A stretch of 64,000 bases of DNA from Tragulus kanchil (taxonomy: Eukaryota; Chordata; Mammalia; Artiodactyla; Tragulidae), in contig JAIOJX010000032.1 in assembly GCA_022376925.1 (NCBI GenBank), positions 170,649,979-170,713,978 on the forward strand, in the 5' to 3' direction. The notes beneath the pieces were generated by a model. The model had not been told where the DNA came from. It did not search any database and worked only from the letters and a program-made list of their open reading frames with translations. The position numbers and the translations under genes are program-made. Position 1 is the stretch's first letter. Every line of letters starts with the position of its first letter. Below are positions 1 through 64,000 of this stretch, in pieces.

Positions 1-501
1 GGAATTTCTTGTCTATAGAACAGAAGCAAGACCTAGCCTACAAGCCTTGTGTTGATGTGAGTAACTGCTGGAATGCACGTGAGAAGTTGTTGGAAGCACT
101 AGCTTCTCAAGACACAACTGTTACAAACAGAACCAGAACCCACAAGGCACTCGGTGGCGTCTCCAAGCTTCTGATACTGTTCAGTTGCCCAGTTGAGTCT
201 GACTCTGCGATTCCACGGACTGTAGCACGCCAGGCCCCCCGTCTCTCACCATCTCACCGAGTCTGCGCAAGCTCATGTCCACTGCATCGGTGACGCCGTC
301 CAGCCACCTCATCCTCTGACGCCTTCTTCTCCTCCTTCCCTCAAGCTTTCCCAGCATCAGGGTCTTTGCCAATGAGTCAGCATCTCACATCAGGTGACCG
401 AAATACTGGAGCTTCAGCTTCAGTCCTTAAAATGAGTATTCAGCATTCATTTCCTTTAGGATGAACTGACTTGATCTCCTTGCTGTCCAAGGGACTTTCA
501 G

Positions 502-1360
502 GAGTCTTCTCCAGCACCACAGTTTGAAGGCATCAGTCCTCTGGCACTCTGTCTTCTTCGTGATCCAGCTCTCACACTTGTGCGTGACCACCTGGAAGAC
601 CATCAGTTCAGTTCACTCATGTCCAGCTCTTTGTGACCCCACGGACTGCAGCACGCCAGGCTTCTCTGTCATCACCACCTCTTGGAGCTTGCTCAACCTC
701 GTGTCCGTTGACTCAGTGATGCCATCCAACCATCTCATCCTCTGTCGTCCCCTTCTCCTTTCGCCTTCTATTTTTTCCAACATTAGGGTCGTTTCCAATG
801 AGACGTCTCTTCGCTTCAGGTGGCCATTCAGCTTCAGCATCAGTCCTTCCACTGAATATTCAGGGCCGAATTCCTTTAGGACTGACTGGTTTGATTTCCT
901 TGCAGTCCAAGGGACTCTCAAGAGTCTTCTCCAGCACCACAGTTTGAAGGCATCAGTCCTCTGGCACTCTGTCTTCTTCGTGATCCAGCTCTCACACTTG
1001 TGCGTGACCACCTGGAAGACCATCAGTTCAGTTCACTCATGTCCAGCTCTTTGTGACCCCACGGACTGCAGCACGCCAGGCTTCTCTGTCATCACCACCT
1101 CTTGGAGCTTGCTCAACCTCGTGTCCGTTGACTCAGTGATGCCATCCAACCATCTCATCCTCTGTCGTCCCCTTCTCCTTTCGCCTTCTATTTTTTCCAA
1201 CATTAGGGTCGTTTCCAATGAGACGTCTCTTCGCTTCAGGTGGCCATTCAGCTTCAGCATCAGTCCTTCCACTGAATATTCAGGGCCGAATTCCTTTAGG
1301 ACTGACTGGTTTGATTTCCTTGCAGTCCAAGGGACTCTCAAGAGTCTTCTCCAGCACCAC
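502..1360. repeat. 420-bp perfect tandem duplication inside BovB
   Basis: Every base from 502 to 940 equals the base 420 positions downstream, giving 2.05 copies of a 420-bp unit made of BovB 3' sequence. The preceding unit (about 180-501) is homologous but clearly diverged. The exact identity means a very recent tandem event or an assembly stutter. Its period differs from the ~1.1 kb pairs elsewhere. It creates a spurious 326-codon open frame at 524-1504. Confidence 0.9.
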
Positions 1361-2015
1361 GGTTCAAAGGCCTGTTCTTCAGCGCTCAGCCTTCTTTATG
1401 GTCCAGCTCTCACATCCATGCATGGCTACTGGGAAATCCACAGCTTTGATTATATGGACTTCTGTTGGCAAAGTGATGTTTCTGCTTTTGAATACTCTAT
1501 CTAGGTTTGCCACAGTTTTTTCTTCCAAGGAGCCAGCGTCTTTTAATTTCACGGAAGACGACGGCCTTGACTCTACGAACCTTTGTCGGCAGAGTGACAT
1601 CTCTGCTTTTCAACACTGTGTCTGTCACAGCTTTCCTGCCGAGAGGCAGTCGTCGTCTGATGTCATGGCCACGGTCACCATCCACAGTGATCTGAGAGAC
1701 CAAGATGAGGAAACCTGTCACTATTTCGCTTTTTCCCCTTCTATTTACCATGAAGTGATGGGCCTGGTGCCATGATCTTAGTTTTTTTAATGTGTAGTTT
1801 TAAGCCAGCCTTTTCATTCTCCTCCTCCACCCTCATCAAGAGATGCTCTAGCTCCTCTTCGCTTTCTGTCCCTGAGTGGCACCGTCCACCTGTGCGAGGC
1901 CGCTGGTGCTTCTCCGGCCTATCTTGACTCCAGCTTGCGACTTACCTGGTCTGGCGTTTCTCATGATGGGCTCGGCATGTAGGTTAAGTGAACAGGGTGA
2001 CGACAGACAGCCCTG

Positions 2016-2513
2016 TCATGCTCCTTTCTCAATCTTGACCCAATCAGTTGCCCCACACAGGGTTCTAACTGTTGCTTCCAAACTCACGTGCAAGTTTCTC
2101 AGAAGACAGGTGAGATGGACTGGTGTTTCCATCTCTTTAAGAATTTTCCACAGTTTCTTACAATCCACACAATCAAAGGCTTTAGCGTAGTCAATGAAAC
2201 AGAGGTAGGTGGTGTTCTGGAATTCCTTTGCTTTCTCTATGATCCAGCGAATGCTGGCAATTCGACCTCTGGTTCCTCTGTCTTTTCTAAACCCAGCCTG
2301 GATGTCTGGAAGTTCTTGGTTCACATACTGCTGAAGCCAAGCATGTGAGAGTGCAAGCATGCTCGCACTAGCACGGGAGATGCATGCAACCATCTGCTGG
2401 TTTAAGCATTCTTCAGTGCTGCCCTTCTTGGGAACTGGGATGAGGACTGACCTTTTCCAGTCCTGTGGCCACTGCTGGGTCTCCCAGGTTGGCTGACATC
2501 CTGAGTGCAGCAC
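2016..2513 (-). pseudogene. BovB reverse transcriptase fragment
   Basis: This 165-codon open stretch matches the palm/finger region of BovB ORF2 reverse transcriptase. Around residues 40-60 from its start it shows the 'QEL PDIQAGFRKDRGTR' type block, followed by FIDYAKAFDCVD, the first catalytic-Asp motif of the RTE clade. The YADD catalytic block that should follow is not in frame, and the fragment ends after a degenerate 'TDWVKIEKGA' segment. It is a decayed piece of a LINE protein that would normally drive target-primed reverse transcription. It is not a host gene. Confidence 0.88.
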
Positions 2514-2606
2514 TTTGATGGCATCATCTCTTAGGGTTTGAACAGTTCTGCTGGAATTCCATCACATCCCCCAGCTTTACTGACAGCTCTGCTTCCAAGG
2601 GCCCAC

Positions 2607-4812
2607 CTGACTTCACGCTCCAGAATGTCCGGCTCTGGGTGACGGACCACACCATCATGGTTATCCAGTTCATTAAGATCTTTCTTATACAGTTCTTCCA
2701 TGTATTCTTCCCATCTCTTCTTGATTTCTTCTGCTTCTACTAGATCTCTACCGTTCCTTCACTGTGCCCATCTTTGGGTGAAATGTTCCCAAGCTTAACT
2801 CAGTTCAAACACATGATGAGAGGCCTGAAGGGCTCTCCCCGTTAACTGGAATGTCCATGCAGAAACTGCTTCTTTAATAAAGAGCAGTAATGAAATTCAC
2901 AACCAACTCAGGCAATTAGCTAATGTTGCTAATGCACATTCACATTATTTACATGAATTTGATATAAATTATGGAAGCATTCCTGTAGGTCTCATTTAGA
3001 CACTTCACAAGATGCTCAAGAGTATCGCTACTATCTCAAGGTGTTTATTTCTTCAAAAACAGACAATCCAGCTACCAAGTTACCATCAAAAAGCCAAAGG
3101 AGTGAGTGTGCGCTGCCTGAAAGGAAGCCAGACAGTGAAACAACTCAGTCACCCTGTGCTTCTGAGGCCAAGAACAAAGGCCAGGAAAAGTGGGCAGGAG
3201 ACACAAGACAAATGTAAAATACAGATTGAAGTTAGCCGGCTTGGAGGCAGAACAGAGCTAATGAGCTGCAGAAAATCTCCTGGGACAATTATTATAATGT
3301 GATGACTATACTGTGATGACTTTCAGAAGTGATCTGACCTCAGGAAAGGGGCTTCAAACATGAAACAGGAACCGCCAGGTCACCGACGATGGGCAAAGCG
3401 ACCCCAGCTACCAGAAGCAAAGCTTCCTTACACATTTACATGGGAACCTGGACAATAAGTCAAACAGGCATCCACAGGTGATGCCCATGCCTCCAGGTCT
3501 GCACCCAAGACGTGAAAGTGCCTGTCCCCCACCCATCTGTTCACGACAGCCAGCAGGGAAAGAGCACAGGTGGACCGAACGGGGACCGCACGTGACATGC
3601 GTTCACCCACACGCAGGAACACCACCCAGCAACAGCGTGAAAGGAACACACTGCAGCACGGGGAGTCTTGAGCACACGCTGCAGGTGAAAGCGGCGGACA
3701 CGGGATTGCACTTCACCCTGACTTCCCAGAATGTCCGGCTCCATGGGTGACGGACCACACCATCATGGTTATCCAGTTCATTAAGATCTTTCTTATACAG
3801 TTCTTCCATGTATTCTTCCCATCTCTTCTTGATTTCTTCTGCTTCTACTAGATCTCTACCGTTCCTTCACTGTGCCCATCTTTGGGTGAAATGTTCCCAA
3901 GCTTAACTCAGTTCAAACACATGATGAGAGGCCTGAAGGGCTCTCCCCGTTAACTGGAATGTCCATGCAGAAACTGCTTCTTTAATAAAGAGCAGTAATG
4001 AAATTCACAACCAACTCAGGCAATTAGCTAATGTTGCTAATGCACATTCACATTATTTACATGAATTTGATATAAATTATGGAAGCATTCCTGTAGGTCT
4101 CATTTAGACACTTCACAAGATGCTCAAGAGTATCGCTACTATCTCAAGGTGTTTATTTCTTCAAAAACAGACAATCCAGCTACCAAGTTACCATCAAAAA
4201 GCCAAAGGAGTGAGTGTGCGCTGCCTGAAAGGAAGCCAGACAGTGAAACAACTCAGTCACCCTGTGCTTCTGAGGCCAAGAACAAAGGCCAGGAAAAGTG
4301 GGCAGGAGACACAAGACAAATGTAAAATACAGATTGAAGTTAGCCGGCTTGGAGGCAGAACAGAGCTAATGAGCTGCAGAAAATCTCCTGGGACAATTAT
4401 TATAATGTGATGACTATACTGTGATGACTTTCAGAAGTGATCTGACCTCAGGAAAGGGGCTTCAAACATGAAACAGGAACCGCCAGGTCACCGACGATGG
4501 GCAAAGCGACCCCAGCTACCAGAAGCAAAGCTTCCTTACACATTTACATGGGAACCTGGACAATAAGTCAAACAGGCATCCACAGGTGATGCCCATGCCT
4601 CCAGGTCTGCACCCAAGACGTGAAAGTGCCTGTCCCCCACCCATCTGTTCACGACAGCCAGCAGGGAAAGAGCACAGGTGGACCGAACGGGGACCGCACG
4701 TGACATGCGTTCACCCACACGCAGGAACACCACCCAGCAACAGCGTGAAAGGAACACACTGCAGCACGGGGAGTCTTGAGCACACGCTGCAGGTGAAAGC
4801 GGCGGACACGGG
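2607..4812. repeat. ~1.1-kb direct pair 1 (offset 1108)
   Basis: Copy 1 is 2607-3704 and copy 2 is 3718-4812. Between them lies a 13-base filler (3705-3717) found in neither flank. The start region is slightly scrambled (offset 1111, then 1106, then settling at 1108). The rest of the copies appears identical. The content is the 5' side of the BovB (to about 2795 / 3900) and then unique, non-coding DNA. See the finding on serial duplication. Confidence 0.95.
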
Positions 4813-5566
4813 AGTCTGTGCTGTGCTCACATGAAATGGCCCAACAGGCAGCGGCTGCACAGCTCTGTGAGCAGACTAAGCACCGCTGCACGAGACGTGC
4901 AGGGCCGGCGCACTGGTTGGTCGTGGCTACACAAGCACGAGCCAGCCAGCCAACGGCGAACCTCACCTGCTGAGACGCAGCTCTCCACCTCAAAGAAGTA
5001 AACCAAACAAGGAAAATGGTCCGAGAGTATTCATTTTGCGCCCCCCAAATGCATTCTTCTGTGGTGCCCCTTCCAAACCGTAAATACATTCACTGATAGG
5101 AACAACTCACAACTGTTTTTGGTAACTCCTTCTCCCCCAAATCTCAGAGTTCAACAGTTTTGTAACAAGTAAACTGATTTCAGCTTTCGTGTAAAGCAGA
5201 AGTCACACCTACACACAAATATAGCACTTTTAAATGACAGGGAGGATGCTCATTAGGGAACTAGCACCCCCTGCCCCCACCGTCACTAAAAACTACTCCT
5301 TAGTTCTTTCCACTATGAAACAAACATGAGAGCTGAGGTTTAAGAACCAGAAATACTTGTAAGACTTGAAGTCAATACAGTCAAAGAAAACACACACACT
5401 AACTGAACATAAAACTCATAAAAACACCAACAAGCCTACATATAAAATCACAGATTTATAGAAAGACTGCTTCCTCCACACCAGCAAATAACTCCCACCT
5501 CACTGCCGCCACTGCGCATGGGTCTCAGCGTTTTCAACAAGCCAACCGACAGAGGCCAGCGTGCCA
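4813..5566. other. Unique non-coding stretch
   Basis: This is AT-rich single-copy-looking DNA with short A-rich and CA-rich tracts. I see no gene, recognisable repeat or convincing exon. Open frames are short and lack codon bias. Confidence 0.6.
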
Positions 5567-6198
5567 CCTGAGCAGTTCTGTAATTGGCTAAAACCGTTAT
5601 TACGGTAATGTGCATTTCTATTTTCCGCAGGAAGAGAATCATGTCTACTCACAATTCACAATGAGTCAACCAGTGTGTAAAATATTTTACATAATGGGAA
5701 AATTTATTGTGACCCAAAAGTTCAGCGTGTTCTCATTAAGTTACCAGAAATTACAGATGTGAAGATTCTCTGTTAACTTAACCAAAATCAAGAAAAGAAA
5801 CTAATTCAGATATACACACATTTTCGGTTTGGCAGATCTAATTTTTTCTTTACGCTACTGTATGTATTTCAAATTACTCAGATTGGTAAATCCATACTCC
5901 AAGCACTAAATAAAGAAAATCTGCATGTTGACAACAGAGGTGACTTGAGACAGCTCTGACACTGCGTCACTTGTTACCCATGTAGACAAGCGATGTCAAA
6001 ACCCGGCAGAAAAGGTTCTGGTTTTTGTAAACACCTCTCTGGTTAAGTGGTTTTTCCAGAATTATGATACCATCGAATGTGCTAATTAACAGAGCCTTCC
6101 CATTGTGTCTCACTGTGAATAAAAACTTCTGTGGAAAATCTTATATGTAATAGTGCATCCATTTAACATTTTCTCACATGTTACATTCAGTGGGGTAT

Positions 6199-6222
6199 TT
6201 TGTTGTTGTTGTTGTTGTTGTT
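6199..6222 (+). repeat. (TTG)n microsatellite
   Basis: About eight TTG units form a perfect short tandem repeat. The same array recurs at 7332-7355 as part of the duplicated pair, with the same unit number. Confidence 0.9.
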
Positions 6223-6576
6223 TTTCAACAATCCCAAAGAGGGGGAAAAAAAAATTCCAGGATAAAACATTTTAGCAATTAAAACACACACAACTTTTCT
6301 ATTATGACCTTTTAAAATACCCTCAGTCTTCTACGATACTCTAAAGGCTACACTGGGAAACTGATCTGCTTATATATGCAATACAGATGCAAACATTTTA
6401 AACTACATAATCTATCTATACACACACTCTAAGAAATCAAATATTTCCAAGTCTATAAACATAATACCTCTGTAGCAAACATAATACCACCAGATATTTC
6501 TTATGCTACAGGTTAGTCCCACCAAATCGGTAATTATAAAACATGAGGAGGAGTCTCTTTTAAATCCTGTTAAATA

Positions 6577-6698
6577 GGGCTTCCCTGGTGGTCCAGTGGG
6601 TAAAGAGTCCGCCTTGCAGTGCAAGGGGCACCAGTTTGATCCATGGCCTGGGAAGATCCCACATGCCGAGGAGCGGCTGGGCCAGTGTGTCCAATCAA
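6577..6698 (+). mobile_element. CHR-type tRNA SINE, cut at a duplication junction
   Basis: The tRNA-Glu-like head is present: an A-box region 'tggtccagtgggtaa' and a B-box-like 'agtttgatcc'. The SINE then stops abruptly after 'gtgtccaatca', where copy 2 of the surrounding pair begins. The full-length twin starts at 7710. The truncation is therefore a junction effect and not a natural 5' or 3' truncation. Confidence 0.85.
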
Positions 6699-7331
6699 CT
6701 GGCCTGAGCAGTTCTGTAATTGGCTAAAACCGTTATTACGGTAATGTGCATTTCTATTTTCCGCAGGAAGAGAATCATGTCTACTCACAATTCACAATGA
6801 GTCAACCAGTGTGTAAAATATTTTACATAATGGGAAAATTTATTGTGACCCAAAAGTTCAGCGTGTTCTCATTAAGTTACCAGAAATTACAGATGTGAAG
6901 ATTCTCTGTTAACTTAACCAAAATCAAGAAAAGAAACTAATTCAGATATACACATTTTCGGTTTGGCAGATCTAATTTTTCTTTACGCTGCTGTACGTAT
7001 TTACAATTACTCGGCTTGGTAAATCCATACTCCAAGCACTAAATAAAGAAAATCTGCATGTTGACAACAGAGGTGACTTGAGACAGCTCTGACACTGCGT
7101 CACTTGTTACCCATGTAGACAAGCGATGTCAAAACCCGGCAGAAAAGGTTCTGGTTTTTGTAAACACCTCTCTGGTTAAGTGGTTTTTCCAGAATTATGA
7201 TACCATCGAATGTGCTAATTAACAGAGCCTTCCCATTGTGTCTCACTGTGAATAAAAACTTCTGTGGAAAATCTTATATGTAATAGTGCATCCATTTAAC
7301 ATTTTCTCACATGTTACATTCAGTGGGGTAT

Positions 7332-7355
7332 TTTGTTGTTGTTGTTGTTGTTGTT
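7332..7355 (+). repeat. (TTG)n microsatellite, second copy
   Basis: Twin of the array at 6199-6222, carried in copy 2 of the 1.1-kb pair, with identical unit number. Confidence 0.9.
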
Positions 7356-7709
7356 TTTCAACAATCCCAAAGAGGGGGAAAAAAAAATTCCAGGATAAAA
7401 CATTTTAGCAATTAAAACACACACAACTTTTCTATTATGACCTTTTAAAATACCCTCAGTCTTCTACGATACTCTAAAGGCTACACTGGGAAACTGATCT
7501 GCTTATATATGCAATACAGATGCAAACATTTTAAACTACATAATCTATCTATACACACACTCTAAGAAATCAAATATTTCCAAGTCTATAAACATAATAC
7601 CTCTGTAGCAAACATAATACCACCAGATATTTCTTATGCTACAGGTTAGTCCCACCAAATCGGTAATTATAAAACATGAGGAGGAGTCTCTTTTAAATCC
7701 TGTTAAATA

Positions 7710-7938
7710 GGGCTTCCCTGGTGGTCCAGTGGGTAAAGAGTCCGCCTTGCAGTGCAAGGGGCACCAGTTTGATCCCTGGCCTGGGAAGATCCCACGTGCT
7801 GAGAAGCGGCTGGGCCAGTGTGTCCAATCACGAACCAGTGCTCTGGGGCGCATGCATCCAGAGCCGGTGCTCTGCAACGGGAGAGGCCACTGCGATGGGA
7901 GGCCCATACAGATCAAAGAATAAAGATGGATGAAAAAT
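7710..7938 (+). mobile_element. CHR-type tRNA SINE, short form
   Basis: The element runs from 'gggcttccctggtggtcc' through A- and B-box-like sequences. It continues into the body with 'gtgtccaatca', 'gctctggggcgcatgc', 'gccactgcgatgggaggc' and an A-rich 'aaagaataaagatggatg' end. It belongs to the short (about 230 bp) form of the SINE family repeated through this window. Confidence 0.88.
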
Positions 7939-7940
7939 GA

Positions 7941-8446
7941 ATGATAACTTAGAGGCAAAAAAAAAATCATGTGAAATGAATCACTTGCAAATATTTACCA
8001 CAAAACTCTGGGTAAGGCCACCATGAATCACTCATAAAATCCCAGAATGCGTCCTGAAGGAAGGTCTACAATACAAACTCTTTTCTTAACTATCTTAAAA
8101 CACACTGCAGAAGACCATTCTCACAAGACTTTTTGAAAACTGTAGTATCTCTTATAAAACCTGAAAGGCTGTACGCGTGTTCCTGATTCAGTGTCAGGGT
8201 TCATTAACTCTTACATCCAGTGCCTTGGACAAAAATAACTCTAAATCTTTTGAAAGACTCATCTTTAATACACATACTCAGAGGAGAGTTAATACAATCC
8301 ACATAATTTATCAAAGACCACATAAGAACATCAGAAATAATACAAAGTTACATCTGCTTCAGGAGTAAAGTTTTGACCCCATATCCTTTTCAAGTGCCTG
8401 AAATATGCATTTTTAGACATATTTCAGTATTGGCTCTATATTTTCT
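7941..8446. other. Unique AT-rich stretch
   Basis: Non-coding AT-rich DNA between two SINEs. Only a 63-codon chance frame (8177-8368) is open, with no recognisable similarity. Confidence 0.55.
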
Positions 8447-8593
8447 TTTTTTAAAAAAATATTTTATTTATATTTATTTGGCTGCATTGGATCTCAGTTG
8501 TAGCATGTGGGCTCTAGTTCCCTGACCAGGGATTGAACCTGGGCCCCTTGCATTGGGAGCACAGTCTAAGCCACTGGACCACCAGGTAATTCC
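8447..8593 (-). mobile_element. Short tRNA-derived SINE (CHR-like)
   Basis: On the minus strand it starts 'gaattacctggtggtccagt', contains a B-box-like 'ggttcaatccc' region and ends in an A/T-rich 'aaataaatataaat' tail. A 13-bp target-site duplication, 'ctctatattttct', flanks it at 8434-8446 and 8594-8606, showing an intact retroposed copy. Confidence 0.85.
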
Positions 8594-8826
8594 CTCTATA
8601 TTTTCTAATTAAAAAAAAAAAAGGGCAGGTTTCCCCACAGCCTGGCAATTAAAACATTTTTTTATAATGCAAGCCCCATATCAGAAAGCAGATAACGTTT
8701 TTACATTAAAGATTTCTATTTATGTCAAAAATGCATTTTAAAAACAATAAAGTAAAACCATAGTCATATTTTAAAAGTCAGAAAACACATATTAAATCCA
8801 CTCAATGTTGAAAACTCATAGCTATG

Positions 8827-9202
8827 GTTTTTTTTTTTTTTTTAAAGATTTATTTATTTATTTTGGGCGGGGGTCGGATTGGGAAGGGAGGGGGACGGGC
8901 TGGCCACTTCTACTGGTCTTTCATTTCTCCATTTTCATCTGTCTTTGTTCTTTGGCTCCTGTGGGCCTCCCATCGCGGTGGTGTCTGTCGTTGCAGAGTG
9001 CTGGCTCTGGGCGCATGCGCCCCAGAGCTCTGGCTCGGTGATTGGACACATGGGTCCAGCCGCTCCGCGGCACGTGGGATCTTCCCAGGCCAGGGATCGA
9101 ACCGGCGCCCCTTGCACTGCAAGGCGGTGTCCTTACCCACTGGACCACCAGGGGATGGTGGGTAAGGCGGTGTCCTTACCCACTGGACCACCAGGGGAAG
9201 CC
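8827..9202 (-). mobile_element. CHR-type tRNA SINE, long form, with duplicated head
   Basis: This antisense long-form SINE has a poly(T)/'tttatttatttatttt' tail at 8827-8870 and then the body. The tRNA-like head is present twice: a 43-bp period makes 9121-9163 and 9164-9202 near-identical. The flanking duplication 'catagctatg' (8817-8826 and 9203-9212) marks insertion into a BovB fragment. The double head is odd (see findings). Confidence 0.87.
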
Positions 9203-9651
9203 CATAGCTATGATCTTCCCAGTAGTCATGTACAGATGTGAAAGTTGGACCATAAGAAGAAGGCTGAGCATCCAAGAATTGATGCTTCTGAATTATGCTG
9301 GAAAAGACCCTTGAGAGTCCCTCGGACTACAAGGAGATCAAACCAGTCAGTCCTAACCCTAACTCAACCCTGCAGACTCATTGGAAGGACTGAGGCTGAA
9401 GCCGAAGCTCCAATACTATGGCCACCTGATGGGAAGAGCCGGCTCCTTGGAAAAGACCCTGACGCTGGGAGAGCTTATCGGCAGGTGGAGAGGGGCAACC
9501 GAGGATGAGATGGTTGAACAGCATCATCAACTCAATGGACATGAGTCTGAGCAAGCTCTGGGAGACAGGGAAGGACAGGGAAGCCTGACATGCTGCAGTT
9601 CACGGGGTCGCAAAGAGCTGGACATGACTGAGCAACTGAACAACAACAAAT
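9203..9651 (+). mobile_element. BovB LINE 3' end fragment
   Basis: This is the sense-strand terminal ~450 bp of BovB. The translated 5' part contains the typical 'MYRCESWTIRR' and 'LRVPRTTRRSNQSVL' decayed blocks. It ends with 'cagttcacggggtcgcaaag', 'gacatgactgagcaactga' and the short ACA-rich tail. It is 5'-truncated, as most BovB copies are. The element probably begins at about 8817, with the preceding SINE inserted near its 5' edge. Confidence 0.9.
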
Positions 9652-10330
9652 GTTGAAACTCTTGGCTCAAGGGGGCACGGGGTGAGGGTGAGGTCACCCT
9701 AGAGCTGAGGGCCTCAACGTTCTCCTCCCAGCCCTGGGTTGATTTGCACCACTGAAGTAAAATATGGGTCCCACGCCATGCAGCAACCCTGACCCCTGGG
9801 CCAGGCTCCCAGGAAGAGACCCAGAATGACATGGGTCACGCGCCGTCTACACGTCCTGCACCCAAGAGGCAGCACTCTAGGGCATGCTTCTTGAAAGCAA
9901 GGGGGCGGGGACAGCAAGCCCTCAGCAGCCACAGGAGGCCGGGCACTGTCCTCCTCCTTCCCAGCACAAATGCCTGAATCCCTCACCTGAATTCCCAACT
10001 CCCACATGCTCCGAAAATGTGTTTAGAACACTCTCTGGTGTGCTATGGGCTCCCACGGCCTCTGCCCCGCTCAGCACGGACCTGCTGCAAAGGCCTCACT
10101 GCCTGATTCACTCATTCCATCCTAAAACTTCAAAAACTCCAAACTCCTGATACCCCGGCTGCCAGGAGTGGCAAAGGGCGGCTCAGTGACAGCAGGACAG
10201 GCTCTGGCGGAAGCTCACGGCTGCAGTCCCAGCCGCTGTGGAGCCTGGAGCCTGGGGGAGAGTGAGGCACACGCACACCAGCTGCGGTCAGGACGGGGTG
10301 GCCAGGAGGGGCCCCGCAGACCCTGCGGAG
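9652..10330. other. Unique GC-moderate stretch
   Basis: No recognised repeat or gene is visible. Overlapping open frames on both strands have no consistent codon bias and no splice-site pairing that I would defend. Confidence 0.5.
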
Positions 10331-10685
10331 GAGCCGGGCCGGGCCGGTCAGGCCGGCCTCTCCCCCGCGGCCTGGAGGAAGACCTTCGGGGAGGGGAGAG
10401 CTGCGGCCCCAGCCACAGGGCCCTGCTCTGGAGCCCAAGACGGGGGAGGGAAGGAGCAGGCCGCCCAGAGGTCAGGGAGCCCTGGGACGCGAGGGGCATG
10501 TGGCCCAAGCCGGCAAGCAGACGCCCAGCTATAAACCACGCTCCCTCTGAGCCTTGGCCATCTCATCTGTCAACACGAAGAGGGGCCAGAACCCGGACGT
10601 TTCGCAAGCTCCCACCCTGCAAAGTGAACCTGACCATTCACGGCCATCTCTGCTGAGGCGGCTGAGAACCCAAACGGTGGGAAAG

Positions 10686-10900
10686 GGAAAGTGCTAGTCG
10701 CTCAGTCATGGCGTCTCTGCACCCGCCTGGGCTGTCGCCCGCCAGGCTCCTCTGGCCATGGCGTTCTCCAGACAAGAGTACTGGAGCGCGCTGTCACCTC
10801 CTCCTCCAGGGGACCTTCCTGCCCGACCCAGGGGTCAGAGCCAGGTCTCCCCCACTGCAGGCAGATTCTTCAGTATCCGAGCTACCGTGGCGGGAGGAGG
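10686..10900 (-). mobile_element. Bov-tA SINE
   Basis: This is an antisense Bov-tA. The plus strand reads 'agtgctagtcgctcagtcat', 'ctgtcgcccgccaggctcct', 'tactggagcgcgctgtcacc' and 'ggcagattcttcagtat', the reverse complement of the standard SINE. It is a diverged copy. Confidence 0.88.
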
Positions 10901-11786
10901 ACTTAAATGCCACTAAAACCGTGCAAGAAGGCAAGAAAGCAGGTGAAGTGATGACCAGGAAAGAAGATGAGGAACTTTCCACCCGTCCCTTAAAAGGCTG
11001 GCGGACGCACTGCCCTCCGCTCCCCAAACCATGCTGCCGGAGGTGAAGACGCACAGCAGCTGTTAACCGTTTCGTGAAAACAGGAGGAGTCACTCAAACG
11101 TCCTTGGAAGGTGTGGCGCCGCCGGGCCCTGCCTCCCCGCACACCCTCACCTGGGACGGGCTGGAGCCGAGGCCGGCTCTCCCCCGACACCGGCAGCTTC
11201 CCCCACGCAGGATGAAGTGCCTGCCAAGCAACTATTAAGATGCACAAACGAGGGACATTTGGAGCAGCTGCAAAGCTCTATTAAGGATAACAAAATGGGT
11301 ATGTGGACCTCAAACTCTTCAAGGTTAACTACTCCCCTGGGTGAGATTGAACAGCCTAACAATAGAACACCATAATGAAGTGGCTTGAGATCTCAAACTT
11401 TTCCACGAAAACACACCCAAAGACACGGGAGAAGCCGGGCCGGCCCTCGAGGCCGGCCCCCCTCCCCGCGGCCTGGAGGAAGACCTTCGGGGAGGGGAGA
11501 GCTGCGGCCCCAGCCACAGGGCCCTGCTCTGGAGCCCAAGACGGGGGAGGGAAGGAGCAGGCCGCCCAGAGGTCAGGGAGCCCTGGGACGCGAGGGGCAT
11601 GTGGCCCAAGCCGGCAAGCAGACGCCCAGCTATAAACCACGCTCCCTCTGAGCCTTGGCCATCTCATCTGTCAACACGAAGAGGGGCCAGAACCCGGACG
11701 TTTCGCAAGCTCCCACCCTGCAAAGTGAACCTGACCATTCACGGCCATCTCTGCTGAGGCGGCTGAGAACCCAAACGGTGGGAAAG

Positions 11787-12001
11787 GGAAAGTGCTAGTC
11801 GCTCAGTCATGGCGTCTCTGCACCCGCCTGGGCTGTCGCCCGCCAGGCTCCTCTGGCCATGGCGTTCTCCAGACAAGAGTACTGGAGCGCGCTGTCACCT
11901 CCTCCTCCAGGGGACCTTCCTGCCCGACCCAGGGGTCAGAGCCAGGTCTCCCCCACTGCAGGCAGATTCTTCAGTATCCGAGCTACCGTGGCGGGAGGAG
12001 G
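11787..12001 (-). mobile_element. Bov-tA SINE, twin in copy 2
   Basis: Identical twin of the element at 10686-10900, carried by the 1.1-kb pair. It does not represent a second insertion. Confidence 0.88.
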
Positions 12002-12535
12002 ACTTAAATGCCACTAAAACCGTGCAAGAAGGCAAGAAAGCAGGTGAAGTGATGACCAGGAAAGAAGATGAGGAACTTTCCACCCGTCCCTTAAAAGGCT
12101 GGCGGACGCACTGCCCTCCGCTCCCCAAACCATGCTGCCGGAGGTGAAGACGCACAGCAGCTGTTAACCGTTTCGTGAAAACAGGAGGAGTCACTCAAAC
12201 GTCCTTGGAAGGTGTGGCGCCGCCGGGCCCTGCCTCCCCGCACACCCTCACCTGGGACGGGCTGGAGCCGAGGCCGGCTCTCCCCCGACACCGGCAGCTT
12301 CCCCCACGCAGGATGAAGTGCCTGCCAAGCAACTATTAAGATGCACAAACGAGGGACATTTGGAGCAGCTGCAAAAGCTCTATTAAGGATAACAAAATGG
12401 GTATGTGGACCTCAAACTCTTCAAGGTTAACTACTCCCCTGGGTGAGATTGAACAGCCTAACAATAGAACACCATAATGAAGTGGCTTGAGATCTCAAAC
12501 TTTTCCACGAAAACACACCCAAAGACACGGGAGAA

Positions 12536-14298
12536 TCCCGAGGGTAAGGATTTTGAAGCAACTCGACTTACATCAAGTCTTAGGTTTCATATTAAAAATT
12601 CGAGCGTGTTTTACATCTAACTCCAGAGCAGACCCCACCGCGCCCTTGCCCCCCGACACGCTAAGCTGTGGGAAGCAGGCGACCTCAGCTTTCCTCGTCC
12701 TCCCCAGCGGAACGGACGGCCTGCAGGCTGCGGGCCTTCTCTCTGGGTCCTGTGAACAGGCACCCCGGCCCGGCCTCCAGTCCCTGCCGTCTCAGCCCCT
12801 CTGGAGCCACTCCTCCCACTGCACAGGGCAGGGCAGTCTCTCCCGGCTCCCACCCGCGTCCCTCTCTTCACTCACAGCGGACTCTCTTGCGCACAATCCA
12901 TCCTGCCCTAAAAACAAGCTCCCGCCGCCCATCGGCAGCCGACCAACGCGGCCCGTGCAGAAGTCCTCAAAGACCTCCGGGTCCCCAAGGCCAGGGTCGG
13001 CTCTTACCCAGCCTGCGTGGCGACAGGCAGCTCTCCCAGCTCCGGCCCCACCTCCTCCGCGTGACGTCCCGGCGGGTACATCTCACTCCCAGCTCACCGT
13101 CTCCGCGTGAGCCGCTGCCCTCTGACCAGCCTCCACCCGTCTACCAGTGCTCGGTCACACGAGCGGCCCCTTCCCCCGCGCCCCGCACCCGCTCCGCCAG
13201 CAGCAGAGGTCAGCGCCAACCAGGTATGCTCCAAATCCAGCCACCCTCGGCAAGGCCGCGCCCCGGCCTCCCTGCTGTTTCTAAACCACGTGCACTCCTG
13301 CTGCAAGGTCTCTGAACTCCGACCCCTCCTCTCCCAGGTCTCCACACGCTTCCCTCCCTGCTTCTTTTGGCCCCCACGTAAGTGCTCCTGCCCAGAAAGG
13401 CTCCTCGGCGCCCGGCCAAGCACTGGCCTACAGAGGCCTGTCCCTCCGTCCTCCGCGTGTCACTCCTCAGCACCCAACGATACACCTGCCGGCTGGCTGG
13501 CAGTCAGGAGACATCGGCCTCAAGGGGACTAGAAGCTGGACTCGTTCACCACCGTGTTTCCAGCTCTTAGAACTGAACCCAACCCCTAGCAGTGGGTTGG
13601 GGTGCTCAGTCAGTAATTACTTGAGTGGCTGCGGTCTTATTTTGAAAGGTTATTTTTTGTTCATGTGAAACATTCACTCACTCACTCGACAGGCTGACAC
13701 AACAGTTTCCAGACCCTCGACTCAGCTGTACAGCAAACCGACGTCCCGAGTCGTTCTTGGGGATCCAGACCTGGCCCCGAAGCCGCCCGTCACAGCACGG
13801 CGGGCCCTGGAGAACCCCGGCAACAGCCTCAGCGTCCAGCCGCCGCGCACTGAAGCAAGAGACTCCGACACGATCGCGTAATCTGCACAAACTGGATGCT
13901 GTTCTAGTAAGAAACACTGCCCTCTAACCTAAGTATGAAAATCACATATTTAGGATCTACTAGTAGCCACATCAAAAAGATAAAAAGAAACAGGTAAACT
14001 TACGTAATGTATATTACTTAACCCAACATAAACTTTTGCTGTTTCAGTATGTAACTGACATGGATGATGACTGAGCTACTTGGTGTTTTCCCCACAGTGA
14101 CTCTGCTCAGGACACACTCACCGCGCACCTCCATGCGGGCTGGCCACATTTCACGTGCTCACCAACCACACACAGGTCAGGGCCACGGGGCCAGTACAAT
14201 GACAGACCAAGAAAAAGGAACGTGTTCATGATTTAGTCAGCGGAAGACAGGAAGTTACATGTTGTAGAAATTGATCCTAAAATAGACGAGGGAATGCA
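12536..14298. other. Unique GC-rich stretch
   Basis: This non-repetitive DNA is GC-rich at 12620-13560 and AT-richer after 13900. Several long overlapping open frames occur on both strands (207, 215 and 141 codons on plus). They are rich in Pro/Ser/Arg/Ala, as expected from C-rich sequence, and none shows a recognisable domain. An exon cannot be excluded but is not supported. Confidence 0.5.
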
Positions 14299-16559
14299 AG
14301 GGACACAGGACAAATAAAACAATCTTGAAAAAGGAGAACAAACTTGGGGGCTTCATTATCCCAAGTTAACCCCGCCTCTGAAGCAAGCATCAGCAGACCG
14401 AAACAGTACTGACCGCACTGGCGTGAGGACGGCCAGCGGGATCAACAGCACAGAGCCCAGAGTCCAGGAGCTGCCCTGACATGTGCGGTCCACTCACTCC
14501 GACAGGCTACCAAGGCCATCTGAGGAGGAAAAGAAGTCTTTTCAACTAACAGACAAGCAGAGGTCCATTCTGCAAACAAAGGAAGCTAGACCCCTACCTC
14601 ACACCAGAATTAACTCAAAAAGGATCACAGGCTCAAGGCAAGAGCTAGAGCTACACACCTCTGAGAAGAAAAGAGGAGAGATCCTCCTGGTCCTGGCAGG
14701 CGAGCGGTTCCTAGATACAACACCGAAAGCACAAGCAACCGAATGGGGGAAAACTCGATCAGCTGGATGTCATCAAGGTTAGAAACATTTGTGATGGGAG
14801 GACACCCTCAGGAAGGTGAGAAGACACCTGACAGAAGGGAAAGAACAGCTACAGAACACGCCTCTGATAAAGGAAGGGCGCTCGGGTCAGGTAAAGAACT
14901 CGTACACTCAGTAACAAGACAGCTCCGTTTTAATACTGGGCACAGAATACGAAGAGACGCTTCTCCGAGGTTATCTCAATGGTCACCCGGAAGGATGCTT
15001 AACCTAACCCGTCATGAGGGAAGTGCACGCCACAACCACAACGAGGTATCAGTTCACACCCACCAGGTCTGAAACAAAAAGGAGGGGCAGTGGCTGCGTC
15101 TGGTGAAGACGCAGAGCACTGAGCTTTCACATGCAGGGATGAGCGTGGAAATGCCCCGCTGCTTTCAAACAGTCCTGCCGTCTTTCTAAATGGTAAACAG
15201 GGCTGTCGCATGATCTAGTTTTGTTTGCAACAGATACAAAACCTTAGGTTCTCATAAAAAGCTTTATAGGATTGTTCACAGCAGCGTTGTTTATAATACC
15301 CAAAAAGGGGAAACAAGCCAATGTCCATCAACTGATGAATGTATAAAGAAAGTGTGGTCTAGCCAAAGAGTGAAATGTTATTTGCCTATATATATGAATT
15401 ACTATTGTGTGCTAAAACATGGATTCTTCATAGGGACACAGGACAAATAAAACAATCTTGAAAAGGAGAACAAACTTGGGGGCTTCATTATCCCAAGTTA
15501 ACCCCGCCTCTGAAGCAAGCATCAGCAGACCGAAACAGTACTGACCGCACTGGCGTGAGGACGGCCAGCGGGATCAACAGCACAGAGCCCAGAGTCCAGG
15601 AGCTGCCCTGACATGTGCGGTCCACTCACTCCGACAGGCTACCAAGGCCATCTGAGGAGGAAAAGAAGTCTTTTCAACTAACAGACAAGCAGAGGTCCAT
15701 TCTGCAAACAAAGGAAGCTAGACCCCTACCTCACACCAGAATTAACTCAAAAAGGATCACAGGCTCAAGGCAAGAGCTAGAGCTACACACCTCTGAGAAG
15801 AAAAGAGGAGAGATCCTCCTGGTCCTGGCAGGCGAGCGGTTCCTAGATACAACACCGAAAGCACAAGCAACCGAATGGGGGAAAACTCGATCAGCTGGAT
15901 GTCATCAAGGTTAGAAACATTTGTGATGGGAGGACACCCTCAGGAAGGTGAGAAGACACCTGACAGAAGGGAAAGAACAGCTACAGAACACGCCTCTGAT
16001 AAAGGAAGGGCGCTCGGGTCAGGTAAAGAACTCGTACACTCAGTAACAAGACAGCTCCGTTTTAATACTGGGCACAGAATACGAAGAGACGCTTCTCCGA
16101 GGTTATCTCAATGGTCACCCGGAAGGATGCTTAACCTAACCCGTCATGAGGGAAGTGCACGCCACAACCACAACGAGGTATCAGTTCACACCCACCAGGT
16201 CTGAAACAAAAAGGAGGGGCAGTGGCTGCGTCTGGTGAAGACGCAGAGCACTGAGCTTTCACATGCAGGGATGAGCGTGGGAAATGCCCCCGCTGCTTTC
16301 AAACAGTCCTGCCGTCTTTCTAAATGGTAAACAGGGCTGTCGCATGATCTAGTTTTGTTTGCAACAGATACAAAACCTTAGGTTCTCATAAAAAGCTTTA
16401 TAGGATTGTTCACAGCAGCGTTGTTTATAATACCCAAAAAGGGGAAACAAGCCAATGTCCATCAACTGATGAATGTATAAAGAAAGTGTGGTCTAGCCAA
16501 AGAGTGAAATGTTATTTGCCTATATATATGAATTACTATTGTGTGCTAAAACATGGATT
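14299..16559. repeat. ~1.1-kb direct pair 4 (offset 1132-1134)
   Basis: Copy 1 is 14299-15425 and copy 2 is 15432-16559, with a six-base filler between. Differences are single-base A, G and C run length changes near 14330/15463 and 15146-15160/16278-16294. The pair lies inside an L1 3' end, so the L1 seems to repeat about 900 bp of itself. Confidence 0.95.
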
Positions 16560-16862
16560 AACCCTGAAAACATCATGCTCCATGGACAAAACCAGGTGCA
16601 AAGGACCACATATTGCATGATCTCATTGGTATGAAATTTTCAGAAATGGCAAATCAATAGAGGCAGGAAACAGACTAATGACTGCCTAGGGTTGGAGGAG
16701 GCGGTGAATGAGAAGCGACAGAGAACAGGTACAAGGTTTCTGCGGGGAATGAAGAAAATGATGATCACTGCAAGCTCTTTAATAAACTAAAAATGACTTA
16801 ACTGTAACTTTAAAATGGTGACTACTGCACCTGAAGAGCTCAATAAAGCTATTACTTTTAAA
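14515..16862 (+). mobile_element. Old L1 LINE, 3' end of ORF2 and 3' UTR
   Basis: Decayed L1 ORF2 C-terminal sequence is recognisable: 'aagtcttttcaactaaca', 'tacctcacaccagaattaac', 'ccgaaagcacaagcaaccg' and 'aatgtccatcaactgatgaa'. The 3' UTR follows, with 'gactgcctagggttggagg' and the terminal 'aataaagctatta' at about 16850. It is non-coding through many stops. The segment to 15425 is repeated at 15432-16559 by the surrounding pair, so the true element is about 1.1 kb shorter. Confidence 0.85.
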
Positions 16863-19008
16863 GGCAAATCACAAAATGATAGTGCATGGAGTAAGTCTAA
16901 CTTAACAAAAAAAAGAAAATATGTGTATGCCCCAAAGACGGCTTAGAAGACCAAACACAGCAGTGATCTGAGTGGGCAGAACTGTATTTGTATTTTTCTC
17001 ATCTTTTGGTTTCAAGAAACGATTTTCCTATAACTGGAGGGCATTCTTTTTTGAATAAAAGGAGTTTTTTTAAAAAAAAAAGAAAAAAAAAACAGGGTGT
17101 TTTTAAAAACTAAAAATTATTCTATATTTCTATTTTTGTAACAATGTGGAAGATTATGCCCCCAAAGGGATGAACGCTACATACCAAAACATTAACAGTG
17201 ATGAGGTGATGGGACATATTTGCATATTTGCTTTTTCTAAGTATGCCATGACTACGCTGGCTTTTTTCTTAAAACAAACCAAGACACACACACACACCCT
17301 TTTCTAAACACTAAAATCCTGGTGTAGGAGCGGCGTGGCTCTTGGAAGCTCAGCAAGGGAGCAAGCGTGGGCAGCTGGTGGTCAGGTGGATGAACCCCTT
17401 CTGATGTCCGGAGGGACCCACATGTGCTATTAACTCCAAGAGGGCTGATCTCCCAGACAAGCTGTCCGGGGAATGGCAGTCAGAATCGTACGGCCTCACC
17501 ACGGAGGGGGGCTGCGTCCCAAGACCCGGGAAACCTCAGGGGCAGGTGGGGAGAGGGCTCCGGATGGACAGCCCCGGATAGGGGCGGGGGCCTTGACCTC
17601 CCAGGACTCGCCATCAGGACTCCTCAGGGATGACCCTGGTGCAAATGACCTTTCTGAAGGGCTCGGTGTGGAAAAGTAATGGTTTTTCTTTACAATGGAG
17701 ACGCGGTTTCTTTTACAGTATCAGCCCATTTGAACAACTTTGGATGAGGCCAAGAGTCCGCTCAAGACATCAGCAAGAAGGCCTTCACCAACCTCATACT
17801 CAGAGACCTGGGCTCTGATTTCTGCAAAAAAGAAAAAAAAAAGTCCACAAGTCAGTGGTTCGCTGTTGACGAGGGCTCAGCACCGGTCTGGAGAGCCCGC
17901 CCTTTGCTCAGAAGAGAACTGAGAGGCAGCAGTGAGGAGGCTCCAGCGAGCCCCGCAGGACACGCGTGCCTCCCGACCACCAGCACAGCGCACCCCCGGC
18001 TCTGCTCCCACGCGGGGCGGATCCTCCCGGGGCGGCCGCGGAGCAGTGCACACACGCTGGAGAGGCTCAGACGGCACAGCGAGGGTCCACGGTGGGGGAC
18101 GGTGAGAAAGCCTATCTTCTTTATTTTCACCTCCATGCATTTTCAAAGGGTGCATATTCTTATAAAGTCAGGCTACCTCTCCGCAGCTTTCTCTAGGGAG
18201 ACTCCCTTCTGGAAACAGATGACCGTCACGGCTCTTCCATCACGGGGAATCCAGAACATCCATCCTGCTCAGAGAAGACACACCTGGGTGGGCTGAGTAC
18301 ACAAACAGTGGAAATACAGTCACAGACTCCGGCAAGAATGTTCTCGCCTTTCTAGAGACTCCCGCGTCCCCTCACGCAGGTGCTCACCAAGACCTCCCCA
18401 GCGTCCGCGGCGGATCAGGAAACGTCACCCAGCGTGGAAAGCACATGGGCCAGTCTCCAGCCTAAACCAGGAATCCCGGACCAGGCGCACACCCGCCACC
18501 ACGGCGTCTGAGGCCTATCAAGCAGTACAATGACTTCTGAAGAACTACTTTATGGTTTAAGAGCATGACTCAGAAGAAAAAAAAAAAAAGACTATTATTT
18601 CGATTTCTATTAACTCTAATTCCGACATCAACATTCTCCTACTCAAAAGCTTCTGAGCGCTCACAAGTCTCTTCAGAACTGAGCTCAAGCTCGCTGGTGT
18701 TTAAGACACCCCCGAGCCCCGGGTCCCGCGCCCCTGCGGATGTGTGTGCGGCCCCATCCGCCACCCGACTCTCCTCTGGCATTCCTGCAGCACCACACCC
18801 TGCTGCCCTGAACAGCAAAATGTTATGGACTGTAAAAGGTCTGCTTAACATTCAGTCTTTGTGAAGCATTTCCTGACCCTTAAACCAAGAGGTCTCTTCT
18901 CTGTAAAGGGCCAGGTAATAAATGTTTTCGACTTCATGGGCCACTGATGGTCTCTGGCACATACTCTGCTTATTTTTACAACCGTTTGAAAACCTAAAAA
19001 CCATTTTT
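16863..19008. other. Unique stretch, mixed composition
   Basis: This is AT-rich with A-runs to about 17300 and then GC-rich (17330-18540). It contains a short CA run near 17285 and an A-run near 18576. I see no gene. The frames at 17424-17679 and 17877-18296 are open on both strands through GC content and have no recognisable product. Confidence 0.5.
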
Positions 19009-19276
19009 TTTTTTGCCTCTTTTAATTGACTTTTCTTTTTATTTATTTATTTCCATCCATCTTTACTCTTTGGCCTGTGTGGGCCTCCCATCGCAGTGGC
19101 CTCTCTGGTTGCAGAGCACCGGCCCTGGGCACATGCGCTCCAGAACGCTGGCTCGTAACTGGACACACCAGACCTGCCGCTCGGCAGCACGTGGGGTCTT
19201 CCTGGGCCAGGGATAGAACCCGTGCCCCTTGCACTGCAAGGCGACTCTACCCACTGGACCACCAGGGAAGCCCCTC
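19009..19276 (-). mobile_element. CHR-type tRNA SINE, short form
   Basis: The antisense SINE has a T-rich tail at its left end, body 'catcgcagtggcctctct' and head 'tggaccaccagggaagccc' at its right end. It is flanked by a 12-bp duplication 'aaaaccattttt' (18997-19008 and 19277-19288). Confidence 0.88.
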
Positions 19277-19473
19277 AAAACCATTTTTAGGCCTGTCTTT
19301 TCCACCCAAGGTTCTAAGCGCCATGAATCCCGCCCTGGCTCTGCACCCGCCCCACCCCCCACACGCCCCTCCACCACACCCTCGCACTGCCCCCTGCGTA
19401 TCCTCTGAAGGCAAGTTTATCTCTTTCCCCCAAAGCACCTACGGTAAAATACCGGTGCCTATCAGGTGCTCTG

Positions 19474-21710
19474 TCCATGAATTTTTTAAAATGATCACTT
19501 TCAAATAGACTATGCTGAATTTCAAATTGCTCAGTTAAGCATTTTCCATCACAAGTAGCTGAAGAACGTGCTTTTGGTCGAGGAGATTTCTAATGAGCTT
19601 CTTGAACAGGTGAAGACCGCCTGGAGTTAGATGTGGTGAACCTCCCTGGTTTAATTTCAACGAGATGAACTTAGAAGCCGAACTGAGGTTTACCATCGAA
19701 AATCTGCTCCGATCCACACAGGTCTTTAAAATTCTACACTGTAAAAGATTTTATTATAAAAACCTAAAAATAATGCCCCTGTGGTATATACACTCAGCTT
19801 CCAGGAGATACATAATCCTCAATCTTACCAACAAGCTCAAAACAATGAAAACTGGGACCAGGACTCGAATTCTTCCAGAAACCACCACTGGCTGTCAGAG
19901 GACATGCTTCTCCCTCATTAGCCGACTGTGCCTTCAGTGTCTCTCACTTATTACCTCTTGCAAAACAGCCGTGTCCGGGGCCCACCTGCGAGACATACTA
20001 GAAGCTTCTCTGTGAGCAGCAAACCATTTTACTAAGTCCTCATCCATCTCCCTTCCTCAGAGGCAGGATCCCCTGGCTCCGGACTAGCTCGGGCCCACTT
20101 TCCTCCTCATTTTCCACCTGGAAACTCGCAAATTCTTCAGCAGCAGCCTGTGGCAGAGAGGGGACAAGGCCAAGCGGCCCCTGTGCCCACCCGCCTGCTC
20201 GTCCGAAAGCCTGAGCCCACTGAACACACTAGGATCGGGCTGTGGCCGCCTGGAGCACGTGTCCTCTCGTTTCTATAAATTAGTCAAGCCTTCTCTGCTT
20301 CAGGCACATAGGAGGACCCGCAGAGCACACACAGACGAGCCGACCGCCTTCCAGCGAAGATCCGAATGCGGGAGGCGGGACTCCATGCGTGGCGCCCGTG
20401 TCCCATCTCCTTTTTCGTAGTAAGAAAGGCCTGTGAGCTCACCACACTCTACCTCAAACGCTACCGACTCAGTCAGTGCAGGGCTCTCTTCCAAGCTGCA
20501 CGAGAACAGTGGAAAACAAGCCAGCGTAGGGGTCAGAGAACCCCCAGGAGGTGCGGGCACTGCCCCCCACGCTCCACGGCCTCTGCTCTGTTTCCATGAA
20601 TTTTTAAAATGATCACTTTCAAATAGACTATGCTGAATTTCAAATTGCTCAGTTAAGCATTTTCCATCACAAGTAGCTGAAGAACGTGCTTTTGGTCGAG
20701 GAGATTTCTAATGAGCTTCTTGAACAGGTGAAGACCGCCTGGAGTTAGATGTGGTGAACCTCCCTGGTTTAATTTCAACAAGATGAATTTAGAAGCCGAA
20801 CTGAGGTTTACCATCGAAAATCTGCTCCGATCCACACAGGTCTTTAAAATTCTACACTGTAAAAGATTTTATTATAAAAACCTAAAAATAATGCCCCTGT
20901 GGTATATACACTCAGCTTCCAGGAGATACATAATCCTCAATCTTACCAACAAGCTCAAAACAATGAAAACTGGGACCAGGACTCGAATTCTTCCAGAAAC
21001 CACCACTGGCTGTCAGAGGACATGCTTCTCCCTCATTAGCCGACTGTGCCTTCAGTGTCTCTCACTTATTACCTCTTGCAAAACAGCCGTGTCCGGGGCC
21101 CACCTGCAAGACATACTAGAAGCTTCTCTGTGAGCAGCAAACCATTTTACTAAGTCCTCATCCATCTCCCTTCCTCAGAGGCAGGATCCCCTGGCTCCGG
21201 ACTAGCTCGGGCCCACTTTCCTCCTCATTTTCCACCTGGAAACTCGCAAATTCTTCAGCAGCAGCCTGTGGCAGAGAGGGGACAAGGCCAAGCGGCCCCT
21301 GTGCCCACCCGCCTGCTCGTCCGAAAGCCTGAGCCCACTGAACACACTAGGATCGGGCTGTGGCCGCCTGGAGCACGTGTCCTCTCGTTTCTATAAATTA
21401 GTCAAGCCTTCTCTGCTTCAGGCACATAGGAGGACCCGCAGAGCACACACAGACGAGCCGACCGCCTTCCAGCGAAGATCCGAATGCGGGAGCCGTGACG
21501 CCAAACGTGGCCCCCGTGTCCCATCTCCTTTTTCGTAGTAAGAAAGGCCTGTGAGCTCACCACACTCTACCTCAAACGCTACCGACTCAGTCAGTGCAGG
21601 GCTCTCTTCCAAGCTGCACGAGAACAGTGGAAAACAAGCCAGCGTAGGGGTCAGAGAACCCCCAGGAGGTGCGGGCACTGCCCCCCACGCTCCACGGCCT
21701 CTGCTCTGTT
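19474..21710. repeat. ~1.1-kb direct pair 5 (offset 1119-1118)
   Basis: Copy 1 is 19474-20592 and copy 2 is 20593-21710, abutting directly. Differences are one T in a T-run at the very start, two substitutions near 19660/20780, one near 19988/21106, and a dense cluster of about nine substitutions at 20370-20396 versus 21488-21514. The content is unique non-coding DNA. Confidence 0.95.
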
Positions 21711-23603
21711 GATACTCCAAAAGGTGAGGGGCAAACAACTGGCAGAAAAATCCCCGATGCAAAACCCCCAGCTCAGGGGAAGGAGGGTGGGTCCCGTGAG
21801 CGCACCAGGTGAGCGACTTCTCACCTGAAGTCCCAGGTGGAGGCCGCAGCCCTGCCAGGGCAGGAAGCAGAGCAGCAGGAATCCAGGCGGGGACGGGAGG
21901 CCAGCTCAGGCCCTCTGAGAAAGAGCCATGACACGGGCAGGGCGGGCAGCGGGCAGGGGAGAGTGGACGGCCCGGCCAGGCGAGCTCTGCCGGCCCACAC
22001 GAGGCCAGATCGTCCACACTCGAGTGGTCAGGAAGGATGGCTCAGAGCGGCAGTGAGCAGGGCACTGACTTTGGAGCGCAGTGGGGAGCCACCAGAGGGT
22101 TCCCAGCGAAAGGCAGGAGGCAGCCTGGGCTTCTAAATGACCTCTCTGGCCGCTGTGTGAAGAAGGACCTGGAGGGACCCAGGGTGAAGCAGAGCTAGCC
22201 AGGGGCCGCCACCACCAGCAAGCGGCCTGGACCAGGCTGGGGGCCGGGGCGCGGAGAAGAGCAGGAGTGGGAGCGAGCGCCAGGGGCCAAACGGGAGGGA
22301 ACGAGGGGCTCAGGGCGTGTCCCGGCCCCCAGGCTGGAGTCCTGTGGAGGACCGGTCCCGTGACAGCCAGGTGGGAGCACCCGCAGCTTCCGGGGGCCGC
22401 GGACCACACGCCCTCCTCCACAGGTGCGCTCTCCCAGCTCCTGAAGCCCCTGCCCTTGAGCCGCCCCCGCCCAGCCCACACTCCTCGCGCCTCTCTCTGA
22501 GCCGCCTGCCCGAGGGCCCGGCGCACACCGGGCGCCTGTGACATCAATACCAGGGCCGGTCTCAAGCCTGAGGAGAGCTACGGGTTAAAGACACAAGTCT
22601 GGGGAACTTGGGAACCACAGCAGGAAAATTACTTTATTTTTCTAATGACAGTTACCCCCAAAATTCCCATCCTGCCGACCAGAGTTTCAGTGTAAACTAT
22701 GGTATCTTAAAAGGGCTTGTCCACACTGACGGACGGACGCCTGGGCTTCCGCTCCCGCTGCTGACCGATGCACACTTCTAGGACCTCACTACACTGAAAA
22801 GGTTTTTCTGTACAATGAAAGCAATATAGCCGGTATTTTATAGCGAACCTCATACATCTGTGAACGTTAAGAAGAGAACACCTCTGAGCCGCTCCTGTGC
22901 CAGAGTCCCCACCCTTGGCACGACCGACGCCCCGGGCCAAGGGCTCCTCGCTGCAGATGCCCCGGGGCTGCCCGAGGCCCACGGCCCCTGCCCCGGCTCT
23001 CTCTTAAAAACCGACCCTGAGTGACCTCCTCCCCAAGCCTCTCCACTTCCTCAGGGCTCATGTTCCCCCAAGGGAAAGACCTGTGTGGCCGCGGCCCTCG
23101 GAGGCGCCCGCCCGGCCCTGTGCAGCGTCCCCCGCCCTCGGGCACAGCGGGTGGGAGCAGCAGGTGCTACCCGCAGGCGCCCAGCGCCCCTCCGCCCTCC
23201 CTGCTCTCCAGCCTAGAGGAGGAGCTCCCAGGCCCCTCGGGCAGTTCTGGCTCCAGGCTCGCGGCATGGGGACCCCAAGGAGGGCTGTCAGCAGCCGGGG
23301 TGAGTCCCTCCTCACAGGGGCCTCCAGCACCCCGCGACCACGGGCCACAGGCAGTGACCGCCCCTCGCAGGCGGTCTCCCCGCCACGGCGCCGCGCAGAG
23401 TGAGTCTTCCGCACTGCACGTCACAGGGGGCTGCTGGTACCAGAGTCCCACATCCGCTTAGCACGGACTCCTGAGGCTTTACCGTTTCCCTCCCTTCTTA
23501 AAAGAGCATTCCCACACAAAGCAGGCACCCAGCCTCTCTCCACCTTCCACAGCCCTCTGAGGGTCCCCAGATCAAAACTTAGTAAGCTCAAAACTGGCCG
23601 CCA
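21711..23603. other. Unique GC-rich stretch
   Basis: GC-rich DNA with open frames of 90-220 codons on both strands, all Gly/Pro/Arg/Ala/Ser-rich. I do not recognise any domain and cannot pick a coding strand. No repeat is recognised. A T-rich island lies at 22620-22640. Confidence 0.5.
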
Positions 23604-23958
23604 GGGCTTCCCTGGTAGCTCAGTGGTAAAGAGGTCGCCTGCCAATGCAGGAGACACGGGTTCGATCCCTGATCCAGGAAGATCCCACATAGTGTGGAGC
23701 AACTAAGCCCGTGAGCCACAACTATGGAGCCTGCGCTCTAGAGCCTCGGAGCCGCAGCTCTGGAGCCCATGGGCCGCAACTATTGAAGTCCGTGAGCCCT
23801 AGAGTCCGAGTTCCGCAAGAGAAGTCACTGCAACAAGAAGCCTGCTCGCCTCAACTAGAGTAGCCTCCACTCCTTGCAGCTAGAGAAGAGCCTGCGGCAG
23901 CAGTGAAAACCCAGAAAAAATAAATTAATTAAAAAATAAATTAATAACAAATAAAAAA
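23604..23958 (+). mobile_element. CHR-type tRNA SINE, long variant
   Basis: The head is 'gggcttccctggtagctcag' with B box 'gggttcgatccc'. The body has 'gtggagcaactaagcccgtg' and several 'ggagccgcagctctggagcc'-like modules, and the tail is 'aaataaattaattaaaaaat'. This body differs from the 'gtgtccaatt' family seen elsewhere in the window and represents another CHR subfamily. Confidence 0.85.
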
Positions 23959-24006
23959 AACCTGGCTGCCAATCACCTAAATTCTCTCAATCGAAAGGCA
24001 CCAAAC

Positions 24007-24180
24007 AGGGACTCCCCTGGCATCCAGTGGGTAAGACTCTTCCCTCCCAGTGCCGGGAGCCTGGGTTCTATCCCTGGTCAGGGAACTAGGTCCCACGTGC
24101 CTCAACTAAAGATCAAAGATCCCACACACCACAAATGAGACCTAGCACAGCCAAATAAATAAATACTTTAAAAAAAAAAA
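24007..24180 (+). mobile_element. Short tRNA-derived SINE
   Basis: The head is 'gggactcccctggcatccag', the B-box-like sequence is 'gggttctatccctgg', and the A-rich tail is 'aaataaataaatac' plus A-run. It is flanked by the duplication 'aaaggcaccaaa' (about 23994-24005 and 24180-24191). It sits 50 bp after another SINE. Confidence 0.87.
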
Positions 24181-24191
24181 AAGGCACCAAA

Positions 24192-24890
24192 TATACAAGG
24201 AGAACAAATACTCCCTTAAGGGTCCAAAGGAAAGAAAACTGGAGACAACTCCTTAGGGGATTAAAGACGTGTGCTCCCCATCCTGACCGCTCTGCCCAAG
24301 GGAGGCCGCGCTCCTTCCTGGTCACCAGCCGCTCCCAGCGAAGCAGCGCGGGAGGGGCCGGGCGGCACCCGCACTTGTTTCTGTCCTGGAGGGTCAATTT
24401 TGATACATAAAAAATTTTAGAGGTGTGTAATATTAGAACACACATTATACAAGAAAACGCAAAATTCATATGAGTTTTGGGTAAGACAGACCGCAAAAGC
24501 CCCGTGTGGAGCAGGAGCTGCTGCGGAACGCTGCACCCCGGCCCCGTGAAGGGCACGGTCGACGGTCCACTCTTCCGCCGCCGGGGCCTCGCTGCAGAGG
24601 CCGGGACAGGCAGATGCTCACCGTCCACCCCCATGCACCGAGACCGGCCCGGCTGCTGTCCTGGCCTGGGTCAGTCACGGGTCAACGGAACACGCCAGAG
24701 AACCCGAGGTGCTGAGTCTCCAGAGACGAAAACGGGCCCAGTGGGGTGGGCTGTTCGTGAAGGCACACACGCTGGCCCACGTTTCTCAACGGTCAGCCAG
24801 TTTCGCAGAGTCACCTTCTCCAAGTCGAGCGCTGTCGTCCGTGCTTGTTTCCCTGGCGCACGCAGTGGTCATCGGACACTTCACAGACAA
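24192..24890. other. Unique stretch
   Basis: Non-repetitive DNA with moderate GC. The open frames here have no recognisable product. Confidence 0.5.
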
Positions 24891-27096
24891 CAGGACCAGC
24901 TGCGAGAGACGGAGACACCCGCAGCCACTGTGGGGACCCGGCCGGCCCCTGGCCCACGTCCTCGGCCACCACGGGGCGCTGCCCGAGGGGCCTCCCCAGG
25001 CGCGCACCCCCGGGGGAGACGCCATCGTCCCGAAGCCCCCGGGTCTCTCATGCCCGGCCAGAATCCCCCTTCTTGGCTTGAAATGACATTAAATGGGTGC
25101 TTTAAAAAAAAGAGGAAAAACTTCCTATGTTTTCTACTTCCAGGACTCATTTCTAAGCCCTTTGCCTGCAGAGACCATGTTCTACGCAGTTCACGCTCCC
25201 GGGACAGCCAGCCCAGACCCTCTCAGAGAACAGACGGTGGCAAGGCAGCTGCAGGGTCAATTTACTCCCGATTTGTAGAAAATATTGAATTATCTGAAAA
25301 CTAACATCTGGCATACCAAATACAAAGGTGCTGGGAAAACAAAGGAACCAAGTGGGGAAAGTGTAAACCCACAGACGAAGGAATCACAAGAGCATTAACA
25401 GTTGCGTGGGCTGGACACCTGCTCACAGCTGGGAGTTTTAAAACACACTCACAAATCAACACAGTCTGTGCTGCCTGGCTGTGACCACCTGCACGTCGAG
25501 TCTCAACAGCGACACAAGCCCTGACCCCAAACCAAAGCCAGATGTGTTTCAGCGTTCAGAACTGTCCAGGTTTTAGAAAGGAAATACTGTGTATGTATTA
25601 TTTATTACATAACACTCCCAGTGATGTCTGGGACGGCAGCCATAAGAAAACATGAACAGTCTGCAGTGAAATACAGTAATATTTATACCTCGTGGAATAA
25701 AGATTATAAAACGCATCGAATCAGTTCAGGCCAGGTTTTGGCACCAAACCCGTGACAAATCCACTCTCTTTTCAGGGGCTCCGTGGCTTCAGAACTGTGG
25801 CTGAAGACCCCAGTGGCCACGTTCCCGGGCCTCAGCATGTGTGCAGGGGCCCGAGGCTCAGGAAGGTCAAGAGGCCAATGTCTGCACCGCAGCCTGTTCA
25901 TCACCTGGGCACCTGCTGAGACGCACCCTGGGCCTGCGACTCTGTGTCTAAGGACCAAGAACCTCCTCTGGGGAGACAGACGCGTGCTGCTTCTACAGAC
26001 CAGGACCAGCTGCGAGACGGAGACACCGCAGCCACTGTGGGGACCCGGCCGCCCCTGGCCCACGCCTCGGTCACCACGGGCGCTGCCCGAGGCCTCCCAG
26101 GCGCGCACCCCCGGGGGAGACGCCATCGTCCCGAAGCCCCCGGGTCTCTCATGCCCGGCCAGAATCCCCCTTCTTGGCTTGAAATGACATTAAATGGGTG
26201 CTTTAAAAAAAAGAGGAAAAACTTCCTATGTTTTCTACTTCCAGGACTCATTTCTAAGCCCTTTGCCTGCAGAGACCATGTTCTACGCAGTTCACGCTCC
26301 CGGGACAGCCAGCCCAGACCCTCTCAGAGAACAGACGGTGGCAAGGCAGCTGCAGGGTCAATTTACTCCCGATTTGTAGAAAATATTGAATTATCTGAAA
26401 ACTAACATCTGGCATACCAAATACAAAGGTGCTGGGAAAACAAAGGAACCAAGTGGGGAAAGTGTAAACCCACAGACGAAGGAATCACAAGAGCATTAAC
26501 AGTTGCGTGGGCTGGACACCTGCTCACAGCTGGGAGTTTTACACACACACTCACAAATCAACACAGTCTGTGCTGCCTGGCTGTGACCACCTGCACGTCG
26601 AGTCTCAACAGCGACACAAGCCCTGACCCCAAACCAAAGCCAGATGTGTTTCAGCGTTCAGAACTGTCCAGGTTTTAGAAAGGAAATACTGTGTATGTAT
26701 TATTTATTACATAACACTCCCAGTGATGTCTGGGACGGCAGCCATAAGAAAACATGAACAGTCTGCAGTGAAATACAGTAATATTTATACCTCGTGGAAT
26801 AAAGATTATAAAACGCATCGAATCAGTTCAGGCCAGGTTTTGGCACCAAACCCGTGACAAATCCACTCTCTTTTCAGGGGCTCCGTGGCTTCAGAACTGT
26901 GGCTGAAGACCCCAGTGGCCACGTTCCGGTCCTCAGCATGTGTGCAGGGGCCCGAGGCTCAGGAAGGTCAAGAGGCCAATGTCTGCACCGCAGCCTGTTC
27001 ATCACCTGGGCACCTGCTGAGACGCACCCTGGGCCTGCGACTCTGTGTCTAAGGACCAAGAACCTCCTCTGGGGAGACAGACGCGTGCTGCTTCTC
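24891..27096. repeat. ~1.1-kb direct pair 6 (offset 1110 to 1100)
   Basis: Copy 1 is 24891-25996 and copy 2 is 26001-27096. The first ~110 bp of copy 2 lacks nine bases of copy 1, nearly all from homopolymer or dinucleotide runs, and has one substitution. After that the copies are almost identical for about 800 bp. Another one-base difference plus substitution lies about 170 bp before the end of copy 1. This is the clearest error-at-the-edge signature in the window. Confidence 0.95.
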
Positions 27097-27666
27097 CTAA
27101 CCCACAGGCTTCAGCCCGGCCGGGGGCGCGTCAGCACCCGATCTGGAGCTCTTGAGTGGTATCCAGGAAATCTGACGTCTGGGGCCTTGGGTACTGGAGC
27201 AGTGTGGAGCGGCCCCAGCCTCTGTGGCTCTTTCTAGCAGCTCCAGCGCACAGCTGGCACTCGGAGCCACCGACACGAAGCCATCAGAGAGCAGCAGCAC
27301 TGATGACGTCAGCCTCCAGGAAGGCGGCCTGCAGCCAGTCAGGAGCTCCACCGCGGATCCCCACGGGCCACCAGAGGAGCCTGGGAGGCTTCCAGGGACG
27401 ACCAGGAAGTGCTGAACATTCTTCAGGGGTGGAGAGCCCAGCCACGCTGCGCTCTGTGGGTCAGAAGCTTTCTTCCCTCCCTCGAAACCAGCGAAACCCG
27501 ACACACCAGCGTCAAGGCCAAGTCCTACGGGGAACCACACGCCAGTGCAGAATCGAGAAGCAGCCTGCTCACCAGCTGGCGGGAACCAATGGCGGAAGGT
27601 GATGAGGACAGAGATTCTAACGCTCAGGCTGCAGCTGCTGGGCCCAGACGGTCCAGACTCTGCCTG

Positions 27667-27835
27667 AAATGCAGGAGACCCAGGCCCGATCCCCGAGTCG
27701 GGAAGGTCCCCCGGAGAAGCGAGTGACAATCGGCTCCAGTATTCTAGCCTGGAGAATCCCACGGACCGGGGAGCCTGGCGGGCTACAGTCCGTGGATTTG
27801 CAGAGCCGGACACGACTGAGCGACTGACACTTTTC
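27667..27835 (+). mobile_element. Bov-tA SINE
   Basis: A sense copy: 'cccgatccccgagtcgggaa', 'ctccagtattctagcctgga', 'gaatcccacggaccggggag' and the end 'ccggacacgactgagcgact'. Moderately diverged. Confidence 0.9.
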
Positions 27836-28752
27836 ACACTACAGGTACGAACTCGTGAGCCAAGAGAAATCCGCACACACCAGTCAAACTGGATTTCACA
27901 TTATGTTCATGAGCCCTCCTGCTGCAGGGGGCACTCAGCCTGCTCCTCCCACTGGACCGGTGCCTGCGGCTCCTGCTGGACACGCCCATCACGAGGACAA
28001 CCCTGGACAGCCTTCCACCTCACTCGTCCGCCCCCTAAAGCCTCCTCAAACCCAATGCCATTTACTAAATTCCAGGTCAGCTTCCACGCCCAGTCTCAGT
28101 CACTTCTGATGCGACGCGCACATGTCCCAGCCTCGCCACCGCCCTACCGCCGGTTCTCCAGAGAGGCCCATCTGGTAGAAGTCCTCACAGAAACTAAACA
28201 AGAATCCTGTTCTGGCCCAAGTGTGAGCTCACTCGCTCACTGACCCACCCTGTAATCCACCCGCTCCGACGTCTTCTCTACGGCTTTCGGGCCACACAGA
28301 GAGCACCAGGGCTGCCCCTCAGTTTCAGGGAGGAGGGCCACCGCCGGCGTCTCGGCAGCCAGACGGCAGCTGCCCAGGGCGCCCTCCACGCCCGGGAGTC
28401 CAGAGGCAAAGCATCAAGAACAGAGAGGCTGATTCCCAAGTCTTAGGGTCAAACGAATTTGCCACGCTGTGGACGTGCCAGGGACGACCAGGAAGTGCTG
28501 AACATTCTTCAGGGGTGGAGAGCCCAGCCACGCTGCGCTCTGTGGGTCAGAAGCTTTCTTCCCTCCCTCGAAACCAGCGAAACCCGACACACCAGCGTCA
28601 AGGCCAAGTCCTACGGGGAACCACACGCCAGTGCAGAATCGAGAAGCAGCCTGCTCACCAGCTGGCGGGAACCAATGGCGGAAGGTGATGAGGACAGAGA
28701 TTCTAACGCTCAGGCTGCAGCTGCTGGGCCCAGACGGTCCAGACTCTGCCTG

Positions 28753-28921
28753 AAATGCAGGAGACCCAGGCCCGATCCCCGAGTCGGGAAGGTCCCCCGG
28801 AGAAGCGAGTGACAATCGGCTCCAGTATTCTAGCCTGGAGAATCCCACGGACCGGGGAGCCTGGCGGGCTACAGTCCGTGGATTTGCAGAGCCGGACACG
28901 ACTGAGCGACTGACACTTTTC
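28753..28921 (+). mobile_element. Bov-tA SINE, twin in copy 2
   Basis: Identical twin of 27667-27835 within the 1.1-kb pair. Confidence 0.9.
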
Positions 28922-29739
28922 ACACTACAGGTACGAACTCGTGAGCCAAGAGAAATCCGCACACACCAGTCAAACTGGATTTCACATTATGTTCATGAGC
29001 CCTCCTGCTGCAGGGGGCACTCAGCCTGCTCCTCCCACTGGACCGGTGCCTGCGGCTCCTGCTGGACACGCCCATCACGAGGACAACCCTGGACAGCCTT
29101 CCACCTCACTCGTCCGCCCCCTAAAGCCTCCTCAAACCCAATGCCATTTACTAAATTCCAGGTCAGCTTCCACGCCCAGTCTCAGTCACTTCTGATGCGA
29201 CGCGCACATGTCCCAGCCTCGCCACCGCCCTACCGCCGGTTCTCCAGAGAGGCCCATCTGGTAGAAGTCCTCACAGAAACTAAACAAGAATCCTGTTCTG
29301 GCCCAAGTGTGAGCTCACTCGCTCACTGACCCACCCTGTAATCCACCCGCTCCGACGTCTTCTCTACGGCTTTCGGGCCACACAGAGAGCACCAGGGCTG
29401 CCCCTCAGTTTCAGGGAGGAGGGCCACCGCCGGCGTCTCGGCAGCCAGACGGCAGCTGCCCAGGGCGCCCTCCACGCCCGGGAGTCCAGAGGCAAAGCAT
29501 CAAGAACAGAGAGGCTGATTCCCAAGTCTTAGGGTCAAACGAATTTGCCACGCTGTGGACGTGCCTGGGGCCGCCACCACGTCCTTCTTTCCTTGTCCTC
29601 TCTTCCCCAAGACCTGTCCCCACACTGTCTGTTGGAAGCACACAAACTGCCGAGTTTCACAGGCTCCCAGGGGGAGGAATGTTGCTCAAGAGGGATCACG
29701 CTTCCAGTGTCACCCACGTTATTTAAAGGATATCTATGA

Positions 29740-29811
29740 GGCTGGACCAAAAGTTCATTCCGGGCTTGCCGTCCCATCTAACAGCCCAAACAAAGTTTCT
29801 GGCCAACCCAG
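29740..29811. mobile_element. Mariner-derived MITE (palindromic)
   Basis: About 72 bp with imperfect terminal inverted repeats. The left end is 'ggctggaccaaaagttcatt' and the right end is 'caaagtttctggccaaccca', whose reverse complement pairs with it. This matches the 'ttggccaaaaagttcgt' termini of mammalian mariner MITEs, which are common in ruminants. It is non-autonomous, with no transposase. Confidence 0.72.
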
Positions 29812-29927
29812 CAGCTGAGGCCTGGAACGTTAGACTTCAGAGCTGAAACTGAAGGTAAGAGCTGTCGGGCTGCTGAATGGAACGAAGGTATTCCACACGC
29901 AAGCAGACGTGAATTTTGGGGTCTAGA

Positions 29928-30256
29928 GCAGAATGCTATGGACTGAACTGTTCCCCCTCAAAATTCACGTGCTGCACCTCTAAACCCTAACGTGACAATA
30001 ACTGGAGATCGGCCTCTGGGAAATAATTAGCGGCCCAGAAAGAGAAGACATCAGAGAGCGGGCTTCCTGCCTGCCTGCCCGCTACCGTGCAGGACGCAGT
30101 GAAAAGGTGGCCACTTGCAAGCCAGCACCAGGAGCTTCACCTGGAAACGGAGCTGGCTGGCACCTTACTCTTGGACTTTCAGCCTCCAGAACTGTAAGAA
30201 GTTCCTGTTCCTTAAGCCACACAATCTAGGGCACTCTTTTAGGACAGCCTGAGTGA
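29928..30256 (+). mobile_element. MaLR-like solo LTR (ERVL-MaLR)
   Basis: The resemblance to MST/MLT1-type LTRs is seen in 'tgctatggactgaactgttc', 'aaaattcacgtgctgcacct' and 'ggccacttgcaagccagcac'. Near the 3' end come 'cttggactttcagcctccag' and 'aactgtaagaagttcctgtt'. It is an ancient solo LTR with no internal coding sequence. The exact subfamily cannot be given by eye. Confidence 0.62.
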
Positions 30257-30534
30257 ACACATGCTTGTTTCATAAGGTGGAGCGTCCCAGGTAGAAATGA
30301 GCTTCCGGAGAACAGAATGCCTCAGTATTTCTATAAACACACACAGGCACTTACACACACACCCCCCTAGCACGTGTCAGCGTGACCAGCGTCCATGAAG
30401 AGCTTTAGGAAAGTCTGCTGACTCTAGAAAGCAGGCCCAGAGGGAAGAGACCTCAGCATGAGAGAGACCACCTAGGACAGAACCACAGCTAATGGCATAC
30501 TCCACAGTGACGAGCTGCAAACATCTCCTCTAAG
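30257..30534. other. Short unique stretch
   Basis: CA-rich short run near 30350 and otherwise non-descript DNA between the LTR and the next L1. Confidence 0.5.
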
Positions 30535-31458
30535 ATCGGGAACAAAGCCAGGGTGCCCACACTTACAACATTTATTCAACAGAGTTTTGGAAGTGCTAGC
30601 CAAAGCAATCAGAGAAGAAAAAGAAATAAAAGGAATTCAAGTTGGAAAAGAAGCGAAACAGTCGCTGTACGCAGATAACATGATACTATACATAGAAAAC
30701 CCCAAAGACGCCATCAAAAACTACTAGAGTGAATGAATTCAGTAAAGTCACAGTATACAAAATTAATATACATAAATCAGTTGCATTTCTTACATACTAA
30801 CAATGAAAGAGTAGAAAGAGAAATTATGGAAATAATCTCATTAACCACTGCATCAAAAAGAATAAAACAACCAGGAAACAACCTACCTAAGGAGGCTAAA
30901 GATCTGTACTCTGAAAACTGTAAGACACTGATGGAAGAAACTGGACAATTCAAATAGACGAAAAGAGACATCATATTCTTAGATGAGAAGAATATGGTTA
31001 AAATGCCTATCCTACTCAAGGCAATCTACAGATCTAAAGCAATCAAATTACCAATGGCATTTTTCACAGAACTAGAACTAAAAAAGAAAAAACAATTAAT
31101 TTGTATGGAAACAGAGAAGACCCTGAAAAGCCAAAGCCATTCTGAGAAAGAAAAACGTAGCTAGTGGAATCAGGCTCCTTGACTTCACAGTATACCACAA
31201 AGCTACAGTAATCAAAACAGTATGGTACTCGCATGGAAAGAAACATAGATCAATGAAACAGGACAGACATCACAGAAATAAACCCATGCACCTATGGTCA
31301 ACTAATCTACAACAAAGGAAGCAAGAATGTACCCTGGAAAAAAGACAGTCTCTTTGACAAGTGGTGCTGGGATAACTGGACAATAACATGTAAAAGACTG
31401 AAAATAGAACATGCTCTAATATCATCGGCAAAAGTAAACCCAAAATGGATTAAAGACT

Positions 31459-31803
31459 GGACTTGCCTGGCGGTCCAGTGGTTCAAACTCTGCCTGCTGG
31501 CACAGGGGACGGAGGTCTGGTCCCTGGTCCAGAAAGATGCCATGTGCTGCGAGGCGCTGAGGCCCCTGCCTCACAACTACTGGACCCACGCTCCAGAGCC
31601 CGAGTGCCTCAACGCCCAAGAATGTGTGCCACGACGAGTGGCGTTGGTGCTCCGCAACAAGAGGTTGCCAAAATGAGACACCTACACACCACAACCAGAT
31701 AGTCTCTCTGCTCGCCGTCACTGAAGACAATCCGTGCACAGCAACGAAGACCCAACACAGACATAAACACAATAAATTTAAAACAAAACAGGAAAGGTCT
31801 TTT
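31459..31803 (+). mobile_element. tRNA-derived SINE nested in L1
   Basis: The head is 'gacttgcctggcggtccagt', the body includes 'tgccatgtgctgcgaggcgc', 'actggacccacgctccagag' and 'gctccgcaacaagaggttgc', and the end is 'acaataaatttaaaacaaaa'. The L1 target is around 'aaaatggattaaagact' (about 31441-31457), and a diverged copy of this target follows the element. Confidence 0.8.
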
Positions 31804-31819
31804 AAAAATGGATTGAACA

Positions 31820-32137
31820 GGGCTTCCCTGGTGGTCCAGTGGGTAAGGACACCACCTTGCAGGGTGAGGGGCGCTGGTTCGATCCCTGGCCTGGGAAAAT
31901 CCCACGTGCCACGGAGCAGCTGAACCAATGTGTCCAATTACCGAGCTGGAGCTCTGGGGTGCATGCGCCCAGAGCTGGTGCTCTGCAGTGATAGAGGCCG
32001 CCGCGATGGGAGGCCCACACGGGCCAAAGAACAAAGATGGATGAAACTAGACAAATGAAAGACCAGTGGAAGTGGCCCACCCACCCCCCTCCCTCCCCGC
32101 TCCCACCAAAATAAATAAATAAAATAAATGTTAAAAA
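31820..32137 (+). mobile_element. CHR-type tRNA SINE, long form, nested in L1
   Basis: The head is 'gggcttccctggtggtcc'. The body shared with other family members has 'gtgtccaattaccgagc' and 'gaggcccacacgggcc', and the long-form 3' segment has 'aatgaaagaccagtggaagt', a C-rich tract and 'aaataaataaataaaata'. The 13-bp duplication 'aaaaatggattga' flanks it (31804-31816, 32138-32150). That target is itself the 3' target copy of the preceding SINE, so insertion order can be read. Confidence 0.88.
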
Positions 32138-32458
32138 AAAAATGGATTGAAGACTTAAACCTAAGACCAGATATTATAAAACTCCTGGGCAGATATAGGC
32201 AGGAAGACAGGAAGAACACTCTTTGACACAAACTGCAACAATACCTTTTCAGATACATCTCCTAGAGTAATGGAAATATTTTTAAAATACTAAATTAAAA
32301 AAAAAAAAAAGGGAGGGGAGGTAATTGAATCAAAAAGCTTTTGCACTGTAAAGAAATCCATAAACAAAAACGAAAAGACAACCTACAGACTGGAAGAAAA
32401 TGTTTGCAAACAATGTGACTAATAAGGGGTTAATTTCTAAAATACACAAATAACTCAT

Positions 32459-32960
32459 ACAGTTCAGTCACTCAACTGTGTCTGACTCTTTGTGACCCCA
32501 TGGACAGCAGCATGCCAGGCTTCCCTGTCCTTCACCATCTGCTGGAGCCTGCTCAAACTCATGTCCACGGAGTGGGTGATGACATCCAACCATCCTGTTC
32601 TCTGTCGCCCCCTTCTCCTTCTGCCTTCTAGTTTTTCCAGCATCAGGGTCTTTTCCAGTGAGTCATCTCGTCGCATCAGATGACCAAAGTATTGGAGCTT
32701 CAGTTTCAGCATCATTCCTTCCAGTGAATTAAGAGTTTATTTCCTTTAGGACTGACTAGTTTCATTTTCTTGCAGTCCAAGGGACTCTCAAGAGTCTTCT
32801 CCAACATCACAGTTAAAGGAATCAGTTCTTTGGTGCTCCGTGTTCTTTATGGTCTAATTCTCACACCCACACATGACTACTGGGAAAAAAATAGCTTTGA
32901 CTATATGGACCTTTGTAGGCATAGTAATGGCTCTGCTTTTCAATGTGCTGTCTAGTTCAT
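32459..32960 (-). mobile_element. BovB LINE 3' fragment, antisense, nested in L1
   Basis: The plus strand reads the BovB 3' end in reverse: 'acagttcagtcactcaactg', 'gaccccatggacagcagcat', 'tttccagcatcagggtcttt' and 'agactcaagagtcttctcc'-like blocks. It runs into the 'tatggacctttgtaggcat' segment near 32905. L1 sequence continues on both sides. Confidence 0.9.
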
Positions 32961-33877
32961 ACAACTCAATATAAAAAATCACAACGATTCAATCAAAAGT
33001 GGGCAGAAGACCCAGACACTTCTCCAGAGAAGACACACAGATGGCAAAGAGGCACATGAAAAATACTCAACATCACTAATTATTAGAGGAATGCCAATCA
33101 AAACTACAATGAGGTACCACCTCACATCACCCAAAAGTCTACAAATAATAAACGTCAGAGAGAGAACGGAGAAAAAGGAACCCTCCTACACGTACCCTGG
33201 CAGAAGCGTAAACCGGTGGAGCCACGAGGGAGAACAGTACGGAGGGGCCTTAAAAACTACAGAGCTGCCCTGCAACCCTGCGGTCCCACGCCTGAGCCTG
33301 TGGCGGAGAAAACTGCCATTCAAACCATACATGCACCAATGCTCACAGCAGCACTACTCACAATACCAACACACGGGAGAACAGATGAACAGGTAAAGAA
33401 AATACGGCACACACACACACAATGGCACACTACTCAGCCATAAAAAAGAATGTAATAATGCCATCTGCAGCAATATGGGTGAACCTAGACATTATCATAC
33501 TAAATAAAGTAGCAATACAGAGAAAGACAAATATCATATGATAGCCCTTATACACGGAATCTAAAAGAGATATAAATGGACTTCTTTACAAAACAGAAAT
33601 AGACCCATAGACATAGAAAACAACGTTATGGTTTCCAAAAGGAAAAAGGAGAGAGAGGGATAAATTAAGAGGGTGGGATTAATATATAACACACTATTAT
33701 ACATGAAATAGATAAACAACAGGGGTCTACTGTACAGCACAGGGATCGATACTCAATACTGTCTAATAATGCATGAGGGAAAATATATAAGAATATAAAA
33801 CAACTGAAACACTGTGCTGTATACCTGTCACTAATATGCCACTGTAAAATCAACCATACTTCAATAAAATGTTTGCT

Positions 33878-34402
33878 GAGCTAAGCAAAATACGGTCAGT
33901 GTTCATTCAACTGTCGTTCTTCCGTATGCTCATTTACCCACCCACCCCGAGCACTGAACTCCAGCAGACAAACATGCTGAGTATCTGCTGGACACTCAGC
34001 CTCTATTCGCTCTTTCCTGGGTTGCAACTTTCATGTTCCTTTAGCCGTAAATACTGTTATTTCCTTTTTCTCGTGAACTCTTTTTAAGGAATTTTAATTT
34101 CATGATCACAACCGTTCCCATCTACTACCTGTCCAACTATTTCTGTCTACTACAAAAGGAGACAGAGGATTGGACAGGTGAATACGCTGCCAGAGGCCAC
34201 AAAGACTTGGGGGTCTCGCATGCGAGCCCCGACACTGCCTGTGTCTCGCCCCCCACCGCCGGGCGCCTCCTGGTGGAGCCCCGCCCCGCCCCCACCGCTC
34301 CAGAGCCTGAGCGCCCGGACACCACGCTTCCCATCGCCCCGCGCACCCGAGAAGCTTTCACAACTGCGGCGCTGTGCGCGGGACCCGGCCAGAGCCTGAG
34401 GA
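33878..34402. other. Unique stretch
   Basis: AT-rich to about 34150, then GC-rich. No gene or repeat recognised. Confidence 0.5.
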
Positions 34403-34701
34403 GCCCTGCCGCTCTGCCCCCCGACCCCCTCCTCCCCGGCCCCAGTCTCAAGACCCTTCTTTAGCTCCTATCTTGGTCACCCCCAGCTCACAGTCAAACA
34501 GTCACTGCATTCTGGCTGAGAGAATCCCGAAGCTAACAGTGAGCGGGGAAGAAGTAAGCAGCATCAAAAGAAGCCTTCCCCCAAACCTGCAGAGAGCAAC
34601 TGGTTCCTCCCTGATGAGATGGCCACGGCCAGCGGACCTCTGGAACTCATAGGAGAGTAAGAAACAGGCACTCCATACCCCCCCAATTACACGCGTGTGT
34701 G

Positions 34702-34833
34702 TGCTGGGAGGGGGCTCCTCAGGGGGAAACGGCGACCCACTCCAGTGTTCTCACCTGGAGAACCCTAGGACCGAGGCGCCTGGAGAGCCACAGTCCCTGG
34801 GGTCGCAAAGAGTCGGACACGACTGAGCAACTA
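34702..34833 (+). mobile_element. Bov-tA SINE, 3' part
   Basis: Sense fragment with 'cccactccagtgttctcacc', 'tggagagccacagtccctgg' and the terminal 'gagtcggacacgactgagca'. The twin is at 35806-35937 in copy 2. Confidence 0.88.
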
Positions 34834-34912
34834 CGCAAGAGCAGCAAGGGACAGTCTTAGTAAGTTGCCTAGAACAGAGACTGCTGACCCAAAGATCCGT
34901 ATTTTATTTTGG

Positions 34913-35052
34913 GGGCTTCCATGTTGGCTCAGACAGTAAAGAATCTGACTGCGATGCAAACCCTGGGTCGGGAAGACCCCCTGGAGAAGGGAATGGCTAC
35001 CCACTCGTGCTCCTGCCTGGAGAATTCTGCATGGAGAGAGGAGCCGGGTGGA
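34913..35052 (+). mobile_element. Bov-tA SINE followed by TG microsatellite
   Basis: Sense element: 'gggcttccatgttggctcag', 'ccctgggtcgggaagacccc' and 'gagaagggaatggctaccca', ending at 'gagaggagccgggtgga'. There it passes into the TG-rich array without the normal SINE 3' end. The twin is at 36017-36156. Confidence 0.88.
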
Positions 35053-35272
35053 TGTGTGTGTGTGTGTACGCATGTACGTGTGTGTACATATGTGTGTACA
35101 CATGTCTGTGCACATGTATATATGTGCGTAATATACATGTATGTGGTATAATATGTTGTGCATATGTGTGTACATGTGTCTGATGCGTGTGTATGTGTGT
35201 ATAATATACACGCTGTGTGTGCCGTGCATGTGTTATGTATGTGTGTGTATCTGTGTGTGTGTCTATACGTCT
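35053..35272 (+). repeat. Impure (TG)n / (TA)n alternating purine-pyrimidine tract
   Basis: About 220 bp made of TG runs interrupted by 'tacatatg', 'tacacatg', 'atatacatgtatg' and similar, almost wholly alternating purine-pyrimidine. This kind of sequence can adopt left-handed DNA under supercoiling. It is bounded by Bov-tA on both sides. Its chance frames read Cys/Val/Tyr/Met-rich or His/Thr-rich and are not genes. Confidence 0.88.
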
Positions 35273-35276
35273 ATGG

Positions 35277-35468
35277 GCCTCCCAGGTGGCGCTGGTGGTA
35301 AAGAACTGCCTGCCAAAGCAAGAGACTCAGGCTGGATCCCCGGGTTGGGAAGATCCCCTGGAGGCGGAAATTGAAACCCGTGTCAGTGCTCACGCCTGGA
35401 CAACTCCACAGACAAAGGAGCCTGGCGGGCTACCACCCAGGGGGCTGCAAGGAGTCGGCCACAACTGG
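35277..35468 (+). mobile_element. Bov-tA SINE, ending at a duplication junction
   Basis: Sense element from 'gggcctcccaggtggcgctg' through 'gcaagagactcaggctggat'. It contains more mismatches than its twin at 36381-36580, concentrated in the last 100 bp, and is cut before the SINE end. Confidence 0.9.
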
Positions 35469-35805
35469 GAAGCATCCACTGAGGCCCAAATCGAGACCAA
35501 GCAGTGTGCCCTGCCGCTCTGCCCCCGACCCCCTCCTCCCCGGCCTCAGTCTCAAGACCCTTCTTTAGCTCCTATCTTGGTCACCCCCAGCTCACAGTCA
35601 AACAGTCACTGCATTCTGGCTGAGAGAATCCCGAAGCTAACAGTGAGCGGGGAAGAAGTAAGCAGCATCAAAAGAAGCCTTCCCCCAAACCTGCAGAGAG
35701 CAACTGGTTCCTCCCTGATGAGATGGCCACGGCCAGCGGACCTCTGGAACTCATAGGAGAGTAAGAAACAGGCACTCCATACCCCCCCAATTACACGCGT
35801 GTGTG

Positions 35806-35937
35806 TGCTGGGAGGGGGCTCCTCAGGGGGAAACGGCGACCCACTCCAGTGTTCTCACCTGGAGAACCCTAGGACCGAGGCGCCTGGAGAGCCACAGTCC
35901 CTGGGGTCGCAAAGAGTCGGACACGACTGAGCAACTA
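35806..35937 (+). mobile_element. Bov-tA SINE, twin
   Basis: Copy-2 twin of 34702-34833. Confidence 0.88.
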
Positions 35938-36016
35938 CGCAAGAGCAGCAAGGGACAGTCTTAGTAAGTTGCCTAGAACAGAGACTGCTGACCCAAAGAT
36001 CCGTATTTTATTTTGG

Positions 36017-36156
36017 GGGCTTCCATGTTGGCTCAGACAGTAAAGAATCTGACTGCGATGCAAACCCTGGGTCGGGAAGACCCCCTGGAGAAGGGAATGG
36101 CTACCCACTCGTGCTCCTGCCTGGAGAATTCTGCATGGAGAGAGGAGCCGGGTGGA
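36017..36156 (+). mobile_element. Bov-tA SINE, twin
   Basis: Copy-2 twin of 34913-35052. Confidence 0.88.
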
Positions 36157-36376
36157 TGTGTGTGTGTGTGTATGCATGTACGTGTGTGTACATATGTGTG
36201 TACACATGTCTGTGCACATGTATATATGTGCGTAATATACATGTATGTGGTATAATATGTTGTGCATATGTGTGTACATGTGTCTGATGCGTGTGTATGT
36301 GTGTATAATATACACGCTGTGTGTGCCGTGCATGTGTTATGTATGTGTGTGTATCTGTGTGTGTGTCTATACGTCT
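36157..36376 (+). repeat. Impure (TG)n tract, twin
   Basis: Copy-2 twin of the 35053-35272 array. It has the same length and appears to differ by a single C/T change (the site near 36173). Two independent 220-bp microsatellites would not be expected to match so exactly. Confidence 0.88.
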
Positions 36377-36380
36377 ATGG

Positions 36381-36580
36381 GCCTCCCAGGTGGCGCTGGT
36401 GGTAAAGAACTGCCTGCCAAAGCAAGAGACTCAGGCTGGATCCCCGGGTTGGGAAGATCCCCTGGAGGCGGAAATTCAAACCCGTGTCAGTGCTCCTGCC
36501 TGGAAAACTCCACAGACAAAGGAGCCTGGCGGGCTACCACCCAGGGGGCTGCAAGGAGTCGGACACAACTGAGCTACTGA
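36381..36580 (+). mobile_element. Bov-tA SINE, complete twin
   Basis: A complete sense Bov-tA ending 'gagtcggacacaactgagct'. It is the intact counterpart of the truncated element at 35277-35468. Confidence 0.92.
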
Positions 36581-37352
36581 GCACACACCTGTGCACTCAC
36601 ACGACACTTCAAGAGGCCTCCAACCATCGAGACCAGAGGTTCTCACGTCAGGCCTGACGGGAGGGGGTCCAGGACTCCCTGAAACCGCATCCACTGGTCA
36701 CTCCAGTGTATCCACCACGTAAAGGGGCTGACCCTTCATTCACACTACTTTGGACAAAGGTTAGATGCCCAGGGCTGATGGGTACTTGGAAACACCAGCA
36801 AGCCACGCCTGGGAGGCACGGCCCGGGACGCCGCAGGGGCCGCACCGTGCAGCCGGGGCTCTGCAGGGGCGCGAGCAGAGGGCGTCCGCGGGACGCAGCT
36901 CCAGCCCTCTCCACCTGTCTTCACCACCACACCCGGCGGCTCTACCGGAACTCACCATGCAGATTCCTCGTTCTGTTATTTAAACCCGCCTCCCGGTCCC
37001 CTCTGACCTCATCAGGTCTGCTCCCACTCTAACAGCGGGCGCTGCAGAGATCAGCTGAGGCAGGCAGGGAAGGCCGGTTCCCAGAGGACGGGGCTCCAAG
37101 TCAGAACCAGCGAGGGCGCGGCTCTGCATGTGCGGCCAGCTCATCCCAAGCTTCACACACAAACAGCTCCAACTTTATTCTAATAAATCTCTACTAGAAT
37201 CATCTGGGGTAAAGAAAAGGAATTCAGATATACACGCTTACTAATATATTCTCGATGAAACTTTAAGAACAATTTCTTCAAAATGAAAGTGAAGCTTTCA
37301 AATAACTTTTAAAATGAACTAATGGAAGAGAAGTACTATGGACCCAAAATTA
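36581..37352. other. Unique stretch
   Basis: GC-rich to about 37150 and AT-rich after. No gene is recognised. The region 37300-37352 is the left member of a direct repeat flanking the next SINE. Confidence 0.5.
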
Positions 37353-37584
37353 TTTATGATTCATCCATCTTTATTCTTTGGCCTGTGTGGGCCTCCCATT
37401 GCAGTGGCCTCTCTCACTGCAGAGCACCGGCTCTGGGCACATGCACTCGAGAGCACTGGCTCATAATTAGACACACGGGTCAAGCCGCTCCGCAGCACGT
37501 GGGATCCTCCCGCGCCAGGGATTGAACTGGTGCCCCCTGCACTGCAAGGCAGACTCTTCATCCACTAGACCACCAGGGAAGCCC
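37353..37584 (-). mobile_element. CHR-type tRNA SINE, short form
   Basis: Antisense short-form SINE ending 'gaccaccagggaagccc' at its right side. It is flanked by unusually long direct repeats (about 55 bp, 37300-37352 and 37588-37645, imperfect) instead of a 7-20 bp duplication. Confidence 0.88.
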
Positions 37585-37888
37585 ACAAATAACTTTTAAA
37601 ATGAACTAATGGAAGTTATGGAAGTTTTATGGACCCAAAATTATACCTGAAAAATTGACAACAGATAATCAAGGATGCCTGATTAAATATAAATCACACA
37701 TTTTATATAGGCAATCACCATTTTATGAATGAGTGTATTCCAAACGTTACTTTGTGAATTCTGGGTTCAAAATACAGAATGTACTTCCTCACAGGAAGGG
37801 TAACACACAACAGCTGGCATTTCCATTTTAGCTCGCAACAGCCTCTCTCAGAAAGTATCCAATAGTACACTGCTGATTGCACCACAGA

Positions 37889-38572
37889 CTCTAACCAGCA
37901 CCCCCGGAACGGATTAATGATGGCCACTCTAACCAGCACCCCCGGAATAGATTCACAATGGCCACTCTAACCAGTACCCCCGGAATGTATTCACGATGGC
38001 CGCTCTAACCAGCACCCCCGGAATGGATTAACGATGGCCACTCTAACCAGCACCCCCGGAATGGATTCATGATGGCCACTCTAACCAGTACCCCTGGAAT
38101 GGATTCATGATGGCCGCTCTAACCAGCACGCTCAGAATGGATTAGAGATGGCTACTCTAACCAGCACCCCCAGAACAGATTAACAATGGCCGCTCTAACC
38201 AGCACACCCGGAATGGATTCACAATGGCCACTCTAACCAGCACCCCCAGAATGGATTGACGATCACTATTCTAACCAGCACCCCCGGAATGGATTCACGA
38301 TGGCCACTCCAACCAGTACCCCTGGAATGGATTCATGATGGCCGCTCTAACCAGCACGCCCAGAATGGATTAGAGATGGCTACTCTAACCAGCACCCCCA
38401 GAACAGATAAACAATGGCCACTCTAACCAGCACACCCGGAATGGATTCACAATGGCCACTCTAATCAGCACCCCCAGAATGGATTGACAATCGCTATTCT
38501 AACCAGCACGCCCGGAATGGATTCACAATGGCCACTCTAACCAGCACCCCTGGAATGGATACACGATGGCCA
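37889..38572 (+). repeat. 38-bp minisatellite, 18 units, with 6-unit higher-order repeat
   Basis: The unit 'ctctaaccagcacccccg' + 'gaatggattcacaatggcca' (38 bp) is repeated 18 times in exact register. Unit variants are ordered: a block of six units (228 bp) beginning about 38046 is repeated at about 38274, and two units of a third block follow at 38502. For example, 'ccagtacccctgg' recurs at 38085 and 38313, and 'cagcacg' variants at 38124 and 38352. Four leading units precede the blocks. No protein is encoded. Confidence 0.95.
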
Positions 38573-39267
38573 CAATCCCTGCTGCTCCTCCCATTAAGAA
38601 CAGACTCTACGTGCCCTCTCCTTAATCTGGGAGTACCTGGGCGTTCTACAGCTAACAGAATGGAGCAAGAGCCATGACATGCTGATCTGTCAGCCCCACT
38701 TCCTCTCCAAGAGAAATCACTCTAGGAGTCTTTGGCTGTTGTTGCTCAACAACCTGAGCAGAGAGTCCACCTGACGAGGCCCTGACACTACATGAAAAGT
38801 GAGGACCCACTAAGCCTGGCCTTCCGACCACCCACGCTTGTGAGCATCACCATTGTGGACCCTCCAGACCAGGTCAGAGGCCAGATAAACATGAGTGGCT
38901 TCTGTTAACGCCACACAGAGCAGAAGAGTCACCCAGCTGAGCCCTGCCTCACCAACCCACAGAACCACACTAGCTACTTAGTAACAAATTACTGGTTTAG
39001 GTCATACACGCTTAGGCTGACTTGTTACTCAGCAATCATTATCTAGAAACCTTCTGTGGCATTTTCAGGAAATGACAGGAGCACCAGCAGCAGGAGCAAA
39101 GTCCCCTCCTCCACGCTCCACAGGTGGACACAGAATTCCAGTGGTGATGGTGTCAGGATTTTCCTATCTATCAGCCAGTGCTGGAAAGCCTTGTGTTGGA
39201 AAGTAAGGAGGTACACATATGATCATCACCAAAAAGTTGTCCTGTCTGCTTCAAAATCCTCCTAGAA
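38573..39267. other. Unique stretch
   Basis: No gene or known repeat recognised. The part from 38844 is repeated at 39989 in pair 9. Confidence 0.5.
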
Positions 39268-41134
39268 TTTTGTACACACTACTAAGAACACATTTCAAAA
39301 TTCAGAAGAAACACAAAGCAGAGTCAAAATACAGTTGATACCTTGATACCAAAGCCAAAGATACTAAAAAAGGAAATGAAAGACCAATATTCCATATAAA
39401 CACAGATGTGAAAGTTCTCAACAAAACAGTAGCAAACAAATCCAACAACACATTAAGAGGATTATGTACCATGACAAATGAGGTATATCCGAGGAAAGCA
39501 AGGGAGGTTCAGCACACAAAAATCAATTAATGAAACACACTACGTTAACAGAAGGAAAGAAAAAAACACACAATCCTAACAACACACATATAGAAAACAT
39601 TTGACAAAATTCAACAACCTTTCCTCAAAAAATAATCAGTAAGCTAGGAATTTAAGGGAACTTCCTTAACATGACAAAGGGCACTTATTTTTTTAAAGCC
39701 ACATGTAACTTCATAATCACACTGCAAAGTTTTCCCCTGAGATCAGGAACAAGAGGAGGATGTCTGTCTGCTTTCACCACTGCCATTCAGACTGCAGAAG
39801 TCCTAGCCAGAGCAATGAGACAAGAAAAAGAAATAAAAGGCACCAACATTGGGAAAAAAAAAAAGAAGTATCTATTTGCCAATGACATCACTACACACAT
39901 AGAAAATCCCATGGAATCTACCAAAAAACTAACAGAGGTAATAACTAAATTCATCAAGGCTTCAGGGTATACTATCAACACACAAAAAGCATCACCATTG
40001 TGGACCCTCCAGACCAGGTCAGAGGCCAGATAAACATGAGTGGCTTCTGTTAACGCCACACAGAGCAGAAGAGTCACCCAGCTGAGCCCTGCCTCACCAA
40101 CCCACAGAACCACACTAGCTACTTAGTAACAAATTACTGGTTTAGGTCATACACGCTTAGGCTGACTTGTTACTCAGCAATCATTATCTAGAAACCTTCT
40201 GTGGCATTTTCAGGAAATGACAGGAGCACCAGCAGCAGGAGCAAAGTCCCCTCCTCCACGCTCCACAGGTGGACACAGAATTCCAGTGGTGATGGTGTCA
40301 GGATTTTCCTATCTATCAGCCAGTGCTGGAAAGCCTTGTGTTGGAAAGTAAGGAGGTACACAAATGATCATCACCAAAAAGTTGTCCTGTCTGCTTCAAA
40401 ATCCTCCTAGAATTTTGTACACACTACTAAGAACACATTTCAAAATTCAGAAGAAACACAAAGCAGAGTCAAAATACAGTTGATACCTTGATACCAAAGC
40501 CAAAGATACTAAAAAAGGAAATGAAAGATCAATATTCCATATAAACACAGATGTGAAAGTTCTCAAAACAGTAGCAAACGAATCCAACAACACATTAAGA
40601 GGATTATGTACCATGACAAATGAGGTATATCCGAGGAAAGCAAGGGAGGTTCAGCACACAAAAATCAATTAATGAAACACACTACGTTAACAGAAGGAAA
40701 GAAAAAAACACACAATCCTAACAACACACATATAGAAAACATTTGACAAAATTCAACAACCTTTCCTCAAAAAATAATCAGTAAGCTAGGAATTTAAGGG
40801 AACTTCCTTAACATGACAAAGGGCACTTATTTTTTTAAAGCCACATGTAACTTCATAATCACACTGCAAAGTTTTCCCCTGAGATCAGGAACAAGAGGAG
40901 GATGTCTGTCTGCTTTCACCACTGCCATTCAGACTGCAGAAGTCCTAGCCAGAGCAATGAGACAAGAAAAAGAAATAAAAGGCACCAACATTGGGAAAAA
41001 AAAAAAGAAGTATCTATTTGCCAATGACATCACTACACACATAGAAAATCCCATGGAATCTACCAAAAAACTAACAGAGGTAATAACTAAATTCATCAAG
41101 GCTTCAGGGTATACTATCAACACACAAAAAGCAG
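38844..41134. repeat. ~1.1-kb direct pair 9 (offset 1145-1142)
   Basis: Copy 1 is 38844-39988 and copy 2 is 39989-41134, abutting with 'agca' shared at the junction. Differences are three substitutions and a three-base indel near 39418/40563. The junction is inside L1 ORF2. The L1 sequence is thus interrupted by unique DNA from upstream of itself and then restarts, a layout a natural insertion would not give. Confidence 0.95.
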
Positions 41135-41274
41135 TGGCATTTCTATATACCAGCAATGAACAATTCAAAAAGGAAACTAAGGAAACAGTTCCATTTATAA
41201 TAACATTCAAAAGAGTACAATACCCAAGTACAAATTTAACCAAGCAAGTGAAAATTTATATACTGAAACTATAA
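40813..41274 (+). pseudogene. L1 ORF2 reverse transcriptase fragment
   Basis: A 153-codon open piece of L1 reverse transcriptase. 'RQEKEIKGTNIG' is followed by 'YLFANDI', where the family has FADD, so one catalytic Asp is replaced by Asn. Then come 'SGYTINTQKAVAFLYTSNEQ' and 'FIITFKRVQYPSTNLTKQVK'. A 3'-cut version is at 39671-39991. Dead LINE remnant. Confidence 0.88.
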
Positions 41275-42005
41275 AATCTTACTGAAAGAAATTAAAGGTG
41301 TAAATAAATGGAAAGACATCTCACAGTCCTGAACTGGAAGACTCAGTACTAATGGCAATTCCCCAAAGCAGATTTGACGCAGGCCCTGTCAAAATTCCAA
41401 TGACTGCTTCACAGAAAGAGGAAAAACTGATCCTCAAATTCATATGGAACTACAAGGGGTCCCAAATGGCCAAAGCAATATTGAAAAGGAGAAATAAAGT
41501 TGGAAGACTCACACTTCTCACACTTACTACTTCAAAACTTTTCACAAAGCTACAACAATCAAAACAGTGTGTTACTGGCATAAGGACAGACGTGTAGACC
41601 TGTGGAGTAGAACCAAGAGTCTAGAATAAATTCAGACATCTGTGGTAACTGACTTCTAACAAAGGCGCCAAGACCACCCAATGGAGAAAGAACAGTCTCC
41701 TCAACAAGTGATGCTGGGACACTGGGTGATCTGATGAGAAAGAAGGAAGTGGGACTCCTACCTCACATATAAAAACTAACTCAAAATGGACAAAAGATCT
41801 AAATGCAAGAACGAAAACTATAAAATGTAGGGGTAGATCTTCATGACGCTGAACTTGGCAATGGCTTTTCAGGTTTGATACCAAAAACACAAGGAAAAAC
41901 AAGATACAGTGGAATTAATCAAAATTAAAAACTTTTCTGCATCAAAGCATACTATCAAGAATGTGAAAGAACAACCATGGAAAAAATAATTGCCAGGCAT
42001 ATAAC

Positions 42006-42205
42006 GGGCTTCCCCAATGGCTCAGAGAGTAAAGAATCAGCCCGCAATACAGGAGACATGGGTTTGATTCCTGGGTCCAGCAGAACCCCTGGGGGAGGAA
42101 ATGGCAGCCCAGTACAGGAGTCTCACTTGGAACGTCCCATGGGCAGAGGAGCCCGGTGAGCTACAGGTCGCAGAGTCAGACGCAACTGAGCAACTAAGCA
42201 GCAAA
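42006..42205 (+). mobile_element. Bov-tA SINE in L1
   Basis: Sense element 'gggcttccccaatggctcag' to 'cagacgcaactgagcaacta'. Moderately diverged and inserted in the L1. Confidence 0.9.
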
Positions 42206-42242
42206 CATCTACTATGAGTTTAAAACTCAAAAAATATAAAGA

Positions 42243-42571
42243 GGGCTTCCCTGGTGGTCCAGTGGGTAAGGACACCACCTTGCAGGGCAAGGGGCGCCGG
42301 TTCAATCCCTGGCCTGGGAAGATCCCACGTGCCGCGGAGCGGCTGGACCGATGTGTCCAATTACCGAGCCAGAGCTCTGGGGTGCATGCGCCCAGAGCCG
42401 GTGCTCTGTGACAACAGAGGCCGCTGCGGTGGGAGGCCCACACGGGCCGAAGAACAAAGATGGATGAAAATGGACAAATGAAAGACCAGTAGAAGTGGCC
42501 TGCCTGCTCCCCTCCCTCCCCACCCCACCCCCTCAAATAAATAAATAAATCTTTTTAAAAAAAAAAAAATA
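42243..42571 (+). mobile_element. CHR-type tRNA SINE, long form, in L1
   Basis: Nearly consensus-like copy: head 'gggcttccctggtggtcc', body 'gatgtgtccaattaccgagc', long-form segment 'gacaaatgaaagaccagtag', C-rich tract, and tail 'aaataaataaataaatcttt' plus A-run. A short 'atataaaga'-like duplication flanks it. The low divergence from the 31820 copy suggests relatively recent activity. Confidence 0.9.
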
Positions 42572-42968
42572 TATATATATATAAAGAACTCTTACAACTT
42601 AACAAAAAGATAATTCAATTAAAACATGGGCAAAGGGCTTGAATGCATGTTGTTTCTAAAAAGATACAATGAAAAGGTGTTTAATATCACTGGTTATTAA
42701 AGAAATACAAAATCACTACAAGATACCATTTTACATCCACTAAAATAGCTTGAATCAAAAAAAAAAAAGTTGACAAAGATATGCAGAAATTAGGACCCTA
42801 GTACACTGCAGGTGGAAACAAGTTAGACACAGAATGCCCATATGATCCAACCATTCCACTCCTAGGTATATTACCCAAGAGAAATGAAAACACTAGGCCT
42901 ACATAGAAACACATGTATGTGTGTATTTGCATGCATATGTGTGTGCATGTATATGTGTGTATGTATCT

Positions 42969-43084
42969 GGAGGAGGGCATGGCAACCCACGCCAGGACTC
43001 CTGCCTGGAACATCCCTTGGACAGAGGAGCCCGGGAGCTCCGGTCCACAGCATCAAGAAGAGTCAGACACGACTGAAGCAAAAA
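42969..43084 (+). mobile_element. Bov-tA SINE, 5'-truncated
   Basis: Sense: 'ggaggagggcatggcaaccc', 'ctcctgcctggaacatccct' and 'gtcagacacgactgaagcaa'. It is preceded by a TG/TA-rich patch (42910-42968), the mirror arrangement of the Bov-tA/TG pair at 35 kb. Confidence 0.88.
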
Positions 43085-43385
43085 ACACTATGCTACACGG
43101 AGGAAGCTAGACCTGAAAGGCCAAAGACTGCACCATCCCCTCTATGTGACACGCCCAGAACAAGCACAGCTGTAGCCACAGAAAGGAGATCAGGGCTTAG
43201 CAGAGGCTGGAAAAAGAGGGGATGGGGAATGACTCCCGCACGGGTGCAGGATGTTTTACAGGGTGATGGGAAAGTCCTGAAACCACATCAAGTCAGTGGT
43301 TGCACAAAACTGTGAACACACTACATACCACTGAGTGTACACTTTAAAACAGTTAACTGAATGCTATATGAATTATGCCTCAAGA

Positions 43386-44599
43386 AGGGACAATTTGGTT
43401 GGACTAGTGACTGACCCACAAGAATACTCAAGTATCTAACATATTTCAGGCCCTCTTCTAGTAAAGGCTAAGGCGATGGAGGCGACGGACAAGATTTTTT
43501 AGCTACAAATTAAAAACGCAAGGTAAGAGACTAGAGAGCGACAGCAGGGGCCGTCTCAACCCGGCTGCCCCAGAGGAGCCTCCTGAAGAGGCGGCCCGGC
43601 ACAGAGGCTGCTCCGTGGAGGGCCCGCGCCCGGAGCCCACGCCTCCCGACCAGAGAGGCCACCGCACCAAGAACAGCCCTGCACCACAGCCAGAGGCAGC
43701 CTGAGGGCCGCCACAGAGACCCAGGACGGCAGAAATAACACACAAATAAGTAAGTCTTAAAAAACACTATTCTGCTAAATCGAAGAAAATAATGTACTAA
43801 AACAGAGTTTCAAATGTACAAAAATCATCATATATAAACATTGTTTTTCTGAAAAACTGAGGGCCTATCTATAGACATGCCTTTTTGTGCAAATACACAG
43901 TAATTTTCAGTTTCCAGATATTTTAATCTTCGTCACAAATCATTTCTTTACAGTCCAATCACGTGCTTCTTCTCTGCCTACCTGTCACGAGGTGAACAGG
44001 CCCCACTCCCCAGAGAGCCCGTCCACCCTGCTCACGAGCACGTTCTCCCTTTCAGAAATCACACACGAGGAGGAAAGGAACTCCTATTCACGCCAGGGCC
44101 CCACGTTCACTCACCTGCCCACTGTCAGTCCTCACAATTACCTCTTCAAAGATGAGAAAATGGAGGTTCAGAAAGGACAAATGACTTGCTATCATAGTTA
44201 CTTAAGGAAGGACCAGAATTCAAGCTGGGTCTGACTTCAGACCCATACTCCTTCCACGCACAAATTGGACCCATCTCAGATGGGCTAAGCACAGCTTTGG
44301 GCCAGACTGTGAAAACACGATGAAGCGACCGAGTCCTTAAGAAGCTTAGCCTCGCATCACTGGGGACCCACCCGAGCTGCGCCAGCGCCTCCCTCGAGCT
44401 GGAGAAGGCAGGGCAGGCCTCTCCAGGAGCAGGCGGCCCTTGCTGTCTCTCCCCCGCCATGCCTTGACCCCACTGCCTCTGAGCTGGCAGAAGAACAAAG
44501 AAACCCTATCCTCTGTCACTCAAGGAACCTGCCCTGAGGCCTCTGTGTCCAGCTGCGCCCCAGTGCGCCTCTCTCGGGCAGGCACTGACCATGATGGAA
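43386..44599. other. Unique stretch
   Basis: GC-rich at 43540-43730 and 44340-44560, otherwise AT-rich. No gene is recognised. Open frames on both strands at 43503-43767 and 43887-44234 lack identifiable products. Confidence 0.5.
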
Positions 44600-44655
44600 C
44601 ACGCCCCTCCCTCACTCCAGTCATCACCAGTGCCGAGTTCAAAACTTTACAGTGG

Positions 44656-44963
44656 GGCTTCCCTGGTGGTCCAGTGGGTAAAGAGTGCAAGGGGCACCGG
44701 TTCAATCCCTGGCCTGGGAAGATCCCATATGCCGCAGAGCGGCTGGACTGGTGTGTCCAATTATGAGCCAGCGCTCTGGAGCGCATGCGCCCAGAGCCAG
44801 TGCTCTGCAGTGAGAGAGGCCACTGCCACGGGAGGCCCACACAGGCCAAAGAATAAAAAGATGGATGAAAATAAATGTAAATTTAAAAAGAGGCATGATG
44901 AGGAAAAGAGGGAAAAAAAGAGAAAGAGAGAGGTAAAAAAAACTCTTTAAATAATAAAAAAAG
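44656..44963 (+). mobile_element. CHR-type tRNA SINE with purine-rich tail
   Basis: Short-form SINE with a ~90-bp A/G-rich tail ('gaggaaaagagggaaaaaaa', 'gagaaagagagaggtaaaaa'). It is flanked by a perfect 15-bp duplication 'aaaactttacagtgg' (44641-44655 and 44964-44978). The middle of the tRNA-like region is shortened ('taaagagtgcaaggggcacc'). Confidence 0.9.
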
Positions 44964-45746
44964 AAAACTTTACAGTGGTTCCAGCAGAAGAGCCACGCAA
45001 AATCATTCACAAAATACCAGTGACATCATTTCCTTCTTAAGAGTGGAGAGGTTTCTTTGCCTTTAACTTATACTCCCATCAGCCATCCGCAATTATAATA
45101 AATTCCAGGTGAATGGGTGGAATCTGCCCATGTTGGGCTGTAACCAGCTCTCTACAGAGTGACCAGGCCTCCGGGATTTGTTCACCGCTAACAAGCTAAT
45201 ATTTGAAAACCCTGTAAAGACATAATGACTACATACTATCATTATTACTAAACTACCGGTTTAAATGTAAATTAAGAGAGAAAGGGGAAAGAAAACACAT
45301 TACTAAATCAAGTCTGGGTCCTCTCTGAGGCGAGAACCACAGAGTAAAGAATGCCCCTTACTGGAGGATGTGGAATTCAGGGTCTCTGCTGCAGGAAACT
45401 CACTCAAAATGGAGACAAGGAACAGAGGACCCACTGGAGGGTCAGTCCATGCAGGCAGAGCAGATGCCGGAGGAAAGGAAGGGCAGCGGGGAAAGCAAAC
45501 GCTGGAAAACACACAATGTCACACCTCTAGAATCCGAAAGCAAAACTAAAAAGTCTAGATAAGAACAAAATCTAAAACTGGATTGTAATTCAGCGTAGAC
45601 CAACCACAGAGCAGGGTGGTGAAAACATGGACTCCCGAGTCCGCAGGCCTTACGTTCTTGCTTTTCCTCATCTGTAAAATGGGAGGATAACACGCCCCTC
45701 CCTCACTCCAGTCATCACCAGTGCCGAGTTCAAAACTTTACAGTGG

Positions 45747-46025
45747 GGCTTCCCTGGTGGTCCAGTGGGTAAAGAGTGCAAGGGGCACCGGTTCAATCCC
45801 TGGCCTGGGAAGATCCCATATGCCGCAGAGCGGCTGGACTGGTGTGTCCAATTATGAGCCAGTGCTCTGCAGTGAGAGAGGCCACTGCAATGGGAGGCCC
45901 ACACAGGCCAAAGAATAAAAAGATGGATGAAAATAAATGTAAATTTAAAAAGAGGCATGATGAGGAAAAGAGGGAAAAAAAGAGAAAGAGAGAGGTAAAA
46001 AAAACTCTTTAAATAATAAAAAAAG
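45747..46025 (+). mobile_element. CHR-type tRNA SINE, twin with 29-bp deletion
   Basis: Copy-2 twin of 44656-44963 with the same target duplication. It lacks the 29-bp segment containing 'gagcgcatgcgcccagagcc'. Confidence 0.9.
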
Positions 46026-46750
46026 AAAACTTTACAGTGGTTCCAGCAGAAGAGCCACGCAAAATCATTCACAAAATACCAGTGACATCATTTCCTTCTT
46101 AAGAGTGGAGAGGTTTCTTTGCCTTTAACTTATACTCCCATCAGCCATCCGCAATTATAATAAATTCCAGGTGAATGGGTGGAATCTGCCCATGTTGGGC
46201 TGTAACCAGCTCTCTACAGAGTGACCAGGCCTCCGGGATTTGTTCACCGCTAACAAGCTAATATTTGAAAACCCTGTAAAGACATAATGACTACATACTA
46301 TCATTATTACTAAACTACCGGTTTAAATGTAAATTAAGAGAGAAAGGGGAAAGAAAACACATTACTAAATCAAGTCTGGGTCCTCTCTGAGGCGAGAACC
46401 ACAGAGTAAAGAATGCCCCTTACTGGAGGATGTGGAATTCAGGGTCTCTGCTGCAGGAAACTCACTCAAAATGGAGACAAGGAACAGAGGACCCACTGGA
46501 GGGTCAGTCCATGCAGGCAGAGCAGATGCCGGAGGAAAGGAAGGGCAGCGGGGAAAGCAAACGCTGGAAAACACACAATGTCACACCTCTAGAATCCGAA
46601 AGCAAAACTAAAAAGTCTAGATAAGAACAAAATCTAAAACTGGATTGTAATTCAGCGTAGACCAACCACAGAGCAGGGTGGTGAAAACATGGACTCCCGA
46701 GTCCGCAGGCCTTACGTTCTTGCTTTTCCTCATCTGTAAAATGGGGAGGA

Positions 46751-47150
46751 TTCCTCCCTCAAAAGTCAGGCTGGCATGAAGGAGGCACCCAAAGGCAGCC
46801 AGCTCCTTCTCCTGGGGCCTGACCCCCGAACGGCAGTCACAGGGAGCCTCTGCAGCTCCCAGGCCCTCTGACGCGCTCCCTCCTTGTGCTCGCTCTTGCT
46901 TCCCTCGCAGGAAAACACCTCCACGCTCCCACAGCGCCTCTGCCCACCATGGAGGCACGCACCCGCCGTGCTGTCCCTGCGGACTCTCTGGCCCACTCCA
47001 CAGGCTCCTTGAGGACAGTGCTCACACGACCTCTTCACTTCTTAGCTTTGGCAAGCAGCATAGCCCCTGGGTAAATTCTCCAAACAATGTGTGTGGATTA
47101 AATAATTCCAATCATCCCAAATTGGAATTAGAGGCCAAGCAGCTTCCCTG
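46751..47150. other. Unique stretch
   Basis: GC-rich short stretch between pairs 10 and 11. No gene or repeat recognised. Confidence 0.5.
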
Positions 47151-49298
47151 GGGCCAATCTTGGGAAAATGAAGACTACAGGGGGCAAAGGAAGAAAGAGA
47201 AAACCCTCTCCTCTGGGTGAACTGGGCCTGCTTTCCCAGATGATGAACTGGCCGGGGCGCCTCCCGTAGCCACACTCTGAGCCCCAGCTGCCTCCCATGT
47301 ACAATCAGGGAACTCGACTCAACCTTGCTCCAGTCCCCGCCAATGACATGCGACACGCTAGCTTACACTCTAAGACCTTAACCCCTCACTCTATTACGTC
47401 TCAGTCCTCTGCCACCAGGAAGATCAACACCAGTAGAAGACTCTTGTCCATCTGTCTCATAAGAAGCAAGTCTAGGTCTGGTGCTGTTCATCCCACTTTA
47501 CAGATGGAGACACCAAGGCAGAGGCGCCCAGCGGCCGGCCCTCAGGGCCACTCGGCTGGGGGGTACAAAGGGCAGGACTGGGATTCTGACCTTTCAAGCG
47601 GGTGCCTTCCACCATGCCCACACTTCCCCGGCCAGAGGGTGGACGGCCCCCAGGACACGTGGCAGGAATGCCAGCGGACGCGTCGCAGGCCCTGGGAGAG
47701 CCAAGGACGAGCACAGGGCACCTTCTGGACAATCAACTGTACTCATAAGCTGAGGGGACAGCGTGTGTTTACAGCAAAAGAAAAGAGCCAGACCTATGAT
47801 TGAGTACAATGTAAAATTCCTACTAAATTTTAAGATAAAATTTAATGGGCTTGGACTCCTAAGGAGGGCTAGAGACGCAGTAAACTAAAACCACGCCCTT
47901 CTCACACAGAAAAGCCTTCGGAAACCAGAACACTTAATTTACCCCATAATAACATTTCAAACATCAAGCTATATTAATCCAAAAAAGACAGAATTTAATT
48001 TCCAGAATAAAGTTGTGACTTCCAGGCATTACCAGGCAAGGGAGGACTCAAGAGAACAGGCTTCTTCGTGTTTCCTCTTGGAAGTCATTAAAAGCACCCA
48101 GGAAAGTTAGGATGCCAGAAGAAGCCTGCTGTCTTACAAGCCCTCTCAGGCCACCACCGGGGAGCGGAGCGCCATCAGAGCCCGGGTGGGGAGAGCACGG
48201 TCAGTGCCGCCTGCAGACACGCACGGGCCAATCTTGGGAAAATGAAGACTACAGGGGGCAAAGGAAGAAAGAGAAAACCCTCTCCTCTGGGTGAACTGGG
48301 CCTGCTTTCCCAGATGATGAACTGGCCGGGGCGCCTCCCGTAGCCACACTCTGAGCCCCAGCTGCCTCCCATGTACAATCAGGGAACTCGACTCAACCTT
48401 GCTCCAGTCCCCGCCAATGACATGCGACACGCTAGCTTACACTCTAAGACCTTAACCCCTCACTCTATTACGTCTCAGTCCTCTGCCACCAGGAAGATCA
48501 ACACCAGTAGAAGACTCTTGTCCATCTGTCTCATAAGAAGCAAGTCTAGGTCTGGTGCTGTTCATCCCACTTTACAGATGGAGACACCAAGGCAGAGGCG
48601 CCCAGCGGCCGGCCCTCAGGGCCACTCGGCTGGGGGGTACAAAGGGCAGGACTGGGATTCTGACCTTTCAAGCGGGTGCCTTCCACCATGCCCACACTTC
48701 CCCGGCCAGAGGGTGGACGGCCCCCAGGACACGTGGCAGGAATGCCAGCGGACGCGTCGCAGGCCCTGGGAGAGCCAAGGACGAGCACAGGGCACCTTCT
48801 GGACAATCAACTGTACTCATAAGCTGAGGGGACAGCGTGTGTTTACAGCAAAAGAAAAGAGCCAGACCTATGATTGAGTACAATGTAAAATTCCTACTAA
48901 ATTTTAAGATAAAATTTAATGGGCTTGGACTCCTAAGGAGGGCTAGAGACGCAGTAAACTAAAACCACGCCCTTCTCACACAGAAAAGCCTTCGGAAACC
49001 AGAACACTTAATTTACCCCATAATAACATTTCAAACATCAAGCTATATTAATCCAAAAAAGACAGAATTTAATTTCCAGAATAAAGTTGTGACTTCCAGG
49101 CATTACCAGGCAAGGGAGGACTCAAGAGAACAGGCTTCTTCGTGTTTCCTCTTGGAAGTCATTAAAAGCACCCAGGAAAGTTAGGATGCCAGAAGAAGCC
49201 TGCTGTCTTACAAGCCCTCTCAGGCCACCACCGGGGAGCGGAGCGCCATCAGAGCCCGGGTGGGGAGAGCACGGTCAGTGCCGCCTGCAGACACGCAC
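47151..49298. repeat. ~1.1-kb direct pair 11 (offset 1074)
   Basis: Copy 1 is 47151-48224 and copy 2 is 48225-49298. They abut at a shared 'gggcca' and no differences were seen. The content is unique non-coding DNA, GC-rich in the first half and AT-rich in the second. Confidence 0.95.
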
Positions 49299-49768
49299 GG
49301 GGGCCCCGGGCCGGCGTCTGCCTCAGCCCCCTCCTCTCCCAAACCTGCCGCTTCCGAACACAAGCACCGACAGAGCAAAGCCCACCACGCACCGGGTCTG
49401 GGGCGACCAGCACGCCAGCGCCTCGAGCGTCCGCTGGCCACCTACCGGCCACAAGCCGCGCGGGGCACGGCCAGCCTCTGCAACCTTCCCCGTAACCGTG
49501 ACTCCTGGAAACTATCGCCTGAGTATTTTGATGCTACTGCCATCCTGAAGATTACAGGATCCCAGTCAATTAATCAATTCAGCTTCTCTCCACTCAAAGA
49601 AAAACCAAGTTACCAACAAATATGGGTTTTGCCATAGAATCAGTGTTTTAATTGGAAAAGAAATCAGGATATCAGAACAGCGGGCATAACACCTTTCTTG
49701 GTAGAACGGCCTGGCCTCATGAGAAGTTACCAAATAGCCTCCGTTAAAAGAAAACAAACCATGGGGTC
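49299..49768. other. Unique stretch
   Basis: GC-rich to 49500 and then AT-rich. No recognised gene or repeat. Confidence 0.5.
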
Positions 49769-49900
49769 GGGGATGCCCTGGTGGTCCAGTGGTTAGGACT
49801 CTGCACGTTCACCGCCTGGGGTCCAGGTTCAATTCCAGGCTGGGGAACTGAGATCCCACAAGCTGCACACTGCAGCCAGAGACAAAGAAACACAGAGCTA
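49769..49900 (+). mobile_element. tRNA-derived SINE (CHR-like), short
   Basis: The head is 'ggggatgccctggtggtcca', the B-box-like sequence is 'ggttcaattccagg', and the end is 'gcacactgcagccagagaca'. An older, short copy. Confidence 0.82.
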
Positions 49901-50496
49901 AAACTCAGCGTGGAGCAGACCCCAGGAAAGGGTCAGCCGTGGACTTACGGGGAGCTTGTCTGTCCCTTGAGAATTAGAGGGATGTCGGGCATTTCGGCAA
50001 GGATGACAGAGCAGCAGGTTTGGGGGTGTCCCTGAGGAAGGGGCTTCCTGCCATTTACACCCTGCCCTGACCACCACCTTCTGAGATTTTCCACCTACAG
50101 GGAGAAGCAGCAGGGACAGCCGAGTGCTGTGGCCCTGGCGGGGGGGGCCCACTGCTCTGCTCCTCACCACAGACCGGCCCACCGCGGGCAGGCCTCCGAC
50201 CTCGAGCTCGTGGTCCCACCGGGGCCTGCGGGCCCGAGGACAGCACGGGAATCAGCCCGACGGCAAACCCACGGACCACCAGCATCGCTGCGACCGCATC
50301 TCCTGCCATGAAGCAGCAGGACCGCAAGCTGTCGGCTGCCATCTCACCCAAACCAAGGCGGGTGGGGAGAAATCGTCTTCCCGCCAGTCTCAGGGTGGGC
50401 CCGTGGCCGTGCCTTCCCGGCTCTGGGTCTCCCCACCCTCCTCCCAGGGGCCCTTCCTGACGACCCCGCCAGCAGGGAGCTGCCGTGCCCTCTGCT
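49901..50496. other. Unique GC-rich stretch
   Basis: No recognised gene or repeat. Open frames such as 50124-50498 reflect GC content. Confidence 0.5.
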
Positions 50497-52726
50497 GACT
50501 TTCCAGCATCCTTCCCGTTCTCTGCGCGACCCAGCAGTTGACTTCAGCCCAGCCAGTGGACTGTCCTGGCTTCTCCCCACGGGGCTGTACTCTCCGGCTG
50601 AGCAGCCGGCTCCCTGAGGGCAGGGTGGTGAAAGGCTCATGTCTCCTCTCCCTTCTGGGCACACGCTTCAGTCTTGGCGCTCCTCAGTCAAACATCACTG
50701 GTTTCCGGCATCTTCCTTCATCATGCGCAGGGGACAAGACGCTCCAGTTTTCGGCAGGCCGCAGCTCAAAGACAGCTGCCGCGTCTCCCTCGTCCCAGCA
50801 CTGTGACCAGAGCGCTACGGGGACTCCAGACCCAGTCACTGAGCACCGACTTAAAGGAGAAAAAGGCCCCCCAGTGTCAGCCAACCAGCTACTAATCCTG
50901 CAGAATACAGAACTGAGCAAGAGATTCCCACCTGACTTCCGGAGGTGACCGAAACCCACAACACTCCCCTGCCCTTAGACATCTCTCCACCTGCCGGGGC
51001 CCCCCCAACAAGTCTACACAGGAAGACAAGCAATTCTGGCCCCCAAATGGTTTGGATGCTTAATGGCAAAAACCTCCCCTTCTCCCTTCCTACATCGGTC
51101 AGGCCCCCATGCCTCACGTGTTGTGCAGACCTATCCACAAAGGCCCGCTAAAATCCGAAAGGCATTTTGTGATTTTCAGATTACTGTGAATGACAGGTAT
51201 CACGCAAGTACACACGTTCTCTGGCCCGTTTTCCCTTTTCCGTCTAGAGCTGCACTGGCTTCTGCTCCGCGTACAGCTCTGGACCCAAAGCCCGCCGCCG
51301 CGGCGCCCGCCACGCCATCCCCCCCACCCGCCCCCCGGCCCGCGCCGCTGCCCTCGCACCCGCAGGCGTCCGGCCCTCTCTCACGCCGGCTTCCCTGCTT
51401 CTCCCAGAACAAGTCTGAGCGTCATCTCCACATTCAGGCCTCGGCTGCCTCTCTCTGGTCACCTTCCAAACCACTGGCCTCACCTCCTTCCTTCTCACTC
51501 TGGAGCTCTTTTCCCAGTTTCTCTGTATCTCTGGTCAATATTACGACTCTCCGTCCCCAGCAAGAAACAGTAATAATAATCTTCTTTCCTCTACGAACAC
51601 TTGTAAAAATGCAGGGGACTTTCCAGCATCCTTCCCGTTCTCTGCGCGACCCAGCAGTTGACTTCAGCCCAGCCAGTGGACTGTCCTGGCTTCTCCCCAC
51701 GGGGCTGTACTCTCCGGCTGAGCAGCCGGCTCCCTGAGGGCAGGGTGGTGAAAGGCTCATGTCTCCTCTCCCTTCTGGGCACACGCTTCAGTCTTGGCGC
51801 TCCTCAGTCAAACATCACTGGTTTCCGGCATCTTCCTTCATCATGCGCAGGGGACAAGACGCTCCAGTTTTCGGCAGGCCGCAGCTCAAAGACAGCTGCC
51901 GCGTCTCCCTCGTCCCAGCACTGTGACCAGAGCGCTACGGGGACTCCAGACCCAGTCACTGAGCACCGACTTAAAGGAGAAAAAGGCCCCCCAGTGTCAG
52001 CCAACCAGCTACTAATCCTGCAGAATACAGAACTGAGCAAGAGATTCCCACCTGACTTCCGGAGGTGACCGAAACCCACAACACTCCCCTGCCCTTAGAC
52101 ATCTCTCCACCTGCCGGGGCCCCCCCAACAAGTCTACACAGGAAGACAAGCAATTCTGGCCCCCAAATGGTTTGGATGCTTAATGGCAAAAACCTCCCCT
52201 TCTCCCTTCCTACATCGGTCAGCCCCCCATGCCTCACGTGTTGTGCAGACCTATCCACAAAGGCCCGCTAAAATCCGAAAGGCATTTTGTGATTTTCAGA
52301 TTACTGTGAATGACAGGTATCACGCAAGTACACACGTTCTCTGGCCCGTTTTCCCTTTTCCGTCTAGAGCTGCACTGGCTTCTGCTCCGCGTACAGCTCT
52401 GGACCCAAAGCCCGCCGCCGCGGCGCCCGCCACGCCATCCCCCCCACCCGCCCCCCGGCCCGCGCCGCTGCCCTCGCACCCGCAGGCGTCCGGCCCTCTC
52501 TCACGCCGGCTTCCCTGCTTCTCCCAGAACAAGTCTGAGCGTCATCTCCACATTCAGGCCTCGGCTGCCTCTCTCTGGTCACCTTCCAAACCACTGGCCT
52601 CACCTCCTTCCTTCTCACTCTGGAGCTCTTTTCCCAGTTTCTCTGTATCTCTGGTCAATATTACGACTCTCCCGTCCCCAGCAAGAAACAGTAATAATAA
52701 TCTTCTTTCCTCTACGAACACTTGTA
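50497..52726. repeat. ~1.1-kb direct pair 12 (offset 1120-1121)
   Basis: Copy 1 is 50497 to about 51616 and copy 2 is 51617-52726. One G/C substitution lies near 51101/52221 and a one-C indel near 51551/52671. The end of copy 1 ('cttgtaaaaatgcagggg') looks like an error-laden reading of the sequence that follows copy 2 ('cttgtagagaagcatgcagg'). The overlap may therefore extend right up to the join. Confidence 0.95.
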
Positions 52727-54289
52727 GAGAAGCATGCAGGGGGTCCTGCTTCCGGGGGACTGACACAGAGGCCCTGGCCGCACAAGGTCTCTGCTAAGTT
52801 AACGGCTCTTTAATTGACCATTACAAGGAAGCCCAGCGATTGCGTAATGTGTGATAGGTTAGCGCACTTGCTGTTCGCAGAGTCTTGCTGTCCAGAGATG
52901 AGAAAAGAGAGACGAGCAAATTGAACGCAATTTCCTCTGGTGGCCTGAGCCAGTCCGGACTTGCAACACCGCGGTGACAGTGTTTCTTGAAGGACAGCTT
53001 TACCATCATCGAAAAGGATTTTCAGGGAGGGATAAAGCACGCCTGTCCTTCAGCATGCTCACACAGCCACCCCAGCAACCCCCCAAGGGCCGTCTCGCTC
53101 CACACACTGAAAAATTAAAGGCGCTCCAACAGGGCTGTTTACAGAATCAAAACCCCGAACACACAGGGGGAACCGCGAAAAGCAGCTCAGAGGCGGCCGT
53201 CCAGCCAAGGATCTCTTCAAGCCACAAACAAGAGCAACGTTCTGACGGTAGTGACAGACACCGCCGGCCACGGCCTGCTCCCAGAGGAGTATCTTTACAC
53301 CCTTACTGACAACCAGTGAGGCCATCGTCTTAGTTAAAAAATGAATGGACAGCACCCAAGGAAAATAACTAACTGGGTTTCTTCCCCCTCACAGAAGAAT
53401 TCACATGAACGTCTCAGAAAGAAGACATGCTGGAACTCTCCCCGCCAGGCTCTGCTCTCCCGGCTCCCGCACTGTCACAGCTGGGGCAGATGGGGTCTGG
53501 GGGAGACACCTCACATCCTCAGCCTCGTCCCCGGTGAGGTCTGGTGTCGCCCAGTGATGCTGGAAGCCTAGGTGTGCCAGGGTTCTGTCCTCAGCATCCT
53601 GTGCATTTCACAGTGTTCACACCGAGAAGGCTTATTTTTGTTTTGGCCAAAGAATGTTTCGCCTTGGACTCATCCTCAGTACATACATCCTGTCGACACA
53701 CAATGGTGAAGAGGCAAACGCTGCCTTTCATCTGAAAAACGAACCGACACTATTTTGCCAGACATGCTACACATGATGCAGTCTTTCAGACGGGCCGTTT
53801 TCAAAGATGGGAAAGACAGAAGATTTTAGCACCAACTGACGATCCACCTGGTCATTTCTTTAGATAAGCATTTACAGACACAGGCAGGATTACAGAACAC
53901 ACATTTCCAAAAGCTTCACCAGCAAATGCGAGGGGGAAAAAAGGGAAAAAAAAAAAAAAAATTATGGCTCCTCCTCAGTTGTGTGCTGTGAATGTAAATG
54001 AAGAAGCGGCCCCAGCGGCTCAACCCAGCCTTGATGAACCCACAAAATAAATGCACAAATCACACACGCTCACACCCATCTCATTCTGAAAACGGGTTCA
54101 CAGACTAAAACGAAAAGCATTAAATAAAGGTGCTTCCTTCAACGGACAGACTCTATGAAGGCGTCTTAATTTTCAAAGCACGTCCACAACACTCCATCCA
54201 TTTCCATGCTGTTGCTATGTTGTTCAAGTGCAAGGTTAAGAATTCCCTTCCACGCCGAATTCTTCCTAGAGGCCTACACGTTCAAGAGG
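52727..54289. other. Unique stretch upstream of the CpG island
   Basis: Mostly AT-moderate single-copy-looking DNA with an A-run at 53937-53960. No exon can be supported. Frames of 60-110 codons are scattered on both strands. Confidence 0.5.
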
Positions 54290-54425
54290 TGTCCCCAGGC
54301 GGGGTGACCGCGGAAACGCGGCAGAGCGTGCGTGCGCGGCGGGGCACGGGCGGAGTGCGTGCCTTTCTGCCCAGCCTGGACCCCGGCGCCCGCCTGCCGC
54401 CGAGGCCGCTGCAGCTCTCCGAGTA

Positions 54426-54464
54426 TGAATCAGTCGGAGGTTCATCTGCAGAGGAATGACTCAG
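54426..54464. promoter_or_regulatory. AP-1 site pair at the CpG-island edge
   Basis: A perfect AP-1 core TGACTCAG lies at 54457-54464, and an AP-1-like TGAATCAG lies 31 bp upstream at 54426-54433, in a locally AT-rich gap of the island. A TATA-like 'tataaac' follows at once. Motif match only. Confidence 0.4.
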
Positions 54465-55286
54465 TATAAACTTTTAAATAATGGCTTGAAAACCAGAGCC
54501 CAAGCCCGCGCCGGGGGCGCACGCTCGGCCACGGAGACCCCAGCACGGTCCGCTCTCCGCGCCGCAGCAGCCGGCGCCCCGCAGGCGATGCCGCTTCCCC
54601 GCCGCCCCGAGGGGGTGTCACGTCTCCCAGAGGCCGCGGCGCCCCGTTTCCTGAAAAGCTGCGGGAGCCCCGGCCCGCGGGCCCTGGCCGGCCCGGCCCG
54701 GCGGACAAAGTTTCCCGAAGTTGGGGCGTCCGGGGGGCGGCGGGCGCGGGCCGGCCGGGGGCGAGAGGCGCCGCACCGGGCGCTCGCCGCCGGGCCTGCG
54801 CCGCCCCGGCCCCGGGCCCGCCCGCCGCCCGCCGCCCGGGGCGCGGGATGGAGCCGCCGGGAAGGGAGCCGCCGGGGAGGGAGCCGCCCGCCGCCCGCCA
54901 GGCCCCTTACCCGCGTCCGCGCCGCCCGGCCGGCTCAGGGGCGCCGAGCACGTCCTCCGCCGCGGTCCGCAGCGTCCTGCTCCCCGGGCAGCCCCATGTC
55001 GGGGGGCGGGGAAGGGCCGGCGGCCGCCGCCGCCGCCGGCTGGAAAGTCCCTGCTGGGCTGCAACCCGGCTCGCGCACGCGGCGGCCGCGCCGCGCCGCG
55101 CTCCCTCGCCCTCGCGCACCCTCTCGCAGGCACTTCCTCTCGCGCGCTGGAAATCCCCGCCGGCCGCCGCCGCGCGCCCCGCCCCCGCCGGCCGCGCGCG
55201 CGCGCGCGTGGGAGCCGCGGGCGCCCGGAGCGGCCGGCCCCACGCGCCGCCGCCACGCGCGCCCCCGCCGGCCTGCGCGCGCCCGC

Positions 55287-55338
55287 CGCCGTTGCTAAGG
55301 CCCTCCCCGGCGCCCGCCGCCCGCCCGTAGCAACGGCG
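55287..55338. promoter_or_regulatory. 11-bp perfect inverted repeat of RFX-type half-sites
   Basis: 'cgccgttgcta' (55287-55297) and its exact reverse complement 'tagcaacggcg' (55328-55338) are separated by 30 bp. Each arm contains a GTTGCT/AGCAAC sequence like the half-sites of RFX X-boxes. The spacing is too wide for a classical X-box. Confidence 0.45.
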
Positions 55339-55539
55339 CCGCCGCGGGCGCGGGCGCGGGCGCAGGCGGGGGCGGGCTCGGCCGCCCCCGGCGCCGCCCC
55401 GGCGCGCGCCCGCCGGCCCCCCGCTCCGCGCGGCGTCCCCTTTCCGGTCGAAACGCCACGCGAGCCGCGTGGGGGCCCGAGAGGTGCAGGCCCCCCCGGG
55501 CCGAGAGCCATGGCGTCACCCGTTTCACCGGCGCAGCCA

Positions 55540-55790
55540 GCCTCCCTCTCACGGACACACATTCGGCACCCAGCCTCGCACAGCGACTCGCTCTCTCGGA
55601 CACAGGCTCAGATACCGACAGCCCACACGCGTTTTTGCACACGCGCTCCCAAGACATACGCAGGCTCTCAGACACACCTGGTCACAGACGTTCTCCCACG
55701 CGCTCACACTAGCGTATCTGCATTCACACTCGCCGACGCCCTCGCTCCGTCCGGCCCGTGCACTCGACACACACAGACACACACACACCC
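55540..55790 (+). repeat. Cryptic CACAC/CTCTC-rich tract
   Basis: About 250 bp downstream of the island is dominated by short 'acac', 'ctctc' and 'cacgc' words without a fixed period. It ends in a short (CA)n run near 55780, a degenerate simple-sequence tract. Confidence 0.6.
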
Positions 55791-56506
55791 CTGACTCCTG
55801 CACCTGTTCCCTCTCCCGCGCGGGGCCAGGTGGTGGGGCTGGAGGTGCCCATTCCTCCTCCATGGAGGAGCCTTTCCTGGCTGCCTGGGCTCCTGCCACA
55901 CCCAGGAAGTTGGGTCAAGTGTGAACAGGGCGGCCAGTCTGCCATGTGCTCCCGGAGGGCCCCGTCACCCCGCGCCTCCCTGGCCGTCCGGGGCCGTGCA
56001 GCCTCCAGAGGCCTCGGCCCTCTGCCCCCGAGCCAGCAAGGGTTCCCCGAAGCCCTCTAAGTCGGCCTCCACCCTGGCTGGGCGACGCGGGTCACCAGGG
56101 AGGGCTCGTCTCGGCGAGGCTCCCGGCCAACCAAAGACGAGCAAGGCCTCCTCTGCCTGGGTGGACAGGCTGCGCCTTCTTCTCTTCCTCGGGAGGCTCT
56201 TAAGGATCCCTAGGCCAGAGTTGCGACCAGTGTGGCCCCCTTAAGCCAATCTCCCTTCTTATTTCTCTCCAATGCCTCGTTGGCTACGGGCAGGAAGTCC
56301 AGCATCTCCTCCAGAGGCTTCCTCTGCGGAACGTTCCAGAACCCTGGACAGTCTGCCCGGGCTGCTGGAGCCACTGGTCTGTCTCCTTCCGCCCCAGAGG
56401 TGGGGCTTTGCCCCCTAGACTCGGCCAGCCTGCCGCAGCGGCCCTTCCTGGCCACGGAGAGGGCGCAGCTCCCGGAGCGCAGACCAGAGGACCCAAGATA
56501 GCTGTC

Positions 56507-56520
56507 GTTGCCCCAGCAAC
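56507..56520 (+). promoter_or_regulatory. RFX X-box motif
   Basis: 'gttgccccagcaac' fits the X-box consensus GTNRCC(N0-3)RGYAAC perfectly, with a two-base spacer. Such sites bind RFX factors and are enriched in promoters of ciliary genes. The twin in copy 2 is at 57608-57621, and the third copy of the surrounding segment begins inside the motif and keeps only its right half. Sequence match only, with no expression evidence. Confidence 0.5.
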
Positions 56521-57607
56521 CATCAGCCGGGTCGGCGCTGCACACAGACCCCTGGGCTCTGACCCGGGCAGAGTCCCCAGATGGGCGCCCCTTTCCCTGC
56601 CGCGGGCTCTGCTTCAGAGCCTCGGGACCCCCTCCTGCCCGTCGGAAGGCGCCGTGGCTCTCCCGGCCGCCCACGCCGGGCGCCGAGGCCTCTGCGGGTC
56701 TGCCCATCGCTGCCAGCCCCCGGGTCTGCTCAGGCCGCCGGCCTCGGAGGCTGCAGCCAGGCCCCACTCCAGCCTCCTGTCTCGCACTCGACTGGGGTCT
56801 CTTTAAGACTTTGCCGGAATTCTCGAGGCTGGATCGTTTGGGGTTCTCCTAAACAACAAGGCAGAAGTTTCAAAGACCTTTCCGGTCAGCATGGACTCCT
56901 GCACCTGTTCCCTCTCCCGCGCGGGGCCAGGTGGTGGGGCTGGAGGTGCCCATTCCTCCTCCATGGAGGAGCCTTTCCTGGCTGCCTGGGCTCCTGCCAC
57001 ACCCAGGAAGTTGGGTCAAGTGTGAACAGGGCGGCCAGTCTGCCATGTGCTCCCGGAGGGCCCCGTCACCCCGCGCCTCCCTGGCCGTCCGGGGCCGTGC
57101 AGCCTCCAGAGGCCTCGGCCCTCTGCCCCCGAGCCAGCAAGGGTTCCCCGAAGCCCTCTAAGTCGGCCTCCACCCTGGCTGGGCGACGCGGGTCACCAGG
57201 GAGGGCTCGTCTCGGCGAGGCTCCCGGCCAACCAAAGACGAGCAAGGCCTCCTCTGCCTGGGTGGACAGGCTGCGCCTTCTTCTCTTCCTCGGGAGGCTC
57301 TTAAGGATCCCTAGGCCAGAGTTGCGACCAGTGTGGCCCCCTTAAGCCAATCTCCCTTCTTATTTCTCTCCAATGCCTCGTTGGCTACGGGCAGGAAGTC
57401 CAGCATCTCCTCCAGAGGCTTCCTCTGCGGAACGTTCCAGAACCCTGGACAGTCTGCCCGGGCTGCTGGAGCCACTGGTCTGTCTCCTTCCGCCCCAGAG
57501 GTGGGGCTTTGCCCCCTAGACTCGGCCAGCCTGCCGCAGCGGCCCTTCCTGGCCACGGAGAGGGCGCAGCTCCCGGAGCGCAGACCAGAGGACCCAAGAT
57601 AGCTGTC

Positions 57608-57621
57608 GTTGCCCCAGCAAC
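57608..57621 (+). promoter_or_regulatory. RFX X-box motif, twin
   Basis: Identical to 56507-56520, carried by pair 13. Confidence 0.5.
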
Positions 57622-58186
57622 CATCAGCCGGGTCGGCGCTGCACACAGACCCCTGGGCTCTGACCCGGGCAGAGTCCCCAGATGGGCGCCCCTTTCCCTG
57701 CCGCGGGCTCTGCTTCAGAGCCTCGGGACCCCCTCCTGCCCGTCGGAAGGCGCCGTGGCTCTCCCGGCCGCCCACGCCGGGCGCCGAGGCCTCTGCGGGT
57801 CTGCCCATCGCTGCCAGCCCCCGGGTCTGCTCAGGCCGCCGGCCTCGGAGGCTGCAGCCAGGCCCCACTCCAGCCTCCTGTCTCGCACTCGACTGGGGTC
57901 TCTTTAAGACTTTGCCGGAATTCTCGAGGCTGGATCGTTTGGGGTTCTCCTAAACAACAAGGCAGAAGTTTCAAAGACCCGTCAGAGGGGTTTTCTACAG
58001 TTCGTTGTGCTCTCCACCAAAGCAGCGCCAGGCAGCATGCGGCAGGAACAGACTCCGGGACGAGCCCCGGCGGAGCCCTCCGCTGGGCCGTGAAGGCGTG
58101 CTCCGCTCCCGTCCGCCTTCCTCCCGCTGCTTTCTCTTCTGCAGCCGTCTGAGCAGTTCTGGACTCCCTGCTTGGATGACTCGCAG

Positions 58187-58356
58187 GGGGCGGTGACACA
58201 AAGAAGTTTGCCCCAAACGAGGAAACCGCCTTGGGGGCGGGCGTTCTGTCCTCTGCAGTTACGGCCGCCGGGCAGCAGTGACGGGCAGCGAGGACAGCCA
58301 ATCACAGCTCTCCTCGCCGCATTTCAAAGCCTGAGCTCTCTGTTCCCTATGGCAAC
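58187..58356 (+). promoter_or_regulatory. GC-box/CCAAT-box cluster, possible small promoter
   Basis: GC boxes at 58187-58193 (GGGGCGG) and 58233-58242 (within 'gggggcgggc'), a CCAAT box 'gccaatc' at 58297-58303, and an RFX-type half-site 'ggcaac' at 58351-58356 occur in promoter-like order. The twin lies at 59284-59453. There is no supporting transcript information. Confidence 0.35.
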
Positions 58357-59283
58357 GTGGAACAACAAGCGGACACCATTTCTGGACAAAGAAATTTCTC
58401 GCAGGAATTTATGCAGCATTACATGTTCTGTCTGCTGCATTTCTGGGAGCAGGGCACATGGATATTCGAGTGACTCACTAAGTACAGTGGCTCAGAAGCC
58501 ATTCCTGTTTGTCTTTAGAGAGGAGGGGAAAGTGTTCGGTTTTCATTGTTAGGGAATCTAAAGGGCTTAAAATGAGGTTTCCTGAGACCACTCCCTGAGG
58601 ATCAGGCCCGCTAGGGACAACTCCCTACTCAAAGACCGGCGCCCTGTGGGTCTGACTGGACCAAAATGTGCTGGGACTTCTCCCACCCAAACTGGGCACC
58701 TGGAAGCGGCCCAGCAACCATCAGCCGGGTCGGCGCTGCACACAGACCCCTGGGCTCTGACCCGGGCAGAGTCCCCAGATGGGCGCCCCTTTCCCTGCCG
58801 CGGGCTCTGCTTCAGAGCCTCGGGACCCCCTCCTGCCCGTCGGAAGGCGCCGTGGCTCTCCCGGCCGCCCACGCCGGGCGCCGAGGCCTCTGCGGGTCTG
58901 CCCATCGCTGCCAGCCCCCGGGTCTGCTCAGGCCGCCGGCCTCGGAGGCTGCAGCCAGGCCCCACTCCAGCCTCCTGTCTCGCACTCGACTGGGGTCTCT
59001 TTAAGACTTTGCCGGAATTCTCGAGGCTGGATCGTTTGGGGTTCTCCTAAACAACAAGGCAGAAGTTTCAAAGACCCGTCAGAGGGGTTTTCTACAGTTC
59101 GTTGTGCTCTCCACCAAAGCAGCGCCAGGCAGCATGCGGCAGGAACAGACTCCGGGACGAGCCCCGGCGGAGCCCTCCGCTGGGCCGTGAAGGCGTGCTC
59201 CGCTCCCGTCCGCCTTCCTCCCGCTGCTTTCTCTTCTGCAGCCGTCTGAGCAGTTCTGGACTCCCTGCTTGGATGACTCGCAG

Positions 59284-59453
59284 GGGGCGGTGACACAAAG
59301 AAGTTTGCCCCAAACGAGGAAACCGCCTTGGGGGCGGGCGTTCTGTCCTCTGCAGTTACGGCCGCCGGGCAGCAGTGACGGGCAGCGAGGACAGCCAATC
59401 ACAGCTCTCCTCGCCGCATTTCAAAGCCTGAGCTCTCTGTTCCCTATGGCAAC
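59284..59453 (+). promoter_or_regulatory. GC-box/CCAAT-box cluster, twin
   Basis: Copy-2 twin of 58187-58356 in pair 14. It probably does not exist separately if the pair is an assembly artefact. Confidence 0.3.
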
Positions 59454-59805
59454 GTGGAACAACAAGCGGACACCATTTCTGGACAAAGAAATTTCTCGCA
59501 GGAATTTATGCAGCATTACATGTTCTGTCTGCTGCATTTCTGGGAGCAGGGCACATGGATATTCGAGTGACTCACTAAGTACAGTGGCTCAGAAGCCATT
59601 CCTGTTTGTCTTTAGAGAGGAGGGGAAAGTGTTCGGTTTTCATTGTTAGGGAATCTAAAGGGCTTAAAATGAGGTTTCCTGAGACCACTCCCTGAGGATC
59701 AGGCCCGCTAGGGACAACTCCCTACTCAAAGACCGGCGCCCTGTGGGTCTGACTGGACCAAAATGTGCTGGGACTTCTCCCACCCAAACAACTGGGCACC
59801 TGGAA

Positions 59806-60030
59806 AATTAAAACCTGCTGAGACAAGTCTCTTCCCGACTTCTGAATGTAATTCACATTGCAGACCCACTGTGTGTAACACGTGTGCATTTATACGCACA
59901 TCTGTGTAGCAGATGCTTCACCTCCAACATGAGATATTCTGATATTTTCTGTTCCATTCTGTTTATTTATCAATGCTGGTTGTGACGGTCCCAGCTCATG
60001 GTGGGGTCACGGCCTGCAGTCTGAAACCAC
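59806..60030. other. Short unique stretch
   Basis: Non-coding DNA between pairs 14 and 15, with no features recognised. Confidence 0.5.
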
Positions 60031-62277
60031 TCTCTTAGATGAAAAGAGCTGCTGAAGACGGTCAGGGTGGCCCGGGGTTTGGGGTGATCGTTGTGGGAAG
60101 TGCCCTCTCCTTCCTGCCCTGTCATGCGTGTGCGCTGTGGTGCAGGTTTCGTGGCCAAGGACACCTGTCCCCCCTCTCTGCCCAGTTCTGTCTCTGAAGT
60201 CGCCCTGGCTAACAGCAGAGGAGCACCGGCAGCAAAGCAGGCTGCCAGTGCCCCTTCTCTGGACGGGGAGCGCCAGAAACAACTGCAGAGGAAATGAGGC
60301 CTGGAGAGGCCCAGGAGGCCTGAGGGGTATGCAAACACAGCCTCGGGTTTCAGGCAAGCAGTGAGACAGAGGCAAGGTGGGGGGGTGGGGGAACTGGCCA
60401 CAGAAAGTTTTAAGTTTCTCTCATTTCTATGGGCCTCTCAGGGCGATAAAACTGTCTTCGTTGTAGGGGAACCTGTTGTGGGATTTGTGCATACGCCCAA
60501 TCACCAGCCCCCCCACTAGCCCTGGCTCTTTCCCCTGTCCTTCAGGAGTACGAGGCCAGGGAAGGCCAGCCTCCCACAGGCAGCCTGGACGGGCACCCCA
60601 CCCTCACACGTCACTTCTGAAAACCAGACTCAGCTCCACCAAGAAAGAGGGATTTTTCCTGCAGACCTCACGGGAGACGGGGAAGAGGGTTTACCTCGGG
60701 CTCACACAGCAAAGTCATGAAACCCACGAAAAGCCGGGCACCTGCCCTCCAGCCCCAGAGGGGTCGCCTGTCTTTGGGGGCACCGTTCCTCGCCCTCCAC
60801 CACGAGCGAGGTCTCCTCGTAGCCTCCGTTGCCCCCACACAACACAAGTCCAGCCTCAGCAGGCAGACCCCACTCAGCAAGCAAAAGCCAGCGGCTCCCG
60901 GAGCAGCCAGTCAGGTGAGCCCCGCCCCCCCACGCTGGCGGTGCAACGGGCAGCCGTGCGCCCTCCACACTCAGGAGCCACGAGGAGGAGGGGAAGACCC
61001 CTGGCTTCAAGTCAAGTCTGGGATTAATGAGAGAAACGCTCTGAAAAACACAGTGATTCTAAGCTGTCAGAACTGCAGTACGCCTTCTCACTGGGAACAA
61101 GGGCAGCTCTCGAGGCTGGCGACCGCAAGCCTGAGCTGCCGCACGCTGCTGGGTCTCTTAGATGAAAAGAGCTGCTGAAGACGGTCAGGGTGGCCCGGGG
61201 TTTGGGGTGATCGTTGTGGGAAGTGCCCTCTCCTTCCTGCCCTGTCATGCGTGTGCGCTGTGGTGCAGGTTTCGTGGCCAAGGACACCTGTCCCCCCTCT
61301 CTGCCCAGTTCTGTCTCTGAAGTCGCCCTGGCTAACAGCAGAGGAGCACCGGCAGCAAAGCAGGCTGCCAGTGCCCCTTCTCTGGACGGGGAGCGCCAGA
61401 AACAACTGCAGAGGAAATGAGGCCTGGAGAGGCCCAGGAGGCCTGAGGGGTATGCAAACACAGCCTCGGGTTTCAGGCAAGCAGTGAGACAGAGGCAAGG
61501 TGGGGGGGTGGGGGAACTGGCCACAGAAAGTTTTAAGTTTCTCTCATTTCTATGGGCCTCTCAGGGCGATAAAACTGTCTTCGTTGTAGGGGAACCTGTT
61601 GTGGGATTTGTGCATACGCCCAATCACCAGCCCCCCCACTAGCCCTGGCTCTTTCCCCTGTCCTTCAGGAGTACGAGGCCAGGGAAGGCCAGCCTCCCAC
61701 AGGCAGCCTGGACGGGCACCCCACCCTCACACGTCACTTCTGAAAACCAGACTCAGCTCCACCAAGAAAAAGGGATTTTTCCTGCAGACCTCACGGGAGA
61801 CGGGGAAGAGGGTTTACCTCGGGCTCACACAGCAAAGTCATGAAACCCACGAAAAGCCGGGCACCTGCCCTCCAGCCCCAGAGGGGTCGCCTGTCTTTGG
61901 GGGCACCGTTCCTCGCCCTCCACCACGAGCGAGGTCTCCTCGTAGCCTCCGTTGCCCCCACACAACACAAGTCCAGCCTCAGCAGGCAGACCCCACTCAG
62001 CAAGCAAAAGCCAGCGGCTCCCGGAGCAGCCAGTCAGGTGAGCCCCGCTCCTCCCACGCTGGCGGTGCAACGGGCAGCCGTGCGCCCTCCACACTCAGGA
62101 GCCACGAGGAGGAGGGGAAGACCCCTGGCTTCAAGTCAAGTCTGGGATTAATGAGAGAAACGCTCTGAAAAACACAGTGATTCTAAGCTGTCAGAACTGC
62201 AGTACGCCTTCTCACTGGGAACAAGGGCAGCTCTCGAGGCTGGCGACCGCAAGCCTGAGCTGCCGCACGCTGCTGGG
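60031..62277. repeat. ~1.1-kb direct pair 15 (offset 1123-1124)
   Basis: Copy 1 is 60031-61153 and copy 2 is 61154-62277, abutting at a shared 'tct'. Differences are one G/A substitution near 60648/61771 and a small C-run rearrangement near 60931/62049, about 220 bp before the end of copy 1. The content is GC-rich unique DNA. The ~183- and 189-codon frames in it are not recognisable. Confidence 0.95.
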
Positions 62278-63159
62278 TCAGAACAGCCCGGCCCCTCGCC
62301 AGGCCCCTCAGTGCGCTTGGTCAAGACCTGCTGGCTGCACGTGACTCCTGCTCAGCTCCTTCTAGCGTGAAACCAAGTACAGGCTTGTCCTTTGGGAGTT
62401 AACCTTCTCGCCCGGTGGAGACCAAACAAATCACAGATGAGTCTGTAAGGAGAGTCGAGGAGGCGAAGAGCGAGGCCTGGAGGGGAGCCTGGCGCGGCGG
62501 TCAGGGGGCCGGCGGTCGGGACCCTCCGCGTCAGGCCCGAGGGCGGAGAGAGGGTGCCCTGTGCACGTGGGCGGGGCAAGTCTCGAGGCAGAGGGAACCT
62601 CTTCGGCTGACACCCTGAGGTCAGTGAGCAGCAGTCACGGAGGTCGGGGTGCGTGGAGATGCTGGGCCCCGTGGGTCATCACAGGACCCTGATTTTGCTC
62701 CGAGGTGGTCGCCGCTGTAAAGTCTGCTGGCGGGCTTGCGTTTGATTTTATTGTGTTGTCCTTCAACCCCCAGCACATCCACACAGCGGGGCGTGACTGG
62801 GCCCTGGGACCACAGAGGTCGCGGCCTGCGGCGCCCGGCTCTGGCGAACGCGCGCACAGGGGTGAGCGGGCACCCAGAGCGCGGGAGGGGGAGAGGAGTC
62901 CTGGGACCCGGCGACCCCCATCGGGGAGTCTTCCGAAGAAATAAGGCCGCGCACGGCGAAACCACCAGGCACCGCCCACCTCCAAAGCCAAGGGAAGGGA
63001 GTGGGCAGCACCCTTCACCTGGTGGCCAGCAGGGCAGCGCTCTAAACCCAGCCAACACTCGACCCTCGGAGTGTGGGATTTGCTCCCAGGTGGGGGCCGA
63101 GAACCCGCGGCCCACAGCCTGCAGCCAAGGCTCCGGCGGCAGCACCTCTGTCCTCACAG
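62278..63159. other. Unique GC-rich stretch, possible intron
   Basis: No repeats recognised. The last ~30 bases before 63160 form a splice-acceptor-like pyrimidine tract ending 'ctctgtcctcacag'. Confidence 0.5.
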
Positions 63160-63408
63160 AGCAGTCGCCGGCGACCTGTCCTCCATGGCCGAGTCCCATG
63201 GGCACGGCCACCGGGGCTGCTCCATGCCCGCCAGCTTCCCCGACACGGGTCTCCAGGGAGCCGCGTGGACCCAGGCCACCGTCCCCGCGCCCAGCATGCT
63301 CTTCCCCAGCGAGCTGCAGGACTCGCTGCCTCTTCCTCTGGGTTGGAACCAACTGGGGGGCTCCACGCCAAAGGTCTGCGTCCAGAACTCACCACCGGAC
63401 ACCTCCAG
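63160..63408 (+). CDS. Candidate internal coding exon, product unknown
   Basis: This 249-bp segment is bounded by a good acceptor ('ctctgtcctcacag' before 63160) and a good donor (CAG followed by GTGGGC at 63409). With one leading base, 82 codons and two trailing bases, it keeps phase across the exon. The open frame has strongly G/C-biased third positions, while the deduced peptide is not low-complexity: it reads ...GDLSSMAESHGHGHRGC..., ...PSMLFPSELQDSLPLPL... and ...GWNQLGGSTPKVCVQNS.... No known domain, signal peptide or membrane segment is visible, and I do not recognise the protein. An ATG within the exon (63184) has a weak start context, so a continuing exon is more likely than a first one. 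The frame stays open upstream to about 63071. Other frames are also open because of GC content, which lowers confidence. Confidence 0.4.
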
Positions 63409-64000
63409 GTGGGCCCCTGACCTGACAGGGTGGAGGGAGGCCAGGGACGAGCTCCCCGCAAGTCCTAGAAAGGAGTTCCCTTGGAAAGGTGAGCAGGAGG
63501 AATTCACTCAAGCAGGAAAATTCAAGACCAGGAATCGAAAAAGCAGAACTCAACTCATGACTAACTGATGTTAGGGCCACTTTACCTCCCTGGCCCTGGA
63601 TTTCCCCTTTTGTGGAGAGGAAATATGACGGCCTGCCGACCCCAGGGGGCTTTGAGGAGGTGGCTGATGCCAGGGAGGACCCCGCGGCCAGCGCGGCCCT
63701 GAGAGGGCCCAAGGCCCGGAAGGAAGCATGGGGCTGTGCTTCCAATGCTGTTGTTTTTATTACACAGAAAGGATTCACCCGGCTTTCCCAAAGCCGCAGG
63801 GACGGTCTTAATTTCAGGTGTCCATGATCAACTGCCATGAGTAAAGATCTCAAGGACGTTTAACTGATGACAAACTTCCTTGCCCTTCCTTTTCCCTGAG
63901 AAGTATTTTCTGAGGGACTAGTCCTCAGACCCTCACTGTGGACAGGATAACCTGTCAGAACTGCTCCAGCCCCTTTCTCTGAGAGGGTGTTTCTCTCACT
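63409..64000. other. Unique stretch to window end
   Basis: Follows the candidate exon, with no further exon supported. GC content falls towards the end of the window. Confidence 0.5.

Follow-up and report, generated by a model that had tools for sequence, protein, structure and literature searches.

Self-comparison by BLASTN of the window, by which we mean the whole 64,000-bp stretch of DNA that was analysed, identified 15 abutting direct pairs between positions 2,620 and 62,279. The aligned lengths of the pairs were 890-1,149 bp and their identities 98.7-100%, which bears out the first-pass annotation, where fifteen head-to-tail direct pairs of near-identical copies had been described. Spacers ranged from -4 to +40 bp, and all 15 pairs were flush or near-flush tandems. 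No N gaps lay between the copies, and the whole 64,000-bp window contained zero N. The pairs are listed below as copy 1 and copy 2, with the start offset between them.

Pair 1: 2620-3705 and 3726-4813 (+), offset 1106 bp, spacer 20 bp, identity 99.8% (BLASTN)
Pair 2: 5567-6697 and 6703-7830 (+), offset 1136 bp, spacer 5 bp, identity 98.9%
Pair 3: 10363-11433 and 11464-12535 (+), offset 1101 bp, spacer 30 bp, identity 99.9%
Pair 4: 14299-15425 and 15432-16559 (+), offset 1133 bp, spacer 6 bp, identity 99.7%
Pair 5: 19474-20592 and 20593-21710 (+), offset 1119 bp, spacer 0, identity 99.1%
Pair 6: 24891-25994 and 26001-27095 (+), offset 1110 bp, spacer 6 bp, identity 98.7%
Pair 7: 27392-28479 and 28478-29565 (+), offset 1086 bp, shared edge of 2 bp (spacer -2), identity 100%
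Pair 8: 34403-35467 and 35508-36571 (+), offset 1105 bp, spacer 40 bp, identity 99.2%
Pair 9: 38843-39991 and 39988-41133 (+), offset 1145 bp, shared edge of 4 bp (spacer -4), identity 99.5%
Pair 10: 44607-45683 and 45698-46745 (+), offset 1091 bp, spacer 14 bp, copy 2 with a 29-bp deletion; identity 99.8% over the 890 bp aligned by BLAST, plus 158/158 bases farther upstream
Pair 11: 47151-48227 and 48225-49301 (+), offset 1074 bp, shared edge of 3 bp (spacer -3), identity 100%
Pair 12: 50497-51605 and 51617-52726 (+), offset 1120 bp, spacer 11 bp, identity 99.8%
Pair 13: 55793-56878 and 56894-57979 (+), offset 1101 bp, spacer 15 bp, identity 100%
Pair 14: 57613-58705 and 58710-59805 (+), offset 1097 bp, spacer 4 bp, identity 99.7%, 367-bp overlap with pair 13
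Pair 15: 60031-61155 and 61154-62279 (+), offset 1123 bp, shared edge of 2 bp (spacer -2), identity 99.7%

The strongest offset peaks in a 24-mer self-comparison coincided with the values given in the first-pass annotation or lay a few bases away from them. Additional values (1145, 1102, 1134, 1136, 1124, 1121 and 1091) appeared because indels move the register between the copies. The only other offsets with more than 50 shared 24-mers were 420, 2,198, 228 and 1,091, the last of which belongs to pair 10. The 2,198 offset marks a third copy of 367 bp, which arises because the length of two units exceeds that of the piece 56,894-58,705. The small size of this piece, 1.8 kb from junction to junction, is also why units 13 and 14 overlap, with 367 identical bases in common.

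Pair 10 required correction. Upstream of the copy 1 reported by BLAST, 158 of 158 bases, starting at 44,607, are identical to 45,698-45,855, and the offset passes from 1,091 to 1,062 because 29 bp of copy 1 are missing from copy 2. These 29 bp (44765-44793) lie within a SINE, are present only in copy 1 and constitute the largest difference between any two copies; they could be either allelic or a consensus fault. An apparent 172-bp spacer had made this pair look like an exception, which we rejected: the 29-bp deletion had split the alignment, and the true spacer is 14 bp. The previously listed offsets thus held for nearly all pairs and failed for pair 10, since the start at 44,607 gives 1,091 and only then 1,062. 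With this correction, the start offsets of pairs 1-15 ranged from 1,074 to 1,145 bp with a mean of 1,110 and a standard deviation (sd) of 20.

The pieces from junction to junction measured 1,812-6,990 bp (n=14), in agreement with the earlier estimate of contig pieces of 1.8-7 kb. The pairs were then collapsed by dropping copy 1 and the spacer at each site. The collapsed window was 47,353 bp long, an excess of 16,647 bp in the 64,000 (~26%), where about 16.6 kb of added sequence had been proposed. After collapse no plus-strand self-match was above 95% identity apart from the 420-bp tandem close to 471 and a single direct match of 35 bp, and there is therefore no size spectrum of duplications. 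Chance is not a credible source of the pair pattern.

The content of the units was arbitrary, as had been proposed, with GC of 0.37-0.67 and CpG observed/expected of 0.11-0.66 across the 15 units. The accompanying claim that the units share no sequence largely stood. It did not hold for units 13 and 14, which overlap, nor for units 2/10, 3/7, 3/8 and 7/8, which have fragments of 94-183 bp in common at 73-82% identity; these are taken to be dispersed repeats. Because unit content is arbitrary and only such short repeat-like fragments are common to units outside the 13/14 overlap, an origin from a mobile element was rejected. Information content at the left boundaries, junctions and right boundaries was compared with 1,000 random sets by six measures. 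Five of the six lay inside the bulk of the random sets, with no motif or target-site signal, and the sixth (left boundary, best column) was equalled by 50 of the 1,000. There is no convincing boundary motif or recognition site at the units.

The six spacers of at least 10 bp (pairs 1, 3, 8, 10, 12 and 13) were compared with their flanks and with 300 controls. For pairs 1 and 3 the likeness of the spacer to the sequence preceding copy 1 beat all 300 controls, and that of pair 3 reproduces this sequence with noise. We read these two cases as a second piece that starts slightly upstream of copy 1 and has a noisy beginning. The spacer of pair 12 has 8 bp in common with the sequence following copy 2, a score reached by none of the 300 controls. 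The spacers of pairs 8 and 13 matched neither flank in this comparison, a point against an assembly origin. That of pair 10, as entered in the test, was mostly part of the unit itself.

Across 16,430 aligned columns the copies differed by 37 substitutions and 23 indels; pair 10 was aligned with provisional boundaries, which places its 29-bp indel about 30 positions off and leaves the counts unchanged. Fourteen of the 23 indels were in homopolymers and 18 of the 23 repeated a neighbouring unit. More than half of the substitutions (21/37) fell in four clusters (5857-5882, 6643-6671, 20375-20394 and 35373-35459), and all ten substitutions of pair 2 fell in two clusters. The first 103 bp of pair 6 held seven indels, each shortening copy 2, while three of the 15 pairs (7, 11 and 13) were 100% identical. 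The differences look like consensus errors.

These differences also appeared to be biased towards the junctions. Grouping of differences no more than 50 bp apart gave 26 clusters, ten of which lay in the end zones, defined as the 100 bp next to a unit end, where 4.7 were expected (binomial p 0.012), with both thresholds set post hoc after inspection of the data. Direction was assigned to indels only. Of the 12 indels in these end zones, 11 shortened the copy that touches the junction (copy 2 at the left end, copy 1 at the right), with 7 of the 12 contributed by only two pairs, 6 and 1. Counted by pair, the same direction was found in 6 of 7 (sign test p 0.06), the exception being pair 1. Among the remaining 11 indels copy 1 was the shorter in 5 and copy 2 in 6. 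The end bias would fit pieces that were built separately and whose consensus had little depth at the ends, and we consider it only suggestive because of the post hoc thresholds, the share of the two pairs and the sign test value.

The abutting pairs, their near-constant length, their arbitrary content and the error-like differences at piece ends support serial false duplication, as the first-pass annotation had proposed. Judged from the sequence, the window is very probably the product of such duplication by assembly software. We infer that the second copies are almost certainly not present in the animal. The window would consist of consensus pieces of ~1.8-7.0 kb that were built separately and then strung together, in which neighbouring pieces have ~1.1 kb in common and the joining may have retained both copies without aligning or trimming them. 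The near-fixed length of the common stretch (mean 1,110, sd 20) suggests that it was a fixed-size anchor rather than a random read overlap. Read overlaps vary in length, de Bruijn overlaps are exact and never above k, and allelic copies have no fixed length. A fixed-size anchor fits in that it accounts for the arbitrary sequence and the near-fixed length together.

The best candidate for such an anchor would be a layout of the wtdbg/wtdbg2 type, in which adjacent units would have one graph node in common, each layout unit would be given its own consensus and the units would then be put end to end. Given an artefact, we put an assembler of this type at about an even chance. The wtdbg2 graph node is 1,024 bp by default and is common to neighbouring layout units, and a likeness to wtdbg2 with wtpoa-cns would lie in such adjacent units with a ~1-kb node in common. 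The difference is that the program is designed to merge the stretch common to neighbouring units. All 15 joins would have failed, for which the wtdbg reading would need a systematic fault whose reason it does not give, and it likewise gives no reason for a mean offset of 1,110, 8% above the node size of 1,024. No 256-bp periodicity was seen in the 14 unit spacings (R 0.28 at 256 bp, at best 0.39 at 164); a 256-bp step is not strictly required under this reading, and read averaging could mask it. A passage in PMC11831799 describes wtdbg2 as handling reads in 256-bp bins, and one in PMC9915519 describes its contigs as overlapping read sequences that are later made consensus by wtpoa-cns.

The same artefact may instead have come about by another route, in which contigs that were short or noisy and overlapped at their ends were set side by side by a scaffolder or gap filler rather than in a layout-consensus join; we hold this to be a real possibility, somewhat short of an even chance. 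The flush tandems with small noisy spacers suit any unmerged overlap, and among the VGP homotype cases in PMC8081667, one was traced to a FALCON bug and others to scaffolding of overlapping contig ends. By this route, however, a widely varying overlap length would be expected, yet the sd is 20 bp, and scaffolders normally insert N, whereas the window has none. Heterotype false duplication would make the copies two alleles that were both retained. The lone substitutions in several pairs, the CAA-unit indel of pair 9 and the 29-bp indel of pair 10 could all be allelic. We nevertheless judge this explanation very improbable, with complete identity in 3 of 15 pairs and 21 of 37 substitutions packed into four tight clusters, and with the constant ~1.1-kb length and flush ends left without a reason by alleles. 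Some allele mixing atop the unmerged overlaps is possible.

A real biological process would have to duplicate arbitrary sequence in tandem at a near-constant ~1.1 kb every few kb. The pairs do exist in the sequence and their copies are near-identical, but a convincing boundary motif is lacking, the differences are of the consensus-error type and appear to be biased towards the junctions, and it is implausible that 47 kb of unique sequence should carry 15 very young events. We therefore give such a process practically no credence, and the same holds for its specific form, a recent and very dense germline tandem duplication of ~1.1 kb with the length set by a fixed-size molecular ruler, which we regard as extremely improbable.

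False duplications in tandem that stem from overlaps at contig boundaries have already been described (VGP; PMC8081667). According to PMC9516828, the marks of a false duplication are a read depth that is halved or very low, the presence of gaps, and reads that align discordantly, and what lies between false copies is mostly a gap and sometimes sequence lacking read support. The present pairs resemble the VGP homotype duplications, as presented in PMC8081667 and PMC9516828, in having near-identical tandem copies of arbitrary sequence at piece boundaries. Unlike those cases, they number 15 in series within 60 kb and are gapless, and their length is near-fixed at ~1.1 kb, whereas that of the VGP homotype cases is about read length. 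Our literature search, made in the accessible text of open-licence papers, found no report of a serial 1.1-kb form of false duplication and none of a systematic merge failure of wtdbg2. Serial false duplication would have no significance as biology and would matter as assembly quality control. If it is genome-wide, it could lead to false exon gains, an inflated genome size and misleading structural-variant and gene-family counts.

Several other repeats were observed in the window.

410-1371: tandem of 2.3 copies of a 420-bp unit, with 99.1% identity between 471-940 and 891-1360
37888-38573: 38-bp minisatellite in 18.1 copies, with a stronger 228-bp period (6 x 38) at 92% identity
2016-2561 (-): reverse-transcriptase fragment, RVT_1 E 3e-7, 30.8 bits, above the cut-off of 29.6
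40798-41274 (+): reverse-transcriptase fragment, RVT_1 E 6.9e-6, 26.4 bits, short of the 29.6 cut-off

The 420-bp tandem lies outside the 1.1-kb size class and belongs to a repeat with further copies, 74-80% identical, around 9203-9639 and 32486-32899; it could be real or a further assembly fault. The RVT_1 frame at 2,016-2,558 (-) reads like what we take to be BovB, and other open frames in the window resemble Bov-A. The DNA is therefore taken to be from a ruminant. A CHR-like SINE had at first pointed to a cetacean, a reading given up in view of the BovB-like and Bov-A-like frames; for the pygmy right whale, PMC10091562 describes a final assembly by Supernova with long-read scaffolding and gap closing, wtdbg2 having been tried only. 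A SINE family, which we assume to be tRNA-derived, was present in seven copies on both strands.

7700-7945: tRNA-derived SINE copy
8825-9160: tRNA-derived SINE copy
19030-19295: tRNA-derived SINE copy
31800-32145: tRNA-derived SINE copy
37345-37590: tRNA-derived SINE copy
42230-42575: tRNA-derived SINE copy
44645-44900: tRNA-derived SINE copy

This family possibly helps to name the lineage.
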